The notes beneath the pieces are model-generated. The model ran no database searches, had not been told where the DNA came from, and worked only from the letters and a program-made list of their open reading frames with translations. From positions 1 to 36,152 of IMG/VR virus record IMGVR_UViG_3300032080_000014: a DNA stretch of 36,152 bases. One strand, written 5' to 3'. Every line of letters starts with the position of its first letter. Position 1 is the stretch's first letter. The stretch comes from a virus. This document shows positions 1-36,152 of this stretch, piece after piece. Both the position numbers and the translations under genes were made by a program.

Positions 1-48
1 GCCCTCCGGGGGGTTCCCGCCCGGCCATGCTATCGGCCACTCGGCCAT
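1..48 (-). CDS. 5' end of an unidentified virion or lysis gene (partial)
   Basis: Only the first 16 codons are inside the window. The ATG at 48 is preceded on the minus strand by a good ribosome binding site (AAGGAG, spacing 6) that overlaps the stop of the endolysin gene. The visible peptide begins MAEWPIAWPGG and is rich in Pro, Gly and Trp. This is too little to name a function; the place after an endolysin would suit a holin, a tail protein or a small hypothetical protein. Confidence 0.55.
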   Translation of the reverse strand, partial: MAEWPIAWPGGNPPEG

Positions 49-58
49 GTCAGGCTCC

Positions 59-1063
59 TTAGCTCAGCAGGGCCGCTTTGGTGCCCCAGACTTGCAGGAT
101 CGTCGCCTCGTCATTCGAGGCGACCGCACACTCCAAGCGTGAACCCTTCGGTATCTCTTGGTCGATATTGACGTGGCCCTTGAACGTGCCGTCCGCCGCA
201 CCGAGGATCGTCTGCGTGTAGTAGCCGGAACGCCGGGTGCCCGTGACGACGAAGAACTGGACCGTCAGTTCCTTGCCTGCCGCGAGTCCCGCGCCGCTGA
301 TGAACAGCGAACCTGTCATGAAGCCGCCACCGCCGTTCGCGAAGTCCGCGTTCGTTTTCAGGTCGCGGTCCTTCAGATACCACAGCTTGTCCTTGCCGAG
401 GCGCACGCCTCCGACAGGTACGACCTGTTCCTCGATTGCCTTTACCGTCATCGTCGTCTCCTTTGGTGGTGTCGGGGCGGGCTGTGCGCCGTCCATCTTC
501 TTCAGTTCCTCAGCGGCGTACCGGAGGAACCTCGTCCACTCGAACTGTACGCCGGGGTCGGAGCGGCTGATACCGGAATCACCGTGGGCGCAGAAGCCGG
601 GCACGCCTGCGCGGGCCTGTGCGCCCGTGATCCGCTTGAACGGGACGACGATCTTGTAAGCGTCCCGCATGTACTTCACGAAGTCCGCCGCCGCCCATGC
701 GAGGTTGCGGTAGATGCGGTCCCGGCGTCCCGCCTCGATGGTGTTCCATTCGCCCGCGCGGATCGCGGCTGAGATGCCGACCGCCCAGTTGTTCGTCTCC
801 GAGTCCTGCCACGTCTCGTACTCGTACGGTACGAGTTCCATGATCGAGTCGGAGTCAACGAGGGTGTGGTAGCAACCCCAGTCGGAGCGGACCCTGATGA
901 AGTTCGCGACACCTTCGGCCCCGGCGTCCGGGCCTACGTGGTCGATCATGTTCTCTGCGGTGTGGACGATGCACGTCCCGGTGAGTTTGCCGCGCACCCC
1001 GCGCCGGGGGTACACCCACTGCGCCTGATACGGGTTTGGATTGTCGAGCAGGTAAAAACCCAT
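59..1063 (-). CDS. Endolysin, N-acetylmuramoyl-L-alanine amidase (Amidase_2 type)
   Basis: 334 aa. Predicted to cleave the amide bond between N-acetylmuramic acid and L-alanine in the host cell wall during lysis. The N-terminal half (about 25-175) carries the zinc-amidase pattern: H34 in IVHTAEN, then H160 and D169 in the CAHGDSGISRSDPG segment, matching the two His and one Asp ligands of the Amidase_2 family. A Pro/Thr-rich linker near residues 195-204 leads to a C-terminal domain of about 130 aa that looks beta-rich and may bind the cell wall; I do not recognise its family. The ATG at 1063 was chosen because AGGAG sits 6 bases upstream; a longer reading frame to 1081 lacks this. A palindrome copy lies 27 bp upstream. 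A second strong start lies inside the gene at 451. Confidence 0.88.
   Translation of the reverse strand: MGFYLLDNPNPYQAQWVYPRRGVRGKLTGTCIVHTAENMIDHVGPDAGAEGVANFIRVRSDWGCYHTLVDSDSIMELVPYEYETWQDSETNNWAVGISAAIRAGEWNTIEAGRRDRIYRNLAWAAADFVKYMRDAYKIVVPFKRITGAQARAGVPGFCAHGDSGISRSDPGVQFEWTRFLRYAAEELKKMDGAQPAPTPPKETTMTVKAIEEQVVPVGGVRLGKDKLWYLKDRDLKTNADFANGGGGFMTGSLFISGAGLAAGKELTVQFFVVTGTRRSGYYTQTILGAADGTFKGHVNIDQEIPKGSRLECAVASNDEATILQVWGTKAALLS
449..464 (-). promoter_or_regulatory. Internal ribosome binding site and start codon inside the endolysin gene
   Basis: On the minus strand AAAGGAGACGACG directly precedes an in-frame ATG at 451 (residue 205 of the amidase), exactly at the linker/C-terminal domain boundary. 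Translation from here would give a separate 130-aa C-terminal domain. Confidence 0.5.
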
Positions 1064-1090
1064 GTCGTCTCCTGTAGGCAAGAAAGCGGG

Positions 1091-1106
1091 TGTCCAAGCT
1101 TGGACA
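1091..1106. repeat. 16-bp palindrome, canonical copy 1
   Basis: TGTCCAAGCTTGGACA, in the gap between the tail protein stop and the endolysin start, 27 bp before the endolysin ATG. Confidence 0.95.
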
Positions 1107-1126
1107 CCCGCCCCCTTTGGTTAGTG

Positions 1127-2041
1127 CTAGGACACCGTGACGGACTTGGAGAACACGGACGAGCCGCGCCTGCCCGTCAGAGTGTACGTTCCAGCCGCCG
1201 CGTAAACCTTCGTGTACGAGCCGGTTGCGGCGTAGTCGAACGTGCCGTCCCCGAAGTCGTAGAAGATCGGATCGGTGCCAGCCGGTGTCGGCGCGATAGC
1301 AACCGACAGCCCGGTGTTGGTGGTGGTCAGGCCGGTCAGCGCGGGCTTCGACGGATCGAGGACCGGGATCGCACCCGAGTACACCGCAGGCGGCGCAACT
1401 TCCACCGTCATGATGCGGCGATGATCGTTCGCCTTCATCGGCACCCGCAGGACAGCCGGGAGTCCGCCGACGAGTTCGACCGGGTACGGGCCAGCGCCCC
1501 AGCCCGAACCGTTCTTCGTCGCCATGCCAGTGACCGTGAACGTGATCGCCGCGTTCTCGATGGTGACATCACCGATCACGCCGCCGCCGAGGAACGGGGT
1601 CAGCACGTAACCGTACTGGCCCTGCGACCCGGTAGCCGCCGCCTCGGTGGTGGTCGCCCCGAGCCAGACTTCCAGCGCGAAGTTCACCGCCGTCAGGTTT
1701 ACGTCCGTGGACTCCGTGATACCAATGGCCCGGCCACCGGCATCGAGCACCACATCCTGTCCGGTCAGAATCTCGAACAGCGCGAAGTCCACTTCACAGA
1801 ACTCCGCTTCGACGCCGAACCCGTTGAACGTGGGTGTGGCTGGCTCGAAGATGCACGTCTCGCCACCGGCGTTTGGGAGGATGATCGACTCACCCTCTTC
1901 GACGTTCGTGGTGTACGAGACATTGACGTAGCCCTTAGTGGTTACAGCGCCGTTGTCTCCGTAAATCGGACGACCGTTCGCGTCAACGATTGTGGCCCTC
2001 AACCTCCGTCCCCGGAGGTAAGAGACTCTCTTGGAACGCAT
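1127..2041 (-). CDS. Probable major tail protein with C-terminal PKD/Ig-like domain
   Basis: 304 aa. The protein is beta-rich and Gly/Thr/Val-rich, with a core segment (EVDFALFEILTGQD, about residue 87-100) of the kind seen in tail-tube proteins. Residues about 225-304 form a PKD-like domain, with YDFGDGT followed by Y.. AAGTYTLT and a final beta strand; such decoration domains are common at the C-terminus of siphovirus tail-tube proteins. The ATG at 2041 overlaps the previous stop by one base (TAATG) and has GGGAG upstream. Position after capsid genes and before the endolysin supports a virion role. It could instead be a head decoration or minor tail protein. Confidence 0.6.
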   Translation of the reverse strand: MRSKRVSYLRGRRLRATIVDANGRPIYGDNGAVTTKGYVNVSYTTNVEEGESIILPNAGGETCIFEPATPTFNGFGVEAEFCEVDFALFEILTGQDVVLDAGGRAIGITESTDVNLTAVNFALEVWLGATTTEAAATGSQGQYGYVLTPFLGGGVIGDVTIENAAITFTVTGMATKNGSGWGAGPYPVELVGGLPAVLRVPMKANDHRRIMTVEVAPPAVYSGAIPVLDPSKPALTGLTTTNTGLSVAIAPTPAGTDPIFYDFGDGTFDYAATGSYTKVYAAAGTYTLTGRRGSSVFSKSVTVS

Positions 2042-2721
2042 TACTTATCTCCCTCGGTTTCGGACTGGAAAGCCTTACGATTCTTTCCCGCCTTCTCCGC
2101 GTCGAGCACCCGCTGGCGTTCCTGATCGTTGGCATTTTCGAGGTAGTCCCACACCTCATCTACGGTGTGGTCGCCCGGATCGAACTGCTCCGAGTCTGCC
2201 TCGTCATCCCCATCCTCCACTTCCGCCCGTGGCGTGGGCGTAGCGTCTGGATCGGGAGTCTCGCGCCGGGTGGCCTCGGCTTCACGCCGGGCGTTGTCAC
2301 CCTCGTTGGCTTCGCGCCGGGCCTGATTCGCGGTCCTGACATCGAGTTGCGCCTCGTCGTCCGGCTGGACGGTGGCTTCCTCCGGTGTCGGCTCGTCGCC
2401 CTCGGGGGACGCCTGCCTCTCCGCATCTTCGTTGGCTCTGCGCGTCTGCTCGTCCGCGTCCTGCGAGAGTCCGCCGACGTTCGTTGCCTTCTTCGGGTCC
2501 GTCGTCGTGCCCGGCTCTGTGGGAACCGCAGGCCGGTCAGCGCCGGTCTTGGAACCCTCGGGTGCGATCTTCGACGGGACGATGTAACCGTGGGATGTCG
2601 TGACGACCTCAGACGCATCGAGGCCAGCGGCCTCAGCGGCTTCGATCAGTTCGCGTGCTTTTGCCTCGGAACGGCCGGGAACGAAAGATTCGCCGTCGTT
2701 GAGCGGTGGGTTTACTGCCAT
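2041..2721 (-). CDS. Acidic, low-complexity protein in the head-tail gene cluster
   Basis: 226 aa. The first ~55 residues look folded (SEAKARELIEAAEAAGLDASEV, then a short strand HGYIVPSK), resembling a small helix-hairpin unit. The rest is dominated by Asp, Glu, Arg, Ala, Pro and Thr and is probably disordered, ending in a Lys/Arg/Gln-rich helix. The start has an excellent AAGGAG. It may be a head-tail linker, an internal capsid component or an assembly factor; no family is recognised. Confidence 0.55.
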   Translation of the reverse strand: MAVNPPLNDGESFVPGRSEAKARELIEAAEAAGLDASEVVTTSHGYIVPSKIAPEGSKTGADRPAVPTEPGTTTDPKKATNVGGLSQDADEQTRRANEDAERQASPEGDEPTPEEATVQPDDEAQLDVRTANQARREANEGDNARREAEATRRETPDPDATPTPRAEVEDGDDEADSEQFDPGDHTVDEVWDYLENANDQERQRVLDAEKAGKNRKAFQSETEGDK

Positions 2722-2731
2722 TTCAAACTCC

Positions 2732-3487
2732 TTAGATTCCGACGAGAATCGCCGCTACGAAACAATCTGCTGTGGTGACGTACGTGTTCTCCATCAGCGT
2801 CAGCACCCGGTTCGCCTTCAGTGCCGGGCCTTCCGCCACCGTGGGTGTACCGCGCCAGATGTTGACGTTGCCCGTGATGTAGAGCCACGCCGTACCCTCA
2901 TCAATGTCCACCGCGCCGGGGCCTTCGGTCCTGTACCCGCCGCCGTTGGCGATGGGGGTTCCGTTGCCCGAGTGGAACGTCCAGTTGTTTTTGTCGATCT
3001 GAAGTTCCGGGATCAGCGCGGTAGCGAAGCGGTTGCCGTGGATGATGGGCAGGCCGCTGTAGTTCTCAGATGCGTACTGCTCCAACAGGCCAATGGCGTG
3101 CTTCATGTTGGTGACGGGAATGCCCACGGACGGGGTGATGTCCACGGTGTCGGGGCCGTTCAGGACGTTCGCCTGAAACCCTTCCTCAACACCGAAAGAC
3201 TCCCCGGCCTCGAACGCTTCCCGTATCAGGGCCTCCGATGCGCCGCGCTGAAACAGCGAAGCGTCGATGCCCCGGTAGATGGTGAACGGTGCGCCCTTCA
3301 CGATGCCCCGGTCGTCGAATACCTTGTCCTGCCCCTCAACGTAATGCCGGGACTGGCCGCACAGGGCCGACTGGTACTGGACGCCGTAGTACAGTCCTTC
3401 GGGCAGTCCGTTTTGCGGGGTGACAACACTCAGCAATCCACCACGCGCCCGTGGGGCGGATGGTGCATCAATGGTGATTTCAGCCAT
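2732..3487 (-). CDS. Virion-associated protein next to the major capsid gene
   Basis: 251 aa, unidentified. It has an N-terminal arm (AEITIDAPSAPRARGG), a mixed alpha/beta core with an acidic helical stretch (ALIREAFEAGESFGVEEGFQ) and a hydrophobic C-terminal strand pair ending VAAILVGI. The position between the major capsid gene and the tail protein suggests a structural protein (decoration, head completion or second capsid component). The ATG at 3487 follows GGGGGTAAGG. A weak hairpin separates it from the capsid gene, so its level may differ from that of the capsid protein. Confidence 0.55.
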   Translation of the reverse strand: MAEITIDAPSAPRARGGLLSVVTPQNGLPEGLYYGVQYQSALCGQSRHYVEGQDKVFDDRGIVKGAPFTIYRGIDASLFQRGASEALIREAFEAGESFGVEEGFQANVLNGPDTVDITPSVGIPVTNMKHAIGLLEQYASENYSGLPIIHGNRFATALIPELQIDKNNWTFHSGNGTPIANGGGYRTEGPGAVDIDEGTAWLYITGNVNIWRGTPTVAEGPALKANRVLTLMENTYVTTADCFVAAILVGI

Positions 3488-3521
3488 TTGGCCTTACCCC
3501 CTTCCAAGGGTTGAACCGAGA

Positions 3522-3542
3522 GGATGATGGGCCACACCATCC
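3522..3542 (-). terminator. Short hairpin downstream of the major capsid gene
   Basis: In the minus-strand RNA GGAUGGUG and CAUCAUCC pair over 8 bp with one G-U and a 5-nt loop. No U-tract follows, so it is more likely an attenuator or processing site than a full terminator. Confidence 0.35.
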
Positions 3543-3554
3543 CCCCGGTCAGTC

Positions 3555-5291
3555 CTAGGCGACGGGAGCGTTGAAGAGGTTGTCGTTCGCGTCGAGCGTT
3601 GCGGCCCGGCGACCGTTCGCAACGAACGGCAGGCGGATACGACGGCCTTCGCCACAGGGGTTGGTCATCAGGACGCCCTGCTCCACGAAGAGGTGAACGT
3701 AGTCGTTCTTCTTCAGGTTCACGGAGTCGTAGATGGTGTCCAACTGGATCACGTCGGCCACGCCACGGACGTAGGTGCCAGCGGGGTACAGGATGACCTC
3801 GATGGTGTCCGGGTAGGTCAGTGCCAGCCCGGTCGTGCCGTCCAGCGGGATGTCCTGATATGCGCGGAGCCACTGGGGCCTGATGTTCCGGGACGTGAAC
3901 AGGGAGTCGATCTGCGCGTCGGTGACGGACAGGGTATCGACGCCGGTACGGTTCGCGAGGTCGGCGCGGATGACGGCCTTGGCCCACGACGGGATCAGAG
4001 CTTCGAGAGTCTGATTGTCAGCCATGCTGTTCCGCTGACGCTCACCGATGGCGACCAGTTCGAGGACGTGCGCGAGGTCGAGCGCGTTGCCGAACCCGTT
4101 CGTGACGTCGATGGCGTTGCCGGTGAATGCCTGAATCTGGGTGATGGTTTTCTGTGCCATCTTGACCCGGTGCGCGGTCAGGAGCAGGCGGGCGTAGCGC
4201 TCCACCAGTTCCGGCCAGCCCGCGCGGAGCAGGAGGCCAGCCTCCATCATGACGCCCACAGCGTCGAGGCGCTTCTCGATGAAGTCCGGCACCTCGGGAC
4301 GGAGCGACGTTTTCTGAACCACGCCGGCCTCGGCCACAGCTTCGGTCATGTCCCAGAAACCGGTCGATGCGTTGAACACATCCGCGAAGGACGGGCCACG
4401 GGTGTACTGCACACCGCCACGGGTGATTGTGACCTCGGGGACGGTGATGAGTCCGTCGATGGATTCAAGTTCGCAGAAGTCGAGGGAAGTCTCAGACGGT
4501 GCGCCCCATCCGCCAGCGGCTGTCAGCGATCCGCCTTCGAGGCGGGATTCGAGGGACGCGGCGTAGAGCAGTTCGCTGTCGTTGCGGAAGTCGCGGTTCT
4601 CCTGCGAGTACACGTTGTCCGCGAGGCTGAACTGAAGTGCGCCCTGCCGAAGCTGGACATCCTTCTGGAAGCCTTTCGGGAATCCGTTCAGCCGGGCCTG
4701 AATGGCGCGGGACGCTTCCTTCAGGTTCTGGAACTCCTGCCCGACGCTGAACTGGCCGAACTCGCCAGCGGCGCGGACCTTGCCGGACGGGCCGGGCACC
4801 CGGCGCTTGTCGGGAGTGTCGGGGGATTTGCGTGCGGCGCGGGATGCGGTGCCGCGACGGAGGGATGCGTGCTGTACGGCTGGTTCGCGTGCGCCTTCGG
4901 GTTCACCGACAGGCTGACCGGCAGGCATTTCGTCGCCGCGCGGCTCGTCGCCTTCGAGTCCGCCGTCGTCGCCGCCGTCGTCTCCGTCGTCCCCGTCATC
5001 ACCGTCGTCGTCGCCGTCCTTCTTGGCTTTCGGCGGGTTGACCTTGGAGCGGAGAGCGGCAAGCTTGTCGGCCTTCTCCTTCGCTTCGCGTTCGCGTCCC
5101 TGCGAAATGACCTCTGCTTCATCGAGGGCAGAGCCGATGATTTCGAGTTCGGCAATCTCGTCCGGGCTGAGGTCTTTGTCGTCCTTCGACGCGAGTTCCT
5201 TGCCCCGCTTCAGGGCATCCTCGGTCAACTGTGCAAGCGCGTCGTCGTCGAGGGCCTTGATGTCCTCCGGCTTGGCGAATGGCTTAGTCAT
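3555..5291 (-). CDS. Major capsid protein (HK97-fold type) with acidic N-terminal extension
   Basis: 578 aa. Residues 1-180 are highly charged: Lys/Glu-rich helices, then a run of Asp/Gly repeats (about 85-115), then an Arg/Pro-rich link. This looks like a scaffolding or delta domain fused in front of the capsid subunit. The remainder has the length and pattern of an HK97-like major capsid protein and contains VQYTRGPSFAD and a C-terminal beta-rich end. No separate scaffold gene is seen, and the upstream polyprotein carries a prohead protease that would be expected to remove such an extension. The ATG at 5291 was preferred over the ATG at 5321 because TAGGAGAG lies just upstream of it. A strong RNA hairpin lies in its leader. 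Confidence 0.75.
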   Translation of the reverse strand: MTKPFAKPEDIKALDDDALAQLTEDALKRGKELASKDDKDLSPDEIAELEIIGSALDEAEVISQGREREAKEKADKLAALRSKVNPPKAKKDGDDDGDDGDDGDDGGDDGGLEGDEPRGDEMPAGQPVGEPEGAREPAVQHASLRRGTASRAARKSPDTPDKRRVPGPSGKVRAAGEFGQFSVGQEFQNLKEASRAIQARLNGFPKGFQKDVQLRQGALQFSLADNVYSQENRDFRNDSELLYAASLESRLEGGSLTAAGGWGAPSETSLDFCELESIDGLITVPEVTITRGGVQYTRGPSFADVFNASTGFWDMTEAVAEAGVVQKTSLRPEVPDFIEKRLDAVGVMMEAGLLLRAGWPELVERYARLLLTAHRVKMAQKTITQIQAFTGNAIDVTNGFGNALDLAHVLELVAIGERQRNSMADNQTLEALIPSWAKAVIRADLANRTGVDTLSVTDAQIDSLFTSRNIRPQWLRAYQDIPLDGTTGLALTYPDTIEVILYPAGTYVRGVADVIQLDTIYDSVNLKKNDYVHLFVEQGVLMTNPCGEGRRIRLPFVANGRRAATLDANDNLFNAPVA

Positions 5292-5350
5292 GTCTATCTC
5301 TCCTAAGAGACGTAGTGGCATGTGTGGTCAAAACTTGAGGGTATAAACGA

Positions 5351-5411
5351 CATGCGGCCTACGGCCAGAGAGATGTCTTACTGCTCGACATCGTAGACCG
5401 TAGACCGCATG
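5351..5411 (-). promoter_or_regulatory. Long nested hairpin in the leader of the major capsid gene
   Basis: In the minus-strand RNA the 14-nt arms at 5411-5398 and 5364-5351 pair completely, with a single U-G wobble; on the plus strand the same position would be a mismatch. Inside it, GAUGUC and GACAUC (5392-5387 and 5377-5372) form a second 6-bp stem with a 9-nt loop. It fills the gap between the 49-aa CxxC gene and the capsid gene, 60 bases ahead of the capsid start. Confidence 0.6.
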
Positions 5412-5415
5412 TTCG

Positions 5416-5565
5416 CTACTGAGGATCGACGGAACCACCTTCGCGGGCCTTCGCCGCGTTGGCCTCGATCTTGGAGAAATACACCTTGGTCGAGCCGTCA
5501 GGTTTGGTGTGGACGTACGTCACTTTCTTCTCGCGTGTGCTCCCGCAGGAACCGCAAGGTGTCAT
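5416..5565 (-). CDS. Small CxxC protein between the capsid polyprotein and the major capsid gene
   Basis: 49 aa, beginning MTPCGSCGSTREKK and containing a beta-hairpin-like middle (VTYVHTKPDGSTKVYF) and a short Ala/Lys helix. The ATG at 5565 overlaps the polyprotein stop by four bases (ATGA), so translation is probably coupled. Similar tiny CxxC proteins occur at this place in many actinophage head operons, but their function is not known to me. Two Cys could help bind a metal in a dimer. Confidence 0.65.
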   Translation of the reverse strand: MTPCGSCGSTREKKVTYVHTKPDGSTKVYFSKIEANAAKAREGGSVDPQ

Positions 5566-8500
5566 GGTTGCTCCTTCTCTGTGAAGCGGGCCTTCGCCCT
5601 TTGTGCGGCCTTGGCGAGTACCTTCCCGCGTGCCTGATGTGCGCTTGCGAGCAGGGACTGTTCTTCGAGGTACGCCTTCATCTTGGCGCGGAAGTCGTCG
5701 TCGAGGATGTCGGCCCCGGTGTGCGGGATCGACAGGGCCACGACAGATTCGACGTAACCACCGGACGCGACCAGCGACGGGCGCGGGATCGGGAAGCCCG
5801 GCACGTTGACCGCGAGCGCGGCCACCATTTCGAGGTTGACCTGCCCCCGGACGATCTTCTTCCGCCAGTCACCGGAGATGGCCGACGCACGCAGAGCGTG
5901 AATGTCCTCGTCGGAGACGCCCGGCCTGATGATCCCGGCAACGGCGATGCCGTAGTCATCCTCGTAGGCGCACACATCCGCGACCGCGTAGCCGGTGTTG
6001 TCGTAGTGCGAGGCGGCGGCGCGCAGGTTCATGTGCCCGTCAGCGTGCCCGGTGCCCATCGTGATCTGCCCGACCGCGACCATGCCAGCATCCGTGAGGA
6101 CAGCGCCGGTCTGGAAGTCGCCGTAGTCGGTGAGGGAGTGTGGTGCCGTCTTGCACTCATCCTCGAACCCGATGTGGCAGGTGTCCCATGTGGCGATGTG
6201 CCCGTAGACCCTGCCGTCCTCCGTGACAGTGAACGGTGTGACCTGCTTCAGGTTCGGGTTGGTGAAGTATTCCACCGGGAGCTTCTTGGTGCCCACCGAG
6301 GCGACAAGACTTACGGCGGGTGCCATCTTCTCTTCTCCTGACATTGCTTCTGTCCTTCCTGCGGCCTGTCCGGGCCAAGCCTTCAAGGCCCGGTAGTGGA
6401 GGTTGGCGCAGAGGCCAGCCAGCCAGTCGGGGTTCTGCACGTACTTCACGAGTTGGGTCCGGCAACGGTTGAAGTCGCCGGGTGCGCCCCAGCCGATCTT
6501 CGCCGCGCCGCGACCGTCCACCCAGTAGTCCGTGATCTTCGTGGTCGGCTGTGGATGGGTGATCCAGCCGGGTCCGTCCTTGGTGTGCCGGGGGACCGGC
6601 GCGAACTCCAAGCCGTAGTCCCCTATCCGGTCAATGTTGCTCTCATCCGGTTCACCCCCCGGCACACTCTTTGCGGCGTCCGCTTTGGCCTGTTCGAGGT
6701 GCGCGTCACAGGTCGGTACGAACGCCATGCCCTCCGAGTGGAGGACGTACTTGGTGGCAGGCTCATCGCCGTACTTGCACTTCGGCGGCGTCCCGTCCTT
6801 GTTCACGCCGGGCGCGTCAGCGTCAGCGAACGCCTCCCAAACCAGAGAGGCGGCAACCTTGTCGGCCGGTTCCTCCCCGATCTGCTTGTACGCGGAACGC
6901 AGAGCGGCCTTCGCCTTCTGCTTCGCCTCGGATGGGGCGTCCACCTGATTGAAGCGTGCGGCGGCGGCGTGGACAGCGGCCCGGTTGATTGCCCCACCGG
7001 GTTCCTTGATCGGCAGTTTGCACTCCGACTTCGACTTCGGCGCTCCGGTATGCGTGTGGAGAATGCAGGATGCGTGCCACTGCTCCGGGGTGAACCGTGA
7101 CGCGGACCCGTCCCAAGGTTCCTCGGAGACGAACGTCTCAGACTGTCCAAGCTTGGACACCTCGACGAGCGGCGGCTGTTCAGCCGGTTCCTCCACATCC
7201 GACCACAGGCCAAGATCGAAGTACGCCTCAGCGAACGCGGGGATCGCGACGATGGTGGCGCTGGCAATCCTGCCCTTCGAGAAGATGACGCCCTCTTCGT
7301 TCGGCTCAGCCGCGAGTTCAGCTTGGTCTACGTCCACGGACACGCCCCGCAGGATGTTGTTGGCGCGGAGCCGGATCACCTCGTACGCCTCGGGTGAAGT
7401 GTCGAAGTGGCCCTCGGCCTTGATGAGTCCGTTGTCCCTGAAGATGCGCTCGATGCGCGCGACAGGGAACGAACCGCCGTGGCGTTCCTCGTCCCTCGGC
7501 TGGTGCTTCAGCGGCAGGGGAAGGTCGCGGTTGGTCAGCGACCCCAGCGCGAACTGGCGCTTGTCGCCGGACCACACGCCTTCCGGCGCGAGCACCCCAT
7601 GCCACGGGACTTCGATCAGGGCCTCTTCGTCGGGAACTTGCGGCGCGTCCTCGTCGATGTCGTCGATCAGTTCGGCGTCGAATGTCTCCCGCTCACCGCT
7701 GGCCGCTTCTTCTGCGGGAGGCACAGCTTCCTTGTCCTCCACGTTCGGTGTTGCAATCTCAGGCACGTCGCCTCCAAGGGGAAACTCGGTCTGGTCCGGC
7801 CCGTACCAGAGCGCGAGCCGGTCGAAGGTGATGCTGTCCTGACGGTCATCCGACTTCGGCGGTGCGTCGGCATAGCCGAGCGTCAGGTGTGGAATCCATG
7901 CCGGGAACTGCTCAACCCCGTCGTGGATGGCCCGGACCTCATCGGTTCCGAGAATCGCGCCGCGCATCGTCGCCAGTTCGGCGGCGTCAACCAAGACAAC
8001 CTCAGCCTCGTCAGCACCCAGTACGCCCTTACCGCTGACGCTCTCAGTGACCGGGCCTTCCACGGCGGCGGCGACAGACTGGATGATCTTCTTCACCGGC
8101 TCCGGGTCGAACGTGGCATCCCCGAGGAACAGGAGCGTGACGTGCGCCTGATCCTCGCTGGACACCTGCGTCGTCCAGTCGCCTTCCGCTGGCAAAGCCA
8201 CCACGACTGCGGAGGTGGAAGGTTCCCCGCCAGTCGCGGCGGCAGTCAGTGCCATCTCTGTGTGCGTCGGCTGTGCGATGCACCGGCAGTTGATCCATAC
8301 CTCGGGCGGACCAACCGGCTCTCCGGGGTAGTGCAGGTTCTCGCCCTGCACGAGGAACGTCCCGCCGAGGGGGATCGTCTGGCCCTCGACTTCCTTGTGG
8401 GCCTCCCGCACCGACGAGTCGTTCATGGTGCGCCATTCGAGGCCGACGCCCCCACCGGGATCGGAGGCGACAGCGGCTTCGGTCCCGGCATTCACTGCGG

Positions 8501-8828
8501 CGGTGGACAGCCAGCGCGTGATCGTCGCTGTCTGCTTAGCCATGTCGTCGGTGTTCTTCGTTTTCAGGAGGGCCTCGCGGATCGACCGCTCGAACTCGGC
8601 GCGCAGGTCGTCGATGATCGGGTTCCACTCGTCAATCTCGAACTTGGCTGTCTCGTCGAACACGTCAAGCGCGGCCTCGACAGCCTGATCCTCCCACCGG
8701 GCAAGACCGCGACGGATCATGGAGCCGCGCACCGCCTCGTGGATGCGTTCGTCGGATCGCTTCAGGATGTCCTTCCGCTCAGCGACAAAGTCCTCCGTCG
8801 TCATGCCGAAGCGTTCAGCGCGGATCAT
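5562..8828 (-). CDS. Capsid polyprotein: MuF domain, 2H phosphoesterase-like domain, prohead protease, long C-terminal region
   Basis: 1088 aa. Residues 1-190: MuF-like head morphogenesis domain (WRTMNDSSVREAH, then PPEVWINCRC). Residues ~205-350: a 2H phosphoesterase-like domain with the two H-x-T motifs AHVTLLFLG (H229) and IPHLTLGYA (H314). Residues ~350-405: acidic linker. Residues ~408-540: HK97-type capsid maturation protease, with candidate catalytic H442 in LKHQP and S497 in RGVSVDV. Residues ~565-680: HTHTG and a helical LPIKEPGGAINRAAV segment followed by a Lys/Ala-rich helix. Residues ~680-1088: a Cys-containing region, then the conserved-looking GHIATWDTCHIGF ... HYDNTG ... LRASAISGDWR ... 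PGFPIPRP block, and a C-terminal coiled helix. The protease should process capsid and scaffold regions. ATG 8828 was chosen for GGGAGGTGA and the ATGA overlap with the portal stop; the frame upstream of it lacks coding character. A palindrome copy lies inside at 7144. Confidence 0.8.
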   Translation of the reverse strand: MIRAERFGMTTEDFVAERKDILKRSDERIHEAVRGSMIRRGLARWEDQAVEAALDVFDETAKFEIDEWNPIIDDLRAEFERSIREALLKTKNTDDMAKQTATITRWLSTAAVNAGTEAAVASDPGGGVGLEWRTMNDSSVREAHKEVEGQTIPLGGTFLVQGENLHYPGEPVGPPEVWINCRCIAQPTHTEMALTAAATGGEPSTSAVVVALPAEGDWTTQVSSEDQAHVTLLFLGDATFDPEPVKKIIQSVAAAVEGPVTESVSGKGVLGADEAEVVLVDAAELATMRGAILGTDEVRAIHDGVEQFPAWIPHLTLGYADAPPKSDDRQDSITFDRLALWYGPDQTEFPLGGDVPEIATPNVEDKEAVPPAEEAASGERETFDAELIDDIDEDAPQVPDEEALIEVPWHGVLAPEGVWSGDKRQFALGSLTNRDLPLPLKHQPRDEERHGGSFPVARIERIFRDNGLIKAEGHFDTSPEAYEVIRLRANNILRGVSVDVDQAELAAEPNEEGVIFSKGRIASATIVAIPAFAEAYFDLGLWSDVEEPAEQPPLVEVSKLGQSETFVSEEPWDGSASRFTPEQWHASCILHTHTGAPKSKSECKLPIKEPGGAINRAAVHAAAARFNQVDAPSEAKQKAKAALRSAYKQIGEEPADKVAASLVWEAFADADAPGVNKDGTPPKCKYGDEPATKYVLHSEGMAFVPTCDAHLEQAKADAAKSVPGGEPDESNIDRIGDYGLEFAPVPRHTKDGPGWITHPQPTTKITDYWVDGRGAAKIGWGAPGDFNRCRTQLVKYVQNPDWLAGLCANLHYRALKAWPGQAAGRTEAMSGEEKMAPAVSLVASVGTKKLPVEYFTNPNLKQVTPFTVTEDGRVYGHIATWDTCHIGFEDECKTAPHSLTDYGDFQTGAVLTDAGMVAVGQITMGTGHADGHMNLRAAASHYDNTGYAVADVCAYEDDYGIAVAGIIRPGVSDEDIHALRASAISGDWRKKIVRGQVNLEMVAALAVNVPGFPIPRPSLVASGGYVESVVALSIPHTGADILDDDFRAKMKAYLEEQSLLASAHQARGKVLAKAAQRAKARFTEKEQP
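7144..7159. repeat. 16-bp palindrome, canonical copy 2 (inside coding sequence)
   Basis: Lies in the polyprotein gene just after the protease domain and encodes VSKLGQ in a linker; no start codon with a ribosome binding site follows it. Confidence 0.95.
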
Positions 8829-10723
8829 GCCGTCACCTCCCTCGGGTAGGACATGTCGAAGATTTCGAGGTTGCGCGTCATGTGCTCCGCGAACCCGTCG
8901 TAGGTGTGCGGCGTCTGGTTCGCCATGATCGTCCGGCAGTACGTGTCGAGCGTGGACTTCAACCACTGGATCGGTACGTCGTGGCGCTGGGCGATGGCGG
9001 TGACGGGCGTCCACGCATCATCGAGCAGGAAGTCGTAGTCGCCTACCTTCGTCGGCATCGACATGTAGAGCATGTTCGCCGGGACGGACACCTCCCTAGC
9101 CTGCACCTTGTTCTTCATCCGGTTGCCTGCGCGTTCCAGTGCGCGGGTGACGGCCATCTCCGACGCGGCAATGAGGGTCGCGGCGCGGATCGACGGCGGC
9201 TGTGCGCTCGGCACGTCGCCCCGGTCCCTTGCGATCTTCCGCCGCTCACTGCGTTCCCTGTCAGGGATGCCGCGCACCGGGAGTTCCCGGAGTGAAGGGG
9301 CGGGCCTGCCTTCCTGAGTATCTGACTCAGCGGGAACCCCCGAGGAACCCGTAAGCAAGTCCGCCCCGATTGCCCGGAGAGCCGCTTCGACAATCTCCGG
9401 TGTCGTTGAACCCTTGGCCGCGAGGCGCGTGAAGATTTTCTTCAGTTCCTCGGTGTCCATCAGGTCATCCTCAGTGAAGCCTGTCTCCCGGCGCAGGGCC
9501 TTACCGGACAGTTCCTGACGGTCGTAGAGTTCGAGTGCTTCCTTCGCCCGGTTCGGCCGGACGCGGAGGTCTGTGGTGTCAGCCTTGATGGAGTAGTGCC
9601 GCACCTCGTCATCGGGCACTTCCCCGGCGATGAGCGGGCGCAGGTACTCTTTCGCCAGTGAGGACGTGACGATCTTCAGCAGGGGTTCGGTGTGCGCCTT
9701 GATCGCGGACTCGTCCACGGCCCACGCGGACCAGTGGTTCGCTTCGGAGATTCCCTGAAGAACCTCGGGCGGCATGTCCATCGACAGCGCGAGACGGCGG
9801 ATCGCTTCGTTCCTCAGTTCGATGGCGGTCGCGTCGAGTTCGGTCCAGAACTTCAGGTGCTTGACGGCGGCGATGGCTTCAGCCGGTGCCGAGATAACGA
9901 TGGGGACCAGCGAGGACGGATCGCCCCGGCGTTCGATGGTCGTCGATGCCACGTCCTGAATGACGGCGATCAAATCTTCGGCGCTGTTCGCGGTGCGGTG
10001 GAGCGTCTTGCCGTTCGTCGTCGTTAGGCCGGGAGGTCCGGCGAAGTTCATCTCAGTCGGCACCAGCAGGATGCCAGCGGACGCGAGCCGGGAATCGACC
10101 TGAGCCGCGACGTGCTGGGTGAGCTTCACCAGTTCCGCGAGGATCGGCAGTGCCGCCTTCGACGGGGAGACGGCCTTGTCGGAGTGCCGGGGGTGGGGCT
10201 TCCACAGACGGATGACGAGAACATCGTCCGGGTTCATGTCGAGCACTTCGTCGTTGATGACGTACTTGCCGTCCTTGACGGGCTGGCGCAGGCGGGTGGA
10301 AGCGACAATCTCCCACACATCTTCCTCGTACCCATGTTGCTTGGTGGTGTAACCCACCAGCCAGCAATCCCCGGTGACTGTGAGGTGGATGCCGATGAGA
10401 CGGAGCATCTCAGCGCGCCCGTCATCGTCCCCAAACAAAGCATCGAGCGCCTCGTATGCGGTGCCCGATGTCTGCTTGGTGTACGTGCCGTTCGCGGCGC
10501 GGGTGGCGAAGAGGATTGCCTTCGACAGCATCCCTCCCACCCAGTCGCAGGCGTAGCGGTACTCGCCCACGATGTCGTACATGTTCCATGCTTCTTCATG
10601 CCACTCGGTTCCCCGAGCGATGTGCAGGTAATCCTTGAAACCCTTGCCCTGCCTCGCGGCTGACGCGACGAGCGCGTTCGGCGTCGGCTTGACGACGGCT
10701 ACCTCCGCTTTGGTCCTAGGCAT
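8825..10723 (-). CDS. Portal protein
   Basis: 632 aa from the ATG at 10723. It forms the dodecameric DNA gate at the capsid vertex. Its length, its position between terminase and MuF/protease genes, and segments such as WHEEAWNMYDIVGEYRYACDW near the N-terminus, GDCWLVGY, LRNEAIRRLALSMDMPPEVLQG and the C-terminal acidic/helical tail fit phage portal proteins of the SPP1/HK97 groups. The start is uncertain: TTG 10744, ATG 10732, GTG 10729 and ATG 10723 are all in frame; 10723 places GAGAGAG about 9 bases upstream. The first codons overlap the stop of the upstream membrane protein gene. Confidence 0.85.
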   Translation of the reverse strand: MPRTKAEVAVVKPTPNALVASAARQGKGFKDYLHIARGTEWHEEAWNMYDIVGEYRYACDWVGGMLSKAILFATRAANGTYTKQTSGTAYEALDALFGDDDGRAEMLRLIGIHLTVTGDCWLVGYTTKQHGYEEDVWEIVASTRLRQPVKDGKYVINDEVLDMNPDDVLVIRLWKPHPRHSDKAVSPSKAALPILAELVKLTQHVAAQVDSRLASAGILLVPTEMNFAGPPGLTTTNGKTLHRTANSAEDLIAVIQDVASTTIERRGDPSSLVPIVISAPAEAIAAVKHLKFWTELDATAIELRNEAIRRLALSMDMPPEVLQGISEANHWSAWAVDESAIKAHTEPLLKIVTSSLAKEYLRPLIAGEVPDDEVRHYSIKADTTDLRVRPNRAKEALELYDRQELSGKALRRETGFTEDDLMDTEELKKIFTRLAAKGSTTPEIVEAALRAIGADLLTGSSGVPAESDTQEGRPAPSLRELPVRGIPDRERSERRKIARDRGDVPSAQPPSIRAATLIAASEMAVTRALERAGNRMKNKVQAREVSVPANMLYMSMPTKVGDYDFLLDDAWTPVTAIAQRHDVPIQWLKSTLDTYCRTIMANQTPHTYDGFAEHMTRNLEIFDMSYPREVTA

Positions 10724-11042
10724 CCTCACCATCTCTCTCGACAATCATTCCGGCGAGGTATCCACCGGCAAGGAACAAGTTGAAGAACCACCAGAAGCCA
10801 TCGGTGTCGCTCCACCAACCCCACGACAGGATTATGAGCGTCATCCACGGAGAAAGGCACCAGTGGCAGTGGAAGAGAGGGTTCCACCCGTTAGGTTCGC
10901 CATCTTTTTTGGTGACATCATCCCAACGGATACGGAACCACACGGACGGCGGAAAGGCGTCGTGGATCACGAGGCGGGTCAGCCTTGCGGCTGACAGGAC
11001 TCCGACCGCGAACGCGGCTACTGTCCAGAAAATTTCCACCAT
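10716..11042 (-). CDS. DUF1360-like membrane protein
   Basis: 108 aa. An N-terminal transmembrane segment (about 5-25), a polar middle and a HCHWCLSPW motif (about residue 58-66) are followed by a second hydrophobic region (ILSWGW ... FWWFFNLFLAGGYLAGM). The Cys-x-x-Cys next to Trp and Pro and the two-helix layout recall DUF1360 proteins found beside terminase/portal genes in actinophages. Function unknown; a membrane role during infection or lysis is possible. It overlaps the portal start. Confidence 0.6.
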   Translation of the reverse strand: MVEIFWTVAAFAVGVLSAARLTRLVIHDAFPPSVWFRIRWDDVTKKDGEPNGWNPLFHCHWCLSPWMTLIILSWGWWSDTDGFWWFFNLFLAGGYLAGMIVERDGEDA

Positions 11043-11043
11043 G

Positions 11044-11241
11044 CTATCGAGAGTACCGCGTGGTCAAGTTCGGGTGCCGTGACTTCTCGGCGGCGACATT
11101 CTCCGCGATCATCACCGAGAGGATGAGGGCGGACGCCCCGATGAGCGCCCACCCGCCGATCTGATCGGTGAATACGAGATACCCGAGGCCCGCCATGAGG
11201 ATGAACCACACGACCCTGAGATAAATTACTGTGCGCGACAA
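11044..11241 (-). CDS. Small two-helix membrane protein
   Basis: 65 aa from a TTG at 11241 with AGGGGCGG about 8 bases upstream. Two hydrophobic helices are visible (VIYLRVVWFILMAGLGYLVF and WALIGASALILSVMIA), joined by a short TDQIGG turn, with a basic C-terminus. This topology fits small phage holins, but holins normally sit beside the endolysin and this gene is 10 kb away, so no function is assigned. A GTG at 11211 is a weaker alternative start. Confidence 0.5.
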   Translation of the reverse strand: MSRTVIYLRVVWFILMAGLGYLVFTDQIGGWALIGASALILSVMIAENVAAEKSRHPNLTTRYSR

Positions 11242-11657
11242 TAGAGCACCGCCCCTGTTCGTGAGTCCTGAACGAACTCGATTCCGGTTCCCTTGGACGC
11301 GCAGTTCGCGAGCGCCACATTCCCCGTATGCCACGCCATGACGTAGACAACGAGGGGGACGAACGCGGGAAGCTTGCCCATCAGGAGTGAGAGATACATG
11401 ACGTAGTTCGTGGCCGAGTTTCGCGCCGCGACCAACTGGTTAGCGATGCAGGAGTCCACCTGATAGACGTCCTGCGGTGCGAACAGATTCCAGACGTGAT
11501 AATGCCCGTTGTTTCCGAAGCACGTCGGCCCATAAGGGGGAATGTACGTGCCGGGCGGTGGGTTGGGGCCGGGCAGTGCCGACGCTCCGGGGAGTCCTGC
11601 TCCCATAAGGCAGATGGCCATCAATCCCGCCATCAGGGAACGGCGAAATGCGCTCAT
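11226..11657 (-). CDS. Secreted or membrane-anchored hypothetical protein
   Basis: 143 aa. Signal peptide pattern: basic n-region (SAFRRS), hydrophobic core (LMAGLMAICLMGAGL) and a probable cleavage after ASA at about residue 27. A Pro/Gly-rich part follows, then a helical region with a second hydrophobic stretch (LPAFVPLVVYVMAW) and four Cys in the mature part. Start overlaps the large terminase stop (ATGA). Role unknown; an exported protein between terminase and portal genes is unusual and could modify the host envelope. Confidence 0.6.
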   Translation of the reverse strand: MSAFRRSLMAGLMAICLMGAGLPGASALPGPNPPPGTYIPPYGPTCFGNNGHYHVWNLFAPQDVYQVDSCIANQLVAARNSATNYVMYLSLLMGKLPAFVPLVVYVMAWHTGNVALANCASKGTGIEFVQDSRTGAVLYCRAQ

Positions 11658-13174
11658 GGCGTCAGGTTACGCCCGGCCGGAATGATAAGCCCGGATTCTC
11701 GTGGCACATAGCCCAAAATACGGCTCGGCGCGTTGTACGGTAGCTGGCCTCCGGGCCTCGAACTCTTCACCGGGGACGCGATATGCGACTCTTCGAGTTC
11801 AGTGCCCGCCAGTTCGGTCAGTCCATGCACCAGAGCGTCCACCCGGTCGGGGGATGCGCCCTTGCCCGGCACCCACGTCGTCATCTGCGTCTCCAACGTC
11901 TCCAAGATGACGACGTGATGCACCCGGCCCTGCTCGTAGAGCGCGACGATCGGTTCTGCGCGCAGTTCCTTGCCTCTGCGGGAGTTCACCAGTTCCGCGT
12001 TGCCGTTTTTGCGTGCGTGACGGAGCGTTGAGAGCACCATCTCGCCGCCGTAGTTCTTTTCAGCGACCACCTTGTCCGCGTGGTAGGTGTCGTACGCCTC
12101 CCACGTCCTTTGCGCCCACCCGTCCGGCGTGTACGTGCCCGAGTAGTCCGCGAAAACGTAGAAATGGTCGCCGCGCTTGCCGACGACGATGATTCCGACC
12201 TCATCCCGGCGTTTGTTGGACGTGCCAGCCGGGTCCACGCCGATGACGATGCGGTCCATCGACTCCATCAGGGCGTGAAGGTCGCGGTAAGCCTCGATCA
12301 TGTCGCCGTTCCACAGCGCGCCCTCGACATCTTCGAGAATTTCGCCGTGAAGCTCCTGCTTGCCCATCCTCGTGCCTTCGTACTTGGACAGGATGAACTC
12401 GCGGAAGGGTGGAGCGAGGTTAGCGAGGTTCTCGTACGTGGAAACGGTGACGGAAACGGTCAGCGGATCGGCAATCAGGTCGAGAAGCCACTTGATCGGC
12501 AGAGGCGTCGTCGAGCACAGCACCTTCGGGTCCGTACCGGCGCGCAGACCGAGCATCATGTTGTCCCAGACGACCTCGATCAGCGGGTAGTGGGCCGGTT
12601 CGTCGAGCCAGACGGCCCCATGCTGGGGTCCACGGAGGCGTTCGGGTTCCTCGCCCGTGAACATCTGGACGATATGCCCGGCGCGGTGCGGCCTCGGGCA
12701 CTTGCAGTCCACGGTGATCTTCTTTTTCGACGGCTCCCACAGCACATTCGTCTTGGCGTAGTCGAAAACGGCCAGCAGACCGGAGTCACCCTCGACCATT
12801 GTGTCCCTGACGTGCGGCCAAGTAGGCCCGATGATCGACGTACGCTCGATGCTCTTGGTCAGGTAGCGAATCCACTCCGACCCGGAGCGGGTTTTACCCG
12901 ATCCGCGCCCGCCTTTCAGGAGCCACGTCAGCCAGTCCCGCCCGACAGGGGGCCACTGGTCGCCTCGGGCGTGCTTGTACGTGTACTCGTCGTGGGGTTG
13001 GCCGTCGCATTTGCGCCCGCGCTTGCAGTACCACGCCTGATAGGGCTTGTCCGCGAGCGCCAGTTCAGCGAGTAGCTTCTCTTTGGACTTCGCATCCCAC
13101 TGTTGCCACTCGTCCCAGTCCATTCCGGGCGGCGGGGTGGTGTGGACGAAGGCGTCCTCAGCGGCTCTCGTCAT
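11654..13174 (-). CDS. terL: Terminase large subunit
   Basis: 506 aa. The DNA packaging motor: an ATPase that pumps DNA through the portal, plus a nuclease that cuts concatemers. Walker A is GGRGSGKT (residues 88-95), Walker B is AVWLDEPA (187-194), and a likely coupling motif CSTTP follows. The C-terminal nuclease domain begins with IVIGVDPAGTS (about 312-322), with later acidic residues. The N-terminal part has Cys-rich CKRGRKCDGQ. The ATG at 13174 has GGAGGTGA upstream; a palindrome copy lies 14 bp before the start, inside the upstream gene. Confidence 0.9.
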   Translation of the reverse strand: MTRAAEDAFVHTTPPPGMDWDEWQQWDAKSKEKLLAELALADKPYQAWYCKRGRKCDGQPHDEYTYKHARGDQWPPVGRDWLTWLLKGGRGSGKTRSGSEWIRYLTKSIERTSIIGPTWPHVRDTMVEGDSGLLAVFDYAKTNVLWEPSKKKITVDCKCPRPHRAGHIVQMFTGEEPERLRGPQHGAVWLDEPAHYPLIEVVWDNMMLGLRAGTDPKVLCSTTPLPIKWLLDLIADPLTVSVTVSTYENLANLAPPFREFILSKYEGTRMGKQELHGEILEDVEGALWNGDMIEAYRDLHALMESMDRIVIGVDPAGTSNKRRDEVGIIVVGKRGDHFYVFADYSGTYTPDGWAQRTWEAYDTYHADKVVAEKNYGGEMVLSTLRHARKNGNAELVNSRRGKELRAEPIVALYEQGRVHHVVILETLETQMTTWVPGKGASPDRVDALVHGLTELAGTELEESHIASPVKSSRPGGQLPYNAPSRILGYVPRESGLIIPAGRNLTP

Positions 13175-13436
13175 GATTCACCTCCGGGTGTCCAAGCTTG
13201 GACACTTTGCCCCTGTGCTCTTTGCGCCATTTCCACCAGTTGTCGGCGTACACCCAACCGTAGGCGAGAGCAGAAAGATAAAAGCCCCACTGGCCGGTGA
13301 CGTAGGCGTACGCGATCCACAGGAACTGCGCGATCATGCCGACGAACCAGCCCCAGTAGTTCTTGCGCCCGGCGATCATCAGCCCGGCGACACCAACTGC
13401 GGCCAGCAGGACGGACCACCACCACGGCACCATCAC
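13158..13436 (-). CDS. Trp-rich membrane protein, PnuC-like pattern
   Basis: 92 aa from GTG 13436, which overlaps the previous stop (GTGA). Three hydrophobic segments (WWSVLLAAVGVAGLMIAG; GWFVGMIAQFLWIAYAY; GFYLSALAYGWVYA) followed by NWWKWRKEHRG. The Trp/Gln/Tyr arrangement resembles short PnuC-like transporter fragments common in phages, but it is much shorter than a full transporter. Its C-terminus is encoded by a palindrome copy (VSKLGH) and overlaps the terminase start. Confidence 0.55.
   Translation of the reverse strand: MMVPWWWSVLLAAVGVAGLMIAGRKNYWGWFVGMIAQFLWIAYAYVTGQWGFYLSALAYGWVYADNWWKWRKEHRGKVSKLGHPEVNHDESR
13189..13204. repeat. 16-bp palindrome, canonical copy 3
   Basis: Embedded in the 3' end of the Trp-rich membrane protein gene, 14 bp upstream of the large terminase ATG. 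Confidence 0.95.
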
Positions 13437-13642
13437 TCAAACTCTTCCGGCCACTCCGCGCGGAACTTCAGGTGCTTCTGGTTCGGGAAGTATGGAGGGT
13501 CGCCCTCGACCGTGTACGCGACAACCTCGACCATCGCGTCCTCGGGCACCTTCTCCCTGAACATCTCCATGAGCCGGTCGAACACGCCGCGCGGCATGGG
13601 GGTCGGCGGCACTTCCATCTCGTGCCATCTCGTGATTTTCAT
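13433..13642 (-). CDS. Small hypothetical protein
   Basis: 69 aa, MKITRWHEMEVPPTP at the start and an acidic C-terminus. One predicted amphipathic helix (FDRLMEMFREKVPEDA) is followed by two strands. The start is set by GAAGGA upstream and the ATGA-type overlap with the preceding gene. No family recognised. Confidence 0.6.
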   Translation of the reverse strand: MKITRWHEMEVPPTPMPRGVFDRLMEMFREKVPEDAMVEVVAYTVEGDPPYFPNQKHLKFRAEWPEEFE

Positions 13643-14037
13643 TCGTCTACGTCCTTCAGTCCGGTGATGACCCAAGGCCCGTGGCCCTTGCCGTCGTCGT
13701 GGGTGAGCTTCGGGTGGCCGGGTCCGCCGATGGAGCCGTAGTTCGCCGGTTGGGCGACGAACCGTGTGACCTGCTCGTACGGCAGGCCGAGGTCGTGGGC
13801 GATCATGGCGCAGATCGCGCGCCGGGCATAGCCGGACAGGGAGATATTGCGGCGCGCGGCGCACTCGTCCATCCACACGCGAAGCTGATCCTCGTAAAAC
13901 AGGGTCTGTGAGGACGGCCGTTCCTGCGCCCGCGTCGAGCGGTTGCGCCGGTCCTTCACCCGCTTGATGGCTTCCTCTTCCCAGCCGGGCTTCTCCCGGT
14001 CGGACCAGCCCGCAAGATTACCCCGTGGATTCGGCAT
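13639..14037 (-). CDS. Putative ribbon-helix-helix-type small protein
   Basis: 132 aa from ATG 14037 (GGGGA eight bases upstream). The middle reads QTLFYEDQLRVWMDECAARRNISLSGYARRAICAMIAHDLGL, with a beta strand followed by two helices as in ribbon-helix-helix or MobC-like DNA-binding folds. The N-terminus is strongly basic and the C-terminus Gly/His-rich. Position beside the terminase small subunit may indicate a DNA-binding role in packaging or control, but this is inference. Confidence 0.5.
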   Translation of the reverse strand: MPNPRGNLAGWSDREKPGWEEEAIKRVKDRRNRSTRAQERPSSQTLFYEDQLRVWMDECAARRNISLSGYARRAICAMIAHDLGLPYEQVTRFVAQPANYGSIGGPGHPKLTHDDGKGHGPWVITGLKDVDE

Positions 14038-14590
14038 CGCTGTCCCCAATCACTTCGCCTTCGATGATGTCCGGGTCCGCGTTCGCGATGTCCGCTTCCT
14101 CGGCTTCCATATCGGCACCGGCCAGTTGCCGGACCCTTCCGACGTACTCGCTGATGCGTTCGTCCGTGGCTGTGATCTGGAATTGCTGTGGGGCGTCCAC
14201 GCCGTAGAGCCTGCCGATCCTGTCCACCAGCGCGAGCGCCCTCGCGTTGTACGCGAGATGCTCCGGGTCTTCGGGGTCGATGGCTCTCAGCATGACCGAC
14301 TGCAACAGCTTGTTGAGGCGCTTCTCCGTGACGACGCGCATCTTGTCCCGGTCGAGGGATGAGTTCGCTGATGTGGCGAGCACCCGCTCGACGGCCTGCC
14401 TGCACCGGAACGCCGACGAGTAGCCGGTGATGCGCGCCGCCTTCGACCAACTGGCCCCGTACAGGATCAGCGCGAGCGCCGCTTCCGCCTTCTGCTCACC
14501 TTTGAGATTCAGGTCGGCGTTGAGGTTTTCGTCGTCGTTGATGGCTTCGAGGCCCTTGGCCCCGGTGATGCCATCATCCTCAATGGCCAT
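14018..14590 (-). CDS. terS: Terminase small subunit (putative)
   Basis: 190 aa. Would recognise the phage packaging site and present it to the large subunit. A helix-turn-helix-like region (QKAEAALALILYGASWSKAARITGYSSAFRCRQAVERVL, about 32-72) is followed by a long helical oligomerisation region (about 80-120) and an acidic tail. This layout, length and the position two genes ahead of the large subunit fit. The ATG overlaps the stop of the ParB-like gene (TAATG). Assignment rests on pattern and context, not on catalytic residues. Confidence 0.65.
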   Translation of the reverse strand: MAIEDDGITGAKGLEAINDDENLNADLNLKGEQKAEAALALILYGASWSKAARITGYSSAFRCRQAVERVLATSANSSLDRDKMRVVTEKRLNKLLQSVMLRAIDPEDPEHLAYNARALALVDRIGRLYGVDAPQQFQITATDERISEYVGRVRQLAGADMEAEEADIANADPDIIEGEVIGDSDAESTG

Positions 14591-15183
14591 TACAGGTTCA
14601 CCGCTTTCACGTTGTCGTAGACCTGCGCGAGGTCAGCCGCCACCTCGTCACGCCTGTCAGGGCTGTCGAACGTGAGGACTACTTGGAAGATTTGCAGGGG
14701 TGTCTCGTCCATCGGCCTGCCGAAATGGTGGCCGATCTGCTCGTCATCCTCGGCGGCAAGCTTCGCGAGAAGATGGTCGAGTTTCTCTTCGGTAAAGCCT
14801 GTTCCCCGGAGGCCGGCGTTGGACTCCCGGAGCGCGAGCAACAGGCGGGCTTCCTGACGTTCGTCCATGCGGGCCATGCGCGCCGATTCGTTGTCCACGA
14901 TCATGTACGCGGTCGGCCCGTACTGGTCGCCTTCCTCGTAGTCGGCAAACACCAGCGGCCCCCGAGTCTCCCCGAGGGCCAGCAGAGCGTCGTAGCGTGT
15001 GTGCCCGGCGATGATTTCCCGCGTGCGCCGGTTGCAGGTAATCACGCCGTTGAAGCCGTGACGAAGGATGGACTCGATCACCACATCCACATCACCGTTA
15101 TTTGGATTCGCTGGGTTTGGGCGCACGCTTTCCAGCGGGGCGAGAAGGGGTTCCAGTTCCTTCGCGAACCTGACGAGCTTCAT
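14590..15183 (-). CDS. ParB-like nuclease domain protein
   Basis: 197 aa from ATG 15183 with GGAAGGG upstream. Residues about 15-110 match the ParB/Srx-type N-terminal domain: PLESVRPNPANPNNGD, then a helix, then REIIAGHTRYDALLALG (the G-H-T-R box that binds nucleotide in ParB) and a later acidic strand. A helical segment (ARMARMDERQEARLLLALRESN) follows. No clear helix-turn-helix or dimer domain of a full chromosomal ParB is seen. Phage proteins of this kind often sit next to terminases and may be nucleases or CTP switches; the activity here is unknown. Confidence 0.75.
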   Translation of the reverse strand: MKLVRFAKELEPLLAPLESVRPNPANPNNGDVDVVIESILRHGFNGVITCNRRTREIIAGHTRYDALLALGETRGPLVFADYEEGDQYGPTAYMIVDNESARMARMDERQEARLLLALRESNAGLRGTGFTEEKLDHLLAKLAAEDDEQIGHHFGRPMDETPLQIFQVVLTFDSPDRRDEVAADLAQVYDNVKAVNL

Positions 15184-15430
15184 GCGTTTCCCTTCCGGCC
15201 AGATCAAAGACGAACTTCAGGTAGGCGTCGATTTCGTAGAGGCCCCGGACGTTCTGCCACGTCCCGTACCGGATGACCTGAAACGGGCGGACCATGATCC
15301 CGCGAATCTTCTCCATGTCGGACACGTAGATGGCGTTGTTCTTGGACACCATGCTCTCGGCGCACCACATCTCGAACTCGCGGTAGCTACCGCAGAGGAC
15401 GAGAAGCTTCTCCGATACCCTTGCCGTCAT
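15098..15430 (-). CDS. Hypothetical protein overlapping the ParB-like gene
   Basis: 110 aa. Residues 8-80 look folded: alternating strands and helices (LLVLCGSYREFEMWC, KNNAIYVSDMEKIRGIM, VIRYGTW). The opening resembles a small P-loop-less Rossmann-like unit that some phages encode, but I cannot name it. Its last ~28 codons overlap the ParB-like gene in another frame and are basic and low-complexity. GAGAGG precedes the ATG. Confidence 0.55.
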   Translation of the reverse strand: MTARVSEKLLVLCGSYREFEMWCAESMVSKNNAIYVSDMEKIRGIMVRPFQVIRYGTWQNVRGLYEIDAYLKFVFDLAGRETHEARQVREGTGTPSRPAGKRAPKPSESK

Positions 15431-15584
15431 TGCTCAGCCTCTCTTTCTTCCACTTGTTGATGAGCATCCGAAGGGCGTTGGGCAGGGAACCGAAGTCCCG
15501 GATGAGCATGTCGGCTTCCGCCTGCGTAACCCTCGTATTGGCGATGACGTTCTTGGCCGCGCTCCCCAACGACATGCGTGCCAT
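15387..15584 (-). CDS. Small hypothetical protein
   Basis: 65 aa, basic and helical: ANTRVTQAEADMLIRDFGSLPNALRMLINKWKKER. The TQAEADMLIRDFG segment could be a short DNA-binding helix pair. A GAAAGG precedes the ATG at about 11 bases. It overlaps the next gene by 44 bases in another frame. Confidence 0.5.
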   Translation of the reverse strand: MARMSLGSAAKNVIANTRVTQAEADMLIRDFGSLPNALRMLINKWKKERLSNDGKGIGEASRPLR

Positions 15585-15611
15585 CAGTACCAGCCCTTTC
15601 CGTAATTCATT

Positions 15612-15770
15612 TCATCCTCGCAGTGTTTTACGTGCGGCGCGAGCACCACGCCACGCCGACCACCTGCGGGTGTACCCCTCGGAGACGGCGAGTATCTGCC
15701 CGTTCGCTCCGATGAGACGCCAGTACCACTGGCCGTCGCCGCCCTTGAACACGTCGAACCCGACCATCAT
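15612..15770 (-). CDS. YegP/DUF1508-like small protein
   Basis: 52 aa: FDVFKGGDGQWYWRLIGANG, then QILAVSEGYTRR, then a basic helix. The WRL.. NGQ... SEGY pattern is that of a single DUF1508 (YegP) repeat, a small beta-beta-alpha fold of unknown biochemical function common in phages and bacteria. The ATG at 15770 overlaps the previous stop (ATGA) and GGAGACAACC lies just ahead. Confidence 0.65.
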   Translation of the reverse strand: MMVGFDVFKGGDGQWYWRLIGANGQILAVSEGYTRRWSAWRGARAARKTLRG

Positions 15771-16168
15771 GGTTGTCTCCATTCGATCCTGTCGTAGTCC
15801 TTCGTCTCTTCGAGGAACCGCTCGGTTGCCGCGTGGTCGATGAACCCGTTGTGCGAGAGTGTCGTACCGTCCGCGCTGAACTCGAAGTCGTATCCGGCGT
15901 AGCGGTCGTCCTCGATGACGAGCGTGCGCAGTTCGTCATCCCGGTCCTCGGCCTTGTGGAACTCGTGCCGGAACCTGCGGTCGCTGTACCGCTCGAACCA
16001 GCCGAAGGCGTTCTTCACGATCCACACGCCGTCCCCGACGAGCGCCCATTCCTTCCACTCTTCGAGCCAGATGCGGACAAGCCGGATGCGCGGACGGTAC
16101 TCGAAGCTACTGCCCATCCACTTTGCGATGTCGGCGTAGCTCCCTTCGCGTAGCTGGACTGCTTCCAC
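15767..16168 (-). CDS. Hypothetical protein with phage-type N-terminal VEAVQL motif
   Basis: 133 aa from a GTG at 16168 (AGGA upstream). The start reads MEAVQLREGSYADIAKWMG, a common beginning for a family of small phage proteins of unknown function (change of V to M at the start codon). Later parts (VGDGVWIVKNAFGWFERYSDRRFRHEF) match the same family's GDWIV.. pattern, followed by an extra acidic C-terminal segment. A longer reading from ATG 16225 also has a ribosome binding site but adds a low-complexity leader and deepens the overlap with the upstream gene. Confidence 0.6.
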   Translation of the reverse strand: MEAVQLREGSYADIAKWMGSSFEYRPRIRLVRIWLEEWKEWALVGDGVWIVKNAFGWFERYSDRRFRHEFHKAEDRDDELRTLVIEDDRYAGYDFEFSADGTTLSHNGFIDHAATERFLEETKDYDRIEWRQP

Positions 16169-16361
16169 TGTCCTGCTTGATGATGTCCAGCGGCCGGGTG
16201 TGGCCGTTGTCAGCGGAGTGGGCATGGGGTTTCCTTTCGCCTGCGGCTAAATCTTCGAGGGCTTTGATGCGCCTGTCCTGAAGGAACGAGACGACGATCA
16301 GGGATACGAGGGCGAGTGAGAATAGGGCGAAGGCGGCGACTGCCTGCGTGTGCGGTTCCAC
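16107..16361 (-). CDS. Small membrane protein
   Basis: 84 aa from GTG 16361 with GAAAGGA 7 bases upstream (GTG 16385 is an alternative). One transmembrane helix (AAFALFSLALVSLIVVSFL) followed by a coiled DRRIKALEDLA segment and a polar, basic tail. It overlaps both neighbours in other frames. Could be a holin-class or spanin-like single-span protein; nothing decides this. Confidence 0.5.
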   Translation of the reverse strand: MEPHTQAVAAFALFSLALVSLIVVSFLQDRRIKALEDLAAGERKPHAHSADNGHTRPLDIIKQDSGSSPATRRELRRHRKVDGQ

Positions 16362-16951
16362 TTCATATCCTTTCCTTCGGGCCACTTCACCTTGTCGGGG
16401 TCCACCGGGGGGACCGGGATCGGCCGGGCGAAATTCAGCGCCGCCGCCACCACGTTCTTGTCATGGCCGGTCAGGAGCCTGAACGTTTCGTTGCTCACGT
16501 CGTCCCACGCGAAGTCGATGGAGACGGGTTCCATCTTCAGGTTCCGCGCCTCGTCCCACCAGCCTTCGGTGAACGACGGGCCGCGCTCGTACGTGACGCC
16601 CCCGGCAGTGCCGATGGGTTCCCAGTCGGTGCCGTCCGTGGAGACGTACACCTTCCCGGCCTTGTATACGTTGCCGGTGTCGTAGTGCTGTTCCTTGGGG
16701 ACGGACCAGCCGCCCGGCGCGATGAGGGTTTCGCCGTTGTGGATGCCGTCAGCGTCCGCGAAGTAGTGGTAGGAGCCTTTGTATTCGTCGCGTTCGGCCT
16801 GTGAGCGGAGATAGTTCTCGGTCCACGAGTTCCTCAACTGTTCGAGGTAGACCGCCCAGTCGAACGGGCCTTGGTAGCTGGGGACGACGCGGCCCTCGAT
16901 GACCTCATCATCGTCGTCAGACTGTCCAAGCTTGGACACTTCATCGTTCAT
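16298..16951 (-). CDS. Hypothetical protein
   Basis: 217 aa. The N-terminus is acidic (SDDDDEVIEG) and contains a palindrome-encoded VSKLGQ. The body is aromatic-rich and beta-like (SYHYFADADG, GKVYVSTDGTDW, VTYERGPSFTEGW, VSIDFAWDDVSNETFRLLTG), and the C-terminal 25 residues are low-complexity basic. Start at ATG 16951 is set by the ATGA overlap with the upstream gene. No family recognised. Confidence 0.55.
   Translation of the reverse strand: MNDEVSKLGQSDDDDEVIEGRVVPSYQGPFDWAVYLEQLRNSWTENYLRSQAERDEYKGSYHYFADADGIHNGETLIAPGGWSVPKEQHYDTGNVYKAGKVYVSTDGTDWEPIGTAGGVTYERGPSFTEGWWDEARNLKMEPVSIDFAWDDVSNETFRLLTGHDKNVVAAALNFARPIPVPPVDPDKVKWPEGKDMKWNRTRRQSPPSPYSHSPSYP
16923..16938. repeat. 16-bp palindrome, canonical copy 4 (inside coding sequence)
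   Basis: Begins 13 bases after the ATG of the gene at 16298-16951, so it lies in coding sequence rather than in front of a start. Confidence 0.95.
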
Positions 16952-17169
16952 TTCTTCAGTCCTAACCACAGCATGATCGCGAGCAGGCACCCGACGATCC
17001 CGATAAGCGAGACGACAAGCGGCGTCCCGTCAGGGTAGAAGCCGCGCCCGGCACCCCAGCCGAGCCAGAAGCACGCGGCCCCTGTTGCGAGGCCCAGCCA
17101 CATGAACAGCACCACCGGGCACTCGTGCTCGAAGGGGAGGCGGTGCCTGTGGTGCTGGTCGTGTTTCAC
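16948..17169 (-). CDS. Small membrane protein with two hydrophobic segments
   Basis: 73 aa from GTG 17169 (GTGA overlap with the upstream stop; GGGGAGG upstream). It starts with a His-rich stretch (KHDQHHRHRL), then two transmembrane helices (VVLFMWLGLATGAACFWLGWGAG and LVVSLIGIVGCLLAIMLWLGL). GTG 17172 is equally possible. Topology fits a holin-like protein but there is no direct evidence. Confidence 0.5.
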   Translation of the reverse strand: MKHDQHHRHRLPFEHECPVVLFMWLGLATGAACFWLGWGAGRGFYPDGTPLVVSLIGIVGCLLAIMLWLGLKK

Positions 17170-17714
17170 CACGGGAGCCTCCCCACGGAGGCGAACGCGG
17201 AGATGGAGCCTGCCCCGAAGCCGATGATGCCCCACACCCACCAAGGGGCACGCGACTGGACCCAGCCGGGCTTCAGTCTGGGCGCGAGGACCGGCGCTGA
17301 TGAGGGAACCCGGTCGCGGGGTGCGGCGTCGGTCGGGTCGCCGGACTGGTCGAGTTGCCGGATGAAGCAGTCGCAGTAGGGTGCCCAGTTCAGTTCGGGT
17401 GCCTTGTACACGGCGCAGTTCGGCGGATGCACGTACCGTTCACCGCCCAGCCATGTGACGCGGGGTTCGGTATCGACGTACCGGGAGGTTCCCGCCTTGC
17501 CCTGTCCGCGTTCGGCCCTCATCCTCTGGAAAGCTCCCAACTGCATCGGGTTCGGGATGTGGCCGAAGCGGTGGAAATAGTCGGCCTCGTCCCGGCTGAG
17601 GTTCGGGTTCCCTCTGGGGCCGGTGGCTGGCATCTGGTGCGGGTGGGAACTTGTGACCATGCAGGTACACACTCCTGTCGTGAGGATGTCGCAGTCGTTG
17701 GTGTGGTTCTTCAT
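17166..17714 (-). CDS. Cys-containing hypothetical protein with a C-terminal membrane segment
   Basis: 182 aa. The N-terminus has spaced Cys/His (DCDILTTGVCTC), the middle is rich in Pro, Arg and Asp, with ADYFHRFGHIPNPMQLGAF and a Cys pair near CDCF, and the C-terminus has one likely transmembrane helix (WWVWGIIGFGAGSISAFA). The ATG overlaps the previous stop (ATGA). Function unknown. Confidence 0.55.
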   Translation of the reverse strand: MKNHTNDCDILTTGVCTCMVTSSHPHQMPATGPRGNPNLSRDEADYFHRFGHIPNPMQLGAFQRMRAERGQGKAGTSRYVDTEPRVTWLGGERYVHPPNCAVYKAPELNWAPYCDCFIRQLDQSGDPTDAAPRDRVPSSAPVLAPRLKPGWVQSRAPWWVWGIIGFGAGSISAFASVGRLPW

Positions 17715-17812
17715 CGGGTGGCCAGCGCGACGATGATGACGGCGATGCAGGAGATGACGGGGATCGCGACCGCAACGATGGCGATGGCCTTGTCGGCTTT
17801 GTGTCCGCTCAT
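17711..17812 (-). CDS. Tiny single-span membrane protein
   Basis: 33 aa: MSGHKADKA then a continuous hydrophobic helix of about 22 residues (IAIVAVAIPVISCIAVIIVAL) ending ATR. Both ends overlap neighbours by ATGA, which supports its reality. No signal for function. Confidence 0.6.
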   Translation of the reverse strand: MSGHKADKAIAIVAVAIPVISCIAVIIVALATR

Positions 17813-18009
17813 GCGATGTACCTTCCCCAGATGTATCCGATGCCGATCAGTCCGGCCCAGACGTCGATGCGGGTGAGGGGCTTCCTGCGCCAGCCTTCCC
17901 GGATGCGGTGGAGCCGCGCCTCGGCGTAATACAGTTCGCGGCAGGTGCAGAGGTTACTCTCCCTGATGCGGCATTCGGGGTGGTGCGTCCGTACCGTCGT
18001 AGGTGCCAT
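17809..18009 (-). CDS. Small hypothetical protein with Cys and a hydrophobic C-terminus
   Basis: 66 aa from ATG 18009 with a very good GGAGG upstream. Contains HHPECRIRESNLCTCRELYYAEARL (four Cys/His positions, possibly metal-binding) and ends with a short hydrophobic stretch (VWAGLIGIGYIWG). Confidence 0.55.
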   Translation of the reverse strand: MAPTTVRTHHPECRIRESNLCTCRELYYAEARLHRIREGWRRKPLTRIDVWAGLIGIGYIWGRYIA

Positions 18010-18109
18010 CCTCGACCTCCTTCCAGTACGGGTCACAGCCGGGGCACCGGCCCTTGGGTTTGATGTCCCTCGTGATGTGGTTGTGGCCGTTGCCCTGCTG
18101 TCGGCTCAC
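17954..18109 (-). CDS. Small CxxC protein
   Basis: 51 aa from GTG 18109 (GGAGG at 5 bases, GTGA overlap). Carries GRCPGCDPYW, a half zinc-ribbon, and an acidic segment. Its last 18 codons overlap the next gene. Confidence 0.55.
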   Translation of the reverse strand: MSRQQGNGHNHITRDIKPKGRCPGCDPYWKEVEDGTYDGTDAPPRMPHQGE

Positions 18110-18234
18110 TTCGCCTCCTTGTGTCCCCAGTGGTGGTGGTGCCTTTTCGGGAGGGGCTTCAGCGGTTTCCTGTGCTGGTGCCTCGCCCAGAGCACCCACC
18201 CGGCGAGGGCCGCGATGATGGACCCGGTTATCAC
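18106..18234 (-). CDS. Tiny membrane protein with a His-rich basic tail
   Basis: 42 aa from GTG 18234. One helix (ITGSIIAALAGWVLWA) followed by RHQHRKPLKPLPKRHHHHWGHKEAK. Stop-start overlaps at both ends (GTGA). Confidence 0.55.
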   Translation of the reverse strand: MITGSIIAALAGWVLWARHQHRKPLKPLPKRHHHHWGHKEAK

Positions 18235-18347
18235 AGCGAGTCCAGCCACGCGAAAACGTACGGCTTCATCAGGATGTACGTCAGGACGGCGGTGAGCGCG
18301 CTGACGGTGACGCAGAGCAGGAACTGCCAGCCTTTCATCTGGATCAC
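18231..18347 (-). CDS. Tiny membrane protein
   Basis: 38 aa from GTG 18347 with AAGGA upstream and a GTGA overlap. Hydrophobic throughout (WQFLLCVTVSALTAVLTYILM), one transmembrane helix. An ATG three codons in is an alternative. Confidence 0.55.
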   Translation of the reverse strand: MIQMKGWQFLLCVTVSALTAVLTYILMKPYVFAWLDSL

Positions 18348-18595
18348 GGCTGGTTCCTTTCGGGGGTTTCGGAGATGACGCGGACGTTGGGCGGGTCGGG
18401 CAGGAGGGGCTTGTCGGAGAACACGTCGTTCCATTCGATGACGAACTTGTGCCCGCCGAGGGGCGGGTGGACGGGCAACATGCAGGGGAGCGTGATGATG
18501 TCCTCCCCGCCGTCGTCCTTCAGGGTGAGCCGGGCGGGGCACTGGCCCGCGCCGGGCGTGGTGTCGAGGGGGATGTTGTGCCTGCCTGCCTTCAT
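18344..18595 (-). CDS. Small hypothetical protein
   Basis: 83 aa from ATG 18595 (ATGA overlap). Beta-like, Pro/Asp/Gly-rich: CPARLTLKDDGGEDIITLPCMLPVHPPLGG then a strand KFVIEWND. It looks like a small sandwich with two Cys. No family recognised. Confidence 0.55.
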   Translation of the reverse strand: MKAGRHNIPLDTTPGAGQCPARLTLKDDGGEDIITLPCMLPVHPPLGGHKFVIEWNDVFSDKPLLPDPPNVRVISETPERNQP

Positions 18596-18711
18596 CGTGC
18601 TGTTCCGATCACGACGTGGCCGCACAGCGCGCAGTCGCGCCAGTTGGCCGGGTGGATTCTGCGGACAAGCCGGTGGAAGCCGAACCGGCAACGGAGGGGA
18701 GTGTCAGCCAT
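18592..18711 (-). CDS. Small Cys-containing protein, first gene of the leftward cluster
   Basis: 39 aa from ATG 18711 with GAAAGG upstream. CRFGFHRLVRRIHPANWRDCALCGHVV suggests a small metal site (C, H, CxxC). The open frame continues upstream without a stop to 19053, see the divergent region. Confidence 0.5.
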   Translation of the reverse strand: MADTPLRCRFGFHRLVRRIHPANWRDCALCGHVVIGTAR

Positions 18712-19046
18712 GGCGGAGCCTTTCGCGGTGGTGCGGAAATCAAAGCGTAATACGTTTATGTTGCACCCAACCCCGGCATCCGTACAGCCCCAGCCGATTG
18801 TGCCCCGCCGAATATTCTTCGACCCCGCCCCGTGGCACCCCCATACAACCCGGCCAATCCGGGCCTCCCCGTCAGTCACATCTTCGGTAAACCCGGAGCC
18901 GCCCCGAATAAAGCAACGGGAACAATAAGTGTAAGACGGATTGTTTCTTGGAATATGGGAATCCACCGGGTCGCCTAGCGCCTTCCGGCGGGCTTTGTAC
19001 TGGCCTTTGTACCGGGCCGGGGGGGCTTCGTCATATAACGTAACAA

Positions 19047-19062
19047 TGGCCAATCTTGGACA
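19047..19062. repeat. Degenerate 16-bp palindrome, copy 5
   Basis: TGGCCAATCTTGGACA: left arm altered at one base, centre TC. It lies just upstream of the -35 of the rightward promoter. Confidence 0.75.
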
Positions 19063-19067
19063 CTGGC

Positions 19068-19096
19068 TTGTAATAGCCCTTGGAACCCTGTATATT
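19068..19096 (+). promoter_or_regulatory. Likely early rightward promoter
   Basis: TTGTAA, 17-bp spacer, TATATT, followed by AT-rich TATATG. Faces the rightward gene block. Confidence 0.55.
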
Positions 19097-19129
19097 TATA
19101 TGTAGATGGAGAGAGGGAAAAACGAAGGG

Positions 19130-19146
19130 CCCGCGAAAGACGCGGG
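19130..19146 (+). promoter_or_regulatory. GC-rich leader hairpin
   Basis: CCCGCG, AAAGA loop, CGCGGG, about 30 bases after the predicted transcription start. Confidence 0.4.
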
Positions 19147-19325
19147 AAGCGGGACGGACCGGCTCAGGACGCCGGATTGAGAACTTCATAGTGAACGCGA
19201 GGGCCCCCACACCCAACCCAATTGGCAGGGAACGGGGGCAGGTAGCTAGGGACAGACCAAGGGATAGCCATATCCTCACGGCCCTAGACCGTGGCGATAT
19301 GGGTGTCACTTGATACCAGTCACAG

Positions 19326-19341
19326 TGTCCAAGCTTGGACA
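19326..19341. repeat. 16-bp palindrome, canonical copy 6
   Basis: 24 bp before the ATG at 19366. Confidence 0.95.
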
Positions 19342-19365
19342 CAACAAACCATAAGGATGATTCAC

Positions 19366-20049
19366 ATGGCTACCACATCAGCAACCCGCGCTCCCCGTAA
19401 CACCACGGCCCGCAAGGCAACGGCAACGGAGAAGCAGGTTAGCAAGGCAGAATCCGTGGCAACACTGGACACGGTTGTCACTGCCTACAAGACAGCTTCG
19501 GGCAACACTGCCGGGGTTGAAGGGCAGATGCTCTCACTGGACGAACAGCGCCGAGTTCTCAGGGTTTGGCAGGCGCGCGCTGCGGTCGCAGTGTTCCGCC
19601 ACCCAGAGGTGGGGGAGAAGATGCTCACGGCAGCGAACGCCGTGGGTGAGTCGCGGACCACGTTCCGCAGGTTCGTTGAGGGTGGACTCAAGCTCAAGAA
19701 CCCGCTGTCCACTGACGCGCCCACCGCGCACGAAATCAAGCAGGTCAATGCCGGGTGGGAGAAGGTCGCGGCTGACCAGAAGAAGCGGGACGACGCGCCC
19801 AAAAAGGACACGGAAAAGGTGTCCAAGGTTGGACAGTCTGAGGGCGAGGGTGAGGGCGAGTCCAAGGCACCGGAGGCACCGACGTTCAAGGACGTGATGC
19901 GGGCAACCAAGGCTGTCGCCACGGCAATCCAAGCATTGCAGAACGAGAAGGGCGCGCTCACCAAGCAGGAGTTGCAGGCGCTCAAAACCAACCTGCAACT
20001 CATCATCAACGACGCCTCCAAGGGCGCTGTGCAGAACGCCGCAAAGTAG
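19366..20049 (+). CDS. First rightward gene, Ala/Lys-rich hypothetical protein
   Basis: 227 aa from ATG 19366 with AAGGATG upstream (ATG 19357 is an alternative). Residues 1-30 are Thr/Ala/Lys/Arg-rich, resembling a DNA-binding or disordered tail. The middle (about 50-125) is helical (LDEQRRVLRVWQARAAVAVF, EVGEKMLTAANAVG, TTFRRFVEGGLKL). An acidic/Lys linker carries a palindrome-encoded VSKVGQ, and the C-terminus is a helix with repeated Lys/Gln/Leu. As the first gene after the early promoter it might be abundant and regulatory or DNA-coating, but that is inference. Confidence 0.65.
   Translation: MATTSATRAPRNTTARKATATEKQVSKAESVATLDTVVTAYKTASGNTAGVEGQMLSLDEQRRVLRVWQARAAVAVFRHPEVGEKMLTAANAVGESRTTFRRFVEGGLKLKNPLSTDAPTAHEIKQVNAGWEKVAADQKKRDDAPKKDTEKVSKVGQSEGEGEGESKAPEAPTFKDVMRATKAVATAIQALQNEKGALTKQELQALKTNLQLIINDASKGAVQNAAK
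19820..19835. repeat. 16-bp palindrome variant (centre GG), copy 7, in coding sequence
   Basis: TGTCCAAGGTTGGACA inside the first rightward gene, encoding SKVGQ in a charged linker. Confidence 0.9.
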
Positions 20050-20058
20050 GCAGGGCAA

Positions 20059-20089
20059 GTGGGGGCCGGGCATCCGGTCCGGTCCCCAC
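20059..20089 (+). terminator. Hairpin after the first rightward gene
   Basis: GTGGGGGCCGG pairs with CCGGTCCCCAC (11 bp, one G-U) around a 9-nt loop. No T-run follows. A close relative lies at 21079. Confidence 0.5.
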
Positions 20090-20154
20090 GCCGGTCTGTA
20101 GCGGACGGGTCTAGGGACACCTAGGTCTGTCCGGTGCGTACCGTCACCACACAC

Positions 20155-20170
20155 TGTCCAAGCTTGGACA
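20155..20170. repeat. 16-bp palindrome, canonical copy 8
   Basis: 19 bp before the ATG at 20190; GACTACC follows at 20182. Confidence 0.95.
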
Positions 20171-20189
20171 CCGACGAACAGGACTACCA

Positions 20190-20384
20190 ATGCGGAACTA
20201 CTACCCACTGCCTAAGCAGATCACCGAAGAGGTTCCCTACACGGTGCACGTCTCGCTCACGAACGGCACCAAGGAACTCGCCCACTTTCCCAGCTACAGC
20301 CTTGCTATGGCGTACTACGAATCACCGGCCTGCCGTGGCGATAACGTCCGCTACGTAGGCTTGCGTCCCACTGAATCCGAGTAA
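20190..20384 (+). CDS. Small hypothetical protein
   Basis: 64 aa. Strand-helix pattern: YTVHVSLTNGTKELAHFPSYSLAMAYYES, suggestive of a small alpha/beta fold. AGGA lies 7 bases ahead of the ATG. A stand-alone gene with palindrome copies on both sides. No family recognised. Confidence 0.6.
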   Translation: MRNYYPLPKQITEEVPYTVHVSLTNGTKELAHFPSYSLAMAYYESPACRGDNVRYVGLRPTESE

Positions 20385-20385
20385 C

Positions 20386-20401
20386 TGTCCAAGCTTGGAC
20401 A
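20386..20401. repeat. 16-bp palindrome, canonical copy 9
   Basis: 43 bp before the ATG at 20445, the longest distance of the leader copies; GACTACC follows at 20417. Confidence 0.95.
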
Positions 20402-20444
20402 CCCAATCAACTCACTGACTACCAATCACCCCGAAGGAACCCCA

Positions 20445-21071
20445 ATGCACAAGCACGTAGCACCCCGCCGTCTCCCGAACCCGATCATCGTCGTCGCGGG
20501 ACTGGCACTGATATTCGCGGTCATCATCGCCGGGCTGGCGGTCATCACCACGAAACGCCCGGACACCGCGCCGCCGAAGATCAGTGCGCCAGTCTCGGAA
20601 CCCATCACGGCGGACCCGTCCGCGATGCTCACCCTAGACCGGGTATCGGTGGCCACGTCACCGGCCCCGGCCCCCGAACCCACGGCACCTGTCCAAGATT
20701 GGACACCGGAGGAACCGCAGATACCGGAGATGCCGGTAGGCGCACCCGAGGTCGGCGTCCCGGTATCACTCACGGAACCGGTCTGCGAAGAGGATATGCC
20801 TTGCTGGGACTGCGCGACGATGGGGAATCTAGTCTGCGGAACCATTGATGACAGCGCGGAGGCATGGGCGGCATGGGACGCGAACAACGGGGCAAGCCTG
20901 CTCAATATGGACCCGGCCCGGCCGTTCCGGGTGGACTACATGGCATCCACACCTGAGATGCCCCAGAACATGACAGCCGACGACGTGGCGGTAATGGATG
21001 CGGGCGGTACGTGGTACGTATTCCACGCCAGCTACACTGACGCTCCCGAAGAGGCGTGCGACCTCGCCTAG
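20445..21071 (+). CDS. Single-span membrane protein with extracytoplasmic domain
   Basis: 208 aa. A basic N-terminus (HKHVAPRRLPNP) precedes one hydrophobic helix (IIVVAGLALIFAVIIAGLAVI, about 14-34), so the C-terminal domain should lie outside the membrane. A long Pro/Thr/Ser/Glu linker (35-110), part of which is encoded by a variant palindrome (VQDWTP), leads to a Cys-containing domain (CEEDMPCWDCATMGNLVC ... C near the end) rich in Asp, Trp and Met. Possible superinfection exclusion or envelope-modifying protein; inference only. GAAGG precedes the start. Confidence 0.65.
   Translation: MHKHVAPRRLPNPIIVVAGLALIFAVIIAGLAVITTKRPDTAPPKISAPVSEPITADPSAMLTLDRVSVATSPAPAPEPTAPVQDWTPEEPQIPEMPVGAPEVGVPVSLTEPVCEEDMPCWDCATMGNLVCGTIDDSAEAWAAWDANNGASLLNMDPARPFRVDYMASTPEMPQNMTADDVAVMDAGGTWYVFHASYTDAPEEACDLA
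20690..20705. repeat. 16-bp palindrome variant (centre GA), copy 10, in coding sequence
   Basis: TGTCCAAGATTGGACA in the linker of the membrane protein at 20445-21071; not near a start. Confidence 0.9.
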
Positions 21072-21078
21072 GCTCACC

Positions 21079-21104
21079 GTGGGGGCCGGGACACCGGCCC
21101 TCAC
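21079..21104 (+). terminator. Strong hairpin after the membrane protein gene
   Basis: GTGGGGGCCGG and CCGGCCCTCAC pair over 11 bp (one G-U) with a GACA loop. Starts 8 bases after the stop codon; followed by a C-rich run, not a T-run. Confidence 0.5.
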
Positions 21105-21117
21105 CCCTCCCCTCCCC

Positions 21118-21133
21118 TGTCCAAGCTTGGACA
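21118..21133. repeat. 16-bp palindrome, canonical copy 11
   Basis: 26 bp before the ATG at 21160. Confidence 0.95.
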
Positions 21134-21159
21134 CCCAACCCCACCCGAAAGACAGCACA

Positions 21160-21384
21160 ATGGCACTCTCACCAGCACTTGACCCGCGACAGATGCACAA
21201 TGACACGTTCGGCGCGTACCTACGGTTCCTCAGTGAGTACCGGGTCGGCAACCTTGCCGGACAGGTGGAAGCACTGCGCGACATGCACCAGCATGGCACC
21301 AGCATCCCCGAACTCGCCGCGATCACCGGCCTGACTGAAATCTTCCTCAAATCCATCGTCCGCACCACCGGAGGCACCCAATGA
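21160..21384 (+). CDS. Small protein with a helix-turn-helix-like segment
   Basis: 74 aa. The C-terminal half, HGTSIPELAAITGLTEIFLKSIV, has the spacing of a helix-turn-helix (helix, G at the turn, second helix), and the N-terminal half is a helix (YLRFLSEYRVGNLAGQVEALRDM). May be a small DNA-binding regulator; could be related to the helix-turn-helix genes at 24411 and 25558. The ribosome binding site is weak (GAAAGAC). Confidence 0.55.
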   Translation: MALSPALDPRQMHNDTFGAYLRFLSEYRVGNLAGQVEALRDMHQHGTSIPELAAITGLTEIFLKSIVRTTGGTQ

Positions 21385-21524
21385 TCTGCACTCACTGCGG
21401 GCAGGAGATTGCACGCGACGACACCCTTGGCGACTGGTTCCACACCGGCAGGGACTCGTCCGATATTGACATGATGTGCGACCCGGCGAAGGGCTGGATT
21501 CCACACAACATAGCGAAACCATAA
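21381..21524 (+). CDS. Small zinc-ribbon-like protein
   Basis: 47 aa. MICTHCGQEIARDD is a typical start of a small zinc ribbon; H26 in the WFHTG segment and a Cys in MMCDP could complete the metal site. GGAGG precedes the ATG, which overlaps the preceding stop (ATGA). Confidence 0.6.
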   Translation: MICTHCGQEIARDDTLGDWFHTGRDSSDIDMMCDPAKGWIPHNIAKP

Positions 21525-21525
21525 C

Positions 21526-21541
21526 TGTCCAAGCTTGGACA
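21526..21541. repeat. 16-bp palindrome, canonical copy 12
   Basis: 19 bp before the ATG at 21561; GACTACC follows at 21544. Confidence 0.95.
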
Positions 21542-21560
21542 CCGACTACCGGAGGCACCA

Positions 21561-21812
21561 ATGCACCACATCATCATCACCGACCCGACTGACGGCGTGA
21601 ACTTTGCCCAAGCGCCCGTCGAAGAGTCCGACACCGCAACGTACATGGGATACGGGCCGGGTGAAGCGGTCATCCCCGCGAAGCACGCCGACCGCACGTT
21701 TGACTGGGCTACGGACGATGCGTGGCAGTGGGCTGACGGCACCGGAGAAGATCATCAGGTGTGGCACGTCGTCGATGGCACCGTCGTCGGATACAAGCAC
21801 TGCACACCCTAG
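21561..21812 (+). CDS. Small acidic hypothetical protein
   Basis: 83 aa, rich in Asp, Thr and Trp (FDWATDDAWQWADGTGEDHQVWHVVDG). GGAGG ahead of the ATG. Net negative charge; size and acidity would suit a DNA-mimic or host-takeover protein but no homology is recognised. Confidence 0.6.
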   Translation: MHHIIITDPTDGVNFAQAPVEESDTATYMGYGPGEAVIPAKHADRTFDWATDDAWQWADGTGEDHQVWHVVDGTVVGYKHCTP

Positions 21813-21813
21813 G

Positions 21814-21829
21814 TGTCCAAGGTTGGACA
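21814..21829. repeat. 16-bp palindrome variant (centre GG), copy 13
   Basis: TGTCCAAGGTTGGACA immediately after the stop of the acidic gene and 23 bp before the -35 of the next promoter, so it precedes a promoter and not a start codon. Confidence 0.9.
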
Positions 21830-21852
21830 CTACCCGAAGCTTGGTGCCGGCC

Positions 21853-21882
21853 TTGACATTGGCCTTGGAATCATGCTAAGCT
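21853..21882 (+). promoter_or_regulatory. Promoter P1
   Basis: TTGACA, 18-bp spacer, TAAGCT. The sequence from -35 into the spacer is almost identical to promoter P2 at 25824 (TTGACATTGGCCTTGGAATC versus one base changed). Confidence 0.7.
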
Positions 21883-21892
21883 AGATACATCG

Positions 21893-21926
21893 GCGGGGGA
21901 ATTGTGAATCGGCCCGGTTCCCCCGC
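21893..21926 (+). promoter_or_regulatory. 5'-leader hairpin of P1
   Basis: GCGGGGGAA and TTCCCCCGC pair over 9 bp with a 16-nt loop, beginning within a few bases of the expected transcription start. Confidence 0.6.
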
Positions 21927-21967
21927 TTCCAACCACGTACGACTACCGCCAGCAAAGAAACCCAAAC

Positions 21968-21983
21968 TGTCCAAGCTTGGACA
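21968..21983. repeat. 16-bp palindrome, canonical copy 14
   Basis: 20 bp before the ATG at 22004, downstream of P1 and its hairpin. Confidence 0.95.
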
Positions 21984-22003
21984 CCACTCAGGAGGTTCAC
22001 ACC

Positions 22004-22312
22004 ATGTCAGATACCGCTTACATCAGCGCCCCGAAGCTCTGCGACATTTGCAAGCACGAGTCAAAGACGGACGTGACCGCAGAGTACGACGCCCGTATCA
22101 CATCGGGACCGGGGGCCGGGTCATGGGCCAACGTCTGCGAGATTCACTTCGCATCCCGTACCAGCGGTGGTCTAGGGACCGGCGTTGGTCAGCGCCTCAT
22201 CGTCGGACCCAAACCAGACCGGGACGTGCTCATCCGCAAAGCACTCATGGATGAGGACATGGACGCCCTGTTCGAGGCCGTGGGCGACGGCGACCCGGCC
22301 GATCTGTTCTAA
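22004..22312 (+). CDS. Hypothetical protein with an N-terminal CxxC
   Basis: 102 aa. LCDICKHESKTDVTAEYDARI and a later NVCEIHF form C-x2-C ... C-x2-H, a probable zinc-binding unit of the type seen in small phage DUF proteins. The C-terminus is acidic and helical. GGAGG precedes the ATG. First gene of the P1 unit. Confidence 0.6.
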   Translation: MSDTAYISAPKLCDICKHESKTDVTAEYDARITSGPGAGSWANVCEIHFASRTSGGLGTGVGQRLIVGPKPDRDVLIRKALMDEDMDALFEAVGDGDPADLF

Positions 22313-22330
22313 CCATCAACCATCGGGGGG

Positions 22331-22346
22331 TGTCCAAGCTTGGACA
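22331..22346. repeat. 16-bp palindrome, canonical copy 15
   Basis: 23 bp before the ATG at 22370. Confidence 0.95.
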
Positions 22347-22369
22347 CCTCCCACCCTGAAAGGAACACC

Positions 22370-22663
22370 ATGCAAAAGCGCAATGCCCTGTACGAGGTCG
22401 AGTCAACCAAGGGAATCACCGATGCAAGCGGTGAGCAGGTCGAAGAGTGGGAGGTTGGCGAGAAGTTCCGCTTCACCGAAGAGGCGTGGGCCAACCACTA
22501 CAAGGAACGCAACGTGAGCACCCCGTACACAGTGGCCTCGATCATGCTCCACCGGGACGACCCGAATGACATGTCCCTCCTGTGCTACGACGAGAACACC
22601 GAGGATGACCCGTGGCTATGGGTTCCGATCATCGACGTGGAGCGTGTCAATGCCACTGTCTGA
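22370..22663 (+). CDS. Hypothetical protein
   Basis: 97 aa, mixed alpha/beta, acidic: LYEVESTKGITDASGEQVEEWEVGEKFRF then VASIMLHRDDPNDMSLLCYDEN. Reads like a small beta-barrel. GAAAGGA precedes the start. Overlaps the next gene by 14 bases. Confidence 0.6.
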   Translation: MQKRNALYEVESTKGITDASGEQVEEWEVGEKFRFTEEAWANHYKERNVSTPYTVASIMLHRDDPNDMSLLCYDENTEDDPWLWVPIIDVERVNATV

Positions 22664-22880
22664 GGACTTCGTGTGGTGGGTGGAAGAGTTCAAGGACAGC
22701 CGGAAACTCCCCACCCACTACCGGCAGACACCCACCACGACAGCGTGCGGGCTGAACATGCTGATCGACGCGCCCAAAGTAACCGAATCCGATGGGGAAG
22801 TGGACTGTAACCACTGCTCCAACCTCCGCAGTAAGTACCTGTCCAAGCTTGGACACTCACCAGAAGGAACCGCATCATGA
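22650..22880 (+). CDS. Small Cys-containing hypothetical protein
   Basis: 76 aa. TACGLNML and DCNHCSNL provide Cys and His spaced like a zinc site, and WWVEEFKDSRKLPTHYRQ precedes it. The C-terminus LSKLGHSPEG is encoded by a palindrome copy that serves as the leader of the next gene. GGAG lies ahead of ATG 22650. Confidence 0.6.
   Translation: MPLSEDFVWWVEEFKDSRKLPTHYRQTPTTTACGLNMLIDAPKVTESDGEVDCNHCSNLRSKYLSKLGHSPEGTAS
22840..22855. repeat. 16-bp palindrome, canonical copy 16
   Basis: Embedded in the 3' end of the gene at 22650-22880, 21 bp before the ATG at 22877. Confidence 0.95.
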
Positions 22881-23242
22881 CCGCCACCCTTGCAAGCATT
22901 GCCCGTGACGAGAACTACCTGCACCTGACAGTCACGCCGACCCCGGTCGAGGCACCGGAGGATTACTTCCCGAACGACCGCCGATACTACAGGTGGGATG
23001 TGGTGATGCCCTTGAAGGGTATCCACCCGAGCATCCCCTCGTACGTGAAGCTCATGGACCACATCAACGACGGCTACGGCAAGCCGGTCATCAGCGCCCT
23101 GCCCCTGCATGAGGACGCCGGGGTCGAAGTGGACCGGGACACCATGTTCTCGCAGTCCATCTACGTCGAGGCTACGGACTGGACACCCTGCCCGGGGTTT
23201 GTCGAGGACGGTTCCTGCATCCACTCCGATCACACGAGGTAG
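22877..23242 (+). CDS. Hypothetical protein
   Basis: 121 aa; start overlaps the previous stop (ATGA), GAAGGA upstream. Beta-rich N-terminal half (NYLHLTVTPTPVEAPEDYF, RRYYRWDVVMPLKG) and an acidic C-terminus. No family recognised. Confidence 0.6.
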   Translation: MTATLASIARDENYLHLTVTPTPVEAPEDYFPNDRRYYRWDVVMPLKGIHPSIPSYVKLMDHINDGYGKPVISALPLHEDAGVEVDRDTMFSQSIYVEATDWTPCPGFVEDGSCIHSDHTR

Positions 23243-23246
23243 AGCC

Positions 23247-23975
23247 ATGCCCATCAAGATCATTCCCGAGTGCCGTTACTGTGGCACCGCCGTCGAACCG
23301 ACCGAACCTATGGGGGCGTGGATCCACACCGGCCTGTCGATCTGGTGCCCCGGCGATCCGTACCGGACCCAAACTGCCACGCCCATCGTGCGGGTCGAGC
23401 CACTGTCCAAGCTTGGACAGCCCGAACAGAACAGCCCCGAATACTGGGCGCAACTGCAAGACCGGGCACCGCACAACAACGAACCGGAACGTGGAATCTA
23501 CTGGGATGAGACGCTCGAAGGCCCCTTCGGGATTCACTCGGCGCGGATTATCGACGAGGACGAGGGCGGTGTGATCGCGTACTGCCACACCGACAGCGCG
23601 AACCGTATCGTCGAGGCCCTGCGTGCCCAGCGGGAAGCCGAGGTGTCCAAGCTTGGACAGTCAGAGGGCGGGGTCATCGAGGTCGAGGGCACCCTGACAC
23701 TCGATGATCTGGCGAAGCTGAACGGCGACCGGCACAGGATCAATGAGCAGGGGTACCCGATCTACCCTGCCGGGACACCCATCGAGGAAGTCAGTATCCG
23801 GGACCGTAGCCAGAAGATGATCTTCAAGTGCGACGAACACCCGGACGTGGAGTGGGCCAGCAAAGACCCGTTCGTGAGCCGGTGGTTCGGCAACCCGGCG
23901 CAAGGCTCGATCTGCCCCTGCGAATGGAGCAACTTCAAGCTCAGCCATGACTATTCACCAACGAGAAACGACTAG
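23247..23975 (+). CDS. Multi-part Cys-containing protein with two palindrome-encoded linkers
   Basis: 242 aa. Residues 1-50: zinc-ribbon-like (ECRYCGTAVEPTEP ... H ... WCPGDP). A palindrome-encoded LSKLGQ linker at about 54 is followed by a domain of about 75 aa (PEYWAQLQDRA ... HSARIIDEDEGGVIAYCHTDSANRIVEALRAQ), a second palindrome-encoded VSKLGQ linker at about 134, and a third part with FKCDEHPDVEW and SICPCEW that could bind metal. The two identical DNA elements sit exactly between apparent domains. GAGG precedes the ATG. Confidence 0.6.
   Translation: MPIKIIPECRYCGTAVEPTEPMGAWIHTGLSIWCPGDPYRTQTATPIVRVEPLSKLGQPEQNSPEYWAQLQDRAPHNNEPERGIYWDETLEGPFGIHSARIIDEDEGGVIAYCHTDSANRIVEALRAQREAEVSKLGQSEGGVIEVEGTLTLDDLAKLNGDRHRINEQGYPIYPAGTPIEEVSIRDRSQKMIFKCDEHPDVEWASKDPFVSRWFGNPAQGSICPCEWSNFKLSHDYSPTRND
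23404..23419. repeat. 16-bp palindrome, canonical copy 17 (in coding sequence)
   Basis: First inter-domain linker of the gene at 23247-23975; encodes SKLGQ. Confidence 0.95.
23644..23659. repeat. 16-bp palindrome, canonical copy 18 (in coding sequence)
   Basis: Second inter-domain linker of the same gene, 240 bp after copy 17 and in the same reading frame. Confidence 0.95.
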
Positions 23976-23984
23976 GAGAGAGCA

Positions 23985-24242
23985 GTGCCCCAGAGATTCC
24001 CCGAGATGACGACGCACGTCCACGCTGACGTGGCGCACCGGATTGTGACGGTCGTGGTGGAGCATGACCACGGCCAGAGTTTCAGCCGGGCCGTGATACC
24101 CAAGGGGCGGAAGGCTTTCCGTCGCTGGGTGTCCGAGCACATCATGTTCGGCAGGCTGACCGAGCACCACCATGTCCTCGGCGGACAGTACATGCCCGGC
24201 GACAAGACCCGGTGCATCTCACTCATCAGGTTCGGCTACTGA
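23985..24242 (+). CDS. His-rich small protein
   Basis: 85 aa from GTG 23985 with AGGAGAG upstream. THVHADVAHRIVTVVVEHDHGQSF followed by a basic GRKAFRRW helix and TEHHHVLGG. Function unknown. Confidence 0.55.
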   Translation: MPQRFPEMTTHVHADVAHRIVTVVVEHDHGQSFSRAVIPKGRKAFRRWVSEHIMFGRLTEHHHVLGGQYMPGDKTRCISLIRFGY

Positions 24243-24370
24243 TGGGGAAGCACGTCGGCAAAGGCCGGCTCAGGTCGTGGCTGGACCGTCACTGGGAAGC
24301 CATGCTCATTCTCATCCCGGTGGCAGGCATGGCAGTGGTCGCCTCGATCATTGCCGCCACCAACATCTAG
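24242..24370 (+). CDS. Tiny single-span membrane protein
   Basis: 42 aa. Basic N-terminus (GKHVGKGRLRSWLDRHW) and a C-terminal hydrophobic helix (AMLILIPVAGMAVVASIIAA). The ATG overlaps the preceding stop by one base (TGATG). Confidence 0.55.
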   Translation: MGKHVGKGRLRSWLDRHWEAMLILIPVAGMAVVASIIAATNI

Positions 24371-24386
24371 TGTCCAAGCTTGGACA
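24371..24386. repeat. 16-bp palindrome, canonical copy 19
   Basis: Starts on the base after the preceding stop codon and ends 24 bp before the ATG at 24411; GACTACC at 24389. Confidence 0.95.
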
Positions 24387-24410
24387 GCGACTACCAATCA
24401 GGAGGAACCA

Positions 24411-24659
24411 ATGCACTACAGCCGCACCAACTACAAGCCGCTCCCACCGAGGGAGGAACGGCCAGTCTCCGACCTGATCGTCGAGGCATTCCGCAACGGG
24501 CATCCCGTGTGGCAGATCGCCGCGAGGTGTCAGGTTCCACGGTCGAGGGTGATGGCAGTCCTCGTCCAGCGCGGGGAAATCAATGCGCTCGACACCTCCG
24601 AGCAGGGGGAACGGGCAATCACACACGTCGCCCCGCCGAAGGCCGAGGCCAGTGCGTGA
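24411..24659 (+). CDS. Small protein with a helix-turn-helix-like segment
   Basis: 82 aa. VSDLIVEAFRNGHPVWQIAARCQVPRSRVMAVLVQRGEI has the shape of a homeodomain-like helix-turn-helix (WQIAARCQVPRSRVMAVL). The N-terminus is basic and Pro-rich. GGAGGAACC precedes the ATG. Candidate DNA-binding regulator. Confidence 0.6.
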   Translation: MHYSRTNYKPLPPREERPVSDLIVEAFRNGHPVWQIAARCQVPRSRVMAVLVQRGEINALDTSEQGERAITHVAPPKAEASA

Positions 24660-24750
24660 CGTCATCCTCACGCTCGTCGTCATCCTCGTGACAGCGGTGG
24701 TGCTCATTACCTATTGGCTTATGATCGCCCGGATATTAGGCATCCGCTAA
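24652..24750 (+). CDS. Tiny single-span membrane protein
   Basis: 32 aa from GTG 24652 with GAGG upstream. Almost entirely hydrophobic (VILTLVVILVTAVVLITYWLMIA). It ends with TAATG into the next gene. Confidence 0.5.
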   Translation: MRDVILTLVVILVTAVVLITYWLMIARILGIR

Positions 24751-24995
24751 TGGCCAAGCCACCGACGTTGCACTATCGCGAACCCGGTGAGATACGGACA
24801 GCGTGCGGCAAGCCACAGGACAAGACGCGAACCACAAACTTCACCGTCGATGTGACTTGCCGCGCCTGCCGTGACACCTACCCTTTCCAGACTCAGCACG
24901 CCGAGTTCATGGAAGTAGTGGATGCACTCTCGTATCCAAAAGAAGAACACCCAGCACTGTCCAATCTTGGACACCAAACGAAAGACACCAAATGA
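24750..24995 (+). CDS. Small Cys-containing hypothetical protein
   Basis: 81 aa. LHYREPGEIRTACGKPQDKTRTTNF and VTCRACRDTY: a C ... CxxC arrangement seen in many short phage proteins that probably bind zinc. The C-terminus (LSNLGH) is encoded by a palindrome variant that serves the next gene. Confidence 0.6.
   Translation: MAKPPTLHYREPGEIRTACGKPQDKTRTTNFTVDVTCRACRDTYPFQTQHAEFMEVVDALSYPKEEHPALSNLGHQTKDTK
24958..24973. repeat. 16-bp palindrome variant (centre TC), copy 20
   Basis: TGTCCAATCTTGGACA, embedded in the 3' end of the upstream gene, 18 bp before the lipoprotein ATG at 24992. Confidence 0.9.
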
Positions 24996-25561
24996 AAAAG
25001 CTCAGCATCGCCACCCTGTCCCTCGCCCTCCTGCTCGGAGCCACCGCCTGCTCCACCGAGGGTGCGCCGACCGCCACTCCGACTACCACCCAGCCCGGCG
25101 TGACTGCACCACCGGCCCCGGTGTCAGCACCCGAGCCGTACACCGAGTCTCCTGCCGCGACCCCCACTCCCACGGATGACGGCATCGCCAAGTTCGGTGA
25201 GACGTGGAAGTACGACGACGGCGTAGCCATGACTGTCTCCAAACCACAGGCCGGTGTGTCCACCGAGTCATCGACGAACCCCGGCGCGAAGCTGACGGTG
25301 CTCACGCTGACCATCACCAACGGGGGCAAGACCCCGCTGAAGCCGGTCGGCTTTGCGACTGTGACGTATGGCCCGGAGGGTGTCCCGGCTGAGCAGGTCT
25401 ACGACTCGGCTCAGGGGCTGGCAGAGAACTGGCCGCAGACCATCCTGCCGGGCAAGAAAGCCACCATCAAGGCGGCGTTCGCCATGCCTGCTGACTCGAA
25501 GGACGTGACGCTGACCATCAGCCCCACGTTCGAGCACGCCGAAGCGATCTTTGTCCAGTGA
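24992..25561 (+). CDS. Lipoprotein with DUF4352-like domain
   Basis: 189 aa. Signal peptide KKLSIATLSLALLL followed by the lipobox GATAC with the lipid-bearing Cys at about residue 20. A Thr/Pro/Ala-rich linker (21-60) leads to an immunoglobulin-like domain (FGETWKYDDGVAMTVSKP ... KLTVLTLTITNGGKTPLKP ... ILPGKKATIKAAFAMP ... VTLTISP) typical of DUF4352. The protein should sit on the outer face of the host membrane. Phage lipoproteins of this kind are good candidates for superinfection exclusion, but no test is possible here. Its start overlaps the previous stop. Confidence 0.75.
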   Translation: MKKLSIATLSLALLLGATACSTEGAPTATPTTTQPGVTAPPAPVSAPEPYTESPAATPTPTDDGIAKFGETWKYDDGVAMTVSKPQAGVSTESSTNPGAKLTVLTLTITNGGKTPLKPVGFATVTYGPEGVPAEQVYDSAQGLAENWPQTILPGKKATIKAAFAMPADSKDVTLTISPTFEHAEAIFVQ

Positions 25562-25821
25562 GCGATGGGTTCAACGCCCAATACTTCCTTGATGCGGTCG
25601 GTCGTCGGCGCAAGCTGTCGGCCGGTTCCATCATTGCCATACAGCGGGAGTTCCGAAGGGGCGCAAAGACAGCAGACCTTGCCGAGGCGTATGGCGTCTC
25701 GACATCCCTCATTCGCACGATCACCTATAACACCCCGCGTGAGGCAGATCAGGCCAAGATCGACGCGGCTCGTGCCGCATGGTCGGAAGCTAGGGCGGAC
25801 TTGGTACAGTCCTCACCTTAG
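25558..25821 (+). CDS. Helix-turn-helix-like small protein
   Basis: 87 aa from GTG 25558 (GTGA overlap). FRRGAKTADLAEAYGVSTSLIRTITYNTPREAD has a clear resolvase-like helix-turn-helix (TADLAEAYGVSTSLIRTI). Basic first third, Ala-rich C-terminal helix. Might be a regulator acting on nearby promoter P2 or on the palindromes; inference. Confidence 0.6.
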   Translation: MSDGFNAQYFLDAVGRRRKLSAGSIIAIQREFRRGAKTADLAEAYGVSTSLIRTITYNTPREADQAKIDAARAAWSEARADLVQSSP

Positions 25822-25823
25822 CC

Positions 25824-25852
25824 TTGACATTGGGCTTGGAATCTGATAGAAT
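25824..25852 (+). promoter_or_regulatory. Promoter P2
   Basis: TTGACA, 17-bp spacer, TAGAAT: the best sigma-70-type promoter in the window. Located directly after the stop of the helix-turn-helix gene. Confidence 0.75.
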
Positions 25853-25858
25853 GGATAG

Positions 25859-25898
25859 TGCAAGGGGGGAAGTGAGGCAGACCGCTTCTCCCCTTGCA
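25859..25898 (+). promoter_or_regulatory. 5'-leader hairpin of P2
   Basis: TGCAAGGGG and CCCCTTGCA pair over 9 bp around a 22-nt loop; the stem begins at about the expected transcription start. Confidence 0.6.
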
Positions 25899-25903
25899 TG
25901 AAC

Positions 25904-25919
25904 TGTCCAAGCTTGGACA
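25904..25919. repeat. 16-bp palindrome, canonical copy 21
   Basis: Directly follows the P2 hairpin and ends 26 bp before the ATG at 25946; GACTACC at 25924. Confidence 0.95.
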
Positions 25920-25945
25920 CAACGACTACCGAACGGAGCAACACA

Positions 25946-26230
25946 ATGGCAGACAAGCGCACCGCATACAGGTGGAAGGGGGATTTGTTCTGTGACGGCG
26001 ACATCGTGGACACGATGCTTGACGACTCACCGTGGGACGCATGGCTGGGCGAGAACCCCCGACCACATGCGGATGCCAACGTCGAGGACGTGCTCGATCA
26101 GATCGCCGTGTATTTCAGCATCAACCGCAACAACAGGCGGGAGGTGGAGTCGATGGGCTTTCCGGTCAGGTTGCGCGGAGCACCGAAGCCACCCCAGTTC
26201 TGCCGTGGGTGCCTTCGATGGTTCTCCTAA
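25946..26230 (+). CDS. Hypothetical protein, first gene of the P2 unit
   Basis: 94 aa. KRTAYRWKGDLFCDGDIVDTMLDDSPWDAWLGE then a helix (NVEDVLDQIAVYFSINRN) and a basic C-terminus with FCRGCLRWF (CxxC). Acidic then basic. No family recognised. CGGAGC precedes the ATG. Confidence 0.6.
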   Translation: MADKRTAYRWKGDLFCDGDIVDTMLDDSPWDAWLGENPRPHADANVEDVLDQIAVYFSINRNNRREVESMGFPVRLRGAPKPPQFCRGCLRWFS

Positions 26231-26231
26231 C

Positions 26232-26247
26232 TGTCCAAGCTTGGACA
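26232..26247. repeat. 16-bp palindrome, canonical copy 22
   Basis: 20 bp before the GTG at 26268. Confidence 0.95.
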
Positions 26248-26267
26248 CCAGCAAGAAAGGAATGAAC

Positions 26268-26534
26268 GTGCAGACAGCAATGCAGTTGCACATGAGCGCC
26301 ATGCTCAAACCGGAGACGGACGAGGAACGTTCGCTCGTCTCCCTGTACCGGATGCTCGATGACCTGTGCCAAAGGTACAAGGACGACCCGCAGGTAGAGA
26401 CGGCGGTCATCGCCCTCGCGACCGGCATCATCCACATGATCGACCTTGGGACAGGCCGACTCGACCCGACGACACTCGACAAGAAGGTGCGGGAAACCGT
26501 ACAGGAAGCAGGCTTCGATGCAAGCGTTATCTGA
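26268..26534 (+). CDS. Small helical protein
   Basis: 88 aa from GTG 26268, chosen because AAAGGA lies 6 bases upstream; the ATG at 26262 would leave no spacing. All-helical appearance: SLVSLYRMLDDLCQRYKDD, VETAVIALATGIIHMIDLG, DKKVRETVQEAGFD. Confidence 0.55.
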   Translation: MQTAMQLHMSAMLKPETDEERSLVSLYRMLDDLCQRYKDDPQVETAVIALATGIIHMIDLGTGRLDPTTLDKKVRETVQEAGFDASVI

Positions 26535-26757
26535 ACACCCGGACATCATCCACGGCGAGATTGTGGAGGACGTGGAAGTGACCACCGTTCCCTACTGGGT
26601 GGACACCTATCCGATCATGCTCGACGTGATGGCGAAGCACTCGAACGCCACCACCCACGAGGTCGCCGCTGTTCTGGACGACCTTGGCGTGGAGATGCCC
26701 GGCGCTCATGACAGTGCCATCGTCGGCGCGTTCATCGACGGGTTCGTGACCGTATGA
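26518..26757 (+). CDS. Small acidic hypothetical protein
   Basis: 79 aa, overlapping the previous gene by 17 bases. IHGEIVEDVEVTTVPYWVDTY followed by a helix-turn-helix-like stretch (IMLDVMAKHSNATTHEVAAVLDDLG). AGGAAG upstream at long spacing. Confidence 0.55.
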   Translation: MQALSEHPDIIHGEIVEDVEVTTVPYWVDTYPIMLDVMAKHSNATTHEVAAVLDDLGVEMPGAHDSAIVGAFIDGFVTV

Positions 26758-27044
26758 CCGAGCCGCTTTACCGCACCGAAGAGTACAGCGAGGAACACCA
26801 GTCGGTGACGATCAGCGCGGACTGGGACTACGCCTCCGAGGCGTGCCGCAGTTTCATCGCCATGATGCAGGGGCACGGCATGTCACCGGCAGAGATAAGC
26901 AAGTACGTACACAAGGCGAAGGCTGACTTCGAGGCCGGAGCCAACATGATTCAAGTCCCGGTGGGCAAGGGCTTCACCGTATCAATGGAACGACTGTCCA
27001 ATCTTGGACACCCGGCAGAGAGGCAAGACAGTGTTGACGCTTGA
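26754..27044 (+). CDS. Small hypothetical protein
   Basis: 96 aa, ATGA overlap. Helical middle (DYASEACRSFIAMMQGHGMSPAEISKYVHKAKADFEAGAN); the C-terminus LSNLGH comes from a palindrome variant that serves the next gene. Confidence 0.6.
   Translation: MTEPLYRTEEYSEEHQSVTISADWDYASEACRSFIAMMQGHGMSPAEISKYVHKAKADFEAGANMIQVPVGKGFTVSMERLSNLGHPAERQDSVDA
26995..27010. repeat. 16-bp palindrome variant (centre TC), copy 23
   Basis: TGTCCAATCTTGGACA embedded in the 3' end of the upstream gene, 20 bp before the GTG at 27031. Confidence 0.9.
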
Positions 27045-27927
27045 AGATATGAAGTATTACATCGACCCCATCGCCGCGCCGTACGAGGACACGACGAAGG
27101 TCTACGTCCAGCAGGTACGGCATGAGCGGACACACTCGATGGTCGGCAAGATCATCAACGTGAAAGGCGTCGGTGAGATTGAGGGCCACCGCATGTGGTA
27201 CACCACCGAGAACGGGTACTACGTCTACGGTGCAAGCGCCGGAAGCCCGAGCGTTGGACGGTACTCGATGGTCGTCGCTCAGGTCGGTGACATCTGGGCG
27301 TTCGGTGAGCAGGCGGCACGCCTCCGCAAGGGTTCCGCCAATCACCGGAACCTTGGCTCGGTGCGGTTCTCGAACGGGAAACGGATGCCGGGCAATGCCT
27401 ACCTGCCGGTGACGAACTGGATTGAGGCGGCTGGCTGGGCGTACGAGTGTATGCCTGCTGACGGTGACAGCGAAGAGGTTGTCGCGGCGAAGCTGGCGCT
27501 CGCCAAGCAGAGGTGGCAGACACGCCACGCGAAGCTCGAAGTCATGAGGCAGGGGCTGACCCGTGGCTGGACCAAAGACCTGCGGGAGTTGCAGGAAAAG
27601 GGTGTCATGTTCCGGGGTAAGTACGGGGCGCGAGTGACTGGCATCGCCCTGATGTCTGTCATGCCGGACACGGTGACGCTCGACGAGGGGCACAAGATGC
27701 TCGTCGATCAGATGAAGGAGTCGTCCATCGTGACCAACAAGGGGAACCAGTCGGCGTTCGTCGGTGTGCCGGTCAGGTTCTACGCACCGCTCAACGTGGA
27801 CACGTTCGAGCAGGCGGCGGCACCGTCATCGGACCTACTGAACAGCTACCTCCGCAACAAGCCCGGCTTCCAGCACACCGTCATGGGTGCATCGACAGCC
27901 ACGCCAGTCCTCACCGGAACCGACTAG
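27031..27927 (+). CDS. Larger hypothetical early protein
   Basis: 298 aa from GTG 27031 (GAGAGGC upstream). Mixed alpha/beta: MVGKIINVKGVGEIEGHRMWYTTENGYYVYG, a basic middle, a helical stretch (VVAAKLALAKQRWQTRHAKLEVMRQGL) and VGVPVRFYAPLNVDTFEQAAAPSS near the end. No motif of a known enzyme was seen. It forms a pair with the 445-aa gene that follows after 13 bp; both may act together. Confidence 0.65.
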   Translation: MLTLEDMKYYIDPIAAPYEDTTKVYVQQVRHERTHSMVGKIINVKGVGEIEGHRMWYTTENGYYVYGASAGSPSVGRYSMVVAQVGDIWAFGEQAARLRKGSANHRNLGSVRFSNGKRMPGNAYLPVTNWIEAAGWAYECMPADGDSEEVVAAKLALAKQRWQTRHAKLEVMRQGLTRGWTKDLRELQEKGVMFRGKYGARVTGIALMSVMPDTVTLDEGHKMLVDQMKESSIVTNKGNQSAFVGVPVRFYAPLNVDTFEQAAAPSSDLLNSYLRNKPGFQHTVMGASTATPVLTGTD

Positions 27928-27940
27928 GAAGAAAACCATC

Positions 27941-29278
27941 ATGACTACCGATACAGAAATCCTCGCCCCGACTACCGAAGTGACAGTCAATGAACCCACG
28001 CAGTACGAGTTCCCGGAGGGCTGGACGTTCCCCTCCTACGATCCGCGAGGGGACAGCGAGATGACAGGGGCGCACGTCGTCTACGTCAACACGGTCAGGG
28101 CTGGCAACCGTGACCACTGGGTCGGCACGTTCCGCCACGCTGAGGCCGGTCGCGGGGGCGACGGCTGGACAGTGAGCGGTCGCCGGGTCTACGGCGCTGT
28201 CGTCAACCCGATGCCGTACAACGGCAGGCACTACCTTGTATTCGGCCGGTTCGTCGTGCGGTACAACGACGAGTACAACACCGAACTGCGGCACCATTCC
28301 GCTCACCCTTACTCGATCATCTGCGCGGCAGACGGTACGCCGTGGTACTTCCCGAACGACAGTCTCGCTTCCCTCGAAGGCTCGGATTACATCACGCTCA
28401 ACCATGAGGTTGTGTCCAATCTTGGCCAGCGGGCCGAGGTGGCGGATGAACCGGCCGGTCCTGCATTGTGGGAGGATGCGCGGAACGCCATCACGTTCGG
28501 CTATGCCCGGCAGGAAGAGGACGGCACTGTCCTGCTGAACCCTGACCCGATTCCGGGTGATGTCTACATCGTCTGGGACAGCAGGCTTGAAGCGGAAGAG
28601 TCGGGCCACACCTCCTACGTCTGTGTCTATGAGGGCGGCGGTCCTATTGAGCAGGCGTTTGCCCCTTCCGGGTACTGGTACAGGTACTACGACCAGTCGG
28701 ACTGGACTTCGAGCGGGGTATTCTCGACGATCCCCGACAAGTGGGTGAAGCTTGGGTTCCGCTCGGACTACAGCGAACCGGTGAACACGTACACGGCAGA
28801 CTTTGAGCGCTCGCTTCGCACGTCGAAGAAAGAGTTGGAGACGTTCAACACGGAGACGAACAAGCTTGCACTGAGGCACTCGTGGTGCAGTACATACGAG
28901 AGCATCATCCAGCCGCTCGGCATGAAGTCCCGCTGGCATGGCTGGTGGTCCGTCGAGGTGCAGGCCAAGACGTGCATCACCCGTGAAAGCCTCACCGGGT
29001 ACACGGCGCGGGACATCCTCGGGAACTTGGGCATCAGCGGCAGGGAGATAACGAACCTCTCGCTCGAAGCCACGTTCACCTTCTCGGTCCCCGGCGTGCA
29101 GGCTGACACCGAGGAAGAGGCGAAGGCTCTGGTGACACCGGAGATGATGACTGCGGCGCTGGCTACGGTCAGTCCTGATACGAGCTTTGCCGACATGACT
29201 GACGTGGAAATCCTCGGCGTGAATGAGGACCGGGACGCGGCGGTCAGGGCGGCGAACCGGATGAACGACGACGAGTAG
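27941..29278 (+). CDS. Largest unassigned early protein
   Basis: 445 aa. Unusually rich in Tyr and Trp. Three parts: residues 10-150 (WTFPSYDPRGDSEMTGAHVVYVNTV ... YLVFGRFVVRYNDEY), 155-290 (an acidic/aromatic region with GDVYIVWDSRLEAEESG and a degenerate palindrome-encoded VSNLGQ) and 300-445 (helical DFERSLRTSKKELETFNTETNKLALRH, then a beta strand region and acidic end). No catalytic motif recognised. GGAAGAAAACC precedes the ATG. It ends a transcription unit, as a hairpin follows. Confidence 0.65.
   Translation: MTTDTEILAPTTEVTVNEPTQYEFPEGWTFPSYDPRGDSEMTGAHVVYVNTVRAGNRDHWVGTFRHAEAGRGGDGWTVSGRRVYGAVVNPMPYNGRHYLVFGRFVVRYNDEYNTELRHHSAHPYSIICAADGTPWYFPNDSLASLEGSDYITLNHEVVSNLGQRAEVADEPAGPALWEDARNAITFGYARQEEDGTVLLNPDPIPGDVYIVWDSRLEAEESGHTSYVCVYEGGGPIEQAFAPSGYWYRYYDQSDWTSSGVFSTIPDKWVKLGFRSDYSEPVNTYTADFERSLRTSKKELETFNTETNKLALRHSWCSTYESIIQPLGMKSRWHGWWSVEVQAKTCITRESLTGYTARDILGNLGISGREITNLSLEATFTFSVPGVQADTEEEAKALVTPEMMTAALATVSPDTSFADMTDVEILGVNEDRDAAVRAANRMNDDE
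28413..28428. repeat. Degenerate 16-bp palindrome, copy 24, in coding sequence
   Basis: TGTCCAATCTTGGCCA: centre TC and one change in the right arm; encodes VSNLGQ in a linker. Confidence 0.7.
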
Positions 29279-29289
29279 TTTGTGTGAGT

Positions 29290-29315
29290 CGGGCAGGGGC
29301 GTGTGTCCCTGTCCG
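29290..29315 (+). terminator. Hairpin after the 445-aa gene
   Basis: CGGGCAGGG and CCCTGTCCG pair over 9 bp (one G-U) with an 8-nt loop, 12 bases after the stop codon. No T-run. Confidence 0.45.
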
Positions 29316-29336
29316 GCTCGGGCAACCTGCCCACCC

Positions 29337-29352
29337 TGTCCAAGATTGGACA
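29337..29352. repeat. 16-bp palindrome variant (centre GA), copy 25
   Basis: TGTCCAAGATTGGACA, 37 bp before the ATG at 29390. Confidence 0.9.
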
Positions 29353-29389
29353 CCAAGAAATGCACTACCAACCAGAAGGAAACATCATC

Positions 29390-29854
29390 ATGTCTGCATC
29401 AATCCGTGAAACCGTCGTGTCTGCTCTGACCAACGCTGGTGTCTCCGAGTACCAGCAGTCGAGCTACACCCGGTACATCGACGCCGTGGTCAACGCTCTC
29501 GAAGCACAGCGGCCCGAGCCTGCCGATGACCCGGAGCGCGGCTACGTCCTGATCGAGAACCTCGTCGCCGCAGGTCAGCGCCTCGGCCTTGGGCTTGGCC
29601 GGTACGAAGAGGAACTCATCAGCACCATCGAGCAGGCCACCGGCCTGACCCGCCGCCCGGCACCGGAGCCGGAACCGGAGGTGGACGACCTCGAAGGTCT
29701 GTTCTCTGAGGGGGACAGCGAGGCCGGCGTGGGCCAGAAGCTCGACGCGATCCTCACCTCGCTGGGGTCGATTGCCAAGACTCAGTCGGAACAGGCTGAG
29801 GCAATCGCCGCGCTGAAGGGTCTTGCCAAGTCCCGGCTCGGTGTCAACCTCTAA
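29390..29854 (+). CDS. Helical hypothetical protein
   Basis: 154 aa. Residues 1-85 are helical (IRETVVSALTNAGVSEYQQSSYTRYIDAVVNALEA; RGYVLIENLVAAGQRLGLG; YEEELISTIEQATGL). A Pro/Glu linker (PAPEPEPEVDD) and a C-terminal coiled-coil-like helix (VGQKLDAILTSLGSIAKTQSEQAEAIAALKGLAKS) follow. Possibly an oligomeric scaffold or structural accessory protein. AGAAGGAAA lies ahead of the ATG. Confidence 0.65.
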   Translation: MSASIRETVVSALTNAGVSEYQQSSYTRYIDAVVNALEAQRPEPADDPERGYVLIENLVAAGQRLGLGLGRYEEELISTIEQATGLTRRPAPEPEPEVDDLEGLFSEGDSEAGVGQKLDAILTSLGSIAKTQSEQAEAIAALKGLAKSRLGVNL

Positions 29855-29870
29855 GCGTACTACATTCCTA

Positions 29871-29899
29871 TTGCTTTTCCAAGCATGAGGGTGTAAGCT
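29871..29899 (+). promoter_or_regulatory. Promoter P3 (weaker match)
   Basis: TTGCTT, 17-bp spacer, TAAGCT followed by ATACC. The TAAGCTA -10 is the same as in P1. Confidence 0.5.
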
Positions 29900-29912
29900 A
29901 TACCAGTACGCA

Positions 29913-29926
29913 GACCAGCGATGGTC
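29913..29926 (+). promoter_or_regulatory. Small GNRA-loop hairpin in the P3 leader
   Basis: GACCA, GCGA tetraloop, TGGTC. Confidence 0.4.
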
Positions 29927-29932
29927 ACAAGT

Positions 29933-29974
29933 CCCCTGCCATGTCCGAGTGTCCAAGCTTGGACATGGCAGGGG
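29933..29974 (+). promoter_or_regulatory. 14-bp stem-loop that contains the palindrome
   Basis: CCCCTGCCATGTCC pairs perfectly with GGACATGGCAGGGG. The loop and right arm contain palindrome copy 26, whose own hairpin would compete for the same GGACA bases. The ribosome binding site TAGGAG follows 10 bases later. Confidence 0.6.
29950..29965. repeat. 16-bp palindrome, canonical copy 26
   Basis: Inside the long stem-loop, 30 bp before the TTG at 29996. Confidence 0.95.
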
Positions 29975-29995
29975 CACCACAACTAGGAGTAAACG

Positions 29996-30307
29996 TTGGC
30001 AAAACAGAAGGGGCGCATCCAGAAACGACTTCCCCCGAGAATGCAGAAGGTCCATGAGTACGACGAGTTCGCAGTGCTCGCTCAGGCCAATCCCGGAGAC
30101 GCGGTGCTCGTCGCGTCCCAAGTAAACCGCTCCCGGTACGAGACTGTCCGACAGTTTCGCCGGGCACCCTACATCACAGACGAAGGGCGCATCCGCGTCC
30201 ATCTCCGCAACTCGACTGTCGGTTCTGACGGTCAGAGGTGCGGGGATATTTGGTTCGTCTGGGAACCCAACGAAAGTGAGGAAGCAGATGCCACTGCCAA
30301 CGATTAG
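29996..30307 (+). CDS. Basic hypothetical protein at the head of the SSB cassette
   Basis: 103 aa from TTG 29996 with TAGGAG 7 bases upstream. Starts AKQKGRIQKRLPPRMQK and is basic throughout, with beta strands (DAVLVASQVNRSRYETVRQF, IRVHLRNSTV, CGDIWFVWEP). Overlaps the SSB gene by 20 bases, so it may work in DNA replication or recombination; inference from position. Confidence 0.6.
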   Translation: MAKQKGRIQKRLPPRMQKVHEYDEFAVLAQANPGDAVLVASQVNRSRYETVRQFRRAPYITDEGRIRVHLRNSTVGSDGQRCGDIWFVWEPNESEEADATAND

Positions 30308-30794
30308 TGGCGAGTTCCGCATCGGCAGTGACCCGAGGAATGGCTACACGTCAGGCTCAGGCATCGCCTACTGGTCAGCCCGGTGCGTCATGGCGGCGCG
30401 CAAGGAAGAACCGAAGGGTTCGGGTACTTGGATCGACGACAAGGACAAGGAGATGTGGATCAACCTGTCCACGTACCGGCACGTCGCGGAGAACATGATA
30501 AACAGCGGGTTCAAAAAGGGTGATCTGATTACCGTCACGAACGCGCCGATCTACCTCCGCAAGTACCAGACGGATCAGGGCGAGAACCGCATCTCGGTCG
30601 AGGTCGAAGCCAAGGAAGTCGGCGCGTCCCTGACGTTCCGCACGTACCCACACCATGACCGTTCGACCGGGAAGCAACAGCCTCCCGCGCAGGACGGGCC
30701 ACCACAGGACGGCAACCCTGTGGACACACCTGCTTGGGCTACGCCCGGTTCGGAGTCGAGAGACTACAACTGGGGCGGGACCGGCGAACTGTGA
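30288..30794 (+). CDS. ssb: Single-stranded DNA-binding protein (OB-fold)
   Basis: 168 aa. Coats single-stranded DNA during phage replication. Residues 5-125 show the OB-fold SSB pattern: SGEFRIGSDPR, GIAYWSARCVMAARK, EMWINLSTYRHVAENMI, KKGDLITVTNAPIYLRKYQ, ENRISVEVEAKEVGASL. The remaining 45 residues are Gln/Pro/Gly/Asp-rich and disordered, as in SSB tails, but the end (GTGEL) lacks the DDDIPF tip of bacterial SSBs. GAGGAAG precedes the ATG. Confidence 0.7.
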   Translation: MPLPTISGEFRIGSDPRNGYTSGSGIAYWSARCVMAARKEEPKGSGTWIDDKDKEMWINLSTYRHVAENMINSGFKKGDLITVTNAPIYLRKYQTDQGENRISVEVEAKEVGASLTFRTYPHHDRSTGKQQPPAQDGPPQDGNPVDTPAWATPGSESRDYNWGGTGEL

Positions 30795-30994
30795 GCCAGA
30801 AGATTGAGGCTGTCCACATTCAGCGGTACAAGGACCGTCGTTGGGGGCTGAGCGATCCCTGCTTTATCTGCGGTGGAACGTTCAGATTCGACGGTTCAGG
30901 GTGTGGGCATGACGGTGCTGACACCGCCGCGTTCATTCAACGGATCAAAGAGATGTCCGCTCGGGAGCGCGAAGCAATCCTGAAAGGCAAGTAA
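30791..30994 (+). CDS. Small Cys-containing protein
   Basis: 67 aa from GTG 30791 (GTGA overlap with SSB). PCFICGGTFRFDGSGCGHDG: CxxC ... C.H, a probable zinc site. The C-terminal helix is charged (FIQRIKEMSAREREAILKG). Confidence 0.6.
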   Translation: MSQKIEAVHIQRYKDRRWGLSDPCFICGGTFRFDGSGCGHDGADTAAFIQRIKEMSAREREAILKGK

Positions 30995-30995
30995 C

Positions 30996-31011
30996 TGTCC
31001 AAGCTTGGACA
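30996..31011. repeat. 16-bp palindrome, canonical copy 27
   Basis: 16 bp before the ATG at 31028. Confidence 0.95.
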
Positions 31012-31027
31012 CAACGAGAGAGAGAAC

Positions 31028-31384
31028 ATGATGGCAAGAGCAAGTGCATCCACCCGTCCGGCCGTCCTCGAAGAGGAAGAGGTCGAGCCTGCGGCGGAAG
31101 CCCCGGTGGGCAAGGGTGGCAGGTCCGAGTCCCAGTTGAAGGCGCATCTGCGGAACAAGGCAGAGCGGTTCATCCTCGACAAGTACAAGACCGAGTACCA
31201 CGACAAGCTCGGTGAGTTGTACGCGGAACGGAAGCTGGAATACAAGCGGGTTCTGTCGCCGGAAGAGAAGGAGGAAAAGGAACTCATGGAGTTGCTCGAA
31301 CGCCGTCCTGATCTGAAGGCAAAGATCGTGCAGGAGAACGCACCGGAGCACGTCCCGGACGATACGCCGGGCGGCGAAGGCTAG
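31028..31384 (+). CDS. Charged helical hypothetical protein
   Basis: 118 aa. Acidic and Lys/Glu-rich; long helix with coiled-coil character (QLKAHLRNKAERFILDKYKTEYHDKLGELYAERKLEYKRVL then EEKEEKELMELLERRPDLK). AGAGAGA upstream. Ends immediately before a strong hairpin, so it closes its transcription unit. Confidence 0.6.
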   Translation: MMARASASTRPAVLEEEEVEPAAEAPVGKGGRSESQLKAHLRNKAERFILDKYKTEYHDKLGELYAERKLEYKRVLSPEEKEEKELMELLERRPDLKAKIVQENAPEHVPDDTPGGEG

Positions 31385-31390
31385 TCATAG

Positions 31391-31430
31391 GGAAGGCCCG
31401 GCTGTCTGGGGGACGGGCACCGGGCCTTCC
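31391..31430 (+). terminator. Hairpin closing the SSB cassette
   Basis: GGAAGGCCCGG and CCGGGCCTTCC pair perfectly over 11 bp with an 18-nt loop, 6 bases after the stop. Confidence 0.55.
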
Positions 31431-31434
31431 ACTT

Positions 31435-31656
31435 CCGACTACCAATCAGAAGGCGCTAAGCAGACTTAGCACTTCTATGTTACAGGCTAGGAACCCCTAC
31501 CTCGGTGAGTGTAGGGTGATGACACCGAAAAGCCCCCACTTGGGACAGCAGGGGCTTTTCCAAACCGGATGGTGACGACATCCGCAAAGCTGAGCGGGAC
31601 GGCTCATCACTCAGCATAGCGGATGAAGGCATCATCTCCACCGATTGGAGATTGAA
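31435..31656 (+). promoter_or_regulatory. Structured leader of the replication genes
   Basis: About 220 bases with no gene. In order: GACTACC element (31437), a perfect 16-bp inverted repeat GCTAAG-CAGA-CTTAGC (31455-31470), a terminator-like hairpin (31527-31560), a GGATG/CATCC hairpin (31567-31583), a GCTGAG/CTCAGC hairpin with an alternative TGAGC/GCTCA pairing (31589-31615), and ATCTCC/GGAGAT (31634-31652), which would hide the ribosome binding site of the 22-aa ORF. The density of pairings suggests a regulatory RNA leader or small RNA; the promoter is not clear. Confidence 0.5.
31527..31560. terminator. Probable bidirectional terminator
   Basis: GAAAAGCCCC and GGGGCTTTTC pair over 10 bp around a 14-nt loop, with A- and T-tracts at the base of the stem on each strand. 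Confidence 0.6.
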
Positions 31657-31725
31657 ATGGCAACGATTCGCAAACCAGATCACACTCTCAACCTGATTGC
31701 ATCCGGGCATTTGATCGTGGCGTGA
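31657..31725 (+). CDS. 22-aa upstream ORF coupled to the replication initiator
   Basis: M-ATIRKPDHTLNLIASGHLIVA. GGAG lies 7 bases ahead but is part of a hairpin. Its TGA overlaps the GTG of the next gene (GTGA), so it may be a leader peptide that controls translation of the initiator. Confidence 0.45.
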   Translation: MATIRKPDHTLNLIASGHLIVA

Positions 31726-32081
31726 CGGCCATGTCTGTCCAAGGTTGGACACCGATTCCGAACTGGATTCTCCGCGACGAGACGCTGAGCGGGCACGCCA
31801 AGCTTGTCTATCTGTCCCTCAACTCCCGCCTCGGCCTGCCGGTAATCAACCCCTCGCACGCCACTATCGCCAGCGAAGCAAGTTGCTCGCCCGCCTCGGT
31901 GAAACGCGCCCTCGCAGAACTGCGGGACCGGCAGATGATCGAGTGGACACAGCAGACAAACGGCAAGGGCGGACAGGTCAGCAATGTCTACCGCGTGCTG
32001 ATCGAACCACCCGTCCGCACCCCCCAGTTCACAATGGACCACCCCCCGGTTCATGGTGGACCACCCCCCAGTTCACAGTGA
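31722..32081 (+). CDS. Helix-turn-helix replication initiator, N-terminal part
   Basis: 119 aa from GTG 31722 (ATG 31731 is possible). GWTPIPNWILRDETLSGHAKLVYLSLNSR followed by a winged helix-turn-helix (HATIASEASCSPASVKRALAELRDRQMIEW) and a wing strand: the usual N-terminal DNA-binding half of phage replication initiators of the replisome-organiser type. The Pro-rich C-terminus is made by a 22-bp tandem repeat and stops abruptly at 32081. Removal of one repeat unit would join it in frame to the next gene. A palindrome variant encodes SVQGWTP near the N-terminus. Confidence 0.65.
   Translation: MTAMSVQGWTPIPNWILRDETLSGHAKLVYLSLNSRLGLPVINPSHATIASEASCSPASVKRALAELRDRQMIEWTQQTNGKGGQVSNVYRVLIEPPVRTPQFTMDHPPVHGGPPPSSQ
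31736..31751. repeat. 16-bp palindrome variant (centre GG), copy 28
   Basis: TGTCCAAGGTTGGACA just inside the initiator coding region, contributing codons for a conserved-looking Trp. Confidence 0.9.
32033..32076 (+). repeat. 22-bp tandem repeat, two units plus a partial third
   Basis: Units at 32033-32054 and 32055-32076 share TGGACCACCCCCC then GGTTCA or AGTTCA; a diverged partial unit precedes them. Because 22 is not a multiple of 3, unit number sets the reading frame. Confidence 0.85.
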
Positions 32082-32096
32082 GCTACGAAAAAGACC

Positions 32097-32118
32097 TCTC
32101 TTAAATACTTCTCTTAAA
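32097..32118 (+). repeat. AT-rich direct repeat between the two initiator genes
   Basis: TCTCTTAAA occurs twice, 13 bp apart, in an otherwise GC-rich region near replication genes. Could be part of an origin, or simply AT-rich codons of the ancestral linker. Confidence 0.35.
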
Positions 32119-32190
32119 GACGTTGTGGTTGCGTCTCGTAAGTACCTCACCAGCAACCACGACGATCAAAATTCACAGAAAGGAAAGACC

Positions 32191-32514
32191 GTGACAGACG
32201 CACCGGCTACCTCGTCAGACTTCGACATCATGCAACGCAACATCCAGAAGCTGTTCCCCGGCGTGACGTGGCATCCGTCGCGGGAAGCTTGGGAGTTCGC
32301 AAAGACCACACACCCCGACGTTGATCCCGGCAAGGTCGCGCTCGATTTCATCAGGAAGAACCGCCCGAAGAAGGGCTTTGTCCCCAGCGATGAGATTTGG
32401 CTCCGCTGGGTAACGCAGGAGGACAGGAACCTCACGGAGATGAGACTCCGTATCGAAGCCGAGCAGGCGGCGCAGACGAAACACGACGACGGCAAATGGT
32501 GGCCGGGCGAATAG
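32191..32514 (+). CDS. DnaT/replisome-organiser-like C-terminal domain protein
   Basis: 107 aa from GTG 32191 with AGGAAAG upstream. LFPGVTWHPSREAWEFAKTTHPDVDPGKVALDFIRKNRPKKGFVPSDEIWLRWVTQED: the W.PS ... F ... W..WV arrangement is that of DnaT-like or helicase-loading domains normally fused behind a helix-turn-helix. It would load the helicase at the phage origin. The open frame runs back to 32053, beyond the stop of the HTH gene, which supports a split gene. Confidence 0.6.
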   Translation: MTDAPATSSDFDIMQRNIQKLFPGVTWHPSREAWEFAKTTHPDVDPGKVALDFIRKNRPKKGFVPSDEIWLRWVTQEDRNLTEMRLRIEAEQAAQTKHDDGKWWPGE

Positions 32515-32530
32515 TGTCCAAGCTTGGACA
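32515..32530. repeat. 16-bp palindrome, canonical copy 29
   Basis: Starts on the base after the preceding stop codon; ends 15 bp before the primase/helicase ATG at 32546. Confidence 0.95.
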
Positions 32531-32545
32531 GGAACGAGGGAGACG

Positions 32546-34147
32546 ATGACTAGAGAAGTTGCCACTGTCGCGGATGCAATCGACATGGCGAAGAACCACC
32601 ACACCGCCTGCACTACAAAGTGTCCCGCTCACAGCGATGACACCGCGAGCCTCAGTGTCGGGCCGGGCGAGGATCAGCCGGTGATCTTCAAGTGCCACGC
32701 CGGTTGCACGTTCGAGGAAATCATGGCGGCGGCGGACATCGGGTTCGACGCGATCATGGCTGAGCAACGGGACGAGACAGCCGCTGGGGACAACGTGTGG
32801 ACACCGGCAGGGAACGCATCCCACCGCTACGTCTACACCGATGAGAACGGCAGGCCGCTGTTCGAGGTTCTGCGGGTGCCGAAACCGGGCGGGAAGAAAA
32901 CCTTCTTCCAGCGCCGACCCGATCCGACAGCACCTCGCGGATGGGCTTGGAACCTCGAAGGCGTGGAGCGTGTGCTTTACCGTCTGCCAGAGATTGTGCG
33001 GGCCAAGGCTGAGGGTGCCACGATCTTCGTCGTCGAGGGTGAGAAGGATGTCGAGACTCTGCGGAGGCACGGCGCTTACGCTACGACGGCACCAATGGGG
33101 GGCGGGACAGGCAAGTGGCTTCCGTCTTTCACTGCCGCTCTCGCGGGAATGAAGGTCATCATCATCCCGGACGCTGACGCGACAGGCCGGGCGCATGGCA
33201 GGTACGTCCGTGAGGAACTGCTGAAGGCCGGGTGCTCGGTGTCCGTCAAGGAACCGAGGCTCGGGTGCAAGGACATCACGGACCACATCAACGCTGGGGG
33301 CACGTTCGATGATCTGCTCGAAGTCCGGCCGGAAGATTCGGATCCGAAGATTTCCTACGGGCTGGATGTGCTCGAAGTCGTCAAGCGGATTTTCCGGCCC
33401 GCGACGTACATCGTGCCGGGCGTTCTCGCTGAGGGTGACAGGTTCCTGCTGACCGGCTTCGAGGGCCACGGCAAGTCCACGCTCATGCGGGAGATGGCGA
33501 TCTGCATCGCGGCAGGTATCCATCCGTGGAACTTCGCCAGCATGGACCCGCAGAAGGTGCTGTTCGCGGACGGTGAGAACCACCCGGATCAGGTGCTCGA
33601 TTCGTGGCAGGAACTGGTGGGCAAGGCGGCTGAGATGGGTCGGCCTGTTGAGCCGGGCATGTTGACCGTCCTCGAAGAGTGGGATTCGGAGATTGACCTG
33701 ACCTCCGAGGATGGCAGGCAGTGGATGATCGAGCGGGTCCACGCCTACAGGCCGAGGGTGTTCTTCCTTGGCCCGCTCTACAACATGAGCAACCGCGACC
33801 TGAAGGACGACGAGACTGTCCGCAAGATCAAGTCCGCGATCAGCGAGGCCCGCGCGATCTGCGGGACGGCGTTCGTCTTGGAGCACCACGCACCGCACAA
33901 GGGGCCGGGCGACAAGGAACGCTCGGTCAGGCCGTACGGTTCGTCCACGTTCCTGAAGTTCCCGGAGTTCGCGTTCGGGCTGAAGCCGATCAAGGAACAC
34001 CCCGGCTGGTACGAGTTCGAGCCAACCCGGATGCCGCGCGTACGTAAGCGTCACTTCCCGGCGTACTTCCGCTGGGGCGTAGAGGATTCCATGGAAATGC
34101 CGTGGATGCCAGAAGAGATTGGCCCCGAAGAGATGACGGGCCAGTGA
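32546..34147 (+). CDS. DNA primase/helicase (zinc finger, TOPRIM, RecA-like ATPase)
   Basis: 533 aa. Zinc-binding domain with C22, C26, H29 and C50-x3-C54; TOPRIM-type core at about 160-225 (IFVVEGEKDVETL, then VIIIPDADATGRAHG) for primer synthesis; RecA/RepA-like ATPase from about 290, with Walker A GFEGHGKST near residue 308, LFADGENHPDQVL, a Walker B-like VFFLGPLY and VLEHHAPHKG. It should synthesise primers and unwind or remodel DNA at the replication fork, together with the SSB and the upstream initiator genes. Start follows AACGAGGGAGACG. Confidence 0.82.
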   Translation: MTREVATVADAIDMAKNHHTACTTKCPAHSDDTASLSVGPGEDQPVIFKCHAGCTFEEIMAAADIGFDAIMAEQRDETAAGDNVWTPAGNASHRYVYTDENGRPLFEVLRVPKPGGKKTFFQRRPDPTAPRGWAWNLEGVERVLYRLPEIVRAKAEGATIFVVEGEKDVETLRRHGAYATTAPMGGGTGKWLPSFTAALAGMKVIIIPDADATGRAHGRYVREELLKAGCSVSVKEPRLGCKDITDHINAGGTFDDLLEVRPEDSDPKISYGLDVLEVVKRIFRPATYIVPGVLAEGDRFLLTGFEGHGKSTLMREMAICIAAGIHPWNFASMDPQKVLFADGENHPDQVLDSWQELVGKAAEMGRPVEPGMLTVLEEWDSEIDLTSEDGRQWMIERVHAYRPRVFFLGPLYNMSNRDLKDDETVRKIKSAISEARAICGTAFVLEHHAPHKGPGDKERSVRPYGSSTFLKFPEFAFGLKPIKEHPGWYEFEPTRMPRVRKRHFPAYFRWGVEDSMEMPWMPEEIGPEEMTGQ

Positions 34148-34156
34148 CTACCAAAC

Positions 34157-34172
34157 TGTCCAAGCTTGGACA
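34157..34172. repeat. 16-bp palindrome, canonical copy 30
   Basis: 18 bp before the ATG at 34191; here GACTACC lies before the palindrome (34146). Confidence 0.95.
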
Positions 34173-34190
34173 CAACAGAAGGGCAAGAAA

Positions 34191-34574
34191 ATGACCAAGG
34201 CAATCATGATTCCGTGGGACGCGGTCGAACCTATCGTCGAAGTCGAGCTTCGCGCCGACCCATTCGAGCAGATGGAGGGCCTGATTTTCGGGCCGGTCGC
34301 CAAGGGCGCAACCCGGCGCAACCTCGGGTCGGCCACTATGGGCCAGGGCGTGCAGTGCTTCCACGACGACGAGGGCATGTATAACCAGCCGTTCAACGTG
34401 AACGTCAGGGCGATGAAACTCTGGGCGCACGTCTCAGGCCGGAAGCTCTCCGATTTCGTACAGCCGCTGTGGGGGAACTTCGTGGTCTACGGCTACGACG
34501 AGGCCGGGGAGTCCACTGACGTTCCCGCCATCGTCACCGAGTTCTTCGCGGAGGATGGTGTGACCAATGCCTGA
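34191..34574 (+). CDS. DUF3846-like hypothetical protein
   Basis: 127 aa. IMIPWDAVEPIVEVELRADPFEQMEGLIFG, then FNVNVRAMKLWAHVSGRKLSDFVQPLWGNFVVYG and ESTDVP near the end resemble the layout of the DUF3846 family (conserved N/R and a final strand G..VV.G). Function of that family unknown to me. AAGGGCAAG upstream. Confidence 0.55.
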   Translation: MTKAIMIPWDAVEPIVEVELRADPFEQMEGLIFGPVAKGATRRNLGSATMGQGVQCFHDDEGMYNQPFNVNVRAMKLWAHVSGRKLSDFVQPLWGNFVVYGYDEAGESTDVPAIVTEFFAEDGVTNA

Positions 34575-34962
34575 GACGCGAGCACAGAAGATCGCCCGGC
34601 TGAAGGCAATGATTGACGCCGACGAGCAAGCCGCCGCACGCACCATAGAGCGGGCCGAGAAGCGGCGCGAGATGCTGTTGACGCTGGCTGAGCGCCCTGC
34701 CGAACCGACCGGCTACAACATGTTCATGAGCAGGGTGAAGTTCAAGGGGACGAGCATCATCTACACGTTCCTGTTCCTGCGGACCCCGGCTGGCTACTAC
34801 AGCACCGGGTCTGGCAAGAACTCGGTCTTTCGTACGTGGGACATCCTGTGCGACTGGCTCGACTCGGATGACATCGAATCGCACACCGGACTGGAAGCCA
34901 TCGTCGAAACGGGTGAGACGTACTACCCGGAACGGGAGCGCGGGGGAGGCTTCTCGCTATGA
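34567..34962 (+). CDS. Hypothetical protein with N-terminal coiled coil
   Basis: 131 aa, overlapping the previous gene by 8 bases. RAQKIARLKAMIDADEQAAARTIERAEKRREMLLTLAE forms a long charged helix; the rest is beta/aromatic (SRVKFKGTSIIYTFLFLRTPAGYYSTGSG). No family recognised. Confidence 0.6.
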   Translation: MPETRAQKIARLKAMIDADEQAAARTIERAEKRREMLLTLAERPAEPTGYNMFMSRVKFKGTSIIYTFLFLRTPAGYYSTGSGKNSVFRTWDILCDWLDSDDIESHTGLEAIVETGETYYPERERGGGFSL

Positions 34963-35435
34963 GCACCGAGGCACCGGGCTTCATTCCCTACGGGAAGGAC
35001 GGATCGGGCCACGCCGGTAACGCGACATCGCGGGAACGGCAGGCCCGTGAGGACGCGCTCGGCAAGACCGCCGTCCGTCAGCGCGAGGCTTACCGGGCCA
35101 TCATCGAGGCTGACGGGCATGGTGTCACGACCGGCGAACTGGAACTCAGGTACGGCTGGCACCACGGCCAGTCGTCGTCGGCTCTAACGCACCTTCACCG
35201 GGCAGGGCACGTCGCCCGGCTGAAGGAGCAACGCAACGGGCAGGAGATTTACATCTGCCCCGAGCATGTCGGTGACAGGCCGCTGTCGCCGTACAACCCC
35301 CGCGTCCCGCAGGGCCGCAGGCATCCCCGCGATCTGTCCGACGCGGTGGTGCTCGAAGCCATGCAGGGCGCGGGCATCCCGAACATCGGCACCAACTTCA
35401 TCAAGGCGCGCAAGTTCCTTGACCTACTTCCCTAG
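34959..35435 (+). CDS. Winged-helix-like protein
   Basis: 158 aa, ATGA overlap. RQREAYRAIIEADGHGVTTGELELRYGWHHGQSSSALTHLHRAGHVARLKEQRNGQEIYI has the pattern of a MarR-like winged helix-turn-helix followed by a wing. C-terminal segment basic. May bind DNA, possibly as a regulator of late early-region genes. Confidence 0.6.
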   Translation: MSTEAPGFIPYGKDGSGHAGNATSRERQAREDALGKTAVRQREAYRAIIEADGHGVTTGELELRYGWHHGQSSSALTHLHRAGHVARLKEQRNGQEIYICPEHVGDRPLSPYNPRVPQGRRHPRDLSDAVVLEAMQGAGIPNIGTNFIKARKFLDLLP

Positions 35436-35444
35436 GAGACGGAA

Positions 35445-35714
35445 ATGGCAGAAGAGATTCCCAGAATGGATGGCCGCGAGGTTCACGGCGCGGACTTTGT
35501 GAACGTGGCGTTCGCGCCGGGCACCATCTACGAGGAGTTCAAGGAATGGCTGGCTACGGTCGGCCTCGAACTGACGCCCCCGATGAAGTTCAGTGAGGAC
35601 GACGAGGACGAGGTGCCGACCCAGTTCGTGATCGTGACGAACGAGACGGCGGCGCGCATCTGGGGCGACTCACCCGAGGCTCAGGTGTCCAAGCTTGGAC
35701 AGGAGGAATCGTGA
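35445..35714 (+). CDS. Small acidic hypothetical protein
   Basis: 89 aa, Asp/Glu-rich middle (KFSEDDEDEVPTQ). The C-terminus VSKLGQ is from a palindrome copy that sits 9 bp before the next start. GGAGACGGAA precedes the ATG. Confidence 0.6.
   Translation: MAEEIPRMDGREVHGADFVNVAFAPGTIYEEFKEWLATVGLELTPPMKFSEDDEDEVPTQFVIVTNETAARIWGDSPEAQVSKLGQEES
35686..35701. repeat. 16-bp palindrome, canonical copy 31
   Basis: Embedded in the 3' end of the upstream gene; the downstream GTG at 35711 is only 9 bp away, so its ribosome binding site AGGAGG overlaps the right edge of the palindrome. Confidence 0.95.
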
Positions 35715-35827
35715 CGCTGATCGCCACGCTCGGCCTGTTCACTCTGTCGGCCACCTTGATCGGCCTGCTGATGGTGGCGGTGTACTCGATGTTCCTGTTC
35801 CTCGCCGGACTGGTGATCCATGAATAG
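35711..35827 (+). CDS. Tiny membrane protein
   Basis: 38 aa from GTG 35711 (GTGA overlap, AGGAGG). Hydrophobic throughout: IATLGLFTLSATLIGLLMVAVYSMFLFLAGLVI, one or two helices. Confidence 0.6.
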   Translation: MTLIATLGLFTLSATLIGLLMVAVYSMFLFLAGLVIHE

Positions 35828-35999
35828 GCGCCAAATCCCATTGGACCCGAAGCCGTACGAGGACGCCGACAGCGGGACGCGGTTCACGGTGGAGCAGGCG
35901 CGGCACATCACGAAGCTCCTGCAATACCGGCCCCGGTCGGAGTTCGGCTACGCGGACGACGACATGGTTCCGCTGACCGTGGAGCGGGACGATGCCTGA
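35820..35999 (+). CDS. Small hypothetical protein
   Basis: 59 aa, overlapping its neighbours at both ends. Charged and Arg/Asp-rich: VEQARHITKLLQYRPRSEFGYADDD, with one helix. No family recognised. Confidence 0.55.
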   Translation: MNRRQIPLDPKPYEDADSGTRFTVEQARHITKLLQYRPRSEFGYADDDMVPLTVERDDA

Positions 36000-36072
36000 C
36001 GCTTTGGTCTACGTGATTCTCGGGGTCGTCGCACTGGTGATCGCCCTCGTGATGAAGCGCGGCCATCCGTGA
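35992..36072 (+). CDS. Tiny single-span membrane protein
   Basis: 26 aa: MPDALVYVILGVVALVIALVMKRGHP, one transmembrane helix with a basic C-terminus. Overlaps both neighbours. Confidence 0.5.
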   Translation: MPDALVYVILGVVALVIALVMKRGHP

Positions 36073-36152
36073 GTAACGCAATTCCCACTAGGGCGCGGAA
36101 CCTCGTCAAGGAAAGGCAGACGGGGTTCTGCGCCATGTGTGGAAACAGCGGC
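36069..36152 (+). CDS. Start of a probable HNH endonuclease (partial)
   Basis: 28 codons from GTG 36069 (GTGA overlap). ARNLVKERQTGFCAMCGNSG is the usual opening of small phage HNH nucleases, with the first CxxC of the zinc site. The catalytic part lies outside the window. Confidence 0.55.
   Translation, partial: MSNAIPTRARNLVKERQTGFCAMCGNSG

Follow-up and report, generated by a model that had tools for sequence, protein, structure and literature searches.

The window, by which we mean the whole 36,152-nucleotide stretch analysed here, is a 36 kb fragment of a virus record. Its genes include an endolysin, a capsid maturation protease, the terminase large subunit, a primase/helicase and a series of rightward early genes, the first of which we call gene 1. 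Neither tRNAs nor structured RNA families (Rfam) were found in the window. Dispersed through it is a 16-bp palindrome, TGTCCAAGCTTGGACA. A scan allowing up to three mismatches located exactly 31 copies, spread from position 1091 to position 35701, against 0.12 expected by chance in dinucleotide shuffles. The dyad is perfect at 22 of the 31 sites, and no site has three or four mismatches. The half-site TGTCCAAG occurs 27 times in the window, always within a palindrome. These counts bear out a preliminary description made from the sequence, which had reported about 31 dispersed copies of a perfect palindrome. A BLAST search of phage records with the bare motif gave no matches, because the motif is too short for BLAST.

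Table 1 Palindromes and associated features of the window (mm, mismatches; distances are to the start codon unless stated otherwise).
Feature	Position	Strand	Context
Palindrome	1091-1106		27 bp before endolysin (start 1063, - strand)
Palindrome	7144-7159		within capsid maturation protease linker (V-S-K-L-G-Q)
Palindrome	13189-13204		14 bp before terminase large subunit (start 13174, - strand)
Ribbon-helix-helix-annotated homologue	13639-14037		other candidate binder
ParB-like gene	14590-15183		other candidate binder
Palindrome	16923-16938		codons 5-10 of gene 16298-16951 (- strand)
Imperfect palindrome (2 mm)	19047-19062		divergent intergenic region
Palindrome	19326-19341		24 bp before gene 1
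Gene 1	19366-20049	+	opens the rightward early genes; 227 aa; candidate binder of the palindrome
Palindrome	19820-19835		within gene 1 linker, in frame V-S-K-V-G-Q
Palindrome	20155-20170		19 bp before 20190
Palindrome	20386-20401		1 bp past stop, 43 bp before 20445
Palindrome (1 mm)	20690-20705		within gene 20445-21071
Palindrome	21118-21133		26 bp before 21160
Palindrome	21526-21541		1 bp past stop, 19 bp before 21561
Palindrome (1 mm)	21814-21829		1 bp past stop, no nearby start
Palindrome	21968-21983		20 bp before 22004
Palindrome	22331-22346		23 bp before 22370
Palindrome	22840-22855		21 bp before 22877
Palindrome	23404-23419		within gene 23247-23975 (L-S-K-L-G-Q)
Palindrome	23644-23659		within gene 23247-23975 (V-S-K-L-G-Q)
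Palindrome	24371-24386		abuts stop, 24 bp before 24411
Palindrome (1 mm)	24958-24973		18 bp before 24992
Sigma-70-like promoter (TTGACA-17-TAGAAT, extended -10)	25824-25852	+	11/12 matches; upstream of palindrome at 25904
Palindrome	25904-25919		26 bp before 25946; ~45 nt downstream of expected transcription start
Palindrome	26232-26247		1 bp past stop, 20 bp before 26268
Palindrome (1 mm)	26995-27010		20 bp before 27031
Palindrome (2 mm)	28413-28428		within gene 27941-29278
Palindrome (1 mm)	29337-29352		37 bp before 29390
Palindrome	29950-29965		75 bp before 30041
Palindrome	30996-31011		16 bp before 31028
HTH replication-initiation-like gene	31731-32081		other candidate binder
Palindrome (1 mm)	31736-31751		codons 2-7 of HTH gene
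Palindrome	32515-32530		abuts stop, 15 bp before primase/helicase (32546)
Palindrome	34157-34172		18 bp before 34191
Palindrome	35686-35701		end of gene 35445-35714, 9 bp before 35711

Measured against start codons from our own gene calling, the sites are strongly biased in position. Of the 27 in the rightward half, 18 have the next start 0-45 bp further on (random mean 2.5, p<=5e-5), and six begin 0-3 bp past a stop codon, where 0.22 would be expected at random. The endolysin and the large terminase are each preceded by one of the four leftward copies. The preliminary description had claimed both the start linkage and these two leftward placements, and copy number, against the shuffled background it had proposed, and start distance, against random placement, are both far from chance. 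It had also held that the palindrome marks the starts of gene cassettes and is usually missing inside them. The first half of this claim holds in part; the second is only loosely true. About ten palindromes lie deep within genes, several of them in one reading frame (V/L-S-K/N-x-G-Q), so that cassette starts are only part of the picture. A sigma-70-like promoter was recognised ahead of one site (Table 1); the idea of a promoter at every window site was rejected, -10-like hexamers being no commoner there than in the control.

Gene 1 occupies a place that is conserved among Arthrobacter phages, and it matches an HMM of the terminal genes of those phages that was built without the window (E=4e-9). 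Its product is modelled, at low confidence (pLDDT 52), as a helical N-domain, a linker and a C-terminal helical hairpin. One palindrome lies upstream of the gene and another within the part that encodes the linker. Against Pfam the protein gave only a sub-threshold helix-turn-helix hint (HTH_64, E=0.066), and against PHROGs a weak match to phrog_1133; the candidate regulator families include PHROG 32919. No close relatives of gene 1 were found in IMG/VR, where an alignment query gave one locus only. In three phages with the TGTCCAA palindrome (G001, G005 and G021), a first-gene homologue was not found in the parts of the genomes that were read. The palindrome also stands ahead of TerL in L075, as it does in the window.

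All ten of the related phages compared, nine from Arthrobacter and one from Curtobacterium, carry about 12-44 dispersed palindromes, all of other sequences: GGGTCGG-N4-CCGACCC, GCCGGT-N2-ACCGGC, GCCGGA-N2-TCCGGC or GTCTAGC-N-GCTAGAC. These often occupy homologous places, namely ahead of the endolysin (BruhMoment, AWGoat and SilentRX), in the linker of the homologous capsid maturation protease (BruhMoment and AWGoat) and ahead of matching early genes. When orthologues were scored for an upstream site in both phages, the first only, the second only or neither, the counts were 8/1/0/4 for the window and Ranunculus (p=0.007), 5/1/0/9 for the window and AWGoat (p=0.002) and 8/1/5/35 for Odyssey395 and Ranunculus (p=2e-5). 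The conservation in related genomes that the preliminary description had set as its own check is thus found in the positions and not, in the annotated relatives, in the sequence. The first-gene subtypes of the Arthrobacter phages follow the palindrome type, and phages that share the host Arthrobacter globiformis differ in palindrome. The sites, their start linkage and this retention of position with rewritten sequence are all shown by sequence analysis.

The window's own palindrome word is shared by unrelated marine phages of the HMO-2011 type. A search with the protein alone for their first gene, which is analogous to gene 1, returned 80 loci, each of which has one or more GTCCRA-N2-TYGGAC palindromes. 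Among whole genomes, first gene and dispersed palindrome are both present in CRP-1, CRP-345 and HMO-2011, whereas five isolates, CRP-603, CRP-2, CRP-207, HTVC033P and CRP-738, lack both the gene and the GTCCRA palindrome. Within the HMO-type loci, a shift from GTCCAA to GTCCGA accompanies the replacement of Thr113 by Ser in what is predicted to be the final helix of the N-domain (10/10 against 1/68). On a tree built without that region both change seven times, the one-base shift and the substitution coinciding 5-7 times, and among five well-supported pairs the direction agrees in four or five and is never opposite (p=0.06). Co-occurrence and co-variation of palindrome and first gene in these phages are thus shown by analysis of the loci. 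Residue N137D, another candidate for specificity, was discarded because it is encoded by the palindrome itself.

Recombination of the early region could carry first gene and sites along together. Of the 37 HMO-type sites that have a promoter, 21 have the palindrome core 29-33 bp beyond the end of the -10 box, which places the site early in the transcript. The HMO-type first-gene model has no convincing match among PDB folds. Its best match among viral models is S4S2E1, which we take, from its length of 205 aa, to be HMO-2011 gp74; the first-gene HMM matches gp74 with E=1.4e-12.

We consider it fairly probable, at about 60%, that the 31 palindromes make up a single phage regulon, as dispersed operators of a phage-encoded dimeric regulator, most likely the product of gene 1. 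This protein would bind the palindromes as a dimer. Bound downstream of a stop codon or 5' UTR and ahead of the next gene's ribosome-binding site, it would probably hinder RNA polymerase from entering the next cassette, so that early transcription would be damped stepwise as the protein accumulates. With palindromes ahead of and within its own gene, it would also regulate itself. We infer binding, dimerisation, the choice of gene 1 as the binder in the window, and an effect that represses or blocks transcription and does not activate it. No homology was detected between the first genes of the HMO type and those of the Arthrobacter type (HHalign probability 3%), so the role suggested for gene 1 is carried over from the HMO-type phages by analogy, on the grounds of similar position and layout and of a self-embedded site. 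A wider proposal, on which we are evenly divided, is that dispersed-operator regulons built on uncharacterised first-early-gene proteins are at work in lytic tailed phages whose hosts differ widely. Each phage would have one palindrome type, placed at homologous positions 5 to 30 or more times and, in several lineages, also within the regulator's coding linker, and the type would be rewritten genome-wide when specificity shifts. TGTCCAA-N2-TTGGACA would then have arisen independently in actinobacterial and alphaproteobacterial phages.

The preliminary description had left the choice between an operator and an mRNA hairpin. Once transcribed, a palindrome could fold into a hairpin beside the ribosome-binding site and so set translation or mRNA processing, either by itself or with a protein bound to it. 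Sites do lie between stop codon and Shine-Dalgarno sequence, a 6-bp stem with a 4-nt loop has a predicted -6.5 kcal/mol (-22.8 for the GGGTCGG type), and in HMO-type phages the element outside the core has conserved, asymmetric flanks oriented with transcription (GAAAC before, CTTT after). However, the outermost HMO-type pair is mostly C and A on the sense strand, which breaks pairing, the arms are strictly constant among the sites of each genome without compensatory changes, and some of the mid-gene copies, including those in the protease linker, are conserved. With many copies in mid-gene and a palindrome that varies together with a protein, the hairpin explains less than the operator; we regard it as unlikely. 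That the sites are immunity operators for the lysogeny repressor of a temperate phage, as in phiC31 or L5, seems to us rather improbable. The layout matches the conserved inverted repeats (CIRs) of phiC31 and cluster A stoperators (PMC6550527, PMC9283540), and several HMO-2011-type phages encode an integrase. Yet the regions read in the Arthrobacter relatives have none annotated, Galaxy alone among 46 Arthrobacter phages encodes one (PMC5513430), and the HMO-type first gene was not found among 84,980 bacterial genomes.

A host protein or another phage protein might instead bind the sites, for regulation, DNA organisation or partition. The window does hold ParB-like, ribbon-helix-helix and HTH genes, and the sharing of one palindrome by phages from two bacterial phyla might point to a common host factor; a control palindrome scored 60 single hits and one double. 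But a host protein would not explain different palindromes in related phages of A. globiformis, and the HTH gene matches replication initiators and itself holds a site; we think such a binder decidedly unlikely. Very improbable, finally, is a role as recombination boundaries, patches of homology for cassette swapping without a regulatory partner. Sites often sit exactly between a stop and the next start, and phage early genes are mosaic, but rewriting the palindrome at kept positions destroys homology across phages, and in HMO-type phages its sequence follows a protein.

The known dispersed operators are those of temperate phages, in which they act in immunity. Conserved dispersed operators in apparently lytic Arthrobacter-type phages and in the abundant marine HMO-2011-type phages would point to an unstudied timing of early genes. 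The analysis names a candidate regulator, and its matched pairs of protein and operator form a natural series, which bears on how a regulator changes specificity when some 30 sites must change alongside. No description of the Arthrobacter or HMO-2011 phage palindromes was found in the literature searched, which took in few subscription papers, so one may already exist.

Our best reading is that the palindromes act like the CIRs of phiC31 or the stoperators of L5, but in apparently lytic phages and through unrelated proteins. The closest system is phiC31, a temperate Streptomyces phage whose CIRs are bound by the phage repressor, which keeps lytic genes down; the preliminary description missed it and named clusters A and K. 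Like the window, phiC31 has dispersed, near-identical and mostly intergenic palindromes of about 14-18 bp; one of its copies lies within its own repressor gene, as one does within gene 1. Its copies are fewer (15 exact, 17 with one mismatch), its core TACTCACGTGAGTA is unrelated to the window's half-site, and its repressor c gave no significant match to the gene-1 HMMs or to gene 1. The parS site, too, is a 16-bp palindrome; its binder, encoded by a phage or plasmid, is a ParB-family protein with an HTH. The window has a ParB-like gene, but parS sites are few, clustered and not start-linked. At the stoperators of cluster A, binding stops elongation in an orientation-dependent way. Cluster A phages (L5, Bxb1, TipsytheTRex) resemble the window in their many dispersed sites in short intergenic spaces, and there motif and binding regulator diverge together (PMC6550527). 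Their stoperator, however, is a 13-bp asymmetric site of required orientation, recognised by a monomeric protein that has two DNA-binding domains (PMC9283540), and the phages are temperate. The start-associated sequences (SAS) of cluster K, 11-19 dispersed copies immediately upstream of starts and in extended form with 17-bp inverted repeats, are asymmetric 13-bp elements, GGGATAGGAGCCC, from which the window's word differs in sequence and spacing (PMC3203893). They hug the start codon, whereas the window leaves a gap of about 15-45 bp and has a third of its copies within genes. In both, the sites are tied to particular gene families: SAS are kept ahead of the same families (PMC3203893), and orthologues of the window's genes keep their upstream sites.

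The 16-bp palindrome TGTCCAAGCTTGGACA, allowing up to two mismatches, occurs 31 times in 36,152 bp where 0.12 copies would be expected, which bears out the excess claimed in the preliminary description. The mismatch spectrum was all-or-none (22 perfect copies, seven with one mismatch, two with two, and none with three or four), and the central two bases hold nearly all variation between copies. The proposed linkage to gene starts held in part: with start positions taken from a simple gene caller, a start follows 18 of the 27 copies in the rightward half at a distance of 0–45 bp (2.5 expected by chance) and six copies begin 0–3 bp past a stop (0.22 expected by chance), but about ten lie deep inside genes, several of them sharing one reading frame, V/L-S-K/N-x-G-Q. 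At one site a longer inverted repeat overlaps the palindrome; the hairpins of the two would be mutually exclusive.

Coordinates and distribution of the palindromes and associated features
Feature	Location	Remark
Gene 1	window 19366-20049 (+)	
Palindrome upstream of gene 1		24 bp before gene
Palindrome within gene 1		in linker-coding part
Strong promoter TTGACA-17-TAGAAT	window 25824-25852	~45 nt of transcript before palindrome at 25904
Inverted repeat CCCCTGCCATGTCC ... GGACATGGCAGGGG	window 29934-29975	overlaps palindrome at 29950
Capsid maturation protease	window 5562-8828 (-)	
Two palindromes of G001	L169:6483-6525	11 bp apart
phiC31 repressor gene c	L345:19274-21325	palindrome copy at 19774
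GGGTCGG-N4-CCGACCC	BruhMoment, AWGoat, SilentRX, Tank	
GCCGGT-N2-ACCGGC	Odyssey395, MellowYellow, Pureglobe5, Beagle	
GCCGGA-N2-TCCGGC	Ranunculus	
GTCTAGC-N-GCTAGAC	Curtobacterium phage Sunfish (L187, 25000-65152)	12 copies, odd-length centre

The closest annotated relatives are the Arthrobacter phages BruhMoment, MellowYellow, Beagle, Odyssey395, AWGoat, and SilentRX, with 72–78% DNA identity to the window in terminase and capsid genes. In the window, structural genes make up the leftward half (endolysin, major tail, major capsid, protease, portal, terminase), and the rightward early half is present in part (SSB, an HTH replication-initiation-like protein, primase/helicase). One further locus (L075) has a terminase 89% identical to the window's, directly preceded by the same palindrome, and another member of the lineage (G021) carries ten copies. 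A de novo search revealed dispersed palindromes of other sequence in the relatives, and five of these, scanned as whole genomes, lack the window's GTCCRA core. Conservation in related genomes thus applied often to the places and not to the word: the Arthrobacter relatives keep the places of the palindrome and rewrite its sequence. In the window, BruhMoment, AWGoat, and SilentRX, each phage's own type lies ~30 bp before the endolysin gene; the first three of these also have it in the homologous linker of their capsid maturation proteases. Both sites are absent from Odyssey395 and Ranunculus, so not every site is kept. Among orthologous genes, an upstream site in a relative nearly always had a counterpart in the window (both/window only/relative only/neither: Ranunculus 8/1/0/4, p=0.007; AWGoat 5/1/0/9, p=0.002), and positions also agreed between Odyssey395 and Ranunculus, whose half-sites differ by one base throughout (p=2e-5), although not all phage pairs are independent. 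The window's protease contains a Mu F-like region and another that resembles 2'-5' RNA ligase (PF13563, E=8e-5); adjoining the palindrome it has an insert absent in BruhMoment.

The candidate palindrome-binding protein is encoded by gene 1, which opens the early operon and is conserved by position (BruhMoment 114, Odyssey395 123, AWGoat 104, SilentRX 102, Tank 105, Ranunculus 110). Its protein was matched by an HMM built from the relatives with the window left out (E=4e-9). One subtype of this protein is common to GGGTCGG phages and another to GCCGGW phages; a profile search found no homologue in the regions read of three other TGTCCAA phages. A low-confidence single-sequence model (pLDDT 52) predicts helices at 58–143, a linker at 147–174, and helices at 174–226. 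The otherwise unrelated phage G001 has two palindromes ahead of its first early gene, a gene without homology to the candidate regulators.

An IMG/VR scan for TGTCCAA-N2-TTGGACA recovered other phages with many copies, most of them of the marine HMO-2011 type (Roseobacter phages CRP-1, CRP-345); a control palindrome gave 60 single matches and one double. One palindrome across phyla could reflect convergence, the control being one pattern only. No homology of the HMO-type first-gene protein to the window's was detected, and its model has a layout like that of gene 1, with a helical domain (14–127), a disordered linker (128–158) that includes SNVGQS, encoded by the palindrome, and a C-terminal helical hairpin (pLDDT 76). 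Bacterial genomes yielded no match to this HMO-type gene. Searching with the protein only, we obtained 80 loci, and all 80 carry GTCCAA-N2-TTGGAC or the one-base variant GTCCGA-N2-TCGGAC. Among whole isolate genomes, CRP-1, CRP-345, and HMO-2011 have both gene and palindrome, the last as the variant AGTCCG-N4-CGGACT with protein gp74 (E=1.4e-12); CRP-603, CRP-2, CRP-207, HTVC033P, and CRP-738 have neither the gene nor a GTCCRA palindrome, nor other dispersed palindromes within the early region read. Thr113/Ser tracks the GTCCAA/GTCCGA shift (10/10 vs 1/68). N137D matches this shift as well but was set aside, since the palindrome itself encodes that residue. A tree built from residues 1–94 shows seven changes of palindrome type and seven of residue 113; among independent pairs with good support, the two agree in 4–5 of 5 and disagree in none (p about 0.06); joint recombination of the gene with nearby sites is a possible source of this covariation. 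This lineage, independent of the window and with proteins lacking detectable homology to the window's, is the stronger test of the putative palindrome–protein link. In phage G037 (L173, L174), TGTCCAACGTTGGACA recurs several times, mostly inside genes and sometimes overlapping ATG, so this sequence may represent another class of element.

Upstream of start-linked HMO-type sites, a promoter-like pair is present in 37/85 vs 19 in shuffles, and at 21 of the 37 promoter-bearing sites the -10 box ends 29–33 bp before the core, which places the palindrome early in the transcript. One strong window promoter is tabulated; near most of the other sites in the window, nothing resembling a promoter is present. 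Putative operators that follow promoters, with more sites inside operons, would fit a road-block or stoperator-like mode, with putative binding and effects on expression, and the sites at gene 1 would provide autoregulation. The palindrome could also function as an RNA hairpin. Flanks of HMO-type elements are oriented with transcription, so site polarity may matter, by analogy with L5 (PMC9283540). In L172, L088, L213, and L227, all HMO-2011-type, many first-cassette promoters read TTGANN-N16/17-TATAAC followed by AT, ~30 bp before the palindrome; their GTTATATAAC is itself palindromic and may be a second regulatory site.

The closest likeness among known systems is to the CIRs of phiC31, whose genome holds 15 exact copies of its own palindrome, including one inside repressor gene c, as in gene 1. 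The window system is not a member of this group, because its palindrome differs in sequence and repressor c has no detectable homology to the candidate regulators. Cluster A stoperators are asymmetric and bound by a monomeric repressor (PMC6550527, PMC9283540), unlike the window palindrome, which is neither a stoperator nor a cluster K SAS (PMC3203893). These are immunity systems, whereas the Arthrobacter relatives of the window appear to be lytic (PMC5513430).
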